64,000 nucleotides of DNA from an uncultured Bacteroidales bacterium (GTDB taxonomy: Bacteria; Bacteroidota; Bacteroidia; Bacteroidales; Paludibacteraceae), in assembly GCA_947164985.1 (NCBI GenBank), contig CAMUYI010000004.1, positions 186,001-250,000 of the forward strand. The letters are read 5' to 3'. Each line of letters starts with the position of its first letter. Position 1 is the stretch's first letter. A model generated the notes under the pieces. That model was not told the origin of the DNA. It worked only from the letters and a program-made list of their open reading frames with translations, and did no database searches. Position numbers and translations under genes: made by a program. Shown in pieces: positions 1 through 64,000 of the stretch.

Positions 1-284
1 TGGAAATCACCGTGGTTGCGGAAGGAGAAAAGGTAGAGCTTGAGACTCTTGCTCTCTACCATTCGTTCGCGCGGGATATAACTGATATAGATGTGTCCGA
101 AATCAGGTTGACCGGTCTTCGGGCAGAGCGTCGTGAACTCCGGGCAGTTGAACGTCACCAGATATTCATTCTCTGGGTGCTTGTTCGGAAAGGTCTCCAG
201 CACCTCGGGATTATAGTTATCGCTGTATTTGACGCCCTGGTTGCCCAATAACGTCACGCCCTGCAATTCATCTTCTGTTCGCAT
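1..284 (-). CDS. queF: NADPH-dependent 7-cyano-7-deazaguanine (preQ0) reductase, C-terminus off the window
   Basis: QueF reduces the nitrile preQ0 to preQ1 in the cytoplasm, a late step of queuosine synthesis for tRNA. The first 94 codons are visible, starting at an ATG (284-282) as MRTEDELQG. The family signature is clear: [19 protein letters not shown] holds the catalytic cysteine (in TLCPKTG) and the aspartate of QPDFG. The NADPH-binding ESKSLKLY motif follows. The length to this motif fits the short monofunctional QueF type. It lies 3 nt after the stop of the large T9SS gene on the same strand, so it may be read from that transcript. Identification is firm; the 3' end lies outside the window. 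Confidence 0.95.
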
Positions 285-287
285 AAT

Positions 288-3200
288 CTATCGCATTATT
301 TTGAGGGTCGAACCGTTCTCTGTCACAACGATGTACATACCGCGCGGCAGATCCATCGTGTAGATGTCTTCGTTCGTCGTAGCTACCTTGCGACCGTAGA
401 TATCGAAGATATTAACCCACATTCCGCTTTCGTACGTTTCCTCGATGCCTTGCGGCGTGTAGAGACGAATAGACACCTCATATATCGTTTGGGTGATATA
501 ATCCGTCACCGTGTATTTCTTCGGCAGTCCCATCGCTGCATAACGCAGTTCTTTAGAATCAGGAATGACAATCGTATTGATCGGATCAGCCAATACAATC
601 GTCGGCTCTGCACCTATCAGGCTGTCTGCTGCGGCGTACTCATCAACACTCATATTCACCACAATCTTATGAGTGGCCTGGTCGATCACGCCGTCGATGC
701 CTGCCACTGTGAACTTCGTGATTTGGCAGGTCGGCACCTCTACAGGGGACTGCGTATTAGTCGTCAAGTATTCGACGATTCCGTCAATCAATTTTCTACC
801 CTGAGCAGACAACTGTACGTTGCGCGCGAGCGATAAACAGATATATTTTTTACCGCCGTTCATACTTGCCGGTACCTCATGGATAGCCGTCTGTAGCTCT
901 CCTGCTTCGTAGTAGTTTTCTTTGGAGCGGGTGTAGCCGGTAGCCAAACAGAGCGTACCCGGTCGGGTCACCCGAATCGGCATCACACCGTGTTGCTCAT
1001 AGTCGTCCAGGATAGCTATCTCTGCATTCTTGGAAACGCCGTTCATCTTACTGAAGATAGGATGGTTCGGTTGCTCGATCTTGATCTGGCATCCGTTCTT
1101 TTTCTTCGTTTGGGTGGTCGTGTCGATGGCACCGTTGTCGGGTTCTCCCCAACCGTTAGGCGTGTCCTCATTGATCTGGTACGAATAGGTGAAGCCCTTA
1201 AGGTTCAGAACCGGCAAATTGCCTCCGTTCAGCATTACCTTAAGTACCTCCTCATTATTGGCATCGACATCTTCGGAGATAATGATCCATTTATATCTCG
1301 CGTATTGGTCTGCAGGACGCAAACCATCCTCTTTCTGCTTGCGGGTAATAAGGTTCATCTTACCGGTGCTCTCCAGATATTTGTATACGCCATCCTTCTC
1401 GTAAGCGAGGTTGTTCTTATACAGGTACAGAACCGGATTCGTACCGTAGTTCAACTCTTTGACGATGATCTTACCGCTAATAATAGTGTCTGCACCGTTC
1501 ACCGTGATCGTATAAGGGAAGGTCTGCGGTAATGTACCGGAGATGTTTGGCGTACCGCCGATGATGTACTTACCGCTGTTTCCGTTACCGGAGATGCCAG
1601 CCGGCTGACCGTTCGGCCAACTCAAAATCACGTCATTACCGGAGAGGGCATAATACTTGAACGTGATCTGATCCATCTCTTCGTTATTATAAACGTCTAC
1701 CTCGAGCTCGGACGTAGCCTTGATATCGGATTTAACGGTGAACGTTCCCGTTGCACGGCTGGTCTCGACACCATTGTAATAAGCAACAACGGCGTAGTTG
1801 TACACACCTGTTGCACAATTGGCATTACCGCCAAGAACCAACGTGTCGGTCAACTCACCGTCTATCTTGGTCAACTCAACACCGTTAGCTGCAGTTCCGA
1901 TCCATTCCAACCGTGTCTCTCCGCCCGGAATATTGTTGTACTTGGTCACATAGGTCACAGGCTTGAGAGCCGCCGTCTGCATCACGACTTGCGTCGAGTC
2001 GTTGCCCTTCAGGTGTTTCGTACGCGGCTCTTGCGCTACGCGCAATGAGAAACCACCCATATAACATACGTTAGATCCTGTACAGGTTGTTGAGATCTCA
2101 ATAGTATGTTCACTCGTGGATATATCATAACGGCGGATGGTGTAACTGGTGGTATTGTAGAGCGTAGCGTCAGTAGGTTGTTCGACGCCGTCTACTTTGA
2201 CAACAAACACCTGATTCCCGTTTTTGGGATCTAACTTCTTATCCATACCCCAAAGCGAGAACTGATCGAAACCTTTCACATGAAATTCGTACGTACCCGA
2301 ACCACTCAGACGATGTTCGCGGATGCCTTTCGTTACAAACTTAAACTCTTCTTGAGAAGAGGCACTCTTACATTCGGAAGTACTGTAAACCGTTCCTTCA
2401 AACCATGTGTCTCCTGGACGTCCTACGTTTTTAGTCTTGCTGGTCGAACCGCTTATACCTTCAGTCTTACCATCGGTAGCAGTAGTGGTTGAGAACGTTG
2501 GGTAGTCTCCATCTGCGGTACGTTCGGTGTAGTACACCTCATACTCACGTGCACCTAATGCGGTCAGCGGCGTGTTGTATCCTCCTGCAAGCGTTGGAGC
2601 CTCGTATTTCTCCGGGATGTGAAGCATTAAACCGCTTGGCTGAACAGGTACCGTATAATTGATCGTATAAGTCAATTTGGTCGTGCCGTCCTCAGCCGTT
2701 ACTTCTACTTTACCGGTACCCGGAACGCTCTGCGCTTGAGTCACCGCAACAGTCGCCTTGGTATCGTTAGCTATTGCTGCAATCGTCGGCGGTGTCTTGA
2801 TGCCGTTCGTCAACTCGATGTTATAAGTAAGAGTGGACGGCGAGAAATTCGGTACAGATGTACCGCCATAAGTCAGACTCTTCAAGGTTGCATCCGTCGA
2901 CACAGCCGGTGCCTCGGTGATGGTCACACTATAAACGGTCTGCTCGTTGGTGGCACTCGTAAACGTGTAAATGATAGCGCCGTTTGCGAAGTTCTGAGCT
3001 CCTGTCGGAGACTGCGAATTAAGATATTTTCCGGTGAAAGTCGGCTCAAGAGTCAAGCTGCTTCCATTGAGCACTTGGCCGGTAATCGTTTTATTCACTT
3101 GGTCAATAACTGCTGTTCCGCGGATATTAGGCCATGTAGCGCTCTCTACTTTCGGGTTGGCGCTCTCTTTTATGAACGTCACGGTGTATGTCTTCTGAGT

Positions 3201-3962
3201 ACCATCTTCAGCTGTTACCAAAACCGAAGCTGTGCCCGGTACCGCGGTTGCTTGCGTAATATTGACGGTAGCTTTGTTGTCACTCTTGGTTGCTGCTACT
3301 GTCGGTACGCCTGTATAATCCGCAGGAAGTTCTACCTCGTAACTGGTCGTCGCTGCCGAGAAATCGGGCACCGATGTGCCATCGTAAGTCAGAGCGGAAA
3401 GGGTCGCATCGGTGGAAGGTCCTGCTTGGTAAGTAACAACGAGATTATCAATAGCGGCATACTTACCGGAAGAGGACGCGAGCAGAATAAGCTGCACGTG
3501 ACCGCTTACTGCCGGACTGATGTCACTATTGGAAACACCCCATTTATTGGTACCTCCGGTGTTGAAATCCGTTTTTGTGGTCTTATTACTATATACATTC
3601 TTTACAACATTACCGTTGTCGTCCACAATGTTCAATGTGAAGTTGGGCTTGCTGTTGTCGTTCGCTACAGCATCGAAAGTGATATTACTGATGTTGCTAA
3701 AAGAAGCAGTACTGGTAATAGAAATCGTAATACCGCTCTTGTTCTCAAAACTGAACAACAAGTAATTGCCGTTCTTGGCGGAGAACTTACTCGGAGCAGC
3801 AATCTCACATTTGGCTGTACCACCTACTGAAGCCGTGTTGTTTGCAACCGTCCAATCTGTAGCCAACGCAACACCGTCGTCAAAGGTGTACGTCTTTTGT
3901 GCCCGAATACTTGTGCTTAATGCCGCAATAAATACGAAAGCAAGTAATTTAATGTTTCTCAT
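288..3962 (-). CDS. Large secreted protein with cadherin-like repeats and a T9SS type A C-terminal sorting domain
   Basis: A 1224-residue exported protein. The chosen ATG (3962) gives a clean signal peptide, MRNIKLLAFVFIAALS ending near SIRAQ; a longer in-frame start 14 codons upstream would spoil it. After an N-terminal beta-rich domain (about 25-180) come two near-identical cadherin-like beta-sandwich modules, each opening STDATL.SLTY.GTSVP.FS and closing with VTAEDGT, separated by a DUF5018-like module. A long beta-rich middle follows, then a canonical type A sorting domain: VNIFDIYGRKV, LPRGMYIVV, final LKIMR. T9SS would carry it across the outer membrane and anchor or release it. No catalytic motif is recognised, so adhesion or polymer binding is only inference. 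Confidence 0.85.
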   Translation of the reverse strand: MRNIKLLAFVFIAALSTSIRAQKTYTFDDGVALATDWTVANNTASVGGTAKCEIAAPSKFSAKNGNYLLFSFENKSGITISITSTASFSNISNITFDAVANDNSKPNFTLNIVDDNGNVVKNVYSNKTTKTDFNTGGTNKWGVSNSDISPAVSGHVQLILLASSSGKYAAIDNLVVTYQAGPSTDATLSALTYDGTSVPDFSAATTSYEVELPADYTGVPTVAATKSDNKATVNITQATAVPGTASVLVTAEDGTQKTYTVTFIKESANPKVESATWPNIRGTAVIDQVNKTITGQVLNGSSLTLEPTFTGKYLNSQSPTGAQNFANGAIIYTFTSATNEQTVYSVTITEAPAVSTDATLKSLTYGGTSVPNFSPSTLTYNIELTNGIKTPPTIAAIANDTKATVAVTQAQSVPGTGKVEVTAEDGTTKLTYTINYTVPVQPSGLMLHIPEKYEAPTLAGGYNTPLTALGAREYEVYYTERTADGDYPTFSTTTATDGKTEGISGSTSKTKNVGRPGDTWFEGTVYSTSECKSASSQEEFKFVTKGIREHRLSGSGTYEFHVKGFDQFSLWGMDKKLDPKNGNQVFVVKVDGVEQPTDATLYNTTSYTIRRYDISTSEHTIEISTTCTGSNVCYMGGFSLRVAQEPRTKHLKGNDSTQVVMQTAALKPVTYVTKYNNIPGGETRLEWIGTAANGVELTKIDGELTDTLVLGGNANCATGVYNYAVVAYYNGVETSRATGTFTVKSDIKATSELEVDVYNNEEMDQITFKYYALSGNDVILSWPNGQPAGISGNGNSGKYIIGGTPNISGTLPQTFPYTITVNGADTIISGKIIVKELNYGTNPVLYLYKNNLAYEKDGVYKYLESTGKMNLITRKQKEDGLRPADQYARYKWIIISEDVDANNEEVLKVMLNGGNLPVLNLKGFTYSYQINEDTPNGWGEPDNGAIDTTTQTKKKNGCQIKIEQPNHPIFSKMNGVSKNAEIAILDDYEQHGVMPIRVTRPGTLCLATGYTRSKENYYEAGELQTAIHEVPASMNGGKKYICLSLARNVQLSAQGRKLIDGIVEYLTTNTQSPVEVPTCQITKFTVAGIDGVIDQATHKIVVNMSVDEYAAADSLIGAEPTIVLADPINTIVIPDSKELRYAAMGLPKKYTVTDYITQTIYEVSIRLYTPQGIEETYESGMWVNIFDIYGRKVATTNEDIYTMDLPRGMYIVVTENGSTLKIMR

Positions 3963-4026
3963 ATGTTTTTTGTTGTTAAATGTCGTCATTCTATAAGCCC
4001 ACATTAGGGGATACTAAATCACGCTG

Positions 4027-4060
4027 CAAAATTACTGCTTTTTTTGCACATAAATGTGCA
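4027..4060 (-). promoter_or_regulatory. Probable promoter of the T9SS cargo gene with adjacent inverted repeat
   Basis: On the minus strand TAATTTTG (4034-4027) matches the -7 box, but no TTG lies 23 nt upstream. Instead TGCACAT-AA-ATGTGCA (4045-4060), a 7-bp inverted repeat, sits near that position. The site may depend on an activator binding this repeat. Only the -7 box is convincing. Confidence 0.45.
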
Positions 4061-4129
4061 TATATTCAAAAAAAATGTGTAAAATTTGACACTTTTCGCA
4101 CAAAAAAGTCGCGCGCGTACATTATTTAT

Positions 4130-4160
4130 TTGCACATGTGAGATATTTTTTGTAATTTTG
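4130..4160 (+). promoter_or_regulatory. Promoter of the DUF3078-zapA-rny operon
   Basis: TTGCACATGTGAG begins at 4130 (-33 region) and TAATTTTG lies at 4153-4160 (-7 box), 23 nt from first T to TA. Start of transcription is expected near 4167, giving a leader of about 40 nt. Confidence 0.8.
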
Positions 4161-4205
4161 CACGGTTTTTTGAAAAAATATGTATAACAAACAATTTTTT
4201 ATATT

Positions 4206-5369
4206 ATGCAAAAGAAATTTTTATCTGTAGCGCTGGCGCTTGTAGCTGCGCTTACAATGACCGCTCAGACGGTTGATAAAGCCACTGTAACGGGTAACGC
4301 GGATGCAGCTGCTAAGGCAGGTGCGGACCTGAAAAAACTGGAGGCTGGTGATAAGAACTGGAAATTTGACGGTACACTCGGTCTTAATGCCGCTGCTACG
4401 GGCCTCGTGAACTGGGCTGCCGGTGGTAAGAACAATGTGAACGGTATCGCTTATGCAAAACTGCATCTTCTGTATCACAAGGATGCGATCGCATGGGAGA
4501 CCAACTTCGACACCGATTTCGGTATGACCTGGATCCAGCAGGATGAGGATCCGTTCCAGAAATCCAGTGATAATATCAAACTCGCTACCAAGTTCGGATG
4601 GGAGTTTAAGCCGACCTGGTATCTGACTGTCCTGGGTTCGTTCCAGAGCCAGTATGCACTCGGTCGCAGTTATGAGACGGGTTATAACCCCATCATCTCC
4701 AAATGGCTTGCTCCGTCGTACACCGATATCTCGGTCGGTATTGACTGGAAGAAGAGCGTGAGCGGTGCGGACTTCTCGATCTATCTCTCTCCGGTTGCCG
4801 GTCGTGTTACAACCGCTTATACCGGCGATGCATGGAATGCTAAGTATAGTGCAGAGTATGATGCTGCGAAAGGAACTACTGGTTATGATCTTCGTACTGA
4901 TCTTAAGGACCGTTACGGTGTTGCTTATTATGACGCCAACGGAGATAAAAAGTACGATCGCAACGCACGTGCCGAGTTTGGTCTTAGCTTCAAAGGCGCT
5001 ATCGCTTATACCTACAAAGATTTCAAACTTGGAACGACGTTGGCGCTCTTCACCCCGTATGCCGGCAAAGGTTATGACCTTTCAACTTATGAGGATGCAG
5101 CTACTCGAGCAGCCAACCGTGCGGTAGATCCTATGTATGTGGAGGCAGATCACTATTTCAAATATTCGAATATGTACCGTCACTTCGGTAATTTTGATGT
5201 AGAATGGAATGTAGCGCTGAGTTATCAGTTCCTCAAATGCCTGCAGGTGACGCTTCAAACGAATCTTATGTACTACCCGGGTACGCTCATCGCGAACGAA
5301 GCAGGTGAGTTGGCAGAGCGCGTACAGTTCAAAGGTATCCTCGGTCTTGGCGTAGGCTATTCGTTCTGA
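4206..5369 (+). CDS. DUF3078 family outer-membrane protein
   Basis: A 387-residue exported protein with a signal peptide of about 20 residues (MQKKFLSVALALVAALTMTAQ). The rest alternates amphipathic beta strands with aromatic girdle residues and ends in a terminal aromatic (GLGVGYSF), as outer-membrane barrels do. The block WKFDGTLGLNAAATGLVNW and the AGGKNNVNG segment are typical of DUF3078 proteins, which are widespread in Bacteroidota and of unknown function. It is the first gene of an operon with division gene zapA and rny, behind a strong promoter. Family assignment is confident; function is unknown. Confidence 0.85.
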   Translation: MQKKFLSVALALVAALTMTAQTVDKATVTGNADAAAKAGADLKKLEAGDKNWKFDGTLGLNAAATGLVNWAAGGKNNVNGIAYAKLHLLYHKDAIAWETNFDTDFGMTWIQQDEDPFQKSSDNIKLATKFGWEFKPTWYLTVLGSFQSQYALGRSYETGYNPIISKWLAPSYTDISVGIDWKKSVSGADFSIYLSPVAGRVTTAYTGDAWNAKYSAEYDAAKGTTGYDLRTDLKDRYGVAYYDANGDKKYDRNARAEFGLSFKGAIAYTYKDFKLGTTLALFTPYAGKGYDLSTYEDAATRAANRAVDPMYVEADHYFKYSNMYRHFGNFDVEWNVALSYQFLKCLQVTLQTNLMYYPGTLIANEAGELAERVQFKGILGLGVGYSF

Positions 5370-5371
5370 TA

Positions 5372-5388
5372 ACTGAATACTGAATGCT
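5372..5388 (+). repeat. Short 7-bp array, ACTGAAT unit
   Basis: Two perfect ACTGAAT units and part of a third (GCTCGCC) fill the gap after the DUF3078 stop. The ATG of the next gene (5384) is made from the repeat. Confidence 0.7.
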
Positions 5389-5659
5389 CGCCTTAGACGA
5401 TTTCTCACGCAATGTGCATCTTCTTCTGGAGCGCTATCAGGCGTTGCAGCAGGAGAATGCATCGCTGCGCGAGGATATCGAACGTCAACGGCAAGAACTC
5501 ATTCGTACGCACAGTGAACTGCTGGCGTTGCAGCAACAGAACAAACGTTTGGCAACCGCCAATGCTATGACTTCGGCAGAGAGCAGTGAGGAAGCCCTTA
5601 AGCGTCTCAATGCCCTCATCGCCCAAGTCGATCGCGCTATTAACGCTTTGAAGAAATAA
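5384..5659 (+). CDS. Small coiled-coil protein upstream of zapA, ZapB-like candidate
   Basis: A 91-residue protein predicted to be almost entirely coiled coil, with heptads running through LLLERYQALQQENASLRED and on through RQRQELIRTHSELLALQQQN. It has no signal peptide or membrane segment. It is the same size class as ZapB, the coiled-coil partner of ZapA in gammaproteobacteria, and is immediately followed by zapA. A role in Z-ring assembly is inferred from structure and context only; sequence similarity of coiled coils is weak evidence. The ATG lies inside an ACTGAAT repeat, 15 nt after the previous stop. Confidence 0.7.
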   Translation: MLALDDFSRNVHLLLERYQALQQENASLREDIERQRQELIRTHSELLALQQQNKRLATANAMTSAESSEEALKRLNALIAQVDRAINALKK

Positions 5660-5660
5660 A

Positions 5661-5702
5661 ACTGAATACTGAATACTGAATGCTGAATGCTGAATACTGA
5701 CA
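5661..5702 (+). repeat. 7-bp tandem array, ACTGAAT/GCTGAAT unit, six copies
   Basis: Units in order: ACTGAAT three times, GCTGAAT twice, then ACTGACA. The zapA ATG (5687) is formed within the array, so the first codons of zapA (MLNTD) are repeat-derived. Confidence 0.85.
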
Positions 5703-5980
5703 AGCAACATATAAACCTCCATCTCGATGCCCATACGGTAGGGCTCGATGTGCCGCGTGATCAGGAGGCAAACTACCGCAATGCGGCAGAACTGCTCAAT
5801 AAGCGTTATCAGTATTATCTTCATTTGCGTCCCAACGCATCGGCGGAGCAGTTATGGATGTATACCGCCCTCGAGGTGGCCGTCGCCCTGCAGTCTGATG
5901 CCCGGGAAAAGAGTCTGGTGCCGGTCGAAAAAGCACTCAATGAGTTAAATCAATTAATATTAGAAAAACTGAATCAATGA
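5687..5980 (+). CDS. zapA: Cell division protein ZapA
   Basis: A 97-residue ZapA-family protein; members bind FtsZ and stabilise the Z ring. The N-terminal beta unit [17 protein letters not shown] and the following helix [18 protein letters not shown] fit ZapA, and the C-terminal half is a long helix ([10 protein letters not shown] onward) for tetramerisation. The coiled-coil protein just upstream and rny overlapping by 4 nt (ATGA at 5977-5980) give the zapA-rny order seen in Bacteroidota. The start is uncertain by a few codons because it falls in a repeat array. Confidence 0.85.
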
Positions 5981-7500
5981 TCGTAGCAATTATTTGTGCA
6001 GTAGTCGGTCTCCTCATAGGAGCCGGTATCTACTACCTCATCTCGCGTATCGCTGCCGCTAATCTCATCAAGAAAGCGGAAGAAGAGGCAGAGATGATCA
6101 AGAAGAACAAGATCGTTGAGGCTAAGGAGAAATTCATCGCCCTGAAGTTGGAGCACGACAATAGTGTGCGTGAGCAGGATAAGCGCTTGCAGCAGCAAGA
6201 GCAACGCCTGCAACAACGTGAGCAGCAGCTCAACCAGCGCCAAGGGGATGTACAACGCAGCCTCAATGAAGTGAATCAAAAACTGCAGGCCGTCGAGCAA
6301 CGCCAACAGGCACTCGACTATCGTCAGCAGGAAGTGGATAAGATGCATCATGAGGCGCAACGCCAGTTAGAGCAACTGAGCGGCATGTCAGCTGAAGAGG
6401 CAAAGAAACAACTCGTGGAGTCCCTCAAAGATGAAGCCAAGACGGCAGCCTTGTCTTATATCAACGAGATCATGGATAATGCACGTCTGGAGGCCAATAA
6501 AGAGGCGAAGAAGATCATCATCCAGACCATCCAGCGTGTGTCTTCCGAGACCGCAGCCGAAGCGACCGTCTCTGTCTTCCATATTGAGAATGACGAAGTG
6601 AAGGGTCGTATCATCGGTCGTGAAGGACGTAATATCCGTGCCCTCGAAGCGGCTACCGGTGTGGAGATCGTCGTAGACGATACGCCGGAGGCGATCACCC
6701 TCTCTGCTTTCGATCCCGTACGTCGTGAGATAGCACGTCTGGCGCTGCATCAACTGGTGCAGGACGGTCGTATCCATCCCGCGCGTATCGAAGAGGTCGT
6801 AGCAAAAGTGACCAAACAAGTGGAAGATGAAATCATCGAGGTAGGTAAACGTACGACCATCGATCTTGGTATCCACGGTCTGCATCCCGAACTGGTGCGT
6901 CTGGTCGGTAAGATGAAATACCGTTCTTCGTATGGTCAGAACCTCTTGCAGCATGCTCGTGAGACCGCCAATCTCTGTGCCGCCATGGCCGGTGAACTGG
7001 GTCTGAACGTCAAGGCTGCCAAACGTGCCGGTCTGCTGCACGATATCGGTAAAGTGGCCGACGAAGATGTCGAACTGCCGCACGCAGAACTGGGTATGAA
7101 ACTCTGTGAGAAATACGGAGAGAAACCCGATATCTGTAATGCCGTAGGTGCGCACCATGACGAATGCGAGATGAAGACCATCATCGCACCGATCGTACAG
7201 GCTTGTGATGCTATCTCCGGTGCCCGTCCTGGTGCCCGTCGTGAGATCGTTGAATCATACGTGAAACGTCTCAATGACCTGGAGAACCTCGCGATGTCGT
7301 TCCCGGGCGTTGTGAAGACCTATGCCCTGCAGGCAGGTCGTGAACTGCGCGTCATCGTAGGAGCGGATAAGATCTCCGATAAGGATACCGAACTGCTGTC
7401 CTTCGATCTCGCTAAACGTATCCAGGACGAGATGACCTATCCGGGTCAGATTAAGGTGACCGTCATCCGCGAGGTTCGCGCGGTGAATGTAGCGAAATAA
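5977..7500 (+). CDS. rny: Ribonuclease Y
   Basis: A membrane-anchored endoribonuclease that starts mRNA decay. Residues 1-25 form one membrane helix ([20 protein letters not shown]). A long Gln/Glu/Arg-rich coiled coil runs to about residue 150. A KH RNA-binding domain carries [15 protein letters not shown] (near 208-222), and the HD domain has the metal-binding LLHDIGKV (near 350). The 507-residue length is normal. Its ATG overlaps the zapA stop, so translation is probably coupled. A rho-independent terminator lies 50 nt after the stop, inside the convergent trmN6 gene. Confidence 0.96.
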
Positions 7501-7513
7501 ACGGATTAGTGGA

Positions 7514-8251
7514 TTAGAGGTAAAAATCTCTACACAGATCTTGATAAGGGAGGCTTCTGCCTCCTTTTTCGTCTTCAAGAACGAGGGAGTCTTCTTCAAT
7601 CTTCAATCTTAAATCTTCAATCTTCAATTGAAAAGCCAAAAGCACACGTTTTGGCTTTTTCCCTTCCTTACTATATACGCGCGTGACGTGCGTGAGAAAG
7701 AGGTCCGCTGCGGCAGCGAGTTGGCGGATCTCATTCTCCGCTTCAGCCGGTAGAATCAAGGCTAACTGACCGCCCTCTTGCAATAGACGCGCACTATGCT
7801 GAATCAGTTCGGCATAACTTAGCGTATCCGTATGCCGCGCCATCTCGCGCCCTTTGTCGGGATTCTTAAGGCTGTTCTGAAAATAAGGAGGATTAGATAC
7901 GATTAAATCGTATTTGTAATTTGTGATTTCTGTCGATCGGCAGAGCCGTGGTGATTTGTCATTTTGCCAATCCTGCAATCGTGCTTGGAAAGCACGTATG
8001 CCATTCTCGCAGGCTTGCTCTACGGCTGCGGCATCGATATCGATGCCTTCTACTTCCGCTTCCGGACATCGCTGCATCAGCATGCGTGCGATCAGGCCGC
8101 TACCCGTGCCCACATCGAGAATCCTGTAACCCGTAACCCGTAACCCGTAACCGCTCACCGGTGCCCACGCACCAAGCAGCACGCCATCCGTGCCGACCTT
8201 CATGGCGCATTTGCTATCCTCTATGAAAAACTGCTTAAAGCGAAAGGACAC
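7514..8251 (-). CDS. trmN6: tRNA1(Val) adenine-37 N6-methyltransferase (TrmN6/YfiC family)
   Basis: An SAM-dependent methyltransferase for A37 of tRNA-Val, 245 residues. Visible are the N-terminal FRFKQFFIEDSKCAMKVGTDGVLLGAW typical of this family (in part FKQFFIEDSKCAMKVGTD), SAM motif I ILDVGTGSG, the acidic end of strand 2 (GIDID) and the catalytic NPPYF. It ends in CRDFYL as expected. Two short tandem arrays are translated in frame: a GTAACCC array gives GYGLRVTGYR just before motif I, and a CTTCAAT array gives KIEDLRLKIEE near the C-terminus. Both fall in loops, so the enzyme is probably intact. It lies 13 nt behind the DsbD-like gene. Confidence 0.9.
   Translation of the reverse strand: MSFRFKQFFIEDSKCAMKVGTDGVLLGAWAPVSGYGLRVTGYRILDVGTGSGLIARMLMQRCPEAEVEGIDIDAAAVEQACENGIRAFQARLQDWQNDKSPRLCRSTEITNYKYDLIVSNPPYFQNSLKNPDKGREMARHTDTLSYAELIQHSARLLQEGGQLALILPAEAENEIRQLAAAADLFLTHVTRVYSKEGKKPKRVLLAFQLKIEDLRLKIEEDSLVLEDEKGGRSLPYQDLCRDFYL
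7549..7569 (+). terminator. Terminator of rny, inside the trmN6 reading frame
   Basis: GGAGGC-TTCT-GCCTCC followed by TTTTT (7565-7569). The same bases encode the GGRSLP stretch of trmN6 on the other strand. Confidence 0.85.
7594..7628. repeat. 7-bp tandem array, CTTCAAT unit, five copies in trmN6
   Basis: Five units with one variant (CTTAAAT). Read on the minus strand it encodes a Lys/Ile/Glu/Leu-rich insert near the TrmN6 C-terminus. Confidence 0.85.
8126..8153. repeat. 7-bp tandem array, GTAACCC unit, four copies in trmN6
   Basis: Three GTAACCC units and one GTAACCG. It encodes GYGLRVTGYR just before SAM motif I. The same unit read as GGGTTAC recurs at 24824-24858 in the phosphopantetheinyl transferase gene. 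Confidence 0.85.
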
Positions 8252-8254
8252 GAA

Positions 8255-8285
8255 TTCTTAATTCTTAATTTTTAATTCTTAATTC
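8255..8285. repeat. 7-bp tandem array, TTCTTAA unit, four copies
   Basis: TTCTTAA twice, TTTTTAA, TTCTTAA, then TTCGG. It spans the gap between the DsbD-like gene and trmN6 and supplies the last codons (ELRIKN and stop) of the former. Confidence 0.8.
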
Positions 8286-9002
8286 GGTATGGTGATGCTC
8301 GCAGCAGTCGCCGTGTTCGTGTTCGTGGTACTCGATCACGCAATGAATGCAAAGGTAGATACCGATACCGATAAAAAGGACGGCACAGATATGCCGGAAC
8401 CATTTCTCGAAGGCACTCATCTTCTGCGTCAAGTTACCGATGCTCACGGCGCTGTAGCTGACTAACCAGGCGATCAGCATGATCGGCAGACCCGTACCGA
8501 GACCGAAGATCACCGGCATCAACCAGTTCCAACTGCTCGGTAAGGTCAGCGTGATATCGATCATCGTCAGGAAATAGACCAGACGGTGCGGACAGAAAGC
8601 AATCGCGAAGAAGATACCCAGGATAAAGGACCATAACCAACTGGCATTCGAGTCCGCATTCTGGAGGAACTTACTCACGCCGTGATCATGCTCATGGTGA
8701 TGATGGCCGCTGAAGAGCAGTACCACACCGCAGATCAGCATGAATCCCGCTAAGATCGGTTCACCGAAATGCCCTAACACATGCTTGATACCTTCGGTCT
8801 GCGCACCTGCCAGAAAGGGAATACTCAGCAATACATACGTCGCCAATTTGCCTAACACGAACATCGCGCCGTTGCCCAGCACCTTCCGTTTGTTATTGAT
8901 TTCCTTATCGATATAACTGATCGCCGTGATGCTCGTGACCAGCGTACAAGGGTCCAAGATCGTCAGTAAACCTAATAATAATGCCGTCAAAACCTGTATC
9001 AT
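8265..9002 (-). CDS. DsbD/CcdA-like membrane protein with histidine-rich loops
   Basis: A 245-residue integral membrane protein with about six helices. Two cysteines sit where DsbD/CcdA proteins hold their reactive pair: LTILDPCTLV in helix 1 and FAIAFCPHRLVYF in helix 4. Related Bacteroidota proteins are annotated as TauE/SafE-like or ArsG-like permeases. Two His-rich soluble stretches, SGHHHHEHDHG and the C-terminal EYHEHEHGDCCEHHHTE, suggest metal binding. Thiol-disulfide electron transfer across the membrane, or metal handling, is inferred; the substrate is unknown. It leads a two-gene operon with trmN6 and shares a divergent promoter region with gcvP. Confidence 0.75.
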   Translation of the reverse strand: MIQVLTALLLGLLTILDPCTLVTSITAISYIDKEINNKRKVLGNGAMFVLGKLATYVLLSIPFLAGAQTEGIKHVLGHFGEPILAGFMLICGVVLLFSGHHHHEHDHGVSKFLQNADSNASWLWSFILGIFFAIAFCPHRLVYFLTMIDITLTLPSSWNWLMPVIFGLGTGLPIMLIAWLVSYSAVSIGNLTQKMSAFEKWFRHICAVLFIGIGIYLCIHCVIEYHEHEHGDCCEHHHTELRIKN

Positions 9003-9030
9003 AAAATTGTCCTTTTTGCAAAATCGGCTG

Positions 9031-9061
9031 CAAAATTACAAAAATATTTTGATATATGCAA
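9031..9061 (-). promoter_or_regulatory. Promoter of the DsbD-like/trmN6 operon
   Basis: Minus-strand TTGCATATATCAA starts at 9061 and TAATTTTG lies at 9038-9031, 23 nt from first T to TA. Its -33 element is the same DNA as the -33 of the gcvP promoter, read on the other strand. Confidence 0.8.
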
Positions 9062-9078
9062 ATTTTTTTGTACCTTTG
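9049..9078 (+). promoter_or_regulatory. Promoter of the gcvP operon
   Basis: TTGATATATGCAA from 9049 and TACCTTTG at 9071-9078 (22 nt from first T to TA). The leader is only about 33 nt, so there is no room for a glycine riboswitch. Confidence 0.8.
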
Positions 9079-9117
9079 CAGCCGCAAAGGTTTTGGAATA
9101 CAAACGAACACATATAT

Positions 9118-11934
9118 ATGAAAGAAAATTATCTTGAGTCGCGTCACATTGGTCTGACGCAGGAAGATGAAAAACACATGTTGGAGGCTATCGGAGCGGA
9201 GTCTATGGAGGCCTTGATTCGTGAGACTATGCCGGCAGATATTCTGTTGCCGGAACCCATCGCTTTAGAGGAGCCCGTTACAGAGCAGATTCATTTGGAA
9301 CTCTCGGAAGCTGTACTCAATGCCAATACGCCGGCGCGGTCCTATATCGGTCGCGGCTGGTACGGCACCATCACGCCGGCGGTCATCCGTCGTAACATGC
9401 TGGAGAACCCTGTTTGGTACACCTCTTATACGCCGTACCAGGCTGAGGTGAGCCAGGGTCGTTTGGAGGCGCTCTTTGTCTTCCAGACCATGATCAGTGA
9501 TCTCACCGGTCTGCCTTTGGCGAACTGTTCGCTCTTGGATGAAGCCACTTCGGCGGCCGAGTCTGTCACGATGATGCGTAATTTGCGGAGCCGCGAACAA
9601 GTGAAAGCCAATGTGCGTAAGGTCTTTGTAGATGAGAAGATCTGGCCGAACACCTTATCTGTTCTGCGTACGCGCGCAGCGGGTCAGGATATCGAGATCG
9701 TCACCGGTTCCTATGCGGACTTCGAACCGAACGCGGAGTTCTTCGGTGCGCTCGTGCAGTGGCCGAATAGTGACGGAGCTATCGAGGACTACGAAGCCTT
9801 CATCGAGGACTGCCATGCGGCGGGACTGAAGGTGACCGTCGTAGCCGACCTCATGGCTTTGGCGCTGCTCAAACCCCTGGATGCGGATATCATGTGCGGT
9901 ACGGCGCAGCGCTTCGGTTTACCGATGGGCTTTGGCGGACCGACAGCCGGTTATATGGCTACGCGCGATGAGTTCAAGCGCGATATGCCGGGACGTATCA
10001 TCGGTCTGAGTATCGATAAATACAATCGTCCGGCCTACCGTCTCGCTCTGCAGACACGCGAACAGCATATCAAACGCGAACGCGCGACCTCGAATATCTG
10101 TACGGCGGAGGCTCTCTCTGCCATGATGGCGGGTATGTACGGCGTTTACCACGGTGCAGAAGGTATCCGTTCGATTGCCGAGGGTATTCATGGCAAAGCC
10201 GTCTACCTGAGTGAGATGCTGCAGGCCTATGGCTACGAACAGGAGAATGTGGAGTTCTTCGATACATTGCGGATTAGTGGATTAGCGGATGAGCGGATGA
10301 GTGGTTTGAAGGACAAAGCCGAAGAACTCGGCATCAACCTCTATTACGACGAGGCGGGATGGATCGGTCTGTCCATCGATGAGACGGTCGATATAGACGA
10401 TATGAACGACCTGATCGAGTTGTTCGCCGAAGCGTCCGGCAATATGCCGCAGTACGAAGATTCGGACGAGGCTTTCGAAGGTCTCTGGGCGATCGATGAG
10501 AGTAGGGTGCGTGAACTCGATTATATGCAGGCAGAGGTGTTCAAGCTATACCATACCGAGACCGAGTTGATGCGTTATCTCAAGCGTCTCGACCGCAAAG
10601 ATATATCGCTCGCTACCTCGATGATTCCGTTGGGCAGCTGTACGATGAAACTCAACCCTGCTGCGGCGATGATACCGGTTACCTACGGTGCAGCCATGGC
10701 GCCGCATCCGATGGCGCCGAAAGAGCAGGTAGCAGGTTATGAGACCATCATGGAGCATTTGCAGGAGCAGCTCTGCGCCATCACCGGCTTTGATGCTTGT
10801 ACGCTGCAGCCTACTTCGGGGGCAGCCGGCGAATACACAGGCTTGGTGGTGATCCGTGAGTACCTCCGTCGCCAGGGACAGAGCCAACGAAACGTGCTGC
10901 TCATCCCGGCTTCGGCACATGGTACCAACCCTGCATCCTGTGCCCAGGCGGGCTTCGTGCCCTGCGTGGTCAAGTGTGATGAGTTGGGTAATACCGACCT
11001 CGCCGACTGGACGGCCAAAGCGGAGGAGAACAAAGAGGTACTGGCGGGATGTATGATCACTTATCCGTCCACCCATGGTATCTTCGAGCAGGCCATCCGT
11101 GCGATGATAGCAGCGGTGCATGACAACGGCGGATACGTCTATATGGACGGTGCGAATATGAACGCGCAGATAGGCTGGACCAACCCTGCATATATCGGTG
11201 CCGACGTGTGCCACCTCAATCTGCATAAGTCCTTCGCTTCGCCGCACGGTGGCGGTGGACCCGGTGTCGGTGCCGTATGTTGCACCGAGGCCTTGGCGGA
11301 CTGCCTGCCTACCGAAGATGCGAACCGTGTCTCGTCTGCCCTCTACGGCAATGCGAACATGGCGCTTATCTCATGGGGCTATATAGCTATGATGGGCGCT
11401 GAGGGACTCAAGCATGCGACGGCTGCGGCGATCCTCTCTGCCAACTACATGGCTGCACGTCTCAAGGATGCCTACGGCATCGTCTATACCGGCGCTACAG
11501 GCAGAGTAGGTCACGAGCTGATCCTCGACTGCCGCCAGTTCCACGCGATCGGCATCACCGAAGCGGACATCGCCAAGCGACTTATGGACTACGGATATCA
11601 TGCGCCGACCCTCTCTTTCCCGGTTCACGGCACGCTCATGATTGAACCTACCGAATCAGAGTCCCTCACTGAGATCGATCGTTTCTGCAACGTGCTGCTT
11701 AAGATCCGTCATGAGATAGCGGATATCGAGTCCGGTAAGGCGGATAAGAAAGATAATGTCCTGCTCAATGCTCCTCACCCGGAATATGAGATTGTTAGCA
11801 GCGATTGGACGCACCCGTATACGCGTGAAGAGGCTGCGTATCCTACGATGTGGGTAGCGGATAATAAGTTCTGGTGCCCTGTGGCTCGTGTTGATAACGG
11901 TTTTGGTGACCGCAATCTTGTAGCGAAATTCTAA
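9118..11934 (+). CDS. gcvP: Glycine dehydrogenase (decarboxylating), single-chain P protein
   Basis: The pyridoxal-phosphate P protein of the glycine cleavage system; it decarboxylates glycine and passes the aminomethyl group to lipoyl-GcvH. The 938-residue chain is the fused (alpha plus beta) type. The PLP lysine is K704 in NLHKSF, followed by the glycine-rich SPHGGGGPG loop. SMIPLGSCTMKLNP and SAHGTNPAS are further hallmarks. The ATG at 9118 is chosen because upstream codons overlap the promoter. An 8-bp array (10271-10304) is translated in frame within a surface region between the two halves. yitT-type genes follow after 1 nt. GcvH and GcvT genes are not in the window. Confidence 0.97.
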   Translation: MKENYLESRHIGLTQEDEKHMLEAIGAESMEALIRETMPADILLPEPIALEEPVTEQIHLELSEAVLNANTPARSYIGRGWYGTITPAVIRRNMLENPVWYTSYTPYQAEVSQGRLEALFVFQTMISDLTGLPLANCSLLDEATSAAESVTMMRNLRSREQVKANVRKVFVDEKIWPNTLSVLRTRAAGQDIEIVTGSYADFEPNAEFFGALVQWPNSDGAIEDYEAFIEDCHAAGLKVTVVADLMALALLKPLDADIMCGTAQRFGLPMGFGGPTAGYMATRDEFKRDMPGRIIGLSIDKYNRPAYRLALQTREQHIKRERATSNICTAEALSAMMAGMYGVYHGAEGIRSIAEGIHGKAVYLSEMLQAYGYEQENVEFFDTLRISGLADERMSGLKDKAEELGINLYYDEAGWIGLSIDETVDIDDMNDLIELFAEASGNMPQYEDSDEAFEGLWAIDESRVRELDYMQAEVFKLYHTETELMRYLKRLDRKDISLATSMIPLGSCTMKLNPAAAMIPVTYGAAMAPHPMAPKEQVAGYETIMEHLQEQLCAITGFDACTLQPTSGAAGEYTGLVVIREYLRRQGQSQRNVLLIPASAHGTNPASCAQAGFVPCVVKCDELGNTDLADWTAKAEENKEVLAGCMITYPSTHGIFEQAIRAMIAAVHDNGGYVYMDGANMNAQIGWTNPAYIGADVCHLNLHKSFASPHGGGGPGVGAVCCTEALADCLPTEDANRVSSALYGNANMALISWGYIAMMGAEGLKHATAAAILSANYMAARLKDAYGIVYTGATGRVGHELILDCRQFHAIGITEADIAKRLMDYGYHAPTLSFPVHGTLMIEPTESESLTEIDRFCNVLLKIRHEIADIESGKADKKDNVLLNAPHPEYEIVSSDWTHPYTREEAAYPTMWVADNKFWCPVARVDNGFGDRNLVAKF
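10271..10304. repeat. 8-bp tandem array, GGATTAGT unit, four copies in gcvP
   Basis: Units GGATTAGT, GGATTAGC, GGATGAGC, GGATGAGT. It encodes RISGLADERMSG in a non-catalytic part of gcvP. Two further copies of the unit lie at 7503-7520, at the 3' ends of rny and trmN6. Confidence 0.75.
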
Positions 11935-11935
11935 G

Positions 11936-12868
11936 ATGAAGTCGAATCAGAAATTGCGTGAACAACTGCAGCATTACCGGCGTTTCCTGCCTTGGATAAC
12001 GCTTAAGGAGCTGCTGATGATCGTTCTCTGTACTATTCCTTATGCGTTGACGGTCAATCAGTTACTTGTGCCGCATGCTATCGTAGGCGGCGGCGTGACG
12101 GGTTTATGCGAGATCATCTATTTCGCGACGGACACGTATGTCCCGATCTGGCTCAGCAGCGCCGTCATCAATGTGGTCTTGCTCGTCATCGCGACGCTCA
12201 CCGTCGGATGGCATTATGCGCTGCGGACGGTATGGGGTGTGCTCTGGCTCACGGTATGGCTGAAGGTCATACCAATCGCTCCGGTACCGCTACTTACCGA
12301 TTCCTTCATGGCGGTCGTCGTAGGAGGTCTGTTCACCGGCTGTTTCCTCGGTATATGCTTCCTCAATAATGGTTCTACAGGCGGTACGGACATCATCGCC
12401 ATGATCGTCAATAAGTACCATCATCTGCCTATGGGACGTGTGCTCATGTTTGCCGATATGACCGTTATCTCCTCCGCTTTCTTCCTGCCTACGATCCAAG
12501 CGGCAGGCATGCAGAGCGCGATCGAGAAGATCCTCTTCGGTCTCACCTATACCTTCATGTTTTCTACGGCGGTGGACTGGGTGATGAACCGAATGCGGCA
12601 GTCCGTGCAGTTCATGATCTTCACGCAGAAACCCGATGAGATAGCTGAAGCCATCATCACGCAGGCGCATAGGGGATGTACCTTCCTCGATGCCCAGGGC
12701 GGCTATAACAAGAAGCCTATGAAAGTGGTCACCTGTATTGCCCGCTCCTATGAGTCGGCTACGATCTTCCGTCTCGTGCGTGCCATCGATCCGAATGCCT
12801 TCGTCAGCCAGAGTCAGGTACGTGGTGTTTTCGGCCAAGGCTTCGACCCTATGGCGAACGGCAAATGA
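11936..12868 (+). CDS. YitT family membrane protein, first copy
   Basis: A 310-residue protein with five or six membrane helices in the N-terminal part (DUF161) and a cytoplasmic C-terminal DUF2179 domain of about 80 residues. The hallmark glycine-rich segments are present: PHAIVGGGVTGLCEIIYF and NNGSTGGTDIIAMIVNKY. The family is common but has no settled transport substrate. It starts 1 nt after the gcvP stop and is followed by a paralogue 33 nt downstream, so all three genes probably form one transcript. Confidence 0.88.
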   Translation: MKSNQKLREQLQHYRRFLPWITLKELLMIVLCTIPYALTVNQLLVPHAIVGGGVTGLCEIIYFATDTYVPIWLSSAVINVVLLVIATLTVGWHYALRTVWGVLWLTVWLKVIPIAPVPLLTDSFMAVVVGGLFTGCFLGICFLNNGSTGGTDIIAMIVNKYHHLPMGRVLMFADMTVISSAFFLPTIQAAGMQSAIEKILFGLTYTFMFSTAVDWVMNRMRQSVQFMIFTQKPDEIAEAIITQAHRGCTFLDAQGGYNKKPMKVVTCIARSYESATIFRLVRAIDPNAFVSQSQVRGVFGQGFDPMANGK

Positions 12869-12870
12869 TA

Positions 12871-12901
12871 ACTGAATACTGAAAACTGAATACTGAAAAC
12901 T
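12871..12901 (+). repeat. 7-bp tandem array, ACTGAAT/ACTGAAA unit, four copies
   Basis: ACTGAAT and ACTGAAA alternate twice, then ACT. It fills the gap between the two YitT genes and shares its unit with the arrays around zapA. Confidence 0.85.
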
Positions 12902-13879
12902 ATGCTTCGTTATAGCAGTTTTGTCAATCCGCATAATACGCCGCATGAGTCGAAGACGCGTATGCTCTTTGAGTACCTGGCGATCATCATCGGTATCGCG
13001 CCGATGGCGTTGATGGTCAACTGGGTCTTGCTGCCTCATGCTTTTGTCGGCGGCGGTCTGACCGGTATCTGTTCGATCATCTATTACCTCACCGGCGGCC
13101 TTTTCCCTGCGCTCTTTCCGGAGTACGGAGGGGCGATACCGGTGTGGCTCACCACCTTCCTCTTCAATGCTATCCTGTTGCTCATAGCGGGCCTGACCGT
13201 CGGCTGGCGGTTCTGTATCCGAACGATGGTCGGTGTGGCAGCCATCACGTTCTGGTATCGGATCATCCCGATCATGCCGGCGCCTATCATCGAAGACCCG
13301 TGGCTCGGCGCTATCATCGGCGGATTTGTCTTCGGTCTCAGTCTCGGTTGTGTCCTGGCGGCGAACGGTTCATCCGGCGGTACGGATATCGTCGCGATGA
13401 TCGTCAATCATTATCGGGATATATCGTTGGGTAATATAATGTTAGTCTGTGATATTCTCGTCATCGCCTCGGCTTTCTTCCTGCCGCTACCCGAATCGAT
13501 GTTGCAGGAGGGCGGTAACGTCACGATGCTGAAGATCAAACGTGTGATGTACGGTGTGTGCATGACGATCTCCTATACGGCGGCGGTGGACTGGCTCATG
13601 GCACGGTTGCATCGTTCCGTGCATTTTCTCATCTATTCGGCTAAGTATGACGAGATAGCGACGGCCATCAATACGACAGTCAATAGAGGCGTCACGGTCC
13701 TGGACGGCACGGGCTGGTATTCGAAAAAACCGGTTAAGGTCATCTCGGTACTGGTTCGCAAACCCGAGAGTTCGTTGGTGCTCGGTATCGTGCATGAGAT
13801 TGACCCGAATGCCCTTGTCTCGATTGCCGATGTAGGTGGTGTCTTCGGCTCCGGATTTGACAAAATTAAGGCAAAATAG
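12902..13879 (+). CDS. YitT family membrane protein, second copy
   Basis: A 325-residue paralogue of the gene just upstream, with the same layout: membrane DUF161 part with PHAFVGGGLTGICSIIYY and ANGSSGGTDIVAMIVNHY, then a DUF2179 domain. The N-terminus is longer and has an extra loop (GLFPALFPEYGGAIP). The pair is diverged enough to have separate roles or to form a heteromer. The ATG directly follows a repeat array. It is the last gene of the gcvP operon; the next promoter (tRNA-Ser) begins 20 nt after the stop. Confidence 0.88.
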   Translation: MLRYSSFVNPHNTPHESKTRMLFEYLAIIIGIAPMALMVNWVLLPHAFVGGGLTGICSIIYYLTGGLFPALFPEYGGAIPVWLTTFLFNAILLLIAGLTVGWRFCIRTMVGVAAITFWYRIIPIMPAPIIEDPWLGAIIGGFVFGLSLGCVLAANGSSGGTDIVAMIVNHYRDISLGNIMLVCDILVIASAFFLPLPESMLQEGGNVTMLKIKRVMYGVCMTISYTAAVDWLMARLHRSVHFLIYSAKYDEIATAINTTVNRGVTVLDGTGWYSKKPVKVISVLVRKPESSLVLGIVHEIDPNALVSIADVGGVFGSGFDKIKAK

Positions 13880-13898
13880 CAAAAAAATGCGCAAAAAT

Positions 13899-13929
13899 TT
13901 GCGTATGTGAAAAAAAAGCAGTACTTTTG
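13899..13929 (+). promoter_or_regulatory. Promoter of tRNA-Ser(CGA)
   Basis: TTGCGTATGTGAA from 13899 and TACTTTTG at 13922-13929, spacing 23 nt. Confidence 0.85.
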
Positions 13930-13954
13930 CACGCTTTTTCGCAAAAAGAGCGAA

Positions 13955-14043
13955 GGAGAGTTGTCTGAGTGGTCGAAAGAGCCGCACTCGAAATGCGGTA
14001 TACGCATTACGTCGTATCGGGGGTTCGAATCCCTCACTCTCCG
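13955..14043 (+). tRNA. tRNA-Ser, anticodon CGA
   Basis: An 89-nt type II tRNA with a long variable arm. The acceptor stem pairs GGAGAGT with ACTCTCC; the anticodon loop CTCGAAA between CCGCA and TGCGG gives CGA (codon UCG). The T loop is TTCGAAT and the discriminator is G. The 3' CCA is not fully encoded. Confidence 0.96.
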
Positions 14044-14053
14044 CAGGGTTAAT

Positions 14054-14086
14054 GAAAAGGATGTCCAATAACGAGGCATCCTTTTT
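14054..14086 (+). terminator. Terminator after tRNA-Ser(CGA)
   Basis: Stem GAAAAGGATG with CATCCTTTTTC around a loop of about 13 nt, ending in a T run. Confidence 0.8.
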
Positions 14087-14134
14087 CAATTATCTGGAAT
14101 TGATGTTTGGCACGGAAATTGTTGATTTATATGC

Positions 14135-15475
14135 GTGTGTCGAAAATGGCTGATATTAATTGTGTTTCTTTCGTCCATGCTTCCTATGGCAGCGCGGAGG
14201 AATAAAATCGTTGTGCCGGACTCGCTACAACGGATAGACATAACGATTCATACAGCGGGAAAAGAGAGTGTGGACGGAAAAGAATTGTATCTTACCATGC
14301 AACGGGTAGATGGCTGTTCGTTTTTGATGGGATCAACAACAGACCAATACGATCCGGAGATTTATACGGACAAACCTGCACATCTTGTTTTTCTGTCACC
14401 TTATTATATCGCCACCACTGAAGTCACGGTTGAACTATGGCGAGCGGTAATGCCAGAACGCGAAATCATCAGTCCGAAGGGCTATCCTACTATTCCTATT
14501 TCCTATGTGTCATGGCACGACTGCCAGGAATTTGTGCGTCGTTTGGATAGTATTACGGGACTTCCGTTTCGTCTCCCCTCGGAAGCGGAATGGGAATATG
14601 CCGCACGCGGCGGAAACAAAAGTCAGTCTTTCCGTTTTGCAGGAGGAAACATAGCGGATAGTATAGGGTGGACTTATTCCTCTTCCGGAAACTGGAAACA
14701 TCCTGTCGCTCGCAAGCATCCCAATGAATTAGGCTTGTACGACATGACGGGAAATGTGTCCGAATGGTGTCAAGATATATACGGGGCCTATCAGTTAAGC
14801 ACTCTTCCTAATCCTTGTGGCGCAGACACCGGTTCATATCGTGTAGTACGAGGTGGTAGTTATGACGAATGTAATGCCAACAGCCATTTATCTGTACGTC
14901 GATGGTATTTGCCCGAAACATCGGCCGGATACATCGGGTTTCGTGTAGCCTTTACCTTACCTGACGATCCTATGATGCAAGTTCAACAGGAAGAACCTCC
15001 TTTGACTCGCTCCGTTCGTATTAAGGGAAAGAAAGTTCGATTCGTCTATGTGCCGGCAGAGCAACCTTATTATATATCGGATGAAATAGAGCGTGGTCTT
15101 TGGCGGAAAATCATGCAAAAAGATGCACCGGATAAGATTCAAAATATCGCTCTTGGAATGAGTAAAGCGGAACGTGTGCGCTTTGCCGAATATTGCAGCC
15201 GCTTGTCCAATGATGCCATTTATGTGGCTTCAGCAGAACAAATAGTTGCAGCGGAACAGCAAGGAATTATTGAGCCATTCCGGCCGGATGTAAGTCATCG
15301 GCATAAGAAACGGAATGTTCATCAAATTCAGCGAAAAAGAAAGGCTGTTGACAAACTGTCTCCATGGACGGAATTAGTAGGTGTGAGACTGCCTAAACCG
15401 GATGATCCGGTGTTATTACAATTCAAGAAAGCGGATGATGAATCCCGTCCGCTACGATTAGTCATATATATCTAA
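14135..15475 (+). CDS. Exported protein with a formylglycine-generating-enzyme (SUMF1) fold domain
   Basis: A 446-residue protein with a signal peptide (CRKWLILIVFLSSMLPMAA) from a GTG start; no ATG fits. Residues about 50-275 are an FGE/SUMF1 domain: PYYIATTEVTVELWRAVM, PSEAEWEYAARGG, DMTGNVSEWCQDIYG, RVVRGGSY and GYIGFRVAF. The cysteine pair needed for formylglycine formation is absent (only DECNANSH after RGGSY), so it is likely a structural or ligand-binding member. The C-terminal 170 residues look like a second, degenerate repeat of the fold. The DNA is more AT-rich than its neighbours, and no promoter is evident after the tRNA terminator. Confidence 0.82.
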   Translation: MCRKWLILIVFLSSMLPMAARRNKIVVPDSLQRIDITIHTAGKESVDGKELYLTMQRVDGCSFLMGSTTDQYDPEIYTDKPAHLVFLSPYYIATTEVTVELWRAVMPEREIISPKGYPTIPISYVSWHDCQEFVRRLDSITGLPFRLPSEAEWEYAARGGNKSQSFRFAGGNIADSIGWTYSSSGNWKHPVARKHPNELGLYDMTGNVSEWCQDIYGAYQLSTLPNPCGADTGSYRVVRGGSYDECNANSHLSVRRWYLPETSAGYIGFRVAFTLPDDPMMQVQQEEPPLTRSVRIKGKKVRFVYVPAEQPYYISDEIERGLWRKIMQKDAPDKIQNIALGMSKAERVRFAEYCSRLSNDAIYVASAEQIVAAEQQGIIEPFRPDVSHRHKKRNVHQIQRKRKAVDKLSPWTELVGVRLPKPDDPVLLQFKKADDESRPLRLVIYI

Positions 15476-15478
15476 ACA

Positions 15479-15673
15479 ATGAGATACGTTCTTTGGACAT
15501 TCAAGCTATTGCTTGTATTGCTTTTTTCCCTTTCATACCTCTGTATGATGAAAGTTTTGTATTGCGGCTGTTGGGCTTGCAATATTGGTGTCGCCATCGG
15601 AATTTTGGGACTTCTACTCGGACTTTGGGATAGAGGTCGCGAGTTATACAAACTTATAAAGGGGAATAAGTAG
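15479..15673 (+). CDS. Small cysteine-containing membrane protein
   Basis: A 64-residue hypothetical protein whose ATG lies 3 nt after the previous stop, so it is probably co-translated with the FGE-fold gene. Two hydrophobic helices (VLWTFKLLLVLLFSLSYLCM and GVAIGILGLLLGLW) flank a short loop with clustered cysteines, YCGCWAC. A basic tail (RELYKLIKGNK) suggests a cytoplasmic C-terminus. No family is recognised. The cysteine cluster could bind metal or form disulfides, but nothing shows which. Confidence 0.6.
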   Translation: MRYVLWTFKLLLVLLFSLSYLCMMKVLYCGCWACNIGVAIGILGLLLGLWDRGRELYKLIKGNK

Positions 15674-15840
15674 CATCCAACCGCAAAGTTTAGAAGTGAA
15701 AATGCACAAAATTTGGAAATAATCTGTTTTTTATTTGCATATATCATTTTTATCGGCCTTCATTTCATCATTAGAAAGTTTTTGGAAACTCTTGGAAAAA
15801 CTATATATCATTTTTTTTTAGAAAAAAGTCGCTCAGAAAC

Positions 15841-15871
15841 TTGCATATATCAAGATTATTTTGTATCTTTG
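15841..15871 (+). promoter_or_regulatory. Promoter of the 141-residue hypothetical gene
   Basis: TTGCATATATCAA from 15841 and TATCTTTG at 15864-15871, spacing 23 nt. The 165 bp before it (15674-15840) is AT-rich and shows no convincing gene. Confidence 0.82.
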
Positions 15872-16038
15872 CACCCGAATTATGAACCAACCATAGAACA
15901 CTATGCAATCCCGTTAAAAATAAGGCCTGCGTAGGAGGGTTATTGGGTGATTATAGGGCGATTATAGAGTGATTATTGAGTGATTCGAAGCAATAAACCC
16001 CAAAGAAAACACACTAAATACTATAAAATCAAATAATT
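15872..16038 (+). other. Long 5' leader of the 141-residue hypothetical gene
   Basis: About 160 nt separate the predicted transcription start from the ATG at 16039, longer than the other leaders here. It holds four 11-bp repeats (15945-15988) and an A-rich stretch before the start codon. No known riboswitch was recognised. Confidence 0.5.
15945..15988 (+). repeat. 11-bp tandem repeat in a 5' leader, four copies
   Basis: Units GGGTGATTATA, GGGCGATTATA, GAGTGATTATT and GAGTGATTCGA, directly abutting. Confidence 0.85.
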
Positions 16039-16464
16039 ATGGCAAGAGAGAGACTCACACCAGGCATAGAAGAAGTCAACGGCGCTACGTCCCCGGGACA
16101 CATTCATCGCGTCAAACGTTATCGGGACGCACGAGGGCGCATCATCGGCATAGGCATACAAGAGACGTACGACGTGCTGCACCCGCGTAATTGGAAGCAA
16201 AAGCCCGCTAAAGGTCAGGAAAAGGCGAATCAACTCCTCTTCCAAAAGGCATCGAAAATCATGGATAAAGCGCTGAGTGACCCCAAACTATATGAGTACT
16301 GGCAAAAACGTTTTGAGGCTCAGTTGTACGTTACGCACGGATCCAAACCTGATCCCTATGCTATCACGCTCCCAAATGGCACCAAGAAACGATATAAACG
16401 TTTCGATGCTTTTGTGCGTACTATGATTATGCAAGAACTCAAGTTAAAACATTCAAATCAATAA
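16039..16464 (+). CDS. Unrecognised basic cytoplasmic protein
   Basis: A 141-residue protein with no signal peptide or membrane helix and a strong positive charge (KRYRDARGRI, RNWKQKPAKG, KKRYKRFDAF). The N-terminus is probably flexible and Gly/Pro-rich (TPGIEEVNGATSPGH). The middle and C-terminal parts are helical, with a helix through ANQLLFQKASKIMDKAL. I do not recognise a family. It has its own well-formed promoter and a long repeat-bearing leader, which suggests a regulated, real gene. Nucleic-acid binding is possible from charge alone. Confidence 0.65.
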   Translation: MARERLTPGIEEVNGATSPGHIHRVKRYRDARGRIIGIGIQETYDVLHPRNWKQKPAKGQEKANQLLFQKASKIMDKALSDPKLYEYWQKRFEAQLYVTHGSKPDPYAITLPNGTKKRYKRFDAFVRTMIMQELKLKHSNQ

Positions 16465-16492
16465 TAATTTTTTCAAAAAATGGCATACACTC

Positions 16493-16523
16493 TTGTGTAT
16501 GTCATTCTTTTTTTGTATCTTTG
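16493..16523 (+). promoter_or_regulatory. Promoter of hpf and possibly the operon behind it
   Basis: TTGTGTATGTCAT from 16493 and TATCTTTG at 16516-16523, spacing 23 nt. Leader about 40 nt. Confidence 0.82.
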
Positions 16524-16569
16524 CAGCGTAATTTGAAAACTTTATGTTTAACCTTTAAAATAATGTATT

Positions 16570-16845
16570 ATGAATCTGACAATTAATGCCGTAAATTTCG
16601 AGATGGCAGAGAAACTCGAGCAGTTTATTGAGAAGAAAATGAGTCGTTTTGAGCGTCATTTGAACCCGAGCGACAAAGTAGAGATCCGTATGTCGGTCAT
16701 CAAACCGCAGACTAATGCGAATAAAGAGGTGAAGATGCGCATCGCCGGTCTGTTTGCTGAGAAGACAGCAGACACCTTCGAAGAAGGTATCGACGCATGT
16801 CTCGCCGCCCTTGAGGGTCAACTCGAGAAACGCAAAAACGCGTGA
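16570..16845 (+). CDS. hpf: Ribosome hibernation promoting factor, short form
   Basis: A 91-residue HPF/YfiA-family protein that binds the 30S decoding region and silences ribosomes in slow growth. The beta-alpha-beta-beta-beta-alpha fold is visible: MNLTINAVNFEM, helix AEKLEQFIEKKMSRFERH, then VEIRMSVI and the final helix EGIDACLAALEGQLEKRK. It lacks the C-terminal dimerisation domain of long HPF. It has its own promoter and is followed after 39 nt (with a repeat array) by the pectinesterase gene. Confidence 0.92.
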   Translation: MNLTINAVNFEMAEKLEQFIEKKMSRFERHLNPSDKVEIRMSVIKPQTNANKEVKMRIAGLFAEKTADTFEEGIDACLAALEGQLEKRKNA

Positions 16846-16852
16846 TAGAGAA

Positions 16853-16876
16853 ATTAAAAATTAAAAATTAAAAATT
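16853..16876 (+). repeat. 7-bp tandem array, ATTAAAA unit, three copies
   Basis: Three ATTAAAA units and a partial fourth between hpf and the pectinesterase gene. The same unit occurs inside the MATE gene (20143-20177) and, on the other strand, in dapA (63130-63164). Confidence 0.8.
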
Positions 16877-16884
16877 TCGAATTA

Positions 16885-19236
16885 ATGAAACGTTTCTTTT
16901 CTTTTATCGCGTGCGCGTTATTCAGCGTGGCGATGATAGCAGGTGAAAACGAACTGCTTTGGGATTATACGGAGACTCCTCCAAGTGCCAGTCCTGATAC
17001 CAAGTATGCGGATCATCCGTTGTATTATAATCAGACGGTTAATGACGGTACCAAGGGTGCAGGAAACGGTCTGAACGGCATCAAGATGAACGGTAGTGGT
17101 TTTGCTACGTTCGAGAAAGCCGCTGTGGAAGGTAAGTTGATGTTAAGTTTCGGTCCTCGTAACAACGCCAATGGAACGGATTTGACGGTTTATACCTGGT
17201 CGGGTTCTTTTGCTAACAGACCGGCTAACGTGTCCGAAATGACCAAGATTGCGACAACGGAAGCCGTGACGGAGTTAGGTACCAAAACGATTGTTCTGAC
17301 AGCAGAGCAGAATAATATTTACATTGCTCGTAACCTCAATAATGAAGGTGTGCTTCAGACGATTCGTTTCATCGATTCGATGGAAGATATCGCTATTCCG
17401 GCCGTTATTACCTTTAAGGATCAGAACGGAAATGAATTAGGGACAGTTGATACCTATGTGGACTCGTTGTTTGCCGGCATACCGGACAGTGTAACGGCTA
17501 AATTACCGGCCGTTCAAGAGGGTTATCAATTCCGCGGCTGGTTCTATACGAATGGCGTCAAAGCGCAGGCCGGCGATAAGATCGAAGGGAATACGACCAT
17601 TACTGCCAAAGTGACTCCGATCGAGGTGGCTCAAGTCGGGAAGGTGTACTTCTATGATTTTGCAAGCAAGATTTTCTATATCGAGGATCATGATCTGATC
17701 ACAAAAGACGGCAATCAGATTACGGTTACGTTAAGTGGCGGTAAGTCAGTCGTTGTGGTCAAGAGTAACGGAAACCAAAATGTGTACCAGTATGATGGCG
17801 ACGCGAGTGCAACGATCGAAGTAGCAGGAACATTGCAATCTGTAGGACTCTATTTCGTGCTTGATTTCTTCGAGAAAGATGAGGCAACGGGTTACTATTC
17901 GGTACCGACCAATGATGTGGCATCTTTCTTGTATGCGCTGGTTCAAGCCAATGCGACCGGTAATGCGAAGATCTTCCTGCCGAGAGGCGTATATGACCTT
18001 GGCGAGACAACGCTGACGTCCATTACGGCGAATAACATTGCCATTATCGGTGAGTCGATGGAGAAGACCATCATCAAGAATGCACCGGATGCGCTGAAAG
18101 AGAGTATTGATCAGACTGCAACGCTCAAGATCGAAAAGAACGTACAGAATACCTACTTGCAAGATTTGACAATCCAGAACGAGTTGGACTACTACAAGAA
18201 CGATAACGGTCGTGCTGTAGCGCTCCAAGACTGCGGCACGAAGACGGTTTGCAAGAATGTGAAGTTGCTTTCGTATCAGGATACTTACTATAGCAACCTG
18301 CAAGGCGCTGTGAAGTACTTCGAGGACTGCGAGATCCATGGTACAGTCGATTTTATCTGCGGTGACGGTAGTGTGTATTTCCAGAATAACTTCCTCTATG
18401 CCGAGAAGCGTAAGAAAGACGGCAGCGGCGGTAATGATGCGCTGACGGCTTCTTGTGCAGATAAGACCAAAGACAAAGGATATGTGTTCGAGAGTTGTAC
18501 GGTGGACGGTGTAAGTAACTTCACGTTCGGCCGTTTGTGGAATAACGCACCGCAATGCGTATTCCTCAATACGACGCTTCTCAAACCGGAGTTGCTGGCA
18601 TCGAGCCGCTGGACCTTGGAGTTGATGTCTGACGGAAATAATGGTCAAAAACCTTGGCCGGGACAAGCAGGTCATATCGGTGAGTTTGGTACGAAGAATG
18701 CGAACGGCGACAATATTACGCCTGCATCGAACAATAAGGAGTTCTATCGTGGCACAGAGAAGATGACCTATGAGACCATCCTTACCGCCGACGAGGCTGC
18801 TGTTTATACGAAGGAATACACCCTTGGTAACTGGGCGGCTACGGCAACGAACGATGCGGCACAAGTGCGCAAGAACGTTTCGCTCGAAAACGGTGTGATG
18901 AGTTGGAATGCCAGCGAGGTAGGTATTTATCTCGTTTATATCCATAGCGTACCGTACTGCATCACCACCGAGACTTCGATTGATGTGACGGCTGTTAACT
19001 GGGAAGAACTGTACGAGAAGTACGGCATGGGCAATCTGGCACCGACGGCAGAGTATTACGTTCGTTTTGCCAACGGTCGCGGTGGCTTCGGTCCTGCGGT
19101 CTATCCCGGACAGACTCCCGAGGCAATCGAGAACACAGCTGCCAGTAATGGCAAAGTGCAGAAGTTTTTTCGCGACGGACAAGTAGTCATCGTACGCGAC
19201 GGAAAGGAGTATAACGTTTTAGGTGCAGAACTCTAA
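16885..19236 (+). CDS. Secreted pectinesterase (carbohydrate esterase family 8)
   Basis: A 783-residue exported enzyme expected to remove methyl esters from pectin. The signal peptide is MKRFFSFIACALFSVAMIAG. After a beta-rich N-terminal region, an InlB B-repeat-like module (EGYQFRGWFYTNG, near 215) is followed by the right-handed beta-helix. Catalytic motifs are present: LSYQDTYYS (about 460), HGTVDFICGDG (about 490) with the two aspartates, and FGRLWNNAP with the arginine (about 550). The C-terminus ends in RDGQVVIVRDGKEYNVLG plus AEL, a short motif shared with other exported proteins here and probably related to T9SS sorting. No other pectin gene is nearby. Its 3' end overlaps the MATE start by 14 nt. 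Confidence 0.92.
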   Translation: MKRFFSFIACALFSVAMIAGENELLWDYTETPPSASPDTKYADHPLYYNQTVNDGTKGAGNGLNGIKMNGSGFATFEKAAVEGKLMLSFGPRNNANGTDLTVYTWSGSFANRPANVSEMTKIATTEAVTELGTKTIVLTAEQNNIYIARNLNNEGVLQTIRFIDSMEDIAIPAVITFKDQNGNELGTVDTYVDSLFAGIPDSVTAKLPAVQEGYQFRGWFYTNGVKAQAGDKIEGNTTITAKVTPIEVAQVGKVYFYDFASKIFYIEDHDLITKDGNQITVTLSGGKSVVVVKSNGNQNVYQYDGDASATIEVAGTLQSVGLYFVLDFFEKDEATGYYSVPTNDVASFLYALVQANATGNAKIFLPRGVYDLGETTLTSITANNIAIIGESMEKTIIKNAPDALKESIDQTATLKIEKNVQNTYLQDLTIQNELDYYKNDNGRAVALQDCGTKTVCKNVKLLSYQDTYYSNLQGAVKYFEDCEIHGTVDFICGDGSVYFQNNFLYAEKRKKDGSGGNDALTASCADKTKDKGYVFESCTVDGVSNFTFGRLWNNAPQCVFLNTTLLKPELLASSRWTLELMSDGNNGQKPWPGQAGHIGEFGTKNANGDNITPASNNKEFYRGTEKMTYETILTADEAAVYTKEYTLGNWAATATNDAAQVRKNVSLENGVMSWNASEVGIYLVYIHSVPYCITTETSIDVTAVNWEELYEKYGMGNLAPTAEYYVRFANGRGGFGPAVYPGQTPEAIENTAASNGKVQKFFRDGQVVIVRDGKEYNVLGAEL

Positions 19237-20563
19237 TCGCGACATACTTCGGCTCGCCATACCCAGTATCTTGGCGAACATTACCATCCCCCTTGTGGGA
19301 ATAGTCGATACCGCTATCGTCGGGCATCTGAGTGATGCTGCGGCGATAGGCGGTATCGCCATCGGTACGATGCTCTTTGACTTGCTGTACTGGAACTTCG
19401 GTTTCCTGCGGGTCGGAACGTCCGGCCTTACGGCGCAGGCGTTTGGCAGCAGTCAGCATTCAGCAGTCAGTATTCAGACTCCTCCGGAGTGCCGTAAGAT
19501 CCTCACGCAGAGCCTCACGATCGCGCTGCTGGCGGCGTTTGCTATCTGGGCGATCCAATGGTTGTTTGTGACGGCGGTACTGGCTATCGTCCCTTGTTCG
19601 GCAGAAGTGGCGGCAGTGGCCCGCGATTATTTTTTCGTGCGCATATGGGCGGCGCCTGCGACGATGATGCTTTTTACCTTCAAGGGCTGGTTCATCGGCA
19701 TGCAGGATACGAAAAGTCCGATGGCGGTCGATATCCTGGTCAATGTGGTGAACATGGCCGCCAGTTATTACCTCGCCGTTCATACGCCGCTGGGCGTAGT
19801 GGGCGTGGCGTACGGTACCCTCATCGCGCAGTACAGCGGACTGACGCTGGGTATCGGTATCCTGTGTATCAAGTACGGCATCATTCATATCGGTCTCAAG
19901 GAGATCATCGCTGCGATGCAGTGGCCGGAGATTCGACGCATGATGGCGCTGAACGGCAATATTTTCATCCGTTCGCTCTGTTTCATGGTTGTCTATGTGG
20001 GCTATACCAGCCTGGCGAGTCAGTACGGCGATACCGAACTGGCGGTTAGCAGCATTATGATGAAGCTCTTTATGTTCTTCTCCTTCTTCGTGGACGGTTT
20101 TGCCTATGCCGGCGAAGCGTTGGTGGGGAAGGCGTTTGGGGAATTAAAAATTAAAAATGAAGAATTAAAAATTGACGAGATCGTGCGTCACCTCTTTATG
20201 TGGGCGATAGGAGTAGGACTGCTTTTCTCCTTGATCTACGGCGTGTTGGGGCGTGCGAATATTGAAATGATGACCAGTGATGAGACGGTGATAGAAGCTG
20301 CGATGCAATATATCGGATGGCTGATTGCCATGCCGCTCATCAGTGCGCTGGCCTTTATGTGGGACGGCGTTTATATAGGTGCTACGGCCGGCAAACAGAT
20401 CCGCAATGCGATGATCTGGGCTGCTGTCGGTTTTGTAGCAGGCTATTTGCTTACGTATCGTTGGCTCGGTGCGCAGGCACTTTATATCGGTTATTTCGCG
20501 CATTTGATAGCGCGATCGGTTTATTTGAGTGTAGAATGGGGAAAATTGAAAATTGAAAGGTGA
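19223..20563 (+). CDS. MATE family efflux transporter (DinF/NorM type)
   Basis: A 446-residue cation-coupled multidrug or toxin exporter of the inner membrane with 12 predicted helices in two bundles. Family marks include PSILANITIPLVGIVDTAIV in helix 1, and GTSGLTAQAFG. The GTG start overlaps the pectinesterase end. Two tandem arrays are read in frame in loops: one gives SSQHSAVSIQT (near residue 77) and the other ELKIKNEELKID (near 308), the central cytoplasmic loop. Both lie in loops between helices, which would be tolerated. A membrane fusion protein and RND pump follow directly. Confidence 0.9.
   Translation: MQNSNRDILRLAIPSILANITIPLVGIVDTAIVGHLSDAAAIGGIAIGTMLFDLLYWNFGFLRVGTSGLTAQAFGSSQHSAVSIQTPPECRKILTQSLTIALLAAFAIWAIQWLFVTAVLAIVPCSAEVAAVARDYFFVRIWAAPATMMLFTFKGWFIGMQDTKSPMAVDILVNVVNMAASYYLAVHTPLGVVGVAYGTLIAQYSGLTLGIGILCIKYGIIHIGLKEIIAAMQWPEIRRMMALNGNIFIRSLCFMVVYVGYTSLASQYGDTELAVSSIMMKLFMFFSFFVDGFAYAGEALVGKAFGELKIKNEELKIDEIVRHLFMWAIGVGLLFSLIYGVLGRANIEMMTSDETVIEAAMQYIGWLIAMPLISALAFMWDGVYIGATAGKQIRNAMIWAAVGFVAGYLLTYRWLGAQALYIGYFAHLIARSVYLSVEWGKLKIER
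19453..19480. repeat. 7-bp tandem array, TCAGNNN unit, four copies in the MATE gene
   Basis: Units TCAGCAT, TCAGCAG, TCAGTAT, TCAGACT, encoding the loop segment QHSAVSIQT. Confidence 0.75.
20143..20177. repeat. 7-bp tandem array, ATTAAAA unit, five copies in the MATE gene
   Basis: ATTAAAA twice, ATGAAGA, ATTAAAA, ATTGACG. Encodes LKIKNEELKID in the central loop. Confidence 0.85.
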
Positions 20564-20579
20564 AAGTTGAAAGGATGAA
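20544..20579 (+). repeat. 7-bp tandem array, AATTGAA unit, at the MATE/fusion-protein junction
   Basis: AATTGAA twice, AGGTGAA, AGTTGAA, AGGATGA. It carries the MATE stop (20561) and the ATG of the next gene (20575). Confidence 0.8.
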
Positions 20580-21597
20580 AGGGATTTATTATATATTCTT
20601 ATTAGCACTGCTTTTTTTTGGCTCGTGCTCAAAGCATGACAATGCCCAACGGGAACAGGCGCCTATCAAGGTGAAGACGATGACCGTGGCACCGCATACC
20701 GGTGGAACGGTGTCGCGTTATGTGGGAACGATTGAACCTGCGCACAGTACACCGCTTAGCATGCAGACCACAGGTCGAGTAGTCTCGATTGCGGTGAAGA
20801 ACGGTCAGCGTGTGACGAAAGGTCAGACGCTCTTGGAGGTCGATAACACGCAGGCGATGAATACCCTCCGTACCGCTGAGGCTTCGTTACGTCATGCCCA
20901 AGACGGTCATGACCGCGTGGCAAAGGTGCATGACAAAGGTGTCGTCTCCGACCAGAAGATGGTGGAGATCGAGAGCCAATTAGCCCAAGCGCAGTCTCTC
21001 TACGAAGCCGCTCAACAACAACTCAAAGAGTGTACCCTCACCGCGCCATGTGACGGCATCGTCGATGGCCTCAATATGGCGGTCGGTCAGACTGTTCTGC
21101 CCGGTACAACCCTCTGTTCGATCGTCGATATCCGTGCGTTCAGTGTGCGCTTCACCGTTCCCGAAGCGGAGATCGGTGCCTTACCGGACAAAGGGCAAGT
21201 CGTTTGTGAAGCGATCCATGCCGAACTGCCGATCACGATTACCGAACGTGGTATCAGTGCGAATCCCCTCACGCATACCTATGAGGTCGTAGCCGACATC
21301 CAAGGCAAGGCCGACGGACTGAAGGTAGGTATGGTGGCTGTGGTGAGAATTCAGAATTCAGAAATCAGCAATCAGAAGTCAGATATCGTCATACCTGCGA
21401 ATTGTGTGTTGCTCAAACCTGAAGGATCGACGGTATGGGTAGTGGAAGACGGCAAGGCTGCGCGTCGATTCGTCACCGTGGACGGCTACCAAGCGGACGG
21501 CGTACGTATCACAGCCGGACTGCAAGAAGGAGACATCCTGATCACCGAGGGGTATCAGAAACTTTACAACGGCTGTAAAATTATTTGTGATTTGTAA
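20575..21597 (+). CDS. RND efflux membrane fusion lipoprotein (HlyD/AcrA family)
   Basis: A 340-residue periplasmic adaptor linking the RND pump to an outer-membrane channel. The ATG at 20575 gives a lipoprotein signal (MKGIYYIFLLALLFFGSCS) with cysteine in FGSC; a GTG five codons earlier is possible. The biotinyl-lipoyl hairpin is seen in GRVVSIAVKNGQRVTKGQTL and LTAPCDGIVDGLNMAVGQTV, with a coiled-coil hairpin between them. A 7-bp array near residue 260 is translated as VRIQNSEISNQKSD in a beta-barrel loop. It is followed after 15 nt by the pump gene. Confidence 0.92.
   Translation: MKGIYYIFLLALLFFGSCSKHDNAQREQAPIKVKTMTVAPHTGGTVSRYVGTIEPAHSTPLSMQTTGRVVSIAVKNGQRVTKGQTLLEVDNTQAMNTLRTAEASLRHAQDGHDRVAKVHDKGVVSDQKMVEIESQLAQAQSLYEAAQQQLKECTLTAPCDGIVDGLNMAVGQTVLPGTTLCSIVDIRAFSVRFTVPEAEIGALPDKGQVVCEAIHAELPITITERGISANPLTHTYEVVADIQGKADGLKVGMVAVVRIQNSEISNQKSDIVIPANCVLLKPEGSTVWVVEDGKAARRFVTVDGYQADGVRITAGLQEGDILITEGYQKLYNGCKIICDL
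21346..21387. repeat. 7-bp tandem array, AGAATTC unit, six degenerate copies in the fusion-protein gene
   Basis: AGAATTC twice, AGAAATC, AGCAATC, AGAAGTC, AGATATC, all in frame. Confidence 0.8.
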
Positions 21598-21610
21598 TTT
21601 GTCATTTGTA
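21583..21610 (+). repeat. 7-bp tandem array, ATTTGTN unit, four copies at a gene junction
   Basis: ATTTGTG, ATTTGTA, ATTTGTC, ATTTGTA. It contains the fusion-protein stop and reaches the TTG start of the RND gene. Confidence 0.8.
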
Positions 21611-21612
21611 CA

Positions 21613-24600
21613 TTGTTAAAGACGAGTAAACACATAGAAGGAGCGATGCGGCATCACGGAATCGTGATGGCCTTGTTCATTGGTCTGATGGCCTTTGGTA
21701 TATGGTCCTTGCCACGGATGAACAAGGATGAGTTTCCGCAGTTTACGATGCGTCAGGGACTCGTCGTGGCGCTCTACCCGGGTGCTACCGCCGATGAGGT
21801 GGAGCAGCAGGTAGCCATCCCGCTGGAGGATTATATCAATTCGTTCGAATCGGTCGATAAGAAGATGACCTTCAGCATCTCTGAGGATGGTATCGCTTAT
21901 GTGTACGTGATGCTGCGGATGGCGGATATCGATAATGAGGTGGCGTGGAATAAGATACGCGCGGGGCTGCCGCTTTTGCAGAAGACCCAGATGCCGATCG
22001 GTGTACTGCAGACGGTGCTCATTGATGATTTCGGTCACACTTCTTCGTTGCTGATTGCCGTGGAGAGTGACCAACGCAGTCCGCGCGAATTGGAGCAATA
22101 TACCCGGCAGATCTGTTCACAGTTACGTACGATCCCCGAGATGGGTAAGTTACGTATTATGGGTCAGCAGACCGAAGAGATAGCCATCACCATCGACCCC
22201 GAACAACTATCCCGTTATGGCATCCAACCCTCTGTGCTTCAGACGCAATTAGCCTTGCAGGGTTTACGCACCATAGGCGGTGAGCAGAGCGGACAGAGCT
22301 TGCAGGTACTCATCCCTTATCAGTCCGAATACGAGATGCAGGAACAGATCGTTTGGTCCGATCCGGTCAGTGGTGCTACCTTACGTCTCAAGGACATCGC
22401 ATCCGTCACCCGTCGGTACCAGAAACCGACGCAGTATGTGACGTACGACGGTAAGACCTGCCTGATCTTGAATATGGAGATGGTGCCGGGGCATAACATC
22501 GTCGCCTTCGGTGAGGAAGTAGATAAACAACTGGCTGAGGCAGCGGTTCTCTTGCCACCCGACATACAGTTCCACCGCATTACGGACCAACCTAAAGTGG
22601 TGCATGACTCCGTCCTCTCTTTCTTGCGGGACATTCTCATATCCATCTTAGTGGTTATTGCCGTGATGCTGATGCTCTTCCCGCTGCGTACCGCCCTCGT
22701 GGCAGCTACCGGTCTGCCGGTCTGCACGGCTATCTGTATCGGACTGATGTACATCACGGGTATCGAACTGAATACGGTCACGCTGGCGGCGCTGATCTTC
22801 GTACTCGGTATGATCGTCGATGACTCGGTCATTGTGATTGACGGCTACACCAACTACCTAGACCGGCACCATTCGCGTTGGTACGCAGCGAACGTCAGTA
22901 CGAGTCTCTTGTTCGTACCGATGTCCCTTGCTACGATGGCGATATGCGGTATGTTCTTCCCCATGACCCGTATCATCACGGGACCCCTGGGCGAGTTCGT
23001 GCAGTACTTCCCGTGGGCGGTCCTCTATGCCCTCGTCGCAAGTATCTTCTATGCCACTTGGGTGACACCTTTCTTATCTTTCCGTTATATCCGTTTGCGC
23101 AAAGCCGATGAGCTGAATGCCGTGGAGCGTATCCAGAACCGCTTCTTCGCTTGGCTGCAGACGGCGTATAAGAAAGGACTGACCGCTTGTTTTGAGCATC
23201 CGTTCATCGTGTGGTTGCTCTTAGGCGGCGCGACAACCATCGGTATCGTGCTGCTCTTTAACCGAAACCTCCAATTGCTGCCCAAGGCCGAGCGCGAGTT
23301 CTTCGCCGTAGAGATCCACTTACGGGACGGCGCGACGGTCGAAGAGAGTGCAGCGGTGGCGGACTCCTTGGCGGCTATCTTACGGCAAGACAAACGCGTG
23401 CAGAGCGTGACTGCTTTTATCGGTCAGTCCAGCCCTCGTTTCCATGCTACATACACCCCGCAGACACCCGCGCCTAACTATGCGCAGTTGATCGTCAATA
23501 CGCCGTCCAGTAAAGCGACAGGACAGATCCTCAAGGAGTACGGACCGAAATACGAGAACTATTTCCCGAACGCCTATGCGCGGTTCAAACAATTGGACTA
23601 CCAGGCGGTGAAGAACCCGCTGGAGATCCGTGTGCGGGGCGATGAATGGGAGAGTTTGGCACCGATAGCGGACAGTATATACCGCTATATGGTGCGTCAA
23701 CCCGAGTTAGTATGGGTGCATAGCGATTTTGACCGAGTGGCACCGTCCACGCGTATCGTGCTGAAGGCCGATGAGGCTACCCGTCTTGGTATCACGCAGA
23801 GCATGCTCTCGTTGTACTTGCGTCAAGTGACCCAAGGTGCGACCCTCACTACGCTCTACGAAGGCAGTTACAGTGTACCTGTCGTACTCTATACCGCCAA
23901 CGCGGAGCAGATGAACGTGAAGGACCTGGAGAACATACAAGTACCGACGGCTGTGCCCGGTGTGTGGGTGCCCTTACGCCAAGTGGCAAACCTTGAACCC
24001 GCATGGCATCATACGACGCTTGAACGGCGTAATGCCGTACGAACGATCACCATCGCTGCGGACCTGCGCGGTGCGGTCAGTCAGGTGTCGGCAGAGAAGA
24101 AAGTAAGACAATGGATAGATGCGAACCTGCCCGAACTGCCGGAAGGTGTGACGATCGCGTATGGCGGTCTGACCGAGATCAACGGCATGCTCATTCCGCA
24201 GATCTTATGGTCCATCGTGGCCGCTTTGGCGGTGATGCTCTTGTTGCTGCTCTACCATTTCGGTAAGATCGGTCTGGCGTTACTGACTCTATCCAGTGCT
24301 ATCCTCTGTCTCTTCGGTTCGATGGCCGGACTGTGGCTCTTTGACCTGGATATATCCATCACGGCAGTCTTAGGTATCGTCAGCCTCATCGGTATCATCG
24401 TGCGCAATGCGATCATGATGTACGAGTACGCGGAGGACTGCCGCAAATACAAGCATATGACCTATCGAGATGCGGCTTTCTATGCCGGTATACGACGGAT
24501 GCGACCGGTGTTCCTCACCTCGGCTACAACCGCTTTGGGTGTCTTACCGATGATCATCGCCGCGACCAGCCTCTGGATGCCGATGGGCGTCGTGATCTGT

Positions 24601-24684
24601 TTTGGAACGATCTTCACCTTACCGCTGACAGTGACCATCCTGCCGGTGGTGTATTGGAAAGTACATGCGCATAAAGATCTTTGA
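21613..24684 (+). CDS. RND family efflux pump permease (AcrB/MdtBC-like)
   Basis: A 1023-residue inner-membrane proton-driven pump with 12 helices and two large periplasmic loops. The proton relay aspartates are D403 and D404 in LGMIVDDSVIVIDG. The N-terminal MNKDEFPQFTMRQGLVVALY and PGATADEVEQQV are typical of this clade. The TTG start is chosen because it lies next to the preceding gene; an ATG 11 codons later is possible. No outer-membrane factor gene accompanies the pair, so a TolC-like channel must come from elsewhere. The end overlaps the next gene by 20 nt. Confidence 0.93.
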   Translation: MLKTSKHIEGAMRHHGIVMALFIGLMAFGIWSLPRMNKDEFPQFTMRQGLVVALYPGATADEVEQQVAIPLEDYINSFESVDKKMTFSISEDGIAYVYVMLRMADIDNEVAWNKIRAGLPLLQKTQMPIGVLQTVLIDDFGHTSSLLIAVESDQRSPRELEQYTRQICSQLRTIPEMGKLRIMGQQTEEIAITIDPEQLSRYGIQPSVLQTQLALQGLRTIGGEQSGQSLQVLIPYQSEYEMQEQIVWSDPVSGATLRLKDIASVTRRYQKPTQYVTYDGKTCLILNMEMVPGHNIVAFGEEVDKQLAEAAVLLPPDIQFHRITDQPKVVHDSVLSFLRDILISILVVIAVMLMLFPLRTALVAATGLPVCTAICIGLMYITGIELNTVTLAALIFVLGMIVDDSVIVIDGYTNYLDRHHSRWYAANVSTSLLFVPMSLATMAICGMFFPMTRIITGPLGEFVQYFPWAVLYALVASIFYATWVTPFLSFRYIRLRKADELNAVERIQNRFFAWLQTAYKKGLTACFEHPFIVWLLLGGATTIGIVLLFNRNLQLLPKAEREFFAVEIHLRDGATVEESAAVADSLAAILRQDKRVQSVTAFIGQSSPRFHATYTPQTPAPNYAQLIVNTPSSKATGQILKEYGPKYENYFPNAYARFKQLDYQAVKNPLEIRVRGDEWESLAPIADSIYRYMVRQPELVWVHSDFDRVAPSTRIVLKADEATRLGITQSMLSLYLRQVTQGATLTTLYEGSYSVPVVLYTANAEQMNVKDLENIQVPTAVPGVWVPLRQVANLEPAWHHTTLERRNAVRTITIAADLRGAVSQVSAEKKVRQWIDANLPELPEGVTIAYGGLTEINGMLIPQILWSIVAALAVMLLLLLYHFGKIGLALLTLSSAILCLFGSMAGLWLFDLDISITAVLGIVSLIGIIVRNAIMMYEYAEDCRKYKHMTYRDAAFYAGIRRMRPVFLTSATTALGVLPMIIAATSLWMPMGVVICFGTIFTLPLTVTILPVVYWKVHAHKDL

Positions 24685-25234
24685 CGATATGACCCTATGT
24701 ACGGAGGCAGAGGTGCAACGCATGCTGCCTTTGGTCAGTGACCAGCGACGCGAACAGGCGCTAAAGTACAAGCACACGTTCGGGCAGTTTTGTTGCCTCA
24801 AATCATGGCTTATGCTCAAAGAGGGGTTAGAGGTTATGGGTTACGGGTTACGGGATTTTTACTACAACGAGCACGGAAAACCCTATTTGGAAGGCGGACC
24901 GTATTTTAGCATCAGTCATTGCAAAGCCGGTATTGCCGTAGCGATCGATGACCAACCGATAGGGATTGATATCGAGACCATCCGGCATGCGAATGAGGAC
25001 CTGATCGAACGAACGATGAATGAGCAGGAGCGAGTAGGGATGGATGATCGTACGTTCACACGCCTCTGGACGCAGAAAGAGGCTATCGTTAAGGCTGAAG
25101 GGACGGGGATCATGTCTTTTGAACAACTCCAAAAGACATTAATGGAAAGTGGAAAGTGGAAAGTGGAAAGTTTTGAGAAAGACAATTATATATACAGTAT
25201 AGCATATGGACAATTATGTAGTATCGGCGCGTAA
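24665..25234 (+). CDS. 4'-phosphopantetheinyl transferase, Sfp type
   Basis: This enzyme moves phosphopantetheine from CoA to a carrier-protein serine. The 189 residues show the three family motifs: PYFSISHCKAG, IGIDIETIR (Mg-binding Asp and Glu near 100) and FTRLWTQKEAIVKAEGTG (near 135-150). Two 7-bp arrays are translated in frame: LEVMGYGLRDF near residue 57 and MESGKWKVESF near 160. The gene overlaps the pump upstream (20 nt) and dnaX downstream (29 nt), so it is embedded in the operon. Carrier-protein partners are not in the window; it may serve fatty-acid ACP. Confidence 0.9.
   Translation: MRIKIFDDMTLCTEAEVQRMLPLVSDQRREQALKYKHTFGQFCCLKSWLMLKEGLEVMGYGLRDFYYNEHGKPYLEGGPYFSISHCKAGIAVAIDDQPIGIDIETIRHANEDLIERTMNEQERVGMDDRTFTRLWTQKEAIVKAEGTGIMSFEQLQKTLMESGKWKVESFEKDNYIYSIAYGQLCSIGA
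24824..24858. repeat. 7-bp tandem array, GGGTTAC unit, five copies in the transferase gene
   Basis: GGGTTAG, AGGTTAT, GGGTTAC twice, GGGATTT. Same unit family as in trmN6 (8126-8153). Confidence 0.8.
25143..25170. repeat. 7-bp tandem array, TGGAAAG unit, four perfect copies in the transferase gene
   Basis: Four identical TGGAAAG units, encoding ESGKWKVES. Confidence 0.88.
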
Positions 25235-26906
25235 GTACAGACCGCAGACCTTTGAGTCAGTGGTAGGTCAGCAAGCCTTGACGCAGACTTTGCAGAACGC
25301 GATTCGTCAGAACCGTCTGGCGCATGCGTATCTCTTCTGCGGTCCGCGTGGAGTAGGTAAGACCACTTGTGCGCGTATCTTCGCCAAGACCATTAACTGC
25401 CTCAATCCGCAGAACGGTTTTGATGCTTGCAACGAGTGCGAGTCGTGCAAGGCCTTCAATGAGCAGCGGTCGTTTAATATTCATGAACTGGATGCGGCAT
25501 CGAATAACTCGGTGGAGGACATCCGAAACCTCATCGACCAAGTGCGTATCCCGCCGCAGATCGGTAAGTACTCCGTTTATATCATCGACGAGGTACACAT
25601 GCTCTCGGCCGGTGCGTTCAACGCCTTATTGAAGACCCTCGAAGAACCGCCCTCATACGCTATCTTCATCTTGGCGACCACGGAGAAGCATAAGGTGCTG
25701 CCGACGATCCTGAGTCGTTGTCAGGTGTATGACTTCAACCGCATCACGGTGCAAGATACGATTGCGTACCTGCAGAAGGTGGCGGCATCGGAAGGTGTAA
25801 CGGCAGACGAAGGAGCACTCAATGTGGTGGCTCAAAAAGCCGATGGCGGTATGCGTGATGCCCTGTCGATCTTCGATCAGTTAGTGGCTTTCTGCGGCAA
25901 TAACATTACCTACGAACGCACGATTGAGGTGCTCAATGTGCTCAATGCCGACTACTATTTCAAGTTGGTAGAGCAAGCCCTGCAACACGATGTGAAAGGG
26001 GCTCTATTGCTGCTGAACGAGGTGCTGAATCACGGATTTGATGCCGGTCTGTTCATCACCGGTCTGGCGCAACACTTACGCGATGTACTGGTGAGCAAGG
26101 ATCCGCAGACGATCACGCTGCTGGAGACCAGCGATGCGATCCGCCAACGTTATGCGGCGCAAGCCCAACTCTGTGCCCCGGTATGGATCTTCCAAGCCCT
26201 CGATATCCTCAATACCTGTGATATCAACTATCGTACGGCGAAGAACAAACGCCTCACGGTCGAGTTAGCCCTCATCAAATTGACCCAACTCGGTGTACCG
26301 CAGACTATTCCGGCGGCGCAACCGACCCCTCAGCCTAGTCAGCCTAGTACTCCTAGGACGACTAGTCAACCTAGTGCTCCTAGTACGCCAGCTGAAAAGC
26401 CTGCTCCGCAGCCTACGGCTCAGCCCGCTGCAGCTCCGGTCATGCCGAAAATCCCTAAGATCGGTTTAGGTCTTGGTCCGAAGAAGAAAGAAGAACCGGC
26501 TGCTGAGGCGCCGAAACCGACGGCTGAATCCCAAACACCGCAAAATAACCCTTTTACAGCTGACCAACTCAGAGACGCGTGGGTTGGTCTGGCTACAACC
26601 CATAAAGAGGAATTGCGTCTTCGGGAGCTGATAGAGAATTATATCCCGACTTTGGTGGAGGAGAACATGGCTCAGATACAGATGCCTAACCCCTGGCAAC
26701 TCAGTCAGATGCGTTCGGCCATGCCGAAACTGATGGTCGAATTGCGCCAAAAGTTGAGGAATGACCTGCTGACCATTCAACTGGTGCTGGCGGAGTATAA
26801 TCAGGAACAGATGGCTTTTACCGCCGATGAGAAATACGCCGTCATGGCACAGGCTAACCCTGTACTGGCACAATTGAAAGAGAATTTGGATCTACAAATT
26901 GATTAA
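25206..26906 (+). CDS. dnaX: DNA polymerase III subunits gamma/tau
   Basis: The clamp-loader ATPase of the replisome, 566 residues. Walker A is GPRGVGKTT (about 46-54), a zinc module uses four cysteines from NCLNPQNGFDACNECESC, and Walker B is IIDEVHMLSAG. A Pro/Ser/Thr/Gln-rich linker (about 375-430) is encoded partly by a 9-bp CCTAGT array; a tau-like C-terminal domain follows. The ATG lies inside the transferase gene (29-nt overlap), which argues for coupled translation. No slippery A-run programmed frameshift signal was noticed at the end of the ATPase domain. Confidence 0.96.
   Translation: MDNYVVSARKYRPQTFESVVGQQALTQTLQNAIRQNRLAHAYLFCGPRGVGKTTCARIFAKTINCLNPQNGFDACNECESCKAFNEQRSFNIHELDAASNNSVEDIRNLIDQVRIPPQIGKYSVYIIDEVHMLSAGAFNALLKTLEEPPSYAIFILATTEKHKVLPTILSRCQVYDFNRITVQDTIAYLQKVAASEGVTADEGALNVVAQKADGGMRDALSIFDQLVAFCGNNITYERTIEVLNVLNADYYFKLVEQALQHDVKGALLLLNEVLNHGFDAGLFITGLAQHLRDVLVSKDPQTITLLETSDAIRQRYAAQAQLCAPVWIFQALDILNTCDINYRTAKNKRLTVELALIKLTQLGVPQTIPAAQPTPQPSQPSTPRTTSQPSAPSTPAEKPAPQPTAQPAAAPVMPKIPKIGLGLGPKKKEEPAAEAPKPTAESQTPQNNPFTADQLRDAWVGLATTHKEELRLRELIENYIPTLVEENMAQIQMPNPWQLSQMRSAMPKLMVELRQKLRNDLLTIQLVLAEYNQEQMAFTADEKYAVMAQANPVLAQLKENLDLQID
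26331..26384. repeat. 9-bp tandem array with CTAG core in dnaX, six copies
   Basis: CAGCCTAGT twice, then ACTCCTAGG, ACGACTAGT, CAACCTAGT, GCTCCTAGT. It encodes the QPSQPSTPRTTSQPSAPS linker. CTAG is usually rare in bacteria, so its density here stands out. Confidence 0.85.
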
Positions 26907-26937
26907 TTGTTCATTGTAAATTGTACATTGTAAATTG
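26906..26937 (+). repeat. 7-bp tandem array, ATTGTAA unit, four copies
   Basis: ATTGTTC, ATTGTAA, ATTGTAC, ATTGTAA, then ATTGG. It fills the dnaX-ygiQ gap and supplies the TTG start of ygiQ. Confidence 0.82.
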
Positions 26938-28647
26938 GCTGATCTGCTGAAATATCTGCCGACGACCAAGAAGGAGACGGACTTGCGAGGCTGGGATGAA
27001 GTGGACATTGTCTTCTTCACCGGTGACGCATATATTGACCATCCTTCGTTCGGTGCAGCCGTCCTCGGTCGCGTACTGGAGGCGGCTGGTTTCCGTGTGG
27101 CGATCGTACCGCAACCGGACTGGCACGGCGACTTCCGTGACTTCAAGAAGTTCGGTCGCCCACGCCTCTATTTCGCGGTATCGGCAGGTAGTATGGACAG
27201 CATGGTGAACCATTACACGGCTGCGAAACGTCGTCGTTCGGACGATGCGTACACACCTGACGGTAGGGCAGGTATGCGCCCCGATTATTGTACGATCACG
27301 TACTGCAAGATCCTCAAGCAACTCTATCCGGACGTACCGGTGGTGATCGGTGGTATCGAGGCCTCTATGCGTCGTCTGACCCACTATGACTACTGGCAGG
27401 ACAAACTCATGCCCTCTATCCTTGTGGATTCCGGTGCGGACATGCTGGTATACGGTATGGGTGAACAGGCAATGACAGATATCGCTAAAGCGATAATGGA
27501 GAATGGAAAATGGAAAATGGAAAATTGTCATCGCATCCCGCAGACCGCCTTTCTGACATCCGATAAGTCGGAGATACCAGAGAATGCTATTATGTTGGCT
27601 TCGCACGAAGAAGCGGTTCGTGACAAACGTACGCATGCGGAGAATTTCCGACTGATGGAGATCGAGTCGAATAAGATTCATCAGACGACCCTCGTGCAAC
27701 CGGTAGGCAAGCAGTACGTGGTCGTCAACCCTTCCTATCCACCGATCACGACGGAACAGTTGGATGCGATCTTTGATCTTCCTTACCAATACACACCGCA
27801 CCCCAAATACAAGGACAAAAGGATTCCTGCGTACGACATGATTAAGTGGTCCGTCTGTATGCATCGCGGTTGTTTCGGAGGTTGTTCGTTCTGCACGATC
27901 TCGGCGCACCAAGGCAAACAGATCGTCTCCCGTTCCAAGGCTTCGATCCTTCGTCAGATAGAACGACTCAGTCAACTGCCCGACTGGCATGGAGTCATCT
28001 CGGACTTAGGCGGACCGTCGGCGAACATGTACGGTATGCACGGTAAGGACATGAGCCTTTGTGAAAAATGTGCGCGGGCTTCCTGTCTGCAACCGGCGAT
28101 CTGTAAGAACCTCAATCAGGATTTTGAACCCGTCTTGGACATCTATCGTACGGTAGATAAATTGCCCTACGTCAAGCATGCTTTTGTGGGGTCGGGTATC
28201 CGTTATGACCTGATGAACGAAGCCTATGCCCGTCAACTCATCACGCGGCATGTGTCCGGTCGACTCAAGGTAGCACCCGAACATTGTTCGGATAATGTGC
28301 TGCATGTGATGCGTAAACCGAGTTGGGCGAACTATCTTCGATTCCGGGATCTGTTCCTGCGGATCAACAAAGAGGCGGGACTCAACCAACAACTCATCCC
28401 TTATTTCATCTCTTCCCATCCCGGTTGCACCAAACGTGACATGGCACAGTTAGCGGAGGAGACGAAGAAAATGCATTACCGGCCGGAACAGGTACAGGAC
28501 TTCACGCCGACGCCTATGACCCTCTCTACCACGATGTTCTACACCGGTATCAATCCTTACACGCGCGAGCCTATATATGTCGCGCGTACACCCGAAGAGA
28601 AAAAACAACAAAACCAATATTTTTTCTGGTACAAACATGGCAAATAA
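26935..28647 (+). CDS. ygiQ: YgiQ family radical SAM protein
   Basis: A 570-residue UPF0313-type radical SAM protein of unknown reaction. The N-terminal region has DIVFFTGDAYIDHPSFG and GGIEASMRRLTHYDYW. The iron-sulfur cysteines are in RGCFGGCSFCTISAHQG (CX3CX2C, near residue 310). A long C-terminal region holds SGIRYDLM and HVSGRLKVAPEHC, followed by the usual YgiQ end near NPYTREPIYV. The TTG start is taken because no ATG lies upstream in frame. A 7-bp array near residue 187 is translated as AIMENGKWKMENCH in a loop. It overlaps the M23 gene by 11 nt. Confidence 0.92.
   Translation: MADLLKYLPTTKKETDLRGWDEVDIVFFTGDAYIDHPSFGAAVLGRVLEAAGFRVAIVPQPDWHGDFRDFKKFGRPRLYFAVSAGSMDSMVNHYTAAKRRRSDDAYTPDGRAGMRPDYCTITYCKILKQLYPDVPVVIGGIEASMRRLTHYDYWQDKLMPSILVDSGADMLVYGMGEQAMTDIAKAIMENGKWKMENCHRIPQTAFLTSDKSEIPENAIMLASHEEAVRDKRTHAENFRLMEIESNKIHQTTLVQPVGKQYVVVNPSYPPITTEQLDAIFDLPYQYTPHPKYKDKRIPAYDMIKWSVCMHRGCFGGCSFCTISAHQGKQIVSRSKASILRQIERLSQLPDWHGVISDLGGPSANMYGMHGKDMSLCEKCARASCLQPAICKNLNQDFEPVLDIYRTVDKLPYVKHAFVGSGIRYDLMNEAYARQLITRHVSGRLKVAPEHCSDNVLHVMRKPSWANYLRFRDLFLRINKEAGLNQQLIPYFISSHPGCTKRDMAQLAEETKKMHYRPEQVQDFTPTPMTLSTTMFYTGINPYTREPIYVARTPEEKKQQNQYFFWYKHGK
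27495..27522. repeat. 7-bp tandem array, AATGGAA unit, four copies in ygiQ
   Basis: AATGGAG then AATGGAA three times, in frame, encoding MENGKWKMEN. Confidence 0.85.
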
Positions 28648-29605
28648 AAAGTATCGTATTAATCCCGAAACGCTTCAACTGGAGCGTATAGAACACGGCT
28701 TGCGTTATTGGCTGCGCCGTTCCGGCGGTTATATCATCGGAGGTATCTGCCTCGGTGTAATCTTCTTCTATACCTTTCTTTATTTCTTCCCCTCCCCGCG
28801 GGAAGCGTCATTGATGCAATATAACCGTAACCTCTCGGCTCAACTCGAAGTAATGGATAAACAGGTAGACCAGATGTTGATCGTCTTGGCGGACCTCTCT
28901 CAGCGTGATGACAACTTATATCGCGCTATCTTGGGTGCTGAACCCATCCCGATGAGTGTGCGGTTAGGGGCTACGCAGCAGATCAGCTATTATGACTCCC
29001 TGGCGCGTATGACCAATATTCAATTGGCGGCTGATCTTCAGCGGAAAGTAGATGTACTGGAGAAGGAACTCTATGTGCAGGCTCGGTCGTATGACGAGAT
29101 CCTTGAGATGGCGAAGAACCAGGAGACACGCATGGAGAATATTCCGGCTATTCAGCCTGTCCTCAACAAAGACCTCAAGCGCATGGCATCCGGTTACGGA
29201 TGGCGTATAGATCCCGTCTATCATATTCGTCGTTTCCATGAAGGAATGGACTTTACCGCACCTATCGGTACGGAGATCTTCGCTACCGGAAACGGAGTCG
29301 TCACCTATTCAGGATGGAAGCAAGGCTATGGTGAGACGGTCGAGATCGACCACGGCTTCAATTATTCGACGCGCTATGCGCATTGTTCCAAACGTAAAGT
29401 GAGGGTAGGGCAGAAAGTGCAACGTGGCGAAGTCATCGCGTTGGTAGGAAATACGGGAAAGTCCACCGGTCCACATTTGCATTATGAGGTGCATTATCTG
29501 GGTAAACCCATCGACCCGCGTAACTATTATTTCTACGATCTCAGTCCTGAGGACTACGACCGCATGGTACAACTCTCTTCGAATATGGGAAACATGCTGG
29601 ACTAA
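28637..29605 (+). CDS. Membrane-anchored M23 family metallopeptidase
   Basis: A 322-residue LytM-type peptidase or division-associated factor acting on peptidoglycan crosslinks. One N-terminal membrane helix (GGYIIGGICLGVIFFYTFLY) is followed by a coiled coil (about 60-165) and the M23 domain. Zinc ligands are seen in RFHEGMDFTAP (His, Asp; near 200) and GPHLHYEVHY (HxH; near 280), so it looks catalytically complete. The ATG at 28637 is chosen because it gives the normal short basic N-terminus MANKKYRINPETLQLERI. It ends the long hpf-to-M23 gene run, with a terminator just after. Confidence 0.92.
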   Translation: MANKKYRINPETLQLERIEHGLRYWLRRSGGYIIGGICLGVIFFYTFLYFFPSPREASLMQYNRNLSAQLEVMDKQVDQMLIVLADLSQRDDNLYRAILGAEPIPMSVRLGATQQISYYDSLARMTNIQLAADLQRKVDVLEKELYVQARSYDEILEMAKNQETRMENIPAIQPVLNKDLKRMASGYGWRIDPVYHIRRFHEGMDFTAPIGTEIFATGNGVVTYSGWKQGYGETVEIDHGFNYSTRYAHCSKRKVRVGQKVQRGEVIALVGNTGKSTGPHLHYEVHYLGKPIDPRNYYFYDLSPEDYDRMVQLSSNMGNMLD

Positions 29606-29612
29606 TAAAAAA

Positions 29613-29643
29613 ATCGCGTCTCATCCGAGGCGCGATATTTTTT
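29613..29643. terminator. Bidirectional terminator between the M23 and Crp/Fnr genes
   Basis: Ten-bp stem ATCGCGTCTC with GAGGCGCGAT around ATCC, an A run before and a T run after. The Crp/Fnr stop codon (29621) lies in the stem. Confidence 0.85.
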
Positions 29644-30319
29644 CTAATGTCTTCTCATCCAATATTTTTACATGCCGACCGTCCACTTCTACCAGCCCCT
29701 CTTGGGCAAATTGGCTGAGCGTTCGGATGGCGTTACTCGTGGTCATATTGCTCATGTTCGCCAGATCTTCGCGAGGCAGTAACATCGCCAGCGTTTCTCC
29801 GTCTTCTTCGTAACCGTAGTTTCTTAGCAATAACAGCAGACTCTCTGCCAAACGTCCGCGTATATGTTTCTGCGTCAGGTTCACGGTCTGCAGTTCCGAG
29901 AAAGCCAAGTCTTTGGCCATCATCTGCATCACTTCGAAGCACAATGCGCCGTTCCCGCGTACCAATTCAACAAAGGCATCCCGATTGATGCGGTATACCA
30001 CGCAGTCCTCAAAGGCACTGGCGTTCGTGTTGTATGCCTCTCCCGCAATGCAGGCACGATAGCCGAAAATATCGAATGGCTTGAGCAAACGGATGATCTG
30101 CTTTTGCTGACCTATACCTTCTTTGTATATACGTACTTTCCCTCGAAGCAGCATCCACATATATTCCGACGCATCACCGTCATGGTGGATGATATCGTTT
30201 TTCGAATAATAAACGGTCTCTACCAGTGGACTGATTCGTTCACGCTCCTCCTGTGTCAAGGTGCTCCAAAGTGCGTTATACTCCCACAGGGGTGCAAAAT
30301 CCTCTTCCCGTTGTCTCAT
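29621..30319 (-). CDS. Crp/Fnr family transcriptional regulator
   Basis: A 232-residue regulator with an N-terminal cyclic-nucleotide-binding beta roll (about 25-125; DIIHHDGDASEYMWMLLRGK and LLKPFDIFGYRACIAGE), a dimer helix and a C-terminal winged helix (about 150-225; LPREDLANMSNMTTSNAIRT as recognition region). The ligand-binding PRSTSA-type cassette of true CRP is not obvious and there is no FNR-type cysteine cluster, so the signal is unknown. Its promoter contains a perfect 14-bp palindrome (30363-30376), which may allow autoregulation. Confidence 0.93.
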   Translation of the reverse strand: MRQREEDFAPLWEYNALWSTLTQEERERISPLVETVYYSKNDIIHHDGDASEYMWMLLRGKVRIYKEGIGQQKQIIRLLKPFDIFGYRACIAGEAYNTNASAFEDCVVYRINRDAFVELVRGNGALCFEVMQMMAKDLAFSELQTVNLTQKHIRGRLAESLLLLLRNYGYEEDGETLAMLLPREDLANMSNMTTSNAIRTLSQFAQEGLVEVDGRHVKILDEKTLEKISRLG

Positions 30320-30345
30320 GCGATAGTGTTATTCCAAATCGGGTA

Positions 30346-30376
30346 CAAAATTACAACAAAAATTGCATATATGCAA
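30346..30376 (-). promoter_or_regulatory. Promoter of the Crp/Fnr regulator gene
   Basis: Minus-strand TTGCATATATGCA from 30376 and TAATTTTG at 30353-30346, spacing 23 nt. The -33 region is a perfect palindrome TTGCATATATGCAA. Confidence 0.82.
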
Positions 30377-30394
30377 ATAAAATCGCGAAAATAT

Positions 30395-30425
30395 TTGCAC
30401 AATTCAAAAAAAAGTAGTAATTTTG
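30395..30425 (+). promoter_or_regulatory. Promoter of the yceD-rpmF operon
   Basis: TTGCACAATTCAA from 30395 and TAATTTTG at 30418-30425, spacing 23 nt. The leader before the ATG is only about 11 nt. Confidence 0.82.
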
Positions 30426-30442
30426 CAGCCGATTTTGCGTCA

Positions 30443-30886
30443 ATGAGCGAGAATGACCACTATATGATCGACTTGAAGCGTCTGCCATTAGGCTCGCATT
30501 CGTTTGATTTTCAGCTCGATGACGATTTCTTCGCTTCCTTGGAGAAGTCGGAAATACTGAGTGGAAAGGTGGTCTGTAAAGCGACGCTTAATCTCCGGGA
30601 GGAGGACTATCAGCTCAACATCGCGGTTCATGGAACTGTCTTTGTTGTGTGTGATAGGTGCCTCGACCCCATGCCCCTTGAAATAGAAGACGAGCAAGAG
30701 ATTTTCTCAGAAGATGAAGAAAATGGCCAAATGGTAAATCTTCAGTGGCTCGCCTATGAAATAGTAAGTATCAATATTCCGATCGTTCACAGTCACCAAC
30801 CCGGTGAATGCAACCAGCAAATGGAACTTCTCCTCCATGATCACCTTTGTGACGAATCGGAACCCGATGAGATAGACGAAGACTAA
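30443..30886 (+). CDS. yceD: YceD/DUF177 family protein
   Basis: A 147-residue cytoplasmic protein of the family linked to 23S rRNA accumulation and always near rpmF. It shows LGSHSFDFQLDDDFFASLEKSEI at the N-terminus (in part SFDFQLDDDFF), the metal-site-like CDRCLDPMPLEIE, and an acidic C-terminus (CDESEPDEIDED). The ATG at 30443 is set by the promoter just upstream; an open frame continues far upstream on this strand but is antisense to the Crp/Fnr gene. rpmF follows after 35 nt. Confidence 0.9.
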   Translation: MSENDHYMIDLKRLPLGSHSFDFQLDDDFFASLEKSEILSGKVVCKATLNLREEDYQLNIAVHGTVFVVCDRCLDPMPLEIEDEQEIFSEDEENGQMVNLQWLAYEIVSINIPIVHSHQPGECNQQMELLLHDHLCDESEPDEIDED

Positions 30887-30916
30887 ATTGTTAAATTGTA
30901 AATCGTAAATTGTAAA
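30885..30916 (+). repeat. 7-bp tandem array, AAATTGT unit, four copies
   Basis: AAATTGT, AAATTGT (one extra T between), AAATCGT, AAATTGT between yceD and rpmF. Confidence 0.75.
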
Positions 30917-30921
30917 ATATT

Positions 30922-31104
30922 ATGGCACATCCTAAAAGAAGACAAAGCCACACCAGACAAGCGAAACGTCGTACCCATGACGTAGTAAAAGCGCCTACAT
31001 TGGCTACATGCCCGAACTGCGGCGCACTGCACATTTATCACACTGTATGTCCGTCTTGCGGCTACTACCGTGGTAAATTGGCTATCGAGCAAGCTGAGGC
31101 TTAA
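30922..31104 (+). CDS. rpmF: 50S ribosomal protein L32
   Basis: A 60-residue ribosomal protein with the basic N-terminus MAHPKRRQSHTRQAKRRTH and a zinc ribbon (CPNCGALHIYHTVCPSCGYY, four cysteines all present). It sits in the conserved yceD-rpmF pair. The next gene, rluB, begins 143 nt downstream beyond a repeat array and a palindrome. Confidence 0.98.
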   Translation: MAHPKRRQSHTRQAKRRTHDVVKAPTLATCPNCGALHIYHTVCPSCGYYRGKLAIEQAEA

Positions 31105-31140
31105 TGAAAAATGAAAGGGAAAAGTGAAAGGTGAAAGGTG
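31105..31140 (+). repeat. 7-bp tandem array, TGAAAGG unit
   Basis: TGAAAAA, TGAAAGG, a gap, then TGAAAGG twice, right after the rpmF stop. Confidence 0.7.
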
Positions 31141-31180
31141 GTTTACCCCCCTTTTGCCTTTTCTCCTTGTAAAAATTACG

Positions 31181-31198
31181 CGTGCGTGAGCACGCACG
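31181..31198. promoter_or_regulatory. Strong palindrome upstream of rluB
   Basis: CGTGCGTG-AG-CACGCACG, an 18-bp near-perfect palindrome 50 nt before the rluB ATG. As RNA it would make a very stable hairpin; no T run follows, so it is not an ordinary terminator. It could be a processing or regulatory site. Confidence 0.5.
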
Positions 31199-31247
31199 TG
31201 ACTCGTGAGAGCCACTTGGTACAAAAACCTAAATTGAAGATAGAATT

Positions 31248-32243
31248 ATGTACAACAATTCCAACAATGACGGTGAGCGTCGTCCGAGACCTCGCTTTCA
31301 CCGCGAAGGGGCAGAACCCGTAGGTCGTCCCCATTTTTCCAGAGACGGAGAAGCCCGTCCTCGTTTTTCCCGTGACGGAGAGTCCCGTCCGCAACGTTCC
31401 CACGCTGAACGTCCTTTCGGAGAACGCGCTGAGCGTCCTAACCGCCCGTTCGGTGGTAAGCCGAAACGTAACAACGGCGTTTATTCCGGTCATAAACAAC
31501 AAGTGTATCGTGAGCAACACGAAGATCCGACAAAGCCGGTTCGTTTGAATAAATACCTCGCTAACGCCGGTATTTGTTCGCGTCGTGAGGCCGATGATTT
31601 TATTCAAGCAGGTGTCATCACCGTGAATGGTGAGACCGTAGATAACTTGGGCGCTAAAGTGCTGCCGACGGATGATGTCCGCTTTCATGGTCAACCTGTT
31701 CGTCGTGAGCGTAAGGTATACATTCTGTTGAACAAACCCAAGAACACGGTTACTACTACCGATGATCCGCAGGAACGTCATACGGTGATTGATATCGTAC
31801 GCAGTGCCTGTGCAGAGCGTATCTATCCGGTAGGTCGTTTGGATCGAAATACGACCGGTGTACTGCTGCTGACTAACGATGGTGACCTGGCCGCTAAACT
31901 GACGCATCCGAAATTTCATAAGAAGAAGATATATGCTGTCACCCTCGATCGCGAACTGGACGAGGTGGATGAAGCGATCCTTCGTGCCGGTGTCGTGCTG
32001 GACGATGAGCGCGTTATCCCAGATGCTTTAGAGTTCCCGAAAGCCGATCGTCGTCACATCGGTCTGGAGATCCACTCCGGTCAGAACCGTGTCGTTCGCC
32101 GTATGTTCGAGAAAGTGGGTTATAAAGTAGTTAACCTCGACCGAGTTTCCTTTGCCGGCTTGACTAAGAAGAACGTAGGTCGCGGCAAATGGCGTTTCTT
32201 GACACCGAAAGAGGTGGCATTCCTGCAAATGGGTCAATTCTAA
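31248..32243 (+). CDS. rluB: 23S rRNA pseudouridine synthase, RluB/RsuA family
   Basis: A 331-residue enzyme. The first 100 residues are low complexity, rich in Arg/Gly/Pro with FSRDGEARPRFSRDGESRP-type repeats, and probably bind RNA. An S4 domain follows (RLNKYLANAGICSRREADD), then the synthase domain with the catalytic aspartate in YPVGRLDRNTTGVLLLTNDG. RluB makes pseudouridine 2605 of 23S rRNA in E. coli; the exact target here is inferred. The R/G-rich extension is common in Bacteroidota RluB. Two permease genes follow after 2 nt. Confidence 0.92.
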   Translation: MYNNSNNDGERRPRPRFHREGAEPVGRPHFSRDGEARPRFSRDGESRPQRSHAERPFGERAERPNRPFGGKPKRNNGVYSGHKQQVYREQHEDPTKPVRLNKYLANAGICSRREADDFIQAGVITVNGETVDNLGAKVLPTDDVRFHGQPVRRERKVYILLNKPKNTVTTTDDPQERHTVIDIVRSACAERIYPVGRLDRNTTGVLLLTNDGDLAAKLTHPKFHKKKIYAVTLDRELDEVDEAILRAGVVLDDERVIPDALEFPKADRRHIGLEIHSGQNRVVRRMFEKVGYKVVNLDRVSFAGLTKKNVGRGKWRFLTPKEVAFLQMGQF

Positions 32244-32245
32244 AA

Positions 32246-33097
32246 ATGGCAAATAACGAGAAATGGGATTTAACCATCACGCCGAAAGATAAACTGCTGG
32301 CGGTGGACTGGAAAGAGATATGGCGTTATCGCGATATGTTCGTGCTCTTTGTGGAGCGCGCTTTCCGTGTGGCGTACAAGCAGACGATCTTAGGTCCGCT
32401 CTGGTTCATCATTACGCCGGTACTCTCCGTCATCGTTTATGCCACCGTCTTCGGCGGTATCGCAAATATTCCGACGGATGGTATACCGCCGATCTTGTTT
32501 TACCTGCTGGGCATCTCTGTGTGGGGCTATTTCTCAAGTTGCCTAAGTGCGACCTCTAACTCGTTTGTATCCAATGCCGATATCTTCGGTAAGGTCTACT
32601 TCCCCCGTATTATCATGCCCCTGGTGGCGGTGACGACGAACTTGCTGTCCTTTGCTATTCAACTGGCTATTTTTGCGGCATTCTATATCTATTATGCGGC
32701 AACGGGTACGGAGTTGACCATTCATTGGCAGGTGGTGCTTTTTCCGTTCCTGATGCTCTTGCTGGCCTTTATGGCGGTAGGTTTCGGCATGATCTTCTCT
32801 TCCATGACCACTAAATACCGTGACTTACAGATCATGCTGGCGAAGATCATCTCATTGTGGGTCTATATCACGCCGGTCATCTACCCCTTGAGTATGGTGA
32901 CGAACGAGAAATTGCATCTAGCCATGAGCCTGAATCCTGTCACGCCGGTCATGGAGGCCATCAAGTACTCCTTGCTCGGTCAAGGACAGTTTAGTTGGCT
33001 TTGGCTGGCATACAGTGCCGTGTTTACCTTGATATTGTTAATCTTCGGCCTTATGATGTTTAATAAGGTTCAAAAAAGCTTCATGGATACCGTATGA
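32246..33097 (+). CDS. ABC-2 type polysaccharide export permease, first of a pair
   Basis: A 283-residue Wzm/TagG-like inner-membrane permease with six helices. The amphipathic N-terminus (WKEIWRYRDMFVLFVERAF) precedes YKQTILGPLWFIITP, the cytoplasmic TTKYRDLQ motif and SLNPVTPVMEAIKY near the C-terminus, all typical of O-antigen or teichoic-acid exporters. The ATG at 32246 is 3 nt after the rluB stop; an earlier start would lie inside rluB. It overlaps the paralogous permease gene by 4 nt. No ATPase gene is adjacent. Confidence 0.9.
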   Translation: MANNEKWDLTITPKDKLLAVDWKEIWRYRDMFVLFVERAFRVAYKQTILGPLWFIITPVLSVIVYATVFGGIANIPTDGIPPILFYLLGISVWGYFSSCLSATSNSFVSNADIFGKVYFPRIIMPLVAVTTNLLSFAIQLAIFAAFYIYYAATGTELTIHWQVVLFPFLMLLLAFMAVGFGMIFSSMTTKYRDLQIMLAKIISLWVYITPVIYPLSMVTNEKLHLAMSLNPVTPVMEAIKYSLLGQGQFSWLWLAYSAVFTLILLIFGLMMFNKVQKSFMDTV

Positions 33098-33942
33098 CGC
33101 AAGATTATTGGACCACGGAGATTTCTCCGAATACATATGCCAAAGGCCTTGGCCTGCGCGAATTATGGCAGAAGAAATACCTGATCTGGCTGTTTATCAA
33201 ACGCGATATCACGGTGCAGTTCAAGCAGACGATCTTCGGTATGGGATGGTATTTTATCTCGCCGCTCTTCACGATGTTCATGTATATCGTCGTGTTCGGC
33301 CGCATTGCGGAGATACCTACCGATGATATTCCTCAACCGGTCTTCTACTTGAGCGGTATCTGTCTTTGGGAATATTTCTCAGAGTGCCTTACGGCGGTGT
33401 CCGGTACTTTCCAAACGAATGCAAATCTCTTTGGTAAGGTATACTTCCCGCGGCTTGTCTCACCTGTGTCGGTAGTGGCATCCAAACTATTCCGCTTCTC
33501 TTTGCAGTTAGGCACGTTTGTCATCGTCTACCTGCTCTTTGTGTTCCGCGGCGTGTCCCTCTGCCCGAACTGGTATCTGCTCTTGTTCCCGGTACTGGTG
33601 CTGATGATTCAGTGCTTGGCCTTGGGTCTGGGCTTGATCATCTCATCGCTGACGACCAAGTACCGTGACTTGACGAATTTCTTCGGTGTGTTCGTCTCCC
33701 TATGGATGTACGCGACCCCGATCGTCTATCCGCTGAGCTACGTGACCAACCCGACGCTGCATAAGATCATGTTGTTCAACCCGATGACAGCAATCATCGA
33801 GACCTTCAAATACGGTGCATACGGAGCCGGTGAATTCAGTTGGACCTCCCTCGGCTACAGTGCAGCGATCATTGCTGTGTTACTGGTGATTGGTATAGCG
33901 ATGTTTAACCGCAAGCAGAAATCGTTTATTGATACGATCTGA
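33094..33942 (+). CDS. ABC-2 type polysaccharide export permease, second of a pair
   Basis: A 282-residue paralogue of the permease upstream, with the same marks: FKQTIFGMGWYFISP, TTKYRDLTNFFG, FNPMTAIIETFKYG. It starts at an ATGA overlap with the first permease, so the two are probably made in equal amounts and may form a heterodimer. A matching ATPase (Wzt-like) would have to be encoded elsewhere. The stop overlaps the convergent CotH gene by 17 nt, and the likely terminator lies inside that gene. Confidence 0.9.
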   Translation: MTQDYWTTEISPNTYAKGLGLRELWQKKYLIWLFIKRDITVQFKQTIFGMGWYFISPLFTMFMYIVVFGRIAEIPTDDIPQPVFYLSGICLWEYFSECLTAVSGTFQTNANLFGKVYFPRLVSPVSVVASKLFRFSLQLGTFVIVYLLFVFRGVSLCPNWYLLLFPVLVLMIQCLALGLGLIISSLTTKYRDLTNFFGVFVSLWMYATPIVYPLSYVTNPTLHKIMLFNPMTAIIETFKYGAYGAGEFSWTSLGYSAAIIAVLLVIGIAMFNRKQKSFIDTI

Positions 33943-35305
33943 TTTCTTGGCCTTGCAGGGTATAGAATTTTGCTCCGCGTTGGATAATAATTTGTCCGTC
34001 GCGGAGTATTTTTTTGCTTTCAATATTCGAAGCAGGGCTTTCTACGCATTCATTGTCCCATGTAATAGGACGAATGCCTTCTCCCAATTGACTATAGAGC
34101 CAATTGATACGCCAATTGAATTTATCCAGAAAATCATTCTTACGATTCGTTAAGTTACTGTTGTCGCAGTAGTTCTGCGTGCCGCGCCATTTATTGGCGT
34201 CTTGCACAGCCGCAGACGAGATGAGGTTCGAGAAACTTGTAATTTGACTGCGGGTGTCATTGATCAGCGAATGGTAGTATATATACCAATATTCTTTTAC
34301 TTTGACCTGAAACTCCGGCCATTGTGCTATCTGTCCAATCCAGTACTGCGCAAAACTCGGTGCTTCGTATATCCACAGCTCCCGATGGCGGTTATAGGCA
34401 TTGCCGAAATCCCATACCGGACCGAAAAACCACTTGGCTTGCTGTCCGTTGGTGTCCCGGTCTTTGTAGAGATAGCAACTTCCGTGATACGACTCGCAGT
34501 CCTCCATGATTTCTTGCACCAAGTAATATTTGGCGGCCTCATCGACATCCAGCATGCCCCATAACTGCTCAGCCGATGCACCATAAATGGCGTCATTCAG
34601 ACCGTGCAATTGGGCCGTGATATAGTCGCGTTGAGTTTGCGAGAGGATCTCCGGGCTCTTCATCGTTACCATCATATGCTGCCCGTTACCTTCTTCAAAC
34701 TCCACATTGCCTTCTTCCCAATAATTGTCAATCTCCACTAACCATCCGCCGGTGACGTTTTCCGTTGCCAGGTCTTCTTGCTCCGTAATATTCACGCGTT
34801 TACTGCCTACGCGTACGTGTTCAGTCAGGAAATACAAACCCTCATAACTACCGTTAATGACCAATTCTACCGGTACGGTATGAGGCGTCCATTTCAGTCC
34901 GATCTGCTCGCTGAGTAAGTAGCCTACGTAGTTCTTCAAAAATCCCAAGTTATCATCCGCATGCGCCATCAAGCACCAGTGTTTATTGCTCGGCATGCCT
35001 AATACCTTTTGTTTCGTATCGAATTTGATTTTGTATGGCTTCTTGTCAAATCCGTTCCATGTCCAGTTACCACGTCCCTTCAGTTGGGCCGTAACAGGCG
35101 TCTGAGCGCTGCCAAGCGCCTCATAGCCGGTACTTAGCGGATCGATATACACCGTTCCACCTTTGTAGTTCTCTTTGTCGCGAATGGATTGACCGTCATT
35201 CGTCGTGAGATACACGACCGGTAAGGTACCCGTCGGTGAAGCACTATACGCAATGAGGGAACACAGCGTAATGGCGAAGAATAAGATGGATCGTTTGCTT
35301 TTCAT
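33926..35305 (-). CDS. Secreted CotH kinase family protein with short C-terminal sorting-like motif
   Basis: A 459-residue exported protein with signal peptide (KRSILFFAITLCSLIAYSAS). The CotH kinase-fold domain is recognised from QLKGRGNWTW, KKPYKIKFD, the segment YEGLYFLTEHVRVG and FGPVWDFGNAYN. CotH is a spore-coat protein kinase in Bacillus; bacterial secreted relatives are often found with carbohydrate-binding or adhesion modules and have no proven substrate. The C-terminus has KKILRDGQIIIQRGAKF then YTLQGQEIR, the short motif also seen on the pectinesterase. The ATG overlaps the CYTH stop (TAATG), suggesting coupled translation. Confidence 0.87.
   Translation of the reverse strand: MKSKRSILFFAITLCSLIAYSASPTGTLPVVYLTTNDGQSIRDKENYKGGTVYIDPLSTGYEALGSAQTPVTAQLKGRGNWTWNGFDKKPYKIKFDTKQKVLGMPSNKHWCLMAHADDNLGFLKNYVGYLLSEQIGLKWTPHTVPVELVINGSYEGLYFLTEHVRVGSKRVNITEQEDLATENVTGGWLVEIDNYWEEGNVEFEEGNGQHMMVTMKSPEILSQTQRDYITAQLHGLNDAIYGASAEQLWGMLDVDEAAKYYLVQEIMEDCESYHGSCYLYKDRDTNGQQAKWFFGPVWDFGNAYNRHRELWIYEAPSFAQYWIGQIAQWPEFQVKVKEYWYIYYHSLINDTRSQITSFSNLISSAAVQDANKWRGTQNYCDNSNLTNRKNDFLDKFNWRINWLYSQLGEGIRPITWDNECVESPASNIESKKILRDGQIIIQRGAKFYTLQGQEIRSYQ
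33973..34015 (+). terminator. Probable terminator of the permease operon, inside the CotH gene
   Basis: Stem CTCCGCG (33973) with CGCGGAG (34000-34006), then TATTTTTTT. The same bases encode part of the CotH protein's C-terminal sorting-like motif. Confidence 0.65.
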
Positions 35306-35769
35306 TACATGTTTGCGTTATAATATTGCGGAAGTCCGGTCACTTCATCGCCTAACCAGGCCGGACGTTCAAACGGTTCGTTCTCATCGCCTAACTCAAT
35401 CTCTGCCAAGATACGCCCATCCAGTCGTCCATGAAAAACATCTACCTCCCATGCCCGCTCTTGACCCTTATAGGGTAGGGCAGGGATGATATAGCGTGTC
35501 TTCGAGATCGCACCGGGCAGACATAACTTCATTAACTCTTGTGCATCCGCCAAATCTATCTCCCGTTCCCATTCAAATTTGGCTAAACCTTCCCGTAGCT
35601 TACCGGACTTAATAGTAAGGAACGCACGCGCGTCGCGTATGCGCACACGTATGGTCTTTCCGGGTTCTTTGCACAAGTACCCCTGCTCGATCTCGTAATG
35701 CTTGGTGACCTCTGCCATAAAAGCATCCGACGTCACCAAAAACTTACGCTCAATTTCCGTGTTATTCAT
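35305..35769 (-). CDS. CYTH domain protein (triphosphate tunnel enzyme family)
   Basis: A 154-residue cytoplasmic protein. The ATG at 35769 gives the signature start MNNTEIERKFLV with the ExExK motif of CYTH enzymes. Further charged strands that line the tunnel are visible: KTIRVRIRD, AFLTIKSG, KFEWEREI, WEVDVFHG, LAEIELGDENE. Family members hydrolyse inorganic triphosphate or nucleoside triphosphates, or bind triphosphate groups; the single-domain bacterial type most often acts on tripolyphosphate. Its stop overlaps the CotH start by one base. Confidence 0.9.
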   Translation of the reverse strand: MNNTEIERKFLVTSDAFMAEVTKHYEIEQGYLCKEPGKTIRVRIRDARAFLTIKSGKLREGLAKFEWEREIDLADAQELMKLCLPGAISKTRYIIPALPYKGQERAWEVDVFHGRLDGRILAEIELGDENEPFERPAWLGDEVTGLPQYYNANM

Positions 35770-35778
35770 ATAAATAAA

Positions 35779-35805
35779 CAAAAAAGGCATTCTTTTGGAA
35801 TGCCT
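35779..35805 (-). terminator. Terminator after tRNA-Ser(GCT)
   Basis: Minus-strand stem GGCATTC with GAATGCC, followed by TTTTTT. Confidence 0.85.
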
Positions 35806-35811
35806 ATTCTG

Positions 35812-35898
<87 letters not shown>

Positions 35899-35926
35899 AA
35901 AATGGGCCATTTGCCAAAAAGCGGTG

Positions 35927-35957
35927 CAAAGGTACTGCTTTTTTTTGACATACGCAA
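35927..35957 (-). promoter_or_regulatory. Promoter of tRNA-Ser(GCT)
   Basis: Minus-strand TTGCGTATGTCAA from 35957 and TACCTTTG at 35934-35927, spacing 23 nt. Confidence 0.85.
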
Positions 35958-35989
35958 ATAAAAATGAAAAAAAATGCAAAAAAGTGTAA

Positions 35990-36020
35990 AAAAAAGAAGG
36001 TTGTCTATACTAGAAACCTT
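35990..36020 (-). terminator. Second terminator-like hairpin downstream of the candidate sRNA
   Basis: Minus-strand GGTTTCTA-GTA-TAGA-C-AACC, then TTCTTTTTTTTT. The AACCTTCTTTTTT tail is identical to that of the sRNA terminator 45 nt upstream. Confidence 0.6.
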
Positions 36021-36036
36021 TTGTTGTACAACGTAC

Positions 36037-36104
36037 AAAAAAGAAGGTTGTCTCCCGACAACCAAATCTTTTCATTTAACCTTAAATCTAATACCATGAA
36101 AAAC
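36037..36104 (-). ncRNA. Candidate small RNA of about 68 nt
   Basis: A full promoter (36141-36111) and a strong terminator GGTTGTC-GGGA-GACAACC plus TTCTTTTTT (36063-36037) bracket about 68 nt with no convincing reading frame; the only ATG would read through the terminator. A 5' stem TTTTCAT/ATGAAAA can form. The 3' end is the terminator hairpin. It follows the usp stop but has its own promoter. The 307-bp gap 35899-36205 holds this unit, the second hairpin and the tRNA promoter. No known RNA family is recognised. Confidence 0.6.
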
Positions 36105-36110
36105 ACGATG

Positions 36111-36141
36111 CAAAAGTACTGCTTTTTGACGATATGACCAA
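36111..36141 (-). promoter_or_regulatory. Promoter of the candidate small RNA
   Basis: Minus-strand TTGGTCATATCGT from 36141 and TACTTTTG at 36118-36111, spacing 23 nt. No protein gene starts downstream of it. Confidence 0.75.
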
Positions 36142-36205
36142 ATATTTTGATCAAAAAGTGTTAATTTTCTAAAAAATGCAAATTTTAGTTAGCAAAAGGA
36201 CAGTA

Positions 36206-36766
36206 TTAATCGCATAATGAGAACAAATCTTCACGGGGGTTGACTAGCATCACCGGTACTAATGCCCTTTGAATAGCTTTGCGTTCTGGCGGTCCGAAAA
36301 GGATATCATCCAGTCCGTAATCTCTACTGGCTGTTAATATAAGCAAGTCATGTCGAAAATCTCGTTGACGTTCCGAGGCTTCGCGTACCAGACTGAAACT
36401 GTCTTTCTTTGCCTGTGCTACTTCATACGAAATATTCTCACCCGTTCGCTCCATGACCGCTTTGATGTGCGTTACGATGCGGTTCACATTCTGCCGTGCA
36501 TGGGATCCGTAGTCATTGGCCTGCAGCAAGATGATATGTGCCCCTGTCTTACGTGCCAGATACGTACAAATCTCCGCCTTATAGGTCTCTTCTTCCAGCA
36601 TGGATACCGGCACCAAAAGCCTATTCAAAGGTTTGATTGCCATCGTATTCGTCACAAACACATAAGGACGCCGTTCCTCACGGCATTCGTTCAGATGCTT
36701 TTGAATGATGCGCTTGTCATTCGCGCATTCAATCAATTTGATATCTTCGTTATTGTCCCAAATCAT
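36206..36766 (-). CDS. Universal stress protein (UspA) family protein
   Basis: A 186-residue cytoplasmic protein with the alpha/beta Usp fold: RLLVPVSMLEEETYKAEICT, the ILLQAND strand, a helix through VNRIVTHIKAVME, and LLILTASRDYG followed by VPVMLVNP. The N-terminal 45 residues are an extension beyond the usual domain. The ATP-binding G-2X-G-9X-G motif is not clear, so it may be a non-ATP type. It overlaps mltG by 4 nt and is the last gene of the cstA-to-usp operon. Confidence 0.82.
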   Translation of the reverse strand: MIWDNNEDIKLIECANDKRIIQKHLNECREERRPYVFVTNTMAIKPLNRLLVPVSMLEEETYKAEICTYLARKTGAHIILLQANDYGSHARQNVNRIVTHIKAVMERTGENISYEVAQAKKDSFSLVREASERQRDFRHDLLILTASRDYGLDDILFGPPERKAIQRALVPVMLVNPREDLFSLCD

Positions 36767-37818
36767 CGTACTGACCAGTCTATCGTGTCCATCGTGTGTC
36801 TGTATTGCCGTGCAGCGGCAGCATGACCGTTATAAGACGAAGAGAAAATATGGGTGTTATTTAATTCCGGACTTGCGCACATGAACAAATAGTTCGTCTT
36901 AGGCGCATTGAGCACCATGTCCAAGGTCGTTGGCGCCGGACAACGGATCGGACCCGGAGGTAGGCCCGGATATTTGTACGTATTGTACGGTGAGTCGACC
37001 GCCAAATGACGATAGAGGATACGCTTGAGTTTGAAATCGCCTACCGCGTACTTCACCGTTGGACAAGCTTGCAGTAACATACCTTTGTGAACGCGGTTGA
37101 TATACAAACTCGCAATAAGCGGCATCTCTTTCTTGTTATGACTTTCTCCTTCCACAATAGAGGCGATGATCGCTACTTCGATTGGTGTCAGACCCAGCGA
37201 GTCAGCCTTAGCACGCCGGCTTTCGTTCCAAAAAGCATTGTATTCTTTCTGCATCCGGTTAAAAAGTTGTTCCGGCGTAATATTCCAATACACTTCATAC
37301 GTGTTCGGGATAAACAAACACCGGCTGGTCTCTTTATTCAGTCCGTATGGCGCCAGGAACGCTTCGTCTTCCAGGTGTTGTAGTAGCGTCACGCTGTCCA
37401 TCATCAAGTGCGTTGTTACCTTGCCCGCTAAGTCTTCCCGGGTACGCACGAAATTATTCCATGTGATGCGTACCGGTGTTTGACGACCGTACTTAAGACG
37501 TTCCAGCAACTCTCTATCACCGATCTGCGCAGGAAAAGTATAATGACCCTGTTCCGGATGATGAATCACCAGAAAACGGATATGTAGATTCAAATCGGTT
37601 TCCGAACTGATCTCATAGTCCTCCCGCAGCAGATTAAGCACAGAGTCCAACGATGCCCCTGGATAGATATTGTAACTGTGCGGTTCGCCGTCTATGGAAC
37701 GGAAGTTGCAGATATTCCAACGATAATACTGCTCCGCCACAAAAGCGCAAGCTAATACGGTCAACGAACCGATGATGATCAAAATGGTTCGTAGTATATA
37801 TCTCGTTTCTACTTTCAT
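36763..37818 (-). CDS. mltG: Endolytic peptidoglycan transglycosylase MltG
   Basis: A 351-residue inner-membrane enzyme that cleaves nascent glycan strands and sets their length. One N-terminal helix ([20 protein letters not shown]) is followed by a LysM-like region and the YceG catalytic domain. The catalytic glutamate is in [12 protein letters not shown] (near residue 221), with [10 protein letters not shown] and [10 protein letters not shown] also conserved. It overlaps mutS and usp by 4 nt on either side. Confidence 0.95.
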
Positions 37819-40430
37819 TTTCCTCCTACTAATCGTTTGATCTCCGATAATTTATTCAAGGCCTCCAGTGGTGTCAAGTTATTGATATCCAAACTTGTAA
37901 CCTCGTCGCGTATCTGCTCTAGAACCGGATCGTCCAATTGGAAGAAACTCAACTGCATCCCTTCGCGACTCTCTCCGATATGTTCGATAGGTTTGGTTAT
38001 ATCGCCGTTCTTGGAGGCCCGCTCCAGGTCTGCGAGGATCTGGTTAGCGCGCTCTACGATGGAGGCAGGCATGCCGGCTAACTTCGCTACATGGATACCA
38101 AAACTGTGTTCCGATCCGCCGCGTACCAATTTACGCAGGAAAATCACTTTTCCGTTGATCTCACGCACCGACACATTATAATTGCGGATACGATCGAAGG
38201 TCTTCTCCATCTCGTTCAACTCGTGATAGTGGGTTGCGAAAAGGGTCTTGGCATGTCCCTTATTCTCATGGATATATTCCACGATTGCCCACGCAATACT
38301 GATGCCGTCATACGTGCTCGTACCGCGTCCTAACTCGTCAAAAAGCACCAGACTCCGTTCGCTCAAGTTGTTCAATATCGATGCCGCTTCGTTCATCTCC
38401 ACCATAAAGGTCGATTCGCCCAACGAGATATTATCGCTTGCTCCGACGCGTGTGAAAATCTTATCTACCACACCGATAGAAGCACTCTCTGCCGGCACGA
38501 ACGAACCCATCTGTGCAAGCAACACAATAAGAGCCGTTTGACGGAGTAGGGCGGATTTACCGGCCATGTTCGGACCCGTAATAATAATGATCTGCTGACC
38601 GTTATTATCCAAGAGCACATCGTTGGCGATATACTGCTCTCCCGGTGGCATCTGTTGTTCAATCACCGGATGGCGACCCTGACGAATGTCGATGACAAGG
38701 CTGTCATTGACATCCGGACAAACGTACCGGTACTCGGCTGCCACGGTCGCAAATGAGAGCAAACAATCCAATTGGGCCAGAACATTAGCATCCAACTGCA
38801 TCTGCGGTACCCATTCGCTCAACGCAAGCATCAACTCCTGATAGAGTCGGTTCTCAATAATCTGAATTTTCTCTTCTGCTGTCGTGATCTTCTCTTCATA
38901 CGCCTTCAGTTCATCTGTGATATAACGTTCTGCATTGACCAGCGTCTGCTTGCGGATCCACTCTGCCGGCACTTGGTCTTTGTACGTGTTTCGTACCTCC
39001 AGATAATAGCCGAACACGTTGTTATATCCGATCTTCAGACTCGTGATACCCGTCCGTTCTATCTCGCGTTGCTGAATCTGCAGCAGGTACTCTTTGCCGT
39101 CGGACTGAATAGCGCGTAACTCATCCAATTCTGTATCAACACCTCGCGCAATAATATTCGGCCGTCCTTGTGCAATCGGCGGATCCGGCACAATCTCGCG
39201 TTCGATACGCATCCGCATCTCGGAGCAGGGATCCAGTTCCTCGCCCAATAAAGACAGATACGCATTGTCGCGTGCCCCTTCGCATACCTCCTTAATAGGC
39301 TTGACGGCGCGTAAGGCCCGGCCTAACTGCACCATCTCACGCGGACCGATACGACCCGTGGATATCTTGCTTACGATGCGTTCCAGATCACCTACCTGTC
39401 CCAACGCGTCACGTAAGATCTCACGTGCCTCGGGGTTCTTAAAGAGGTGCTCCACTACTGTCTGACGGTTTCGTATCGGACGAACTTCCTTCAGCGGAAA
39501 AGCCATCCAGCGGTGCAATAACCGTCCGCCCATCGGCGTGATCGTTCGGTCAATAATATCGTATAACGTATGACTCTCTGCAGTCTGACCGCCGATTAGT
39601 TCCAGGTTGCGAATCGTGAAGCGGTCCAACCACACGTATTTGTCTTCTTCAATACGACTCAAGTGCTGAATATGGCCCGTTTGCAGGTGTTGAGTCATAT
39701 CGAGGTACATCAAGATACCGCCTGCTGCTGTCACGCCAGCCGGCATTTTATCCAGACCGAAACCCTTCAGACTGCTGACACTCCATAACTTCTGCAAACG
39801 CTCCTTCGCCGTACTCTCTACCAGCATCCAGTCTTCCAACTCAAACGTGAAAAACTTACTGCCGAACAGGTTCTCCAAGTCTGCTTTCCGACCTCGGAGA
39901 TGCAGCACCTCTTTCGGCGCAAAATTAGTCAATAACTTGTCGATATAATCGCTGTCGCCTTGTCCGGCAAGGAACTCACCCGTCGATATATCCAAGAATG
40001 CCACACCGATCACATGTTTGTCAAAATGCACGCATGCTACCCAGTTATTCTCTTTCTGCGTCAAGGTCGTATCCGAATAACTGACACCCGGCGTCACCAA
40101 CTCGGTCACACCGCGCTTGACCAGTTTCTTGGTCAACTTCGGGTCTTCCAACTGGTCGCATATCGCCACACGCAGACCGGCACGAACGAGTTTAGGCAGG
40201 TACGTGTCCAGCGCGTGGAAGGGAAAACCTGCCATCTCTAACGGCTGTGCTGCCGAACTGCCGCCATTAGACCGATGCGTCAGCGTGATATTGAGGATCT
40301 TACTTGCCTTCACCGCGTCTTCCGCGTATGTCTCGTAAAAATCACCGCAGCGAAACAGCAACATCGCATCCGGGTATTGTGTCTTAATATCCCGGAATTG
40401 CTTCATCATCGGTGTCAATTCTTCTGCCAT
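37815..40430 (-). CDS. mutS: DNA mismatch repair protein MutS
   Basis: An 871-residue mismatch sensor. The Phe-X-Glu mismatch reader is in [13 protein letters not shown] near the N-terminus. Walker A is [14 protein letters not shown] (near 615-625), Walker B region [17 protein letters not shown], then [10 protein letters not shown]. The start [16 protein letters not shown] is normal. It sits between the TonB receptor (2-nt gap) and mltG (4-nt overlap). MutL is not in the window. Confidence 0.98.
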
Positions 40431-40431
40431 A

Positions 40432-42894
40432 TTATCGTAAATCTACTGTTATTTTCAAATTATATCTTCTGCCTGTCAGGTAGTTTGGACTTGCCCATTG
40501 ATTTCCATACGCGTCGGCTACCCAGAAATAGGAGTTTACATTCTTCCATCCTACTACGTTGAAAACCTCGAATTGTATCGCCCATTCTTTGATATGCTTT
40601 GCGCCTGCCGAACGCATAAACTTAGCGGTCTTCTCATTGAAGACATACGTCGCTCCCAAGTCGATACGTTTATAGGTCGGCATATGTCCCCAAACCTGCG
40701 AATTACGAGGTACGTAATACGGAAGTCCTTCTGCAAAAATCATCTTCAAGTGGAATTTCAACTGCGGTAATTGCGGGATATAATCCTGAAAAAGCATCGA
40801 GAAATTCCATCGTTGCTCATTCGGACTTGGTATCCATTCGTTAACCGATAATCCCTTAGCTGCTAACCGTTGTTTGGCTACCATCGTGCTGAAAGATATC
40901 CAACTGTCAGCTCCAGGTACCAACTCGCCGTAAAGTTTTAAATCCAAACCACCGGCAAAACCCTCCGAGTCATTCTTTCCGGAATAACGTACGCGTACGT
41001 TCTCCACCGTGTAACTCTCCATTCGGTCGATATATTTGTAGTACCCTTCTGCCGTCAACTTAAACGGTCGTCCCCATGCGCGGAAATAATAATCGCCGCC
41101 CAGTACCACATGTAACGATCGTTGGGCTCGTAAGTCGCGGTTCAGTTGAAAACGGGTAATTCCATAGGCATCTGTTATCGTGTCGCGCAGCTCTTTGTAG
41201 AACGGCGCCTGATAGTACAGACCGGTCGCCAAACGGAAACAGAAATCGCGTTTCCATCCCGGGATCCATTCGACCGATGCGCGAGGGGAGGGGAGTACTT
41301 GGTTGTTCCAACTCCACCATTGGAGTCGGCCGCCTACCGTCAAGATCCACTGACCGGACGGTGTATACCATTTATGCTCGTTCTGCGCATAAGCCTGCAC
41401 ACGCGCGCTCAGCATCGAACTGTCGCCACGCATCGCGTAATAAAGCGCCATCGAGTAGTCGTCGTTCGGCATCGAATAACCGGCCGAATCACGCCATTCC
41501 CATTCGTTGATATGGTCGCGGATCATCTCCGCTTGACCGCTGACACCCCATGTCAATTTATTCGCCCCTCGTGTCCAGGATCCGTTATGGGCCAGCGTCA
41601 CAACACCTGCCTCCAAGTAATTGCGGGCATGCTGATGAAAAACACCCGTACCTAATACCGAACTTTGACCTTCCGATGGATTCACTTGTTCGGTCAATGC
41701 CGAATTGCCGCTTGACTCATGACCGTTCGATAGCACATACGCACCCGTGATATCAAAATTCTCACGCTCATTGGAGTAAAAACCGCTTACGTCAAAACCG
41801 ATCTCCACTTCTTCGCTCACCTTGCCCTTCGTACTCAGGGCCGCAAAAGCTGTCAAGAAGCGGTCTTTCTCCTGCCCCTCATAATAGATACTCAAATGCT
41901 TGGCATTCTGTCCGCCAAACGACTCACTCAGCGAGTCCGGCGTGAAGCGGAAATCGTTCATACTCACGTTTCCCAAGAACGACATTCCCCATTTAGGAGC
42001 CACTTTCCAGGTCAAGTACGTCTGATAGTCCAAGAACATCGGTTCATAGTTACCCGTCGTCGAAAGACCGCCTAACATGTACTTACTCGTCTTGTACCGC
42101 AAACCATGCATCTGACTGTACGTACTGTCGCCATGCCCTACATACAACTGCGCCCCTAAAAGGCTGGCACTGATACTCGCCTCAAAGGCCTGCGGACGCT
42201 TGTAAGTGATATCCAGTACCGATGACATCTTGTCGCCGTACTGCGCACCGAAACCGCCTGCAGAAAATTGCACATTCTCCACCATCTCGGGATTCACAAA
42301 ACTCAAACCCTCCTGTTGACCGCTGCGAACAAGCAAAGGACGATACACTTCGATTCCGTTCACATACACCGAGTTCTCGTCAAACGATCCGCCACGTACG
42401 TTATATTGGCTACTCAGTTCATTCGTCTGACTCACGCCGGCAAACGTGATCAGTAGACTCTCAATACTTCCGCCTGTAGCATCCGGCATCACACGTGTGG
42501 TCGTCGCATCGATCGTCTCCATCGTTCCTTGCGTATGCTTGATGCCACGCACTTCAATCTCCGTCAATACCTGCTCGTCTGTTAGCATCTGTACGTTGAT
42601 ATTGATCACGTCGCGCAAGTCAAAAATACGTTGCTGAACGGTCGTATAACCGATCATCGAGAAACACAGCACCACGGTATCCGCCTCTTCCAAAATCAAC
42701 TCATAGTACCCGTTTTTGTTAGTTGCCGTACCGATAGGCCGGTCACTGTTGAGTACCGCCACATTGGCCAATTCGATACCTACATTGTCTTGATCCACAA
42801 CGTACCCATACACACGTGCATTGCGCGCGTATGCAGAAAAAGTACAGAGAATCAGTACCAACAAAAAGTTTACTATTTTTAAGATTTTGCCCAT
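40432..42894 (-). CDS. TonB-dependent outer-membrane receptor with carboxypeptidase-like N-terminal domain
   Basis: An 820-residue outer-membrane receptor. The ATG at 42894 gives signal peptide [24 protein letters not shown] CarboxypepD-regulatory-like domain ([29 protein letters not shown]) precedes the plug ([40 protein letters not shown]) and a large barrel. It resembles the FecA/CirA-like group more than a SusC, since no SusD gene follows. The substrate is unknown. It lies between engB and mutS, an odd place for a receptor, and has no separate promoter that I can see. Confidence 0.9.
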
Positions 42895-42907
42895 GTAGTG
42901 CCGCACG

Positions 42908-42955
42908 TACTCATTAACTACTCATTAGCTAGTCATCAGCTATGCAGGAGCTATG
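42908..42955. repeat. Degenerate direct repeats between engB and the TonB receptor gene
   Basis: ACTCATTA occurs twice (ACTCATTAACT, ACTCATTAGCT), then related TCATCAGCTATGC and AGCTATGC. The 79-bp gap shows nothing else. Confidence 0.55.
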
Positions 42956-42973
42956 CAAAAATATACACGATTA

Positions 42974-43573
42974 TTAAGATTTTACCGTTTCGTTCAATCC
43001 TTCAATATAGCTCGTCAACTCTTCACCGCCAAGTCCGGTCTCGGATGAAGTCACAAACACTGGCGGCAGTTCTTCCCATTCTTCCAGCAAACGCGTTTTA
43101 TACGCTTCTACGTTCTCTTTCAGGCGCACCTTACCCAACTTATCACCCTTCGTAAACACGATCGCAAACGGCACACCGTTCTCTCCTAACCAATTGATAA
43201 ACTCCAAATCGATCTTCTGTGCCTCGTGACGGCAGTCAATGAGCACAAATAGGCACACTAACTGCTCCCGCATCAGGCAGTACCGCTCGATCATTCGTCG
43301 TAGTGTCTCACGCTGTTTCTGTCCCGCTTGTGCGTAGCCGTAACCGGGCAGATCCACCAGATGCCAACTATTATCAACCAGAAAATGGTTGATCAATAAG
43401 GTCTTACCGGGTTTCTGACTCGTCTTTGCCAACTTCGGATTGTGGCAGAGCATGTTGATCAGACTCGACTTACCGACATTACTCCGCCCGATAAACGCGT
43501 ATTCCGGCAAATTACTCTGCGGACAGTCCTTCACATCCGGACTCGAAATAATATATTGCGCAATCTTAATCAT
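42974..43573 (-). CDS. engB: Ribosome biogenesis GTP-binding protein EngB (YsxC/YihA)
   Basis: A 199-residue GTPase needed for 50S assembly. G1 is [15 protein letters not shown]3 is [11 protein letters not shown]4 is FTKGDKL (in place of TKAD/NKxD), with the SQKPGKT switch I. The start [14 protein letters not shown] is normal. It begins 3 nt after the cstA stop, so it is probably co-transcribed with cstA. Confidence 0.95.
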
Positions 43574-43576
43574 ATA

Positions 43577-44980
43577 TTACCACAGGTGCAAATGAAATCC
43601 TTCTGGTGCAATCAGAATATAACTGATACAAACTACCGTCATAAACGCGGCCGGGATAGCTGCGATCAACCATCCGTACGGATATTTCTCTCTCCGGTAT
43701 TTATACAACCAAACGGTACCTGCCCAAAGCGTGAAGCAGGCCAAGGTCTGATTCGTCCAGGCGAAATAACGCCAAACGATGTTAAAGTCCACAAATACCA
43801 TGCCGAAGACGCAGAGGAAGAGCGGTAAGGCAATAATCAAACGTCTCAGTATCGGACGTTGATCCCATTTCAGGAAGTCTGCTACAATCAGTCGTGCCGA
43901 ACGTAAGGCTGTGTCACCACTCGTGATCGGCGCAGCAATCACACCGATAATAGCGAGGATACCTCCTACTGTACCTAACCAATTCCGACTCACTTTATCA
44001 ATCACCAAAGCCGCGATATTAGCGCCCGGATGTTCTGCCGCAAAAGCCTGCAAACCGTCGATACCGTACAAACCCGTTTCCGGATCGGCAAAGAACGTAC
44101 CCGCTGCTGCCGCCCATATCAAAGCCAAGATACCTTCTGCTACCATCGCGCCGTAGAAGATCCAACGTCCTTGACGTTCGTTGGTCACGCAACGCGCCAT
44201 GATCGGACTTTGTGTGCCGTGGAAACCCGAGATGGCACCGCAAGCGATACTAACAAACATCATCGGGAACAACGGCAGTCCGTTCGTCTGTCGGTTCTGT
44301 AAACCGTCCATTACCTCCGGCATTTCCGCGCTGTGCCAACCTAACATCACAACCATGATACCCAGACCCATAAAAAGCAATATACCGCCGAAAATAGGGT
44401 AGAATCGACCGATCAACTTATCCACCGGCAACACGGTTGCTAACGCATAATATCCGAAGATGATAAGCACCCAAGCGATAGGAATGGTCGACATCCCAAA
44501 TTGGAACGTAGAAAGCGGAGCAAGGCCTTGCAGCAAAGTCGCAGGACCGCTAAGGAACGTCGTCGTTAGAAGAATCAGCAACACCAGACTTAGCACGCGC
44601 ATAAATACTTTAACTTTGTTGCCCAACTCATCTCCTACGATATCGGGAAGCGATACACCGCCTTTGCGAATCGACAGCATTCCGCTCAAGTAGTCATGTA
44701 CACCACCGGCGAAAATCGTACCGAATACAATCCATAGAAAGGCGGCAGGACCGTAAAAAATACCCATGATAGCTCCGAAGATCGGACCTAAACCGGCAAT
44801 ATTCAAGAATTGTACCAGGAAAATACGCCAAGGAGCCATCGGTACGAAATCGACGCCATCGGTCTTCGTTAACGCAGGAGTCTTACGCTCCGGTTCGATA
44901 CCGAAAATCTTCTCCACCAATACACCGTAGGTCAAGAATCCTACTACCAATACAATCAACGCTACAATAAAAGTTACCAT
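43577..44980 (-). CDS. cstA: Carbon starvation protein CstA family transporter, short form
   Basis: A 467-residue inner-membrane transporter with about 12 helices. CstA proteins are linked to peptide or pyruvate uptake in starvation. Conserved parts include FLVQFLNIAGLGPIFGAIMG, GGVHDYLSGMLSIRKGG and ISGFHGTQSPIMARC. It is shorter than the roughly 700-residue E. coli protein, which is usual for the short form found in anaerobes. It is the first gene of a six-gene operon behind a good promoter. Confidence 0.93.
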   Translation of the reverse strand: MVTFIVALIVLVVGFLTYGVLVEKIFGIEPERKTPALTKTDGVDFVPMAPWRIFLVQFLNIAGLGPIFGAIMGIFYGPAAFLWIVFGTIFAGGVHDYLSGMLSIRKGGVSLPDIVGDELGNKVKVFMRVLSLVLLILLTTTFLSGPATLLQGLAPLSTFQFGMSTIPIAWVLIIFGYYALATVLPVDKLIGRFYPIFGGILLFMGLGIMVVMLGWHSAEMPEVMDGLQNRQTNGLPLFPMMFVSIACGAISGFHGTQSPIMARCVTNERQGRWIFYGAMVAEGILALIWAAAAGTFFADPETGLYGIDGLQAFAAEHPGANIAALVIDKVSRNWLGTVGGILAIIGVIAAPITSGDTALRSARLIVADFLKWDQRPILRRLIIALPLFLCVFGMVFVDFNIVWRYFAWTNQTLACFTLWAGTVWLYKYRREKYPYGWLIAAIPAAFMTVVCISYILIAPEGFHLHLW

Positions 44981-45006
44981 ACTAAGCCTAATTTATAATT
45001 AGGCTG

Positions 45007-45037
45007 CAAAATTACTACTTTTTTTTGACATACGCAA
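45007..45037 (-). promoter_or_regulatory. Promoter of the cstA operon
   Basis: Minus-strand TTGCGTATGTCAA from 45037 and TAATTTTG at 45014-45007, spacing 23 nt. Leader about 20 nt. Confidence 0.85.
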
Positions 45038-45057
45038 GAAGTAGGAAGATTTTTACG

Positions 45058-45085
45058 AAAAAAAAGGAGACTTTTCAGTCTCCTT
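45058..45085 (-). terminator. Terminator after tRNA-Val
   Basis: Minus-strand stem GGAGACT with AGTCTCC around GAAA, followed by at least seven T. Confidence 0.88.
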
Positions 45086-45086
45086 C

Positions 45087-45161
45087 GTGGGCGTTTACGG
45101 ATTCGAACCGCAGACCCTCTGCTTGTAAGGCAGATGCTCTAAACCAGCTGAGCTAAACGCC
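45087..45161 (-). tRNA. tRNA-Val, anticodon TAC
   Basis: A 75-nt tRNA. Acceptor GGGCGTT pairs with AACGCCC; D arm GCTCAGCTGGTTTAGAGC; anticodon loop TTACAAG between CTGCC and GCAGA gives TAC (codon GUA); T loop TTCGAAT. CCA is not encoded. Confidence 0.97.
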
Positions 45162-45182
45162 CTTGCTTTTCAAAAGCGGGTG

Positions 45183-45213
45183 CAAAAGTACTGCTTTTTT
45201 TTGATATGTGCAA
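45183..45213 (-). promoter_or_regulatory. Promoter of tRNA-Val
   Basis: Minus-strand TTGCACATATCAA from 45213 and TACTTTTG at 45190-45183, spacing 23 nt. Confidence 0.85.
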
Positions 45214-45243
45214 ATTTTTTTGAAAAAAAATGCACTTTAACCC

Positions 45244-45918
45244 TCATTTTTTTGCAAAAACACGGTAATTATACCATTTTTGACCCTCATAACGGCTAAA
45301 AATAGCATAACAGAGCACCGTAATACCGACTCCTACAACCACTCCCGCAAAGACATCTATAGCGAAATGTTGACTCAGATAAATACGGCTGTATCCTCCT
45401 AAAGCAGCCAATGCAAATAATAGAATCTGAACTAGGGACTTAGGGAGCGTAGGAATCCTAGGACTACTAGTAAATAAAATACATACCACAAAAGCCAAAG
45501 CAAAAAAACTCGTCGTATGACCGGAAGGGAAGGAGAACCAGTGGTTCATCTTTACGCCTTCTACCAACGGCAGCTGAGTCTCCGGCAAAAACATCTCAAA
45601 CCATGTTACCGGACGCGGAGCATTGATGATATGCTTGAGGATTTGCGTAGAAAGCGCCGATAGAATCATAGCTGAGGACGCAAAAACGCCGTTCCCTATA
45701 CTGCTAAATAAGAGCAACGCTACACATACTACATACGGAAACCACTCCGCCACATGCGTGTAATACCTATAGAATATATCGCGCGCGAGCGTGTGACGGT
45801 CGCATAGCAGCAGATGCAACTCTCCTTGAGGGATATACAAAAGGGCTAAGCCCAATACTACAACGAGTATCAGGCTTAGTCCTATAAAAATTGCATTTTG
45901 TTTAAAAAATCCTTTCAC
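45244..45918 (-). CDS. PAP2 family membrane phosphatase
   Basis: A 224-residue membrane protein with five or six helices and the three acid-phosphatase motifs: KHIINAPRP, FSFPSGHTTSF and SRIYLSQHFAID. Members dephosphorylate undecaprenyl pyrophosphate, phosphatidylglycerophosphate or lipid A; which one applies cannot be told from sequence. An 8-bp CTAG-rich array is read in frame as TSSPRIPTLPKS in a loop between helices. It follows the first IgGFc-type gene after 27 nt of repeat. Confidence 0.9.
   Translation of the reverse strand: MKGFFKQNAIFIGLSLILVVVLGLALLYIPQGELHLLLCDRHTLARDIFYRYYTHVAEWFPYVVCVALLLFSSIGNGVFASSAMILSALSTQILKHIINAPRPVTWFEMFLPETQLPLVEGVKMNHWFSFPSGHTTSFFALAFVVCILFTSSPRIPTLPKSLVQILLFALAALGGYSRIYLSQHFAIDVFAGVVVGVGITVLCYAIFSRYEGQKWYNYRVFAKK
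45429..45468. repeat. 8-bp degenerate array rich in CTAG within the PAP2 gene
   Basis: GAACTAGG, GACTTAGG, GAGCGTAG, GAATCCTA, GGACTACT. Similar to the CTAG-rich array in dnaX. Confidence 0.65.
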
Positions 45919-45943
45919 TCTTTAATTCTTTCAATCTTTCACT
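45912..45943. repeat. 8-bp tandem array, CTTTCANT unit, four copies
   Basis: CTTTCACT, CTTTAATT, CTTTCAAT, CTTTCACT, between the first IgGFc-type gene and the PAP2 gene and covering the PAP2 start. Confidence 0.75.
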
Positions 45944-45945
45944 CC

Positions 45946-48702
45946 TTACTGCACTCTCTGTCCGTAGATATCGAACGTCATATTATCCTTGATGATGCGG
46001 AACTTATCATTGATAAGCACCTTCTTGGCAGGAGCTTGGTTCGACACACCATTACCCATATTCGGATCGATGTCTTTCAATGTCTGCGCACATGATGGCA
46101 ATACCATACCGCTCTTATCGGTCAGCACGACATAGACTATGTCACCTTCATTAAATGGAATACCTTCGCCCAGATACAGGATAGAAGAAGGACCGTCTTG
46201 TACAATCTGTCCGTTGCGATACCATTGATAATTCGTAAATTCATAGCCCTTGTTCTGATATACTGCCAGCACGTTGTTGAACTTGAACTTAAAGATATCA
46301 CTCGGGTAGTTGACGGTAAAATGAATATCAAAGATCAAAGAATCGCAATTGGCGTCATCTACGATAAGTTGTCCGGTGTAGTGACCAGGCGTCTTAATCT
46401 TTTGCGTAGGCAATAATATTTCACCTGCTTGCATAATATCGTTAACGCCATTACTAATCGTCACTTTCTCATCGATCAAGCCGGGAACAATAAACCGTCC
46501 TTCTTCATCTTTAACCTTTCCTTGGGATTTAGAATAGCCAAGAATCATACTGTCTCCCGGACAAATACTTTGCCCGTCTCCACTAGTAGTCATGTCCAAA
46601 CAGAAAATGACCTCCACATGATAGCGTCTGTAGTGCGTGCATCCATACTCGTTAATGTCCTCATCCACAACGTCCGTAGATTGTGTGTATGTTTGACCAT
46701 TATAACCGATCACATAATTCCAGCCGCTCTTGTCGGGTAAAATTTCCTCCGTCTCGCGGCCATAGATTACCATATTCAGCACTACATCGTCATAGCAATT
46801 TTCTTGTATAGTATCTATCTTACCATTCGCAATCAGATCATCCCAATACTCCGGCTTAGACTTATAATCATCCAAACTGATACATTCAGCCGGTTTGACT
46901 TCTCCGACAAGTGTATCCGGACGATAAACGAGGAATGAGCAGGTAACAGAACCTAAATACATCTCATCATCGTTGGTACATACTTGGTGACCATACAAAG
47001 TAGCTGTCACATCGTACCAACCCGGAGACGTATACGTGTGTGTGGTATCTACCGGACCGTAATTGAGCGTCGTTCCGTCGCCGAAATTCCAGTCCACGCG
47101 GGTGATCTCATCCGTTCCTACATTGGCATCAAAGGTCATCTCGCTTCCAAAGCAGAACTTCTGATCGTAAATATACCCATCGGTAAATGCAATACCTTCA
47201 ATATTGATACCTTGCTTTACAGCTGCAGATCCAACGGAATAAGCATAACTCTCGTTCACTCCGGATCCATAAACGTGTGCAATGATTCCTTTGTCACTGG
47301 ATAGCGTATATACTTTATCTGGATTATCATCATCGGTATCAACAAGGAATTTGCGCGCATATGAGTATTGTGGATTGCCGGGTACTGTTTGGAATGTCAA
47401 AGGTATATTGGCGCGTGCCTCTGAACTCAATTTAACGGTCGCTACATCGGACGTTAGACAAACGATATTTACAAAGTGGCGATTCGTATGACCCTCATCG
47501 TCTCCGATTTGTTGTGTTCCGCAAGCACCAAATGTAATCTTTGAGATACGTTGTTGAAGCGGAGAAATCCATACCATGGAAGGGTCTCCGATTTTTGTTG
47601 TTGTCGAAAATCGATAATCACTGGATACATCATAACTGTACACAGCCACGGGGCAAGACGCTTTTATGTAGTGTGCCTCTCCTTGAAGGATGAGAGGAAT
47701 TTCGCGACCTGCTCCGGAAATAGCTGAAGCCATCGCAGTGGAAGCCAGGTCCTCGGACATCTCAAACTCCCATGTCGCTCCGGCACTTAACTGTGTCACT
47801 AAATAACCATCGATATAGATATCCGTCGTATTATCCGCTGCCGTAATACGGACACGGTTAGCGTCTTTTTCTTCAGAGCGTGTTACAACGAATTCTGTAC
47901 CCCAATAATCTAATGGCATGGCTTGCTCATAGAGGCAGTCACGTGCTGCTTTTCCACCGGGAATTTGCGTAAAGTCTGCTCCTTGGAAGACGGCTATAGG
48001 CTTCGGAGCTGCGTGATTGTTTGTCGCATAAGCGGTAATACGTGTACCTGCAAATGATTTTTGATCGGTACTTACGACCTGGTATGTTTCTCCTTTCTGG
48101 AGGTTAACAGTGAAACGTGTACCTGCGGCTTTGCCTTTTTGTGTTACCGATGTCGGGGTAATAGCAACGGTTGTGTTATCTTCTGTTGCTAATACAACAA
48201 AAGCTGCATGGGATTCTCCTTGACTATTATAGGCAGGATAATCTTGGATGATATAATCGCTTTGCAGCGCGGTAACAGGTAGGATGTTTGATGCGTCATA
48301 TGAGAAAGGCATACGAATAGCGGCATACACACTAACTTCCTCGGTCGCTTCTACTTTAATACCAAACTGGGTTACACTCTCTGATGCCGAATTGGCAGTC
48401 CAATTCACATCATACCATTGTGCTACAGGGATGTCTTTTATCACTGTCCACGAATCAGCCTGCACGGTGCGTTGAGCCTGCGTCCAATTATGTGCAGGAT
48501 TCGAGACGGTTACCTTACATTGCTTTTTTGCAGAAATAGCAATGAAGGGCTCAAAACTACTGGCATCGAAACCACTTGGAGCACTGGCCATAGTAAGTGC
48601 CACCCAGAATTCTTTACCCTCAGTGGATGCTTGTCCCCAAGCGGGGATAACCATACTCAACGAAAAGACTACCAATAATAGCGATTTAATATATCGTTTC
48701 AT
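45946..48702 (-). CDS. Secreted IgGFc-binding-domain and PKD protein with short C-terminal motif
   Basis: A 918-residue exported protein. Signal peptide KRYIKSLLLVVFSLSMVIPAWG. Residues about 25-480 match the IgGFc-binding N-terminal domain: STEGKEFWVALT, LATEDNTTVAITPT, AVFQGADFTQIPGG, EQAMPLDYWGTEFVVTRS. A PKD domain follows (VDWNFGDGTTLNYGP, SPGWYDVTATLYG, near 550). The end has PAKKVLINDKFRIIKDNMTFDIYG then QRVQ, the short sorting-like motif. A related protein lies two genes upstream with an OmpA protein between. Surface adhesion or gliding-like function is inference. Confidence 0.82.
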   Translation of the reverse strand: MKRYIKSLLLVVFSLSMVIPAWGQASTEGKEFWVALTMASAPSGFDASSFEPFIAISAKKQCKVTVSNPAHNWTQAQRTVQADSWTVIKDIPVAQWYDVNWTANSASESVTQFGIKVEATEEVSVYAAIRMPFSYDASNILPVTALQSDYIIQDYPAYNSQGESHAAFVVLATEDNTTVAITPTSVTQKGKAAGTRFTVNLQKGETYQVVSTDQKSFAGTRITAYATNNHAAPKPIAVFQGADFTQIPGGKAARDCLYEQAMPLDYWGTEFVVTRSEEKDANRVRITAADNTTDIYIDGYLVTQLSAGATWEFEMSEDLASTAMASAISGAGREIPLILQGEAHYIKASCPVAVYSYDVSSDYRFSTTTKIGDPSMVWISPLQQRISKITFGACGTQQIGDDEGHTNRHFVNIVCLTSDVATVKLSSEARANIPLTFQTVPGNPQYSYARKFLVDTDDDNPDKVYTLSSDKGIIAHVYGSGVNESYAYSVGSAAVKQGINIEGIAFTDGYIYDQKFCFGSEMTFDANVGTDEITRVDWNFGDGTTLNYGPVDTTHTYTSPGWYDVTATLYGHQVCTNDDEMYLGSVTCSFLVYRPDTLVGEVKPAECISLDDYKSKPEYWDDLIANGKIDTIQENCYDDVVLNMVIYGRETEEILPDKSGWNYVIGYNGQTYTQSTDVVDEDINEYGCTHYRRYHVEVIFCLDMTTSGDGQSICPGDSMILGYSKSQGKVKDEEGRFIVPGLIDEKVTISNGVNDIMQAGEILLPTQKIKTPGHYTGQLIVDDANCDSLIFDIHFTVNYPSDIFKFKFNNVLAVYQNKGYEFTNYQWYRNGQIVQDGPSSILYLGEGIPFNEGDIVYVVLTDKSGMVLPSCAQTLKDIDPNMGNGVSNQAPAKKVLINDKFRIIKDNMTFDIYGQRVQ

Positions 48703-48762
48703 ATCTAATATATATAAATTTCTTATAAAATCTCGATCTGCATAAATGCGGTTCTCAATTTT

Positions 48763-50934
48763 TTACAGAATTTCGATCTCTACACGACGGTTGTTCTGAC
48801 GACCTTCCTCGGTGTCATTCGTGTCAATCGGTTGACTCTCGCCACGACCTTCTGCTTCCAGACGATCAGCTGAGATACCGCGCTCGATAAGGTCTTTCAT
48901 TACCTCGTTCGCACGACCGTCAGACAACTTCTGGTTAGCCTCGTCTTTACCTACGCTATCGGTATGACCGATAATACGGATACGTACTTGCGGGTTACGA
49001 GCCAAATACATATACAGGTCGTTCAATGCCTCCTCCGAAGTCTTCAAGATACGGGTCTTGTTAGTCGCGAAGAACAAGTTCTTAACGATGAAGACCTCAC
49101 CCTTCTTAATCGGAGTCAACTGTACATTAAGCGAGTCGCCGATATTGGTAATTGCCATATCCAAGGTGTCGTAACCCATCTGTGCGATATGCAGACTGTA
49201 CTTCGGACCTTCCTTCAACATCTGACGTGCAGAGCCGTTCACAGAATCCGTTGCGAGACTGTAAGCCGGATCTTCGGCACCGCTCTTGCGAATCTGAATA
49301 GTTGCCGGAATAACCATGCCGGTCTCCTTATTGGTTACGCGTACGCGCAATACCGGACGATGGCGCAGAGCGATCGTGATATATTCTGTCGTACCTACGT
49401 TCTCTATGTCAAACGACTGCATGCCGTCATAGTAGTTCTCTGCCTTAGCGGTTGCTGTATAAGAACCCAAGGCATGTTTTTGACGCAGACCCTTCGGCGT
49501 GATCTGTTTCTCACGCAGAGCAATCTTACCCGTTTTGGTATTCTGCGTCTCTACAAGTGCCAACGGCAGCGGTTGATTCGTCTCAGCATCTACAACACTG
49601 TAGATAGCATATGCAGGAGGCGGCGGAACAGGACGAGCTGTCTTACCCGGTACCTCAAATTGAATGGCAAACTTCGCACCTACAAACAGGTTGTTCAGTA
49701 CCGTGTTGCCGTTCATTGCCAACATGGTGTTGGTGTTCTGTACCTCTACTTTATCAGCGGCAAATTCTACCGGATTAGCTTTCGGCGTAGCATTGCTATT
49801 GAGTACACCGTACTCAGCGAACAAGCTTACGCGGTAGTGGATATGCTCCTGACCGAACGGCAGACGCTCACCCGGTTTTACTTTTGCTTTCTTTGCCTTC
49901 GGATCCGGCTGTTTCTGTAACCATTCGTCCAGATCCAGACCGATCTCGGCAGCCGCGCTGATATCCGGTTGTTTAAATACCATCTGCTGTTTTGTCTGAC
50001 CGTTTAAGTCATAGATACCCATACCGTACGGGTCAATAAACGCCGGATCTTTAACCGTAACGTCGTACTGACCCTTTTGACTGTAACCCATCGGCAGACC
50101 ATAGTGTACTTTAGCACCCAACAGGAAATAGATCTTGTCGAATTGCGCACCGAACATCAACGGTAAACCGATCTCAAGCATGTTACGTGTCTCGCTCAAA
50201 TCATCGAACAAGTAGTAATATTCGGCGTTATAGTTCTTGTCAATACGCTTAGCCGTAAAGCCGTAATCCGAAGTCGAGTTCAGGAATCGGCAATCCAAAC
50301 CTGTCTCAAACAAGAAATGACCGTATTCGAGGCTATAGGTGAAGTCTATACCTGCACCCGCGCCACCTCTCAGTTGCTGTAAGGCATTGCTTTGGTTAAG
50401 CGTTCCTGCGCCGTAGAGCGAACCGTTCTCCATCGGAGCTATCTTATCCATCATAGCCGCATAGCCCGCGCGGAAACCGAGATTGAAATAGGAGATGGCC
50501 TCGGTCTTCGGATTCTCCAGACTCTCCTGATACTTCTCGTAGTCACGGATAGCCTTCTCCTCCTTTGCCTTGGTCTCAGCCTCTTTCTTGGCTTGCTCCT
50601 CAGCACGCTTCTCTGCTACTTTGGCGCGCTCCTCAGCTGCCTTTTCGCGTTCCTCTTGTTTCTTAGCGTTCTCTTTGGCGGTCACAGCTTTCTTCTTGTC
50701 AGCCTCTTTCTTCTTGGCGGCAGCTGCTTTCTCCTTCTCACGCTGTGCTTTTTCTTTCTCTTTAGCCTTCTGTGCCTTTGCCTTCTCTTGCTCACGTTTC
50801 TTCTTCTCAGCCGCTTTCTGTTTGTCTGTCTGACCGGCTGGTACCGGCTCCGGCATCGCGTAAACGGCGATAGGAGCGCAGTTCAAACTAAGGATAACTG
50901 TTGCAATCAGTATGTTGTGCAATAGATTTTTCAT
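48763..50934 (-). CDS. OmpA family protein with charged coiled-coil and beta-barrel region
   Basis: A 723-residue envelope protein. After the signal peptide, residues about 37-140 are a dense Lys/Glu/Ala coiled coil (QKAKEKEKAQREKEKAAAAK and similar). Residues about 145-430 look like an outer-membrane barrel (FNLGFRAGYAAMMDK, FLFETGLDCRF). A carboxypeptidase-like beta domain (YSVVDAETNQPLPLALVETQ) precedes the C-terminal OmpA domain with LFFATNKTRIL, RIIGHTDSVGKDEANQKLS and QNNRRVEIEIL, which bears the Asp and Arg that hold diaminopimelate. It may anchor the two neighbouring surface proteins to peptidoglycan; this is a guess from context. Confidence 0.88.
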   Translation of the reverse strand: MKNLLHNILIATVILSLNCAPIAVYAMPEPVPAGQTDKQKAAEKKKREQEKAKAQKAKEKEKAQREKEKAAAAKKKEADKKKAVTAKENAKKQEEREKAAEERAKVAEKRAEEQAKKEAETKAKEEKAIRDYEKYQESLENPKTEAISYFNLGFRAGYAAMMDKIAPMENGSLYGAGTLNQSNALQQLRGGAGAGIDFTYSLEYGHFLFETGLDCRFLNSTSDYGFTAKRIDKNYNAEYYYLFDDLSETRNMLEIGLPLMFGAQFDKIYFLLGAKVHYGLPMGYSQKGQYDVTVKDPAFIDPYGMGIYDLNGQTKQQMVFKQPDISAAAEIGLDLDEWLQKQPDPKAKKAKVKPGERLPFGQEHIHYRVSLFAEYGVLNSNATPKANPVEFAADKVEVQNTNTMLAMNGNTVLNNLFVGAKFAIQFEVPGKTARPVPPPPAYAIYSVVDAETNQPLPLALVETQNTKTGKIALREKQITPKGLRQKHALGSYTATAKAENYYDGMQSFDIENVGTTEYITIALRHRPVLRVRVTNKETGMVIPATIQIRKSGAEDPAYSLATDSVNGSARQMLKEGPKYSLHIAQMGYDTLDMAITNIGDSLNVQLTPIKKGEVFIVKNLFFATNKTRILKTSEEALNDLYMYLARNPQVRIRIIGHTDSVGKDEANQKLSDGRANEVMKDLIERGISADRLEAEGRGESQPIDTNDTEEGRQNNRRVEIEIL

Positions 50935-50959
50935 ATCTGTGTTCTCCTAATATTAGCGG

Positions 50960-53653
50960 TTATTTAATGATAAATTTGAAACTACGGGTCTTCTTGTCCG
51001 TCACTACACGAAGCATATACAATCCCGCTTCTGCCGGAGTGTCTATCGTGCAACCTCCGTTCGGAATGTTGAATTTCAGATCTTTGTAGATACGTCCGTC
51101 TGTCGTGATCCATTGTGCGTAGCACTCAATATCCGTCTTTCCGCCCCAGTTGGCATTGACGAATACCTTCTCTCCGTGTTGGTAAGAATACGAAGCCGTA
51201 ATAATCAAACTGTCCGGATTCGTATCAAATTGATGTTGTTTGCCGTCCGTAATGAAAGGCTTAGCACAAGCGCAGTTGTAATAAGCATCTGCTTGACCCT
51301 TATTTACCCAGTAGCAAATATAGAACTCATCGTTCTTGTACTCATTCTCCGGCAGGTCATACATGTTCAGGTTCGATGTCACTTGTCCTTCCAGAGCCGT
51401 ACTGTCGCTTGCGCGATACCATTGGAAATCACTCAGACTCAATCCTTTAAGTGACTTATGGTCTTTGAGCAGACCTAACACATTGTTATAGCGCTGGTCA
51501 ATCACATCATTGCCTACAGGCAGTGCAAATGGCAATACAGCAATTGTGTCACCGCAATCTGAATCAATTTCTATCTGAATGCCATACTTAACACCCGGTT
51601 CTGCGGTTGAAGGAATATTGAGTTCGAAATGATCCGGTTTGATTTTCAAGTCGTTCTTTGTAAATCCGGCTGCTTTAGCAGCATCGTCGAAACCGACCGT
51701 TACATCGCTGCCGTTTAGGTCAATCGTGCTGGTGTAAGGAATAGAGCCTGGACCTTGAACGCCATTTACCGGACACGGGATTTTAGCTTCTCCTATTGAG
51801 AATGAATAGCGGCCGACAGTTACTTTGATATTGATGACGTCTACAGCCGATTGTCCGGCGCATAAGTTGCTACTGCTGCGGTAGATGGAACAGGTAGCGT
51901 CGTAATCCTGCGTGCCGCTGTAGTAGTGTGGCGCAGGGGTGAGAGTGTCATATACGGTTACATCCGGTGTACCGTCGCCGAAATGCCATACAATCTTTTC
52001 AAATTCGTAATCCGGTTTGCAGGCAAATTTAATAGTGTCCCTTCCGCATAGGTTGTTTTCCTGATCCGGTGAGAAGACGTAAGTGGTATCTTCGGTGGAG
52101 ATAGTAATGGCCTGAGTCAAAGGCTTGGTCGCGCCACCTACACTATAGGAATAAGATTCTTTGCTTCCCAAGCCATATACATTCGCAACAAAACCTGTTT
52201 TTCCTTTCAAGGTATATGCTTTAGGTTCGTTATCAAGTTTGATGCGGGCATACATATAAGCCTTGTTGCCGCTCAATGTGTCAAATGCATTGACCAAACT
52301 GCTATCAGCTCGCTGCGACATGCCTAATAAGTGCATGTACTTGACATTGGCCGTATCGGTTATGATATTTACATAGTGATTGTAATTCTGGAAAGTAGAG
52401 AAGGTGATATCACTAATTACCTGTTCAATCGGGTTTAACCATGCTAGAGAGGGATCACCAGGAGCATTTTTGTCCTGGTCGTGTGCATTGCTGACCATCA
52501 CTTGGTGTACTGCGCACGGACAACTGGTCTCTATGAAACAGGATATGAATTTGAAGTTGGCTCCGTTCGTGTTGTATTCAAACTCCCAATACCGTTTGGT
52601 GTCTTGCGTAAAATTGAATGTGTGTGCTAAACTGTCTTTGATAGAACCGTCCGGCAGCGTGTACTTGATATGCACATCCGTTTCATCGTTCAACGCCAAA
52701 ATGGCAAGACGATCTTTGTAACGTCCTTGCGAGGCAGTTACAGCAAACTTGGTTCCCCAATATTGGGTCGGCATAGCTTGCTCAAACAATTGATCGCGGT
52801 TTCGTACTTGATACGGAATATTAGTGTGCGGAACACCATTGAATACGGCAATCTTCTTGTTATCGCGTGACTTAACCCAACTACCGGTTAAGTCATGATC
52901 AGAACCATCGCCTTTCCCAGTCCATACATAATATACCTGACCTTTTTTCAAGGCAGGGGTATGAAGTGTGTCACCTATTTTGAAATTAACAAGTAGTTGC
53001 TCGGCGGCGGTCAAGTCATAGCCGTTATCCCTTCTCTGAATGGCTTTGTTGATGGCGCTGGTGAACGCAGTCGGGCAATAATCAACAATCGTATTGTCTT
53101 CAATAGCAATGATGGCAAAATGACTTCCTTGGCAGGCAGTCTTTCCGTCATGGTCGGATGGAGAGTACGCTTGAATGATGTGCTGATCCTTTAGCGAGGG
53201 TTGAGGAAGGATGTTCGCTACATCAAATGAAGCACAAACCTTCTTTCCGCTCTCTAACTTCCAAGGCCAGTTGCCGGCGTAAAGCGAAATGGTGTCTGTG
53301 GAGAGGACGTGCAAGCTTTTGAAACAACTGTCATTGTTATCGTCTCCGGTAGTTAAATAACAGTATTTCTCGTCTATCTCCACTTCTTTGTAGCGGTTGT
53401 CTTCCGCAGTCATAACAATAGTGGTGTCTAATCCCAACGCATCATTTTTGATGGTGATTGTGTTGTTTCCGGCTTTCTTTGCGGAAATGGCGAGGAATGG
53501 CTTGGCTTCTTTTCCATCGCTTTCATCCGCACGTGGGAATGTAAGCCAAAATTCTTTACCTTCGGTCGATTGACCATCCACGTCTGCTTTTACTCCTGCG
53601 AACGGAACCGCCAAGAGACAGACGAGCAGCATGCTGAATAGTTGTTTTTTCAT
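50960..53653 (-). CDS. Secreted IgGFc-binding-domain protein with T9SS type A sorting domain
   Basis: An 897-residue paralogue of the gene at 45946-48702. Signal peptide KKQLFSMLLVCLLAVPFAG. The IgGFc-binding domain shows STEGKEFWLTFPRADES, FAIIAIEDNTIVDYCPT, FNGVPHTNIPYQVRNRDQLF and EQAMPTQYWGTKFAVTAS. A PKD-like module (VWHFGDGTPDVTVY) follows. Unlike its paralogue it ends in a canonical type A sorting domain (AEAGLYMLRVVTDKK, FKFIIK). It is the first gene of the four-gene run reaching the PAP2 gene, with a recognisable -7 box upstream. Confidence 0.84.
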   Translation of the reverse strand: MKKQLFSMLLVCLLAVPFAGVKADVDGQSTEGKEFWLTFPRADESDGKEAKPFLAISAKKAGNNTITIKNDALGLDTTIVMTAEDNRYKEVEIDEKYCYLTTGDDNNDSCFKSLHVLSTDTISLYAGNWPWKLESGKKVCASFDVANILPQPSLKDQHIIQAYSPSDHDGKTACQGSHFAIIAIEDNTIVDYCPTAFTSAINKAIQRRDNGYDLTAAEQLLVNFKIGDTLHTPALKKGQVYYVWTGKGDGSDHDLTGSWVKSRDNKKIAVFNGVPHTNIPYQVRNRDQLFEQAMPTQYWGTKFAVTASQGRYKDRLAILALNDETDVHIKYTLPDGSIKDSLAHTFNFTQDTKRYWEFEYNTNGANFKFISCFIETSCPCAVHQVMVSNAHDQDKNAPGDPSLAWLNPIEQVISDITFSTFQNYNHYVNIITDTANVKYMHLLGMSQRADSSLVNAFDTLSGNKAYMYARIKLDNEPKAYTLKGKTGFVANVYGLGSKESYSYSVGGATKPLTQAITISTEDTTYVFSPDQENNLCGRDTIKFACKPDYEFEKIVWHFGDGTPDVTVYDTLTPAPHYYSGTQDYDATCSIYRSSSNLCAGQSAVDVINIKVTVGRYSFSIGEAKIPCPVNGVQGPGSIPYTSTIDLNGSDVTVGFDDAAKAAGFTKNDLKIKPDHFELNIPSTAEPGVKYGIQIEIDSDCGDTIAVLPFALPVGNDVIDQRYNNVLGLLKDHKSLKGLSLSDFQWYRASDSTALEGQVTSNLNMYDLPENEYKNDEFYICYWVNKGQADAYYNCACAKPFITDGKQHQFDTNPDSLIITASYSYQHGEKVFVNANWGGKTDIECYAQWITTDGRIYKDLKFNIPNGGCTIDTPAEAGLYMLRVVTDKKTRSFKFIIK

Positions 53654-53693
53654 ATAGATTGATTTGTTAAATGTATGCGTTGTAAATCGGGTG

Positions 53694-53724
53694 CAAAATT
53701 ACAAAAATTTCTTCACACGCCCGT
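53694..53724 (-). promoter_or_regulatory. Probable promoter of the IgGFc-OmpA-IgGFc operon
   Basis: Minus-strand TAATTTTG at 53701-53694 is a perfect -7 box. No TTG lies 23 nt upstream; the region reads GCACGGGCGTGTGAA, which may be an activator site. Confidence 0.5.
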
Positions 53725-53761
53725 GCATAATTATGCGAAAAATGTGTAAAAATTGACACAC

Positions 53762-55576
53762 TTATCGTATAACTTGACCTAAAATAGTGAAAACGCGTCC
53801 GTTTCGCTCAATAATGACACTTCTGCCCTTTACAATCTTCCTTACCGATACCTCTTCTGCCTGCGTCGCACAAACGCCGGTAGGTGTATCATCATATGCA
53901 TCTCCGTAACTTTGTGTCAAGTTACGGAAATCAACCGTCTGCCCCTGTTTATTGCCCCAGATATATTCCACTAATTCCGGATAATCAATAAACGGATTTC
54001 GGTTACCTTGAATCTTATTCACCTCGATCGCTCGTGTCAGCTCTTTCTCACTTACCGGATCCATTCGATGCCATGCAACTAATAAATCACGCAACCAAGG
54101 TTGAAACTCTTCCCATCCTTCGTTCGTCATCGCTATACCCGGTTCACCTGACGTCAACCATGTTAACGAGTCGCCATAACAGGTTGCAATATAGAAATAA
54201 GCTCTTGCAAAATCACCTTTATACTCGTCTGCCGGACAGAATACCTTGAGGGATGTCGGTGTACCATTGACCTCTACGGATACATTGCCGGTAGCAAAAC
54301 TGCCATTCCAGAAAGTGGTGTCCGTCGGCACACCCGGCGCATGGTTCGATTTGCTGCGGTTGGCAGAGTAATCGCCCGGAACAAGGTGGTATAGATCGCA
54401 GTAGGCTTCATTCACCGTTCTTCCCCACCAACTCTTAGGTAGCATATGCTCGATATCAAAGCCGGCTACACTGGCAGTGGTGTCCAACGGATCGAAATAG
54501 CGGTGGTTGTTGGAGTACATATCCAGTACTTCGTTTGTTATCGTATCACGGTCGGTAAAGAAGAAGCCATGCCAACTCTTCCTACGACCGCTACCGTATT
54601 TATAGCGTACACCGCAGAAAATGATCTCGCTCAGTTTAGATTTGAGCACCGAATCCTGTGTGCCTTGTGCGCGTTCGTAATAATCGCCCGGCATAGGACC
54701 GATAGCCATACACGTGGAATCCACATCAAAAGTGGGAGGAGTGTATTTATAACTACCGATCTTTAGCGGAATAGACTTCGTTACAAGCACATTGTCGTTT
54801 CCTATACCGCTTATATCCAACGTGTCGTATATCGTACTGACGTAGCTAATGCTATATGCTATATCCACTTCACCGCCTTCTGCCGGCAGGGTAGTACTTC
54901 CCAAAGAAAAGACGTTGCCGTTCCTTAACGCCAGTTGAATGTCTCCTACCACATGTTTGCCTTTCACAAGAACGCTTACCACATCTTCGGTAACCTCACC
55001 GGCTTCGATGGGCACGCTGCCGAAATCTACATCATATGGTCTCTCAAAAACGGCCGTATTGGGGAGCGGATCCGGCGCCTCAAACTCAATCTTCTTCACG
55101 TACCAGCGGTTATTGGAAGCCATTAAGGCTGCTATCGAAATTTCATTCAGATCTTGGTTGAGAGTGATGGTATAAGGGCGCATCTCAGCACGATGTCCTG
55201 CTTCCCATAAGATATTTTGTCCGCAGACAGAGATTCCTTTGGTGGAAGTAGTGTCGTTTTTATGCGAATAAGAAGCCGCATAAATGGTCATTGTGCTAAT
55301 GGCATAAGTGGCATTCAGACCTAAAGTGAGTTCACCTTGAGTGGAAGCGCCTCCACCTTTGATGCCTCTTTCTGAACCGGCATTGTAAATAAAATTAGCT
55401 TTTATGACGCTTTCCGCACAGTTGTCCGTCGCTTCCAGCACGATCTTATTCAGTTCGGTCACTTTGGAGCCGGAGTCATTGCTTGCGTTTCCGCTTTTGA
55501 ATACGATGGTATACGTCTCCGCCATCATACTAACGGAGAAGAAAAGGGTTGCGAGGAGAAGGATCTTGGCTTTCAT
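53762..55576 (-). CDS. Secreted endonuclease I family nuclease with short C-terminal motif
   Basis: A 604-residue exported DNase/RNase. The ATG at 55576 gives signal peptide MKAKILLLATLFFSVSMMAE. An N-terminal beta-sandwich region (to about 270) precedes the EndA/NucM-type nuclease domain: FDIEHMLPKSWWG (near 375, catalytic His), CDLYHLVPGDYSANRSKSN, GDFARAYFYIATCYGD, LLVAWHRMDPVSEKE and NPFIDYPELVEYIWG. The tail SVRKIVKGRSVIIERNGRVF then TILGQVIR is the short sorting-like motif. It probably digests extracellular nucleic acid for nutrients. Confidence 0.9.
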   Translation of the reverse strand: MKAKILLLATLFFSVSMMAETYTIVFKSGNASNDSGSKVTELNKIVLEATDNCAESVIKANFIYNAGSERGIKGGGASTQGELTLGLNATYAISTMTIYAASYSHKNDTTSTKGISVCGQNILWEAGHRAEMRPYTITLNQDLNEISIAALMASNNRWYVKKIEFEAPDPLPNTAVFERPYDVDFGSVPIEAGEVTEDVVSVLVKGKHVVGDIQLALRNGNVFSLGSTTLPAEGGEVDIAYSISYVSTIYDTLDISGIGNDNVLVTKSIPLKIGSYKYTPPTFDVDSTCMAIGPMPGDYYERAQGTQDSVLKSKLSEIIFCGVRYKYGSGRRKSWHGFFFTDRDTITNEVLDMYSNNHRYFDPLDTTASVAGFDIEHMLPKSWWGRTVNEAYCDLYHLVPGDYSANRSKSNHAPGVPTDTTFWNGSFATGNVSVEVNGTPTSLKVFCPADEYKGDFARAYFYIATCYGDSLTWLTSGEPGIAMTNEGWEEFQPWLRDLLVAWHRMDPVSEKELTRAIEVNKIQGNRNPFIDYPELVEYIWGNKQGQTVDFRNLTQSYGDAYDDTPTGVCATQAEEVSVRKIVKGRSVIIERNGRVFTILGQVIR

Positions 55577-55590
55577 GGTATCTATAAAAA

Positions 55591-55620
55591 TTTTCAATTT
55601 TCAATTTTCAATTTTCAATT
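55591..55620. repeat. 7-bp tandem array, TTTTCAA unit, four copies
   Basis: Four perfect TTTTCAA units plus TT, between pssA and the endonuclease gene. The pssA stop codon (55615-55617) is inside it. Confidence 0.88.
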
Positions 55621-56319
55621 CTTCTTGACGCAGGCAAGAAGCAGATTCAAGGTCACGTACCATAAGATACATCCCGTACCGCTGAAGAATGCAAACTCGA
55701 TATGCTGATGCATAATGGCCTTGGCAATGCAATAACCCAGAATAATCAAACAACCTGCTAAGAAGCTGATTATCACCGTTTTCTCTTTCTTGAATGTCTT
55801 AAAACTGAAGAACGGAATCTCGGCGTTCAGCAGGTAACAACTCAATAACGATACACCGATTAATACCCACGCCATCCAGTCGTACGTTAACACGGAAATG
55901 GGCAGACTGCAGATACCGCCCCAGAAGATGGCGTTGGCAGGAGTAGCCAGACCAATAAACGAATCGTGCTGACGCTCATCTACATTGAATTTAGCCAAAC
56001 GAAGAGCTGAGAAAGCGGCCATCAGTAACGCGATCAAAGCCCACCAACCCAAGATCGGACGCAGATAGCAGAAAAGCATCATTGCTGGTGCCAACCCAAA
56101 GGTGATATCATCTGCCAACGAATCCAACTGGATACCTATCGGACTCGGAGCCTTCAGCAAACGGGCACTCAGACCGTCAAAGAAATCAAAGAAGGCACCC
56201 GCCAAAATGAAGATGAATGCCCATAGAAAAGCACCTTGAGTCGCTAAAAAAACCGCAATACTGCCGCAAAGCAGGTTACAACTGGTGATGGCATCAGGAA
56301 TAATTCGTTTGCAATTCAT
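55615..56319 (-). CDS. pssA: CDP-diacylglycerol-serine O-phosphatidyltransferase
   Basis: A 234-residue membrane enzyme that makes phosphatidylserine, the precursor of phosphatidylethanolamine. The CDP-alcohol phosphotransferase signature DG-x2-AR-x8-G-x3-D-x3-D is complete in FFDFFDGLSARLLKAPSP and GIQLDSLADDITFG (near residues 44-72). About eight helices. It overlaps the AmpG-like gene by 4 nt. The last codons and stop are supplied by a repeat array. Confidence 0.95.
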   Translation of the reverse strand: MNCKRIIPDAITSCNLLCGSIAVFLATQGAFLWAFIFILAGAFFDFFDGLSARLLKAPSPIGIQLDSLADDITFGLAPAMMLFCYLRPILGWWALIALLMAAFSALRLAKFNVDERQHDSFIGLATPANAIFWGGICSLPISVLTYDWMAWVLIGVSLLSCYLLNAEIPFFSFKTFKKEKTVIISFLAGCLIILGYCIAKAIMHQHIEFAFFSGTGCILWYVTLNLLLACVKKN

Positions 56320-57560
56320 AATTTTCTATATACTAAATAAGTAACTATTATCGAAGGAATACAACAAGCCATGACGATCCAGAAAAATCCCAGATAGCCT
56401 ATGGCTTCTTGTATATAACCGGCTATCATTCCCGGTAACATCAATCCAAGGAACATAAAGGCTGTGCAGATTGAGAAATGCGCCGTCTTATGACTTCCGT
56501 CCGCAACCCGCATCATATACAGCATACATGCCGTGTAACCAAGGCCGTAACCTAACTGCTCAATACCCACGCAAAGGCTTAAAATCCAGAATGCCGTAGG
56601 CTGATGTTGGGCAAAATAGACATAAACGATACAAGGTAAGGTCAAGCATAGCGCCATAGGAAGAATGGCCTTCTTCAGACCTGTCTTACTGGCCCATATA
56701 CCGCCTCCGATACCGCCCAGCAACATCAGCACGACGCCGATACCGGTGATCTGACCGATCGTGTCCACGCTGATACCCAGACCGCCTGCTTCGCGTGCCG
56801 CCAGGAAGAACGGATTGCATAACTTGAGCAATAAGGCTTCCGGGAGTCGGTAAAGCAACATAAAACAGAGCGCTAAGATAATCTCCGGTTTGCGGAAAAA
56901 CTCCACCCAAACCATCCCGATCTCGCGCCATATATCTTTAAACTTCAAACTTTCAACTTTCAACTCTACAGCCGGCATGCTCCACGTGTGCCAAAGCGCA
57001 ATCAGAGCCAAGATGGCGCTGCAAAGGAGTAGGGCATAGGTCCACGATGTCGAGATGTCCGTGCGTTTTTGCAACCATCCCACGATCATCAGCAACAGCG
57101 ATTGACAGAAAATATTGGCGATGCGGTAAAACGTAGAACGTAAACCGACATATGCCGATTGATCGTGCTCATTCAGCGCAATCATATAATAACCGTCCGC
57201 TGCGATGTCATGTGTCGCGGAGCAGAAAGCGGTGATAGTGAATAAGATAAGGGCGATCGTGAAATGTCCTTGTGGCGCTAACCATGCCAATAACGCAACC
57301 GTTACTGCCATTAGAATCTGCATCGTCAAAACCCACCATCGTTTGGTGCGTAGCACATCGACGAACGGACTCCAGAGCGGTTTGACTACCCAAGGAAAAG
57401 CAATCAGCGAGGTGAACAAAGCCATCTCGCTATTCGGTACGCCCAGCTGCGCAAAAAGCGTTATGCTGATGCTTGTAACCAAAAAGTATGGGATACCTTC
57501 CGCCAAATACAGCGTAGGCACCCATACTAATGGTGATATATTCCTTATATTATTACGCAC
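56316..57560 (-). CDS. AmpG-like MFS transporter (muropeptide permease family)
   Basis: A 414-residue 12-helix major facilitator. Similar to AmpG: PTLYLAEGIPYFLVTSISI, AFPWVVKPLWSPFVD, FCSATHDIAADGYYM, and a glycine-rich second half with GIEQLGYGLGYTACMLYMM. AmpG imports anhydro-muropeptides for cell-wall recycling, which fits a neighbourhood of envelope genes, but the exact substrate is inferred. A 7-bp array is read in frame as VELKVESLKFKD in the central cytoplasmic loop. It lies 8 nt after the ppiD-like gene. Confidence 0.86.
   Translation of the reverse strand: MRNNIRNISPLVWVPTLYLAEGIPYFLVTSISITLFAQLGVPNSEMALFTSLIAFPWVVKPLWSPFVDVLRTKRWWVLTMQILMAVTVALLAWLAPQGHFTIALILFTITAFCSATHDIAADGYYMIALNEHDQSAYVGLRSTFYRIANIFCQSLLLMIVGWLQKRTDISTSWTYALLLCSAILALIALWHTWSMPAVELKVESLKFKDIWREIGMVWVEFFRKPEIILALCFMLLYRLPEALLLKLCNPFFLAAREAGGLGISVDTIGQITGIGVVLMLLGGIGGGIWASKTGLKKAILPMALCLTLPCIVYVYFAQHQPTAFWILSLCVGIEQLGYGLGYTACMLYMMRVADGSHKTAHFSICTAFMFLGLMLPGMIAGYIQEAIGYLGFFWIVMACCIPSIIVTYLVYRKL
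56941..56968. repeat. 7-bp tandem array, AACTTTC unit, four copies in the AmpG-like gene
   Basis: AACTTCA, AACTTTC twice, AACTCTA; in frame in the central loop. Confidence 0.75.
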
Positions 57561-57568
57561 GCGCGCGC

Positions 57569-59569
57569 TTATTGGAAGTTAGCACGGTTGTCATCCACCT
57601 CTGCCTTGTCTTCCAACAGCTGCATTGCCTGATAAGGCAGGTAAGCGTAACGACTTGCCAACTGTGCTTTCTCTGTTTCTACTACAAAAGTCTCAGCTGC
57701 GTTGTTGGCTTTGCCGGTCTTAACGACATATACGCCCATGTTACCTTGAATCGGTTCGCTCAGCGCGTTCTCGCCTTGTGCAACCGCCTTACCAATAACG
57801 GCCGGCTCCATACCTGCGTTTCCGAAACGGCTGTCACCCAACGCTACGCGCTCGATGTGCTGTACCGGTTGACCCAACTTCTCTGCAGCTGCCTCCAGGC
57901 TCTCAATGCCCTTCAACTCTTTCTTCAGATAAGCAGCCTTCGCATTGTTGGTAGCTTCGTACATCAACTCAGCACGTACTGCCTCCAACGGACGGTACTC
58001 ACCGTCATTAACTTCTGTCAGAGCAGCTACAATAAACTGCTGACCGCACTCGAACACGTCACTTACCGCACCTTCTTTCGCCTCAAATGCCCAGCGAACG
58101 ATAGGACGGCTGCTCTTCAACTGACCTACTTTGTCGGTCGTAGCCGTCAGGTTATACTGCGGAACAACGGTCATACCTGCCTCTTGAGCAGCTGCCTCCA
58201 GATCCTCGGCATTGTTGTTATTTACAATAAACTGCTTTGCGTTGTTATAGATTACCGAATAGGTCTTGCTCGACGGAGTTACCTCGCGCGCCAAGATAGC
58301 CAACTTCACCTTCGGAGTCGGATTGCCGATCTCCATGATCTCGTACGTCTGCTCACCCATACCGATAGCTACGGTAAAGCGCTCACCGCGTTTGCCCTTC
58401 AGTGCCGGTTCTGCGATGTTCTTCGGCAGATCGGTAGCTTTGAACCAACCAAGTTCCTGATCTTCGCCGTCCTCAACGATAGCTTTCAGCTCTACGCTGT
58501 CCGGCATCGAATAGCCGGCCTGCATAATACGAGCCATCGAGTAGGTGTTGTTCTCAAACAGGATATCCGTGCAGTCACCTGCTTTAGCGTCCTTGCGGAA
58601 AGCAAACTCTTTGAATTGTGCAGGAACATTCTCCTCCGAGTAGTCACGACCGTCATACATGATATCCGAGTTGGTGTTCACTACGAGGCTGATATCGTCC
58701 GTCGTTTTGAACTCATCCTTCAGATTGTTCATCATCGTCTCAGCAGCCTTGAAATCGTCTTCACTCGGTACGATATCGAATGCGATATACTTGATTGCAC
58801 GGTTTGGAGTCTGTTTGTATTGCTCTTTGTGCTGGTTGTACAATTTCTTGATGTCGCCGTCGCTTACCTTTACCAGACTGTCTGCTACTGCGTAGTACGG
58901 TTTCATCACATAATCCACCGCTACACCGTTCTGACGACCGTTGAATGCGAACTCAGCATCCAGCGAGTTAGCCTTCAGCAAATGTTGCAGCAAGGCGGTG
59001 TATTTCTCCTGCATGTAGCTGATACGAACGGCTTTCTCCCAATACAGCCAGTAATCCTTAGCCTGCTTGAGGTTTGCGTTCTGCTCTGCATCGTCACTTT
59101 CGTTGTTGATCGCGGAGATCAGACCCTTCACAGCCTCGCGGCTGAACTGACCGTCTTCACCGGCAAAAGCACGACGACCACGGATGATCTGGTGAACGTT
59201 CTCACCTACACAAAGCTCCGTCAACTCGTCTGCTGTAATGTCCATACCGATCTTCTCTGCTTGAGCGCGGAGGGTATAGTCCATTACATACATGTTCCAT
59301 ACCTGGTTACGAATCTGTGCGTACGTGTCTTCGTCAAAATCCGTACGGCCCGATTCAATCTTGTACACTTCTGTCAATTGCTCTTTAGCTGCCTCGTACT
59401 CCGTGTAATGAATCTTCTGACCCTCAATCACACCGACATTCTCGCGGCTGCGGTTGAAGAAACTACTACCGGAGTTCAAAAAGTCTCCGAGGATAAATGC
59501 CAACATGGCGAGACCCACAATTGCGATCAACAATGCGCCATGATTTCTAATTTTTTGTAAACTTGCCAT
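57569..59569 (-). CDS. Membrane-anchored peptidyl-prolyl isomerase/chaperone, PpiD/SurA type
   Basis: A 666-residue periplasmic folding factor held by one N-terminal helix (GALLIAIVGLAMLAFILGDF). The SurA-N-like chaperone region (EGQKIHYTEYEAAKEQL, DYTLRAQAEKIGMDITADEL) is followed by a parvulin-like region (near 345-430; LKAIVEDGEDQELGWFKATD, EIMEIGNPTPKVKLAIL) that seems degenerate. A second such region follows to the C-terminus. It probably helps fold outer-membrane proteins. It sits in an operon with the DUF6359 lipoprotein upstream and the AmpG-like gene downstream. Confidence 0.9.
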   Translation of the reverse strand: MASLQKIRNHGALLIAIVGLAMLAFILGDFLNSGSSFFNRSRENVGVIEGQKIHYTEYEAAKEQLTEVYKIESGRTDFDEDTYAQIRNQVWNMYVMDYTLRAQAEKIGMDITADELTELCVGENVHQIIRGRRAFAGEDGQFSREAVKGLISAINNESDDAEQNANLKQAKDYWLYWEKAVRISYMQEKYTALLQHLLKANSLDAEFAFNGRQNGVAVDYVMKPYYAVADSLVKVSDGDIKKLYNQHKEQYKQTPNRAIKYIAFDIVPSEDDFKAAETMMNNLKDEFKTTDDISLVVNTNSDIMYDGRDYSEENVPAQFKEFAFRKDAKAGDCTDILFENNTYSMARIMQAGYSMPDSVELKAIVEDGEDQELGWFKATDLPKNIAEPALKGKRGERFTVAIGMGEQTYEIMEIGNPTPKVKLAILAREVTPSSKTYSVIYNNAKQFIVNNNNAEDLEAAAQEAGMTVVPQYNLTATTDKVGQLKSSRPIVRWAFEAKEGAVSDVFECGQQFIVAALTEVNDGEYRPLEAVRAELMYEATNNAKAAYLKKELKGIESLEAAAEKLGQPVQHIERVALGDSRFGNAGMEPAVIGKAVAQGENALSEPIQGNMGVYVVKTGKANNAAETFVVETEKAQLASRYAYLPYQAMQLLEDKAEVDDNRANFQ

Positions 59570-59610
59570 TTTTGTATATTAAACTTTAAATTTTAATCTT
59601 TCAACGTTAA

Positions 59611-61029
59611 TTACCATTTCTCGTTCGTCGAATAGTAGATATATGCAGCACCTTTACCTACGGTTTCAACGGTTCCGTTGTAGTTGGTGATTTTTCCGCG
59701 TAACACAACGAAATCACCTACTGCTACTTGGTCCGCACTCGTTAGTTTCTGCTTGTTCTTTCCGTATACCTGGTATGCCTCAAACGAAATGCTCGCGGTC
59801 GTACCGTCGTTCGTCGGGGTAATAAAGAACGTACCGTTACCAAAAGAAGTCACGCCGCTCGCATGGTTGCTATGTAACTTACTAACCCAACCTTTTATAT
59901 AATACTCATCCGTTGTTGTCTTTCCGCTACCGATCGAGTCGCCGATATGCAATGCCTCATAAACGGTCAGCGTGCCTTCGGGCACATCTGCGCCTTCCGG
60001 ATCAGGAGTGATCTTCGTCGGGTCTGCAGGTTGGAATGCCTCGTTAAACTTCTCGTTGCTCGACGAATAGATATAGGCCGTACCCTTGCCCGTAGTCTCT
60101 GCTGTTCCGTTATAGTTGGTGATTTGTCCGTAGATAACTACGAAGTCACCTACCTCTACTTGGTCCGGGCTGGTCAACTTCTTGCCGTCCTTACCATATA
60201 CTTGGAATGCCTCAAACGTAACGCTCTCGGTCGTTCCATCGTTCGTCGGAGTGATATAGAATGTTCCGTTTCCATATTGATTAACACCGTCAGCGTGCTT
60301 ACTATCAATACGACTTACCCAACCCTTAATATAATACTTCTCCTGAGTTGTATTGCCGCTACCGAGCGATTCGCTGATCTCGCGAGCCTTATATACGGTA
60401 ATAGCACTTTCCGGTACTTCTACACCTGCCGGATCCGGAGTCACGTTTGTTGAGTCAATCGGACGGAAAGCGTTATTATAAGCTTCGTTGTTGGAAACCT
60501 CGATCGAACATTGACCATTATTCTCGATCGTACCGTCATAGTTCTGGATCTTGCATTTCACTACAATGAAATCACCGATTTGCAGCACGTCATGGCTCGG
60601 TAACTTAGCTCCGCCTCTACCTAATACGCGGTAGCAGTAGAAATCTTTCATACCCAGGCCGTCTTGACGAGCACTCAGGTGTACATAGTCATTGCCGTAT
60701 TGCGCAAAACTGGTTTCCCAATCAGGTTTACTCTTGCTGCGAGCTGCTTCGTCGAAATTACGAACCCAACCTTTGATGTAATACGTTTCCTCTGTCGTTT
60801 GTCCATATGCCAATTTCTGACCGATCTTTACAGCTTCGTTTACGTTAATAGCCCCTTCCGGAATCTCAATACCATCGGGATCCGGAGACGGAGTAGGATC
60901 TGCGAACTCAGGAATCGTGTCACCTTGCACAAGATCATTATTGCCCGGAGTCGCGATATAAGGAGGCTCTTCACAACTAATCATCATCAGCGATACCAAC
61001 GCCATCAATGCGAATAATTTCGTTTTCAT
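59611..61029 (-). CDS. Lipoprotein with three DUF6359 (OB-fold-like) repeats
   Basis: A 472-residue lipoprotein; the ATG at 61029 gives signal MKTKLFALMALVSLMMISC with the lipobox cysteine. Three tandem modules of about 130 residues each carry YYIKGWV, an ITPTNDGTT-like or related strand, a YRVLGRGG/FQVYGKDG turn, and a VGDFVV segment followed by ITNYNGT. The second and third are most alike; the first is diverged. DUF6359 modules in Bacteroidota are predicted OB-like folds on secreted proteins and often accompany endonuclease or CotH-type proteins. Ligand unknown. It is first in the operon toward pssA. Confidence 0.85.
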   Translation of the reverse strand: MKTKLFALMALVSLMMISCEEPPYIATPGNNDLVQGDTIPEFADPTPSPDPDGIEIPEGAINVNEAVKIGQKLAYGQTTEETYYIKGWVRNFDEAARSKSKPDWETSFAQYGNDYVHLSARQDGLGMKDFYCYRVLGRGGAKLPSHDVLQIGDFIVVKCKIQNYDGTIENNGQCSIEVSNNEAYNNAFRPIDSTNVTPDPAGVEVPESAITVYKAREISESLGSGNTTQEKYYIKGWVSRIDSKHADGVNQYGNGTFYITPTNDGTTESVTFEAFQVYGKDGKKLTSPDQVEVGDFVVIYGQITNYNGTAETTGKGTAYIYSSSNEKFNEAFQPADPTKITPDPEGADVPEGTLTVYEALHIGDSIGSGKTTTDEYYIKGWVSKLHSNHASGVTSFGNGTFFITPTNDGTTASISFEAYQVYGKNKQKLTSADQVAVGDFVVLRGKITNYNGTVETVGKGAAYIYYSTNEKW

Positions 61030-61074
61030 ATGTGTATAATTTAAGATTTTCACGTTTTATCTCAAAATAGCGTG

Positions 61075-61105
61075 CAAAGATACGAAAAATATTTCACGCG
61101 CGCAA
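61075..61105 (-). promoter_or_regulatory. Promoter of the DUF6359-ppiD-ampG-pssA operon
   Basis: Minus-strand TTGCGCGCGTGAA from 61105 and TATCTTTG at 61082-61075, spacing 23 nt. Confidence 0.82.
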
Positions 61106-61142
61106 ATAATTTAAGAAAAAAGTAAAAAAAAATGCATTTTCC

Positions 61143-61173
61143 TTGCGTATGTCAAATATTTGTTGTAATTTTG
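61143..61173 (+). promoter_or_regulatory. Promoter of the infC-rpmI-rplT operon
   Basis: TTGCGTATGTCAA from 61143 and TAATTTTG at 61166-61173, spacing 23 nt. Transcription should start near 61180. Confidence 0.88.
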
Positions 61174-61256
61174 CACGCTTTTTCGATGGTGGGGCAACGT
61201 GTGCACGCACGAGAAAGCGCAATATTAACCATATAATAGTTAAAACAATCGCTACT

Positions 61257-61805
61257 ATTCCTCCAAGACCACGTGGTGGTCGAGTAATCAAAGAAGATCC
61301 GCATCGTATCAACGACAAGATCCGCGGTGTGGCTCAAGTGCGCCTTATTGGCGACAATGTAGAGCAGGGTATCTACACGTATCAGCAGGCTATGAAAATA
61401 GCGGACGACCAGAATCTTGACCTCGTCGAGATCGCTCCAACGGCTACGCCGCCTGTCTGCCGCGTCATTGACTACCAGAAGTTCCTCTACGCACAGAAGA
61501 AAAAACAAAAAGAGGCGAAGGCTAATCAGAAAAAACAAGAGGTGAAAGAGATCCGGTTCGGTCCGCAAACGGATGACCACGATTATAACTTCAAACTCAA
61601 ACACGCCATCGAGTTCCTCAAAGAAGGCAACAAAGTGAAGGCTTACGTCTTCTTCCGCGGACGCTCTATCGTGTTCAAAGAGCAGGGTGAACTCCTGTTG
61701 GCACGCTTCGCTGCTGACCTGGCCGAGTACGGCAAACCTGACAATGTACCAAACCTCGAGGGCAAACGAATGATCATGTTCATCAGCCCGAAGAGTCAGA
61801 AGTAA
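61257..61805 (+). CDS. infC: Translation initiation factor IF-3, probable ATT start
   Basis: IF-3 binds the 30S subunit and checks start-codon choice. Both domains are clear: [20 protein letters not shown] and [19 protein letters not shown] in the N-domain, [32 protein letters not shown] and [13 protein letters not shown] in the C-domain. No ATG, GTG or TTG lies in frame between the promoter and the conserved region; an upstream in-frame start overlaps the -33/-7 region and would not be transcribed. ATT at 61257 (followed by [19 protein letters not shown]) is the best start, as in E. coli infC, where AUU allows autoregulation. Other rare codons (61224, 61248) are possible. About 182 residues. 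Confidence 0.9.
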
Positions 61806-62092
61806 TCGTTCCCGCAAGGGATAAGAAATAAGTACTAAACAAGGACCAACCGTTAGTTATTAGTTGGTTGTTACTTAGTTATTAGTTAGATATTAAGCCG
61901 TCCGAAGGCTTACCTTTAAATTGGCGCCCAATGTTCGGGGTCCCCGGCGCAAACCAGCGTAAGCGTTTGTGATGGGGAGAGCGAGCAAGCCCGAGTACCT
62001 TTAGCCAAGCTGTGCTTGAGCTCGTGTACGAGGGGATTGAGCGCGAGTGCTGCCTATCGGACGAATTATTAACAATTAAATATTATTACAAA
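61806..62092 (+). other. Structured leader between infC and rpmI, candidate ribosomal-protein control region
   Basis: The 287-nt gap can form several stems: TCCC-GCAA-GGGA just after infC, CCAAC/GTTGG, AAGCC/GGCTT, GCGCC/GGCGC around 61930-61950, and CTCGT/ACGAG near 62030. ACCTTTA occurs twice. GC content is far higher than in other gaps here. L20 represses rpmI-rplT through RNA in this place in E. coli and Bacillus; a similar role here is inference. No known family was matched by eye. Confidence 0.6.
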
Positions 62093-62290
62093 ATGCCAAA
62101 GGTAAAAACGAACTCCGGTGCAAAAAAGCGTTTCACGCTTACCGGAACCGGTAAAATCAAGCGTAAGCACGCTTACAAGAGTCACATTCTGACGAAGAAG
62201 ACTAAAAAGCAAAAACGCAACTTGACTCATGTTGCTATTGTTGATCAGACGAACATGCGCTCCATCCGTGAGATGCTGCTGCTTCGTTAA
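62093..62290 (+). CDS. rpmI: 50S ribosomal protein L35
   Basis: A 65-residue basic ribosomal protein: [20 protein letters not shown] then [20 protein letters not shown], as in all L35. The ATG at 62093 is fixed by homology; the frame is open further upstream into the leader. It precedes rplT by 33 nt in the universal infC-rpmI-rplT order. Confidence 0.98.
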
Positions 62291-62323
62291 GTGTTAAACC
62301 ATCTAAAGTGAAAGGACAAGAAA

Positions 62324-62683
62324 ATGCCAAGATCAGTTAATCACGTTGCTTCGCGCAACCGTCGCAAAAAGATCATGAGCCTTACCCGTGGTAACTTTGG
62401 TGGCCGCGCTAATGTATGGACCGTAGCAAAGAACACATGGGAGAAAGGTTTGCAGTACGCTTACCGCGATCGTAAGAACAAAAAACGTACGTTCCGCGCT
62501 CTCTGGATCCAGCGTATCAACGCCGCTGCTCGCCTCGAAGGCCTGAGCTACAGCCAGTTGATGGGTTGCCTCAAGAAAGCAGGAATCGTCATCAACCGCA
62601 AGGCACTTGCTGACCTCGCGATGAACCAACCCGCTGCCTTCAAAGCAGTCGTTGATCAAGCGAAAAAGAAAGCTGCCAAGTAA
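62324..62683 (+). CDS. rplT: 50S ribosomal protein L20
   Basis: A 119-residue ribosomal assembly protein: [19 protein letters not shown], a long basic helix ([20 protein letters not shown]), and [17 protein letters not shown] with the C-terminal RNA-binding domain. In other bacteria this C-terminal domain represses the operon. The last codons and stop are part of a segment that is duplicated downstream (62728-62772). Confidence 0.98.
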
Positions 62684-62772
62684 GGTTTCTTAATCGAGTA
62701 AGTGCAAACTTACGAGAAGAAGACTTACTGCCAAGTAAGGTTTAATCGAGTAATCTTGTATTACGAGAAGAA
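62673..62772 (+). repeat. Direct duplication of the rplT 3' end with tandem hairpins
   Basis: Copy one (62673-62722) and copy two (62728-62772) share CTGCCAAGTAAGGTTT, AATCGAGTAA and TTACGAGAAG. Each can form a hairpin: GTAAG-TGCAAA-CTTAC in the first, GTAAT-CTTGT-ATTAC in the second. The changed base pair is compensated, and the loops differ. Confidence 0.8.
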
Positions 62773-62788
62773 ACAACCGTAGGTTAAT

Positions 62789-62802
62789 CATCTAGCTAGA
62801 TG
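62789..62802. repeat. Perfect palindrome downstream of rplT
   Basis: CATCTAGCTAGATG, 14 bp, 15 nt before the terminator stem. Function unknown. Confidence 0.55.
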
Positions 62803-62816
62803 TTCTTACAAAAACG

Positions 62817-62844
62817 AGAGATGGTCATTTGGCCATCTCTTTTT
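62817..62844. terminator. Bidirectional terminator between rplT and dapA
   Basis: Stem AGAGATGG with CCATCTCT, loop TCATTTGG, then TTTTT; an A run precedes it for the opposite strand. The dapA stop codon (62825) is in the loop. Confidence 0.88.
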
Positions 62845-63736
62845 GTATTTCTTCTTGCAAATCTTTGCTTGCCGGAACAAGTGGCAATCTCAGGTAATTC
62901 TGTATGATTCCTTTTTGTGCCAGTACTGCCTTTATTCCTACCGGATTACCCTCTTTGAAGAGCAGTTTGACCATATTGTCGTACTGCACTTGTTTAGCTT
63001 GGTCCTTTTTATGCACGATATCATAGAAATCTTCCGGGAAAGCGTTGCTTGCTACCGAAATCAATCCTGCACCTCCTGCTTCCATGATCTCGCAAGCGAT
63101 ACCATCATCTCCTGAAATAACAAGGAATGGTAATTCTTCATTTTTAATTTTTAATTTTGAATTGGCAAGAGCGATCAAATCTTTGATTTGAGCGATATTG
63201 CCCGACGCTTCTTTGATGCCGGCGATCTTATCCGGCTGCGCCTCATAGATGCGCATAACGGTTTCCGGCAGCAGATTGACACCCGTGCGCCCGGGGACAT
63301 TATAGAGTATAACCGGTACAGGACTTGCTTCGGCTACCGCACAGAAATGTTGGTATAATCCTTCCTGATTCGGTTTATTGTAGTACGGACATACGCTAAG
63401 GATAGCGGTATAGTCTAGGATTAGTACGTCGCGCATAGCTTGTAGGTCCGAGATGACTTGCTGCGTGTTATTGCCGCCGACACCTAAGACGAGCGGTATG
63501 TTCTGACCGTTTGGAAGAGGGTGCTGCTTGGTGTATTGAACGATAAACTCTCTCACTTCGCGTTTTTCCTCTGTGATCATCGTCGCCGCTTCGCCCGTGG
63601 TACCCAATACCACGATATAATCGACGGAACCCGTTAATTGCGTGTCCAGTAAGCGTGCAAGTGCCTCGTAATCTACGCTTTTATCAGCCTTGAACGGCGT
63701 GATAAGTGCTGTGCCAAGTCCCCTTAATTCCTTCAT
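62825..63736 (-). CDS. dapA: 4-hydroxy-tetrahydrodipicolinate synthase
   Basis: A 303-residue TIM-barrel aldolase joining pyruvate and aspartate semialdehyde in lysine and diaminopimelate synthesis. The Schiff-base lysine is K175 in GIKEASGN; YNVPGRTGVNL holds the active-site tyrosine; VLGTTGEAATM binds pyruvate. The ATG at 63736 (MKELRGLGTALITPF) is chosen over a GTG six codons upstream. A 7-bp array is translated in frame as LANSKLKIKNEELPF about 20 residues after the catalytic lysine. Confidence 0.96.
   Translation of the reverse strand: MKELRGLGTALITPFKADKSVDYEALARLLDTQLTGSVDYIVVLGTTGEAATMITEEKREVREFIVQYTKQHPLPNGQNIPLVLGVGGNNTQQVISDLQAMRDVLILDYTAILSVCPYYNKPNQEGLYQHFCAVAEASPVPVILYNVPGRTGVNLLPETVMRIYEAQPDKIAGIKEASGNIAQIKDLIALANSKLKIKNEELPFLVISGDDGIACEIMEAGGAGLISVASNAFPEDFYDIVHKKDQAKQVQYDNMVKLLFKEGNPVGIKAVLAQKGIIQNYLRLPLVPASKDLQEEIQKEMAK
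63130..63164. repeat. 7-bp tandem array, TTAATTT unit, in dapA
   Basis: TTCATTT, TTAATTT twice, TGAATTG; encodes KLKIKNEEL, almost the same peptide as the MATE array. Confidence 0.8.
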
Positions 63737-63757
63737 TCTTTCACACTCCTTCACTCT

Positions 63758-64000
63758 TTAATCGTTCGACTTGATCGTCGTTAAATAACTCAAAATCTGA
63801 TGGTATAGCCACGAAGCCTCAATCTCTGCTTCTTCGCCTTGTTCCGGCGAAAGGTCGGGTAGGGAGATCAGCATGTCGTGTATTCCTTCGCCCAGATTCA
63901 TACCTACTTTGAAGTCCGCATCTGTGTACATCGCCAGATAACGAAGCGGTAACAGCGGACGGGTCGTGAGGTCAATCAACAAGTCATAGTGCTCCGCCAA
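63758..64000 (-). CDS. C-terminal fragment of a cytoplasmic protein (possibly DUF6913 family), N-terminus off the window
   Basis: The last 80 codons of a gene that continues past the right edge. Visible: EHYDLLIDLTTRPLLPLRYL, ADFKVGMNLGEGIHDMLISL, then an acidic stretch and ASWLYHQILSYLTTI. The YDLLIDL...P.RYLA...FKVG pattern resembles small Bacteroidota proteins labelled DUF6913, found near dapA-type genes, but the fragment is too short to be sure. It lies just upstream of dapA on the same strand (gap 21 nt). Confidence 0.6.
   Translation of the reverse strand: MAEHYDLLIDLTTRPLLPLRYLAMYTDADFKVGMNLGEGIHDMLISLPDLSPEQGEEAEIEASWLYHQILSYLTTIKSND

Follow-up and report, generated by a model that had tools for sequence, protein, structure and literature searches.

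The 64,000-nucleotide stretch of DNA analysed here (the window), which stems from an uncultured Bacteroidales bacterium, holds short tandem arrays both between and within genes (Table 1). The question raised by this locus is whether such arrays grew in place or were copied from one site to another. Several bacteria are known to have heptamer repeats, for which no mechanism has been given. Here, many relatives with alignable sites make gain, loss and replacement countable. The best explanation, to which we assign a probability of around 0.6, is that dispersed arrays are copied between loci, change by whole-unit slippage and pass a selection filter.

Table 1. Tandem arrays of the window and their place relative to the genes
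Position	Strand	Unit	Place	Peptide
5658..5703	+	ACTGAAT, 6.6 units	Overlaps 3' end of gene 5384-5659 and spacer before zapA (5687-5980)	
7593..7628	-		In frame, trmN6-like gene	QLKIEDLRLKIEE, mostly predicted loop
8119..8160	-	GGGTTAC	In frame, trmN6-like gene	PVSGYGLRVTGYR, mostly predicted loop
8253..8285	-	AAGAATT	Between DsbD-like and trmN6-like genes	
12866..12901	+	AACTGAATACTGA	Entire spacer between both yitT genes, including stop codon	
16849..16883	+	AATTAAA	Within 39-bp spacer ahead of pectinesterase gene	
19445..19477	+		In frame, MATE gene	GSSQHSAVSIQT
20142..20168	+	AATTAAA	In frame, MATE gene	ELKIKNEELK
20541..20573	+	GAAAATT/GAAAGGT	MATE 3' end up to HlyD-type gene start	
21344..21383	+		In frame, HlyD-type gene	VRIQNSEISNQKS
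21581..21609	+	ATTTGTN	End of HlyD-type gene, ahead of ACR_tran efflux gene	
24825..24856	+	GGGTTAC	In frame, phosphopantetheinyl transferase gene	GLEVMGYGLRDF
25141..25171	+	TGGAAAG	In frame, phosphopantetheinyl transferase gene	LMESGKWKVES
26906..26937	+	ATTGTAA	Full spacer between dnaX-like gene and ygiQ	
27492..27530	+	AATGGAA	In frame, ygiQ	IMENGKWKMENC
30892..30918	+	TAAATTG	Directly past a stop codon	
31114..31140	+	GTGAAAG	Upstream of pseudouridine synthase gene	
55585..55622	-	AAAATTG	Over stop of one gene, fills spacer up to next gene	
56936..56967	-	GAAAGTT	In frame, MFS transporter gene	VELKVESLKFKD
63131..63163	-	AATTAAA	In frame, dapA	NSKLKIKNEELP

Abundance and period of the arrays

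Within a 462-kb sample (18% of the genome) of this gut-type bacterium we found 108 arrays with a period of 7 bp, against 0.33 in shuffled sequence. A stricter lag-match scan of the window recovered 20 period-7 arrays, while 10 local third-order Markov shuffles gave 0.1 on average and never more than 1, and TRF indicated 26 distinct period-7 places, two of which had just 2.1 copies. The original prediction spoke of tandem arrays of 7-9 bp. These are real and genome-wide, but the label is too wide, as the period is mainly 7 and 8- or 9-bp units are far less common: the lag-match scan of the window yielded 2, 1, 1 and 3 arrays for periods 8, 9, 10 and 11, respectively, and the genome sample contained 23 arrays of period 8 (1.0 in shuffles) and 9, 17 and 10 arrays of periods 9, 11 and 15 (0 in shuffles for each). 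Arrays of periods 5 and 6 were absent from the 462 kb, which, together with the presence of MutS in 25/25 genomes, argues against generally loose replication. The genome-wide over-representation of period 7 makes this a heptameric tandem repeat genome in the broad, STRR-like sense.

The 108 arrays fall into 48 unit classes. The units that had been named for particular places were recovered there by TRF (ACTGAAT-type at 5661 and 12866, GTAACCC/GGGTTAC at 8126 and 24824, and ATTAAAA-like at 16851, 20142 and 63131), but the supposed spacing of one array every 2-3 kb turned out to be uneven: the stricter scan gave no period-7 array between 31,140 and 55,585, an interval in which TRF reported two weak ones (46,327 and 54,845). 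Our gene calls were home-made, and the identities of ZapA, HlyD, the ACPS-type phosphopantetheinyl transferase, DHDPS (dapA), the YitT pair, MatE and the pectinesterase were borne out; for trmN6 there was a TrmN-like match, with a score below the curated cut-off of the family. Compared to letter shuffles, the units are enriched in TGA/TCA, GAAA and TGAA and depleted in TA. Since TA depletion is common in genomes, we build no claim on this unit grammar. The window arrays gave no Rfam match at gathering scores.

Position relative to genes, reading frame and stop codons

Co-directional gaps make up 6.6% of the bases in the 462-kb sample, yet they hold 51 of the 108 arrays, which often fill the whole spacer of 24-48 bp; 24 of the 55 co-directional gaps of 20-49 bp contained an array. 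Another 48 arrays (44%) lie within genes, where they are read in frame (LKIKNEEL is one of the resulting peptides), those of the window being placed between conserved protein segments. A stop codon is present on the coding strand in 43/51 co-directional arrays versus 14/48 in-gene arrays, and the spacer arrays provide stops in all three frames more often on the coding strand (31/51) than on the reverse strand (16/51). The surplus of stop-bearing strands in spacers is in part an ascertainment effect, since an array without stops at the end of a gene gets called as gene. In 35 arrays the stop codon fits the register of the array, above shifted controls, and some arrays carry on from the bases with which the upstream gene ends (Y 6123 / X 9108).

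The strand preference would suit cassettes that are selected to supply three-frame stops or to tune the translation of the next gene, with period 7 favoured as a non-multiple of 3, and the TAACTGA repeats of other bacteria obey the same orientation rule (PMC4679880). We consider such selection as the source of the arrays very improbable: 48 of the 108 arrays sit in genes, where they have no such role, three-frame stops also occur in 15/35 array-free spacers of 25-60 bp, the units and their presence vary between close relatives, and a rule based on multiples of 3 leaves the lack of period 5 unexplained.

Gain, loss and replacement at orthologous sites

At orthologous sites the relatives usually lacked the array or carried one with a different unit. 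For eight in-gene sites of the window, a period-7 array was present in 29 of the 71 orthologous segments, and 3 of these 29 agreed with the window in both unit and strand. Illustrative are the GGGTTAC site in the trmN6-like gene (8119..8160; a period-7 array in 7/12 relatives, this unit in none), the ygiQ site (27492..27530; 6/8 relatives, the AATGGAA unit in none) and the MATE orthologue of G015, which is 90% identical and has KGERLKEKGERV where the window has GSSQHSAVSIQT (19445..19477). More generally, 366 of 372 ordered pairs could be evaluated, of which 149 had arrays on both sides and 20 of those shared the unit (at most 1 mismatch). Scores at lag 7 were high in 149/334 orthologous segments; lag 8 reached this in 37, and the remaining lags between 4 and 12 in 0-6. 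The relatives thus do not carry identical arrays at all loci; gain, loss and replacement were all seen. The named near relatives are metagenome-assembled genomes, which could raise the suspicion of an assembly artefact, but the chance of that is negligible given that genomes assembled independently of one another have arrays at the same sites, where the frame of the conserved proteins is kept.

The turnover was also apparent in a close pair with 95.9% nucleotide identity over 12.4 kb. The median identity of its co-directional spacers was 0.44 with an array (n=11) versus 0.94 without (n=23; Mann-Whitney p = 0.007), although 7/23 array-free spacers were likewise below 0.6, some low values being explained by gene-start calls, other inserts or sub-threshold arrays. 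Identity was below 50% in 7/11 array spacers versus 5/23 array-free ones. Different units occurred in the same spacer even though the genes shared 91-97% protein identity. Alignable regions of L032 and L033 were compared by BLAST chains; a whole-length MAFFT alignment was poor.

The first loci had suggested a species-specific period (8 bp in L058 and 10 bp in L063). With wider sampling this held only for G042, with 12 period-10 versus 5 period-7 arrays; G041, the genome of L058, had 19 of period 7 versus 10 of period 8. L036 was devoid of period-7 arrays over 21.5 kb, and the small and patchy G047 sample that includes it (34.8 kb) had 2 arrays.

Local slippage versus copying between loci

One account is that of local slippage only, whereby each array is a minisatellite that arose from a 7-mer already present there, replication favouring steps of 7 bp and mutation blurring the units. 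Slippage does act: two clear in-gene changes in copy number were found, of 21 bp (trmN6-like gene) and 42 bp, both with the frame kept, although among five array-tagged in-gene gaps just one was a multiple of 7 residues. The extension of upstream gene ends and the stop codons in array register likewise fit local growth. As the sole source of the arrays it is nevertheless unlikely, considering that different units occupy the same spacer between closely similar genes and that units are shared between loci. Within-genome unit collision was 0.043, compared to 0.0012 for flanking 7-mers, around 35-fold higher and thereby far above chance for the local sequence.

Sharing extends to irregular unit orders. 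Irregular 28-mers were common to 13 array pairs versus a mean of 2.1 and a maximum of 7 in 200 unit-order shuffles, and outside genes the count was 6 versus a mean of 1.0 and a maximum of 5 in 400 such shuffles. The excess of exact irregular orders holds for words of at least 20 bases; for 18-base words the sharing (86) was inside the shuffle range (maximum 94), and for 20-base words of in-gene arrays 10 of 400 shuffles reached the observed value. The shared 26-base words mostly came from AAAAATT-type units, on which separate slippage events might more readily converge; stop-avoiding changes common to in-gene arrays could be convergent as well. The unit sets of G000 and G015 differed (p = 0.0002); those within the 96% pair did not (p = 0.49).

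A dispersed, irregular 60-bp element based on TTGACGA also speaks against local slippage only. It had 23, 26 and 24 matches in G000, G043 and G044, respectively, and the element taken from G043 matched G000 with up to 97% identity, versus around 84% for the RNase Y gene of these two genomes. Of 24 fetched loci, 9 (no more than 7 of them independent) have the element starting exactly on a stop codon, and some copies are arranged as inverted pairs. The element is common to the orthologues of one locus (L204, L205 and L210), so not all copies are recent. Nine loci with the element gave no Rfam match up to an E value of 0.1.

Unit sharing, shared irregular orders and the dispersed element together support the copying or insertion mechanism that had been proposed from the window. 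Given that relatives mostly lack an array at the corresponding position or show another one, we infer that the arrays were likely copied and did not only grow in place. No copying event as such, donor-recipient pair or target duplication emerged from the comparisons.

Candidate mechanisms

The high identity of the 60-bp element, its starts on stop codons and its inverted pairs could point to a trans-acting mobile system, with a transposase or a reverse transcriptase that would insert miniature elements built on heptads, comparable to REPINs and small dispersed repeats. Matches to Y1_Tnp and RVT_1, however, did not follow array richness across genomes: among the array-rich genomes, G006 had neither, G015 lacked Y1_Tnp, and G003 and G022 lacked RVT_1. 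For the Y1 (RAYT-type) transposase in these incomplete genomes, G003 and G022 had weak matches above the cut-off, G000 had one below it, and G015 and G006 had none. Inspection by eye of filled and empty sites in the 96% pair revealed no constant target duplication, and searches by exact 29-base pattern and blastn gave no exact match of a 29-base core of the 60-bp element in viral contigs and no match in plasmids. Adding that no fixed ends emerged for the arrays and that the element is shared by orthologues at one locus, we regard a mobile system as quite unlikely. Ku was found in 0/25 genomes, and no enzyme dedicated to the arrays came to light.

Under the preferred explanation of copying between loci, arrays would be drawn from a shared, lineage-specific set of units and would, in addition, gain or lose whole units in place through slippage. 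The favoured candidate process is template switching during replication or ectopic gene conversion, in which the stop-like TNA end of a unit might serve as microhomology. Arrays would survive mainly where inserts do little harm, namely in operon spacers, which allow a unit with a stop to overlap the stop codon of a gene, and in tolerant stretches of enzymes, where mostly the stop-free strand would be read in frame. Their positions are probably set by selection rather than by targeting.

Relation to known repeat systems

Small dispersed repeats of cyanobacteria were reportedly described by Elhai in 2008, and Rickettsia palindromic elements are said to be dispersed and read in frame in unrelated proteins. 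REPINs are associated with RAYTs. Closest to the arrays here are the TAACTGA direct repeats, found in Beggiatoaceae and also in some Cyanobacteria and in five Bacteroidetes, including Paludibacter propionicigenes with two sets, for which gain and loss between relatives, indels in 7-nt steps and a suspected mobility without mechanism were reported (MacGregor 2015, PMC4679880). They resemble the present arrays in that heptamers are repeated a few times, for the most part between genes, often directly 5' of a start codon and over upstream stops, and in having the stop-bearing strand outside genes and the opposite strand inside (PMC4679880; here 43/51 versus 14/48). That system, however, has one favoured unit, with similar heptamers rarely repeated in the surveyed genome, versus 48 classes among 108 arrays here; its in-gene copies lie for the most part at the ends of proteins or in hypothetical ones (PMC4679880), instead of in frame inside conserved enzymes; and here relatives carry a different unit at the same site. 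No rotation or complement of TAACTGA was present among the 48 unit classes of the 462 kb.

The short tandemly repeated repetitive (STRR) heptamers of cyanobacteria are likewise dispersed 7-bp tandem units, but with few unit types per genome (three in Calothrix) as opposed to many, and in-frame use in enzymes, as found here, is not described in the passages on them (cited in PMC4692102). The GGGAATC and GGGGA(T/C)T heptamers of Xanthomonas and Nostoc share the intergenic over-representation, but are G-rich and quadruplex-type, whereas the units here are mostly AT-rich and diverse (PMC4692102). Cyanobacterial small dispersed repeats and REPINs are also very small, dispersed and apparently mobile, though unlike REPINs the arrays here are tandem and without a RAYT-type link (PMC3116915). 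PARCELs are dispersed and read in frame in unrelated proteins as well, but each is an amphipathic domain of 25 residues with dyad symmetry, in an ORF without assigned function, in contrast to the short heptamer-derived peptides in conserved enzymes (PMC2996958).

Biological implications

Heptamer arrays, including their gain and loss between relatives, are already known from the TAACTGA and cyanobacterial repeats. New are the diversity of units, the in-frame use in conserved enzymes and the replacement by other units. A practical warning follows for the proteins of this group, in which short low-complexity peptides (LKIKNEEL, GERLKVKGER) are repeat-derived. If copying holds, the arrays would be mobile-like DNA of just 25-60 bp, and would quickly supply conserved enzymes with new stretches of peptide and operons with new spacers. 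More tentatively, a genus-wide repeat-writing process may outpace the divergence of genes in copying a lineage-specific heptamer vocabulary into the ends of genes and the loops of proteins, so that conserved enzymes would acquire interchangeable heptamer-encoded loop peptides and sister species rewritten operon spacers.

Abundance of the arrays

The genome that carries the window (G000) is a 2.6-Mb draft in 57 contigs (the window being positions 186,001-250,000 of its contig 4), and its nearest named RNase Y matches are Paludibacteraceae/Bacteroidales MAGs, most of them from rumen samples. A lag-match scan of the window recovered 20 period-7 arrays where 0.1 was expected, and few arrays of any other period; TRF reported 26 period-7 places, two of them with just 2.1 copies. 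The same was seen in 462 kb of this genome, where 108 period-7 arrays were found versus 0.33 in shuffles. Longer periods were represented by 23 (period 8), 17 (period 11) and 10 (period 15) arrays, and periods 5 and 6 were absent. By extrapolation, the whole genome would contain some 600 period-7 arrays. The original prediction had placed arrays roughly every 2-3 kb, but such even spacing was not found: a stricter scan gave no period-7 array between 31,140 and 55,585, where TRF gave two weak ones.

Position relative to genes and stop codons

On the basis of home-made gene calls, 51 of the 108 arrays were located in co-directional gene gaps, which make up 6.6% of the bases, and 48 were located inside genes. 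The remainder was found in divergent gaps (3), convergent gaps (2) and at ends or overlaps (4). Co-directional gaps of 20-49 bp contained an array in 24 of 55 cases, versus 1 of 42 for gaps of 0-19 bp. Many spacer arrays begin a few bases from the stop codon and run to the next start, and the spacer between the two yitT genes consists of the array alone. The bases of the stop codon matched the array register in 57, 60 and 80% of cases, versus 28, 36 and 45% in shifted registers (35 arrays). A stop-bearing unit on the coding strand was present in 43 of the 51 spacer arrays versus 14 of the 48 in-gene arrays, a contrast that is partly ascertainment, because a stop-free array at a gene end gets called as gene. 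Stops in all three frames occurred in 31 of the 51 spacer arrays; the reverse strand had them in 16 of the 51, as did 15 of the 35 spacers that are 25-60 bp long and contain no array.

The arrays inside genes are translated in frame, yielding peptides such as LKIKNEEL, GERLKVKGER, MENGKWKM, LSTFNFQL and GLRVTGYR. Units that would introduce an in-frame stop have one altered copy, and the alteration is often alike (AAT GAA in KIKNEEL; TTA in GERLKVK). The TrmN-like protein was modelled with AlphaFold2 (mean pLDDT 73.9; around 70 at both arrays), and its two arrays lie largely in segments predicted to have no helix or long strand (residues 29-42 and 210-218).

Turnover between relatives

Eight in-gene sites of the window were compared with 71 orthologous segments. 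A period-7 array was present in 29 of these, with a matching same-strand unit (at most one mismatch) in three; the L035 segment at 7593, with its matching unit on the opposite strand, was scored as different. The other two in-gene sites had one orthologue (dapA) and none (the MFS transporter gene at 56936). The TrmN-like loop is short in two species (CPIGSK, CPTGTR) and contains arrays of other units in 7 of 12, and the same holds for the ygiQ site in 6 of 8 relatives. At loci L034 and L039 the loop contains inserts without a period-7 signal (ITPPYPSPQGRG; VEPLPAPLLKRG). Taking all reference species together, 366 of the 372 ordered pairs, which are non-independent, passed the filters; arrays were present on both sides in 149, of which 20 had units alike within one mismatch, and the others were shorter (92) or of similar length without array (125). 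A high lag-7 score was obtained for 149 of 334 segments; lag 8 gave 37, and each remaining lag from 4 to 12 gave 0-6.

The closely related genomes G043 and G044 are 95.9% identical across 12.4 kb (loci L032 and L033). In this and further syntenic DNA the comparison covered 34 co-directional spacers with a length of 10 bp or more. The 11 with a period-7 array in either genome had identities of 0.10-0.93 (median 0.44), versus a median of 0.94 for the 23 array-free spacers, 7 of which were below 0.6 (Mann-Whitney p = 0.007). One spacer has GTCAATCGTCAAT-type repeats in one genome and TAATTATTAATTATT in the other, both flanking genes being nearly identical. In-gene copy changes of 21 bp and 42 bp represent whole-unit changes kept in frame. 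Among 58 orthologue pairs there were five array-tagged gaps, one a multiple of seven residues and the other four short gaps or replaced loops. A promoter-like sequence, TTGCATATGTGCAAAAAAAGCAGTACCTTTGCA, occurs with variants at many sites of both genomes.

Sharing of units between loci

The probability that two arrays of the window's genome have a common unit was 0.043, versus 0.0012 for random flanking 7-mers; in G015, G043 and G044 it was 0.055, 0.023 and 0.028, versus 0.0016-0.0018. Irregular 28-mers were common to 13 array pairs, versus a mean of 2.1 and a maximum of 7 in unit-order shuffles; the count outside genes was 6 versus 1.0, and inside genes 3 versus 0.3. Sharing exceeded every shuffle from 20 bases upward, and for 18-base words it stayed inside the shuffle range (86 versus a maximum of 94). 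Unit dialects differed between the window's genome and G015 (p = 0.0002; AAAGTCG in 0 of 108 versus 9 of 74 arrays) and did not differ between G043 and G044 (p = 0.49).

Related and other dispersed repeats

For TAACTGA repeats, PMC4679880 records gain or loss between relatives; as described there, they have position and strand rules in common with the present arrays but, unlike these, a single favoured unit. Over-representation of heptameric repeats in many bacteria is stated in PMC4692102. A literature search for heptamer repeats in Bacteroidetes/Bacteroidales, covering mostly papers outside subscription journals, found PMC4679880 alone; among the matches listed in broader searches no title concerned this genus, nor, for the family, such repeats.

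A 60-bp element of TTGACGA-like units gave matches, some of them partial, in the window's genome (23), G043 (26) and G044 (24); G045 had two, and G015 and G048 had none. Among the matches listed none lay in the window. In the 24 loci fetched out of 75 matches, the element starts at the end of the stop codon in nine (at most seven independent places), its own first or second TGA serves as stop in five, the stop ends 1 to 31 bases ahead in seven, and three have no stop end within 60 bases of its start.

Several other repeats were encountered (see table). A second dispersed element of the window's genome joins an 11-bp array to a 15-bp repeat at three loci, and one 11-bp unit (CCGACGGTCAA) is arrayed at four, three of which were called coding. 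The 10-bp arrays of G042 (L063; CTAAACNACNCT) gave 193 exact matches to an 18-base pattern covering two units, on a single strand per contig among the first places listed. In clustered 8-bp ACGACRYR arrays, variation is largely limited to three positions. Rfam family RF04319, which comprises Bacteroidetes paralogous small RNAs (FopS), has one match in the window.

Coordinates of repeats and other features in the window and in fetched loci
Feature	Genome	Locus	Position
yitT-yitT spacer array	G000	window	12869-12901
RF04319 match (minus strand)	G000	window	36034-36106
11-bp TTCCCATAAGA-type array adjoining 15-bp AAGTATATATATAC-type repeat	G000	L116	17276-17372
Same	G000	L125	15356-15460
Same	G000	L128	19659-19763
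11-bp CCGACGGTCAA array	G000	L113	4606
Same	G000	L116	4675
Same	G000	L120	18614
Same	G000	L130	3684
8-bp ACGACRYR arrays		L058	7426-7854
Promoter-like TTGCATATGTGCAAAAAAAGCAGTACCTTTGCA and variants (among others)	G043/G044	L169	3980-4060
Same	G043/G044	L170	7575-7670

Mechanism

The occurrence of RVT_1 or Y1_Tnp, considered as copying agents, does not follow the arrays. MutS was found in all 25 genomes, with a full-length gene within the window, and Ku in none of the 25. The account that fits the arrays best is copying between loci combined with slippage, with selection sorting the outcome of both; the copying may rely on TNA microhomologies that permit a template switch or gene conversion.
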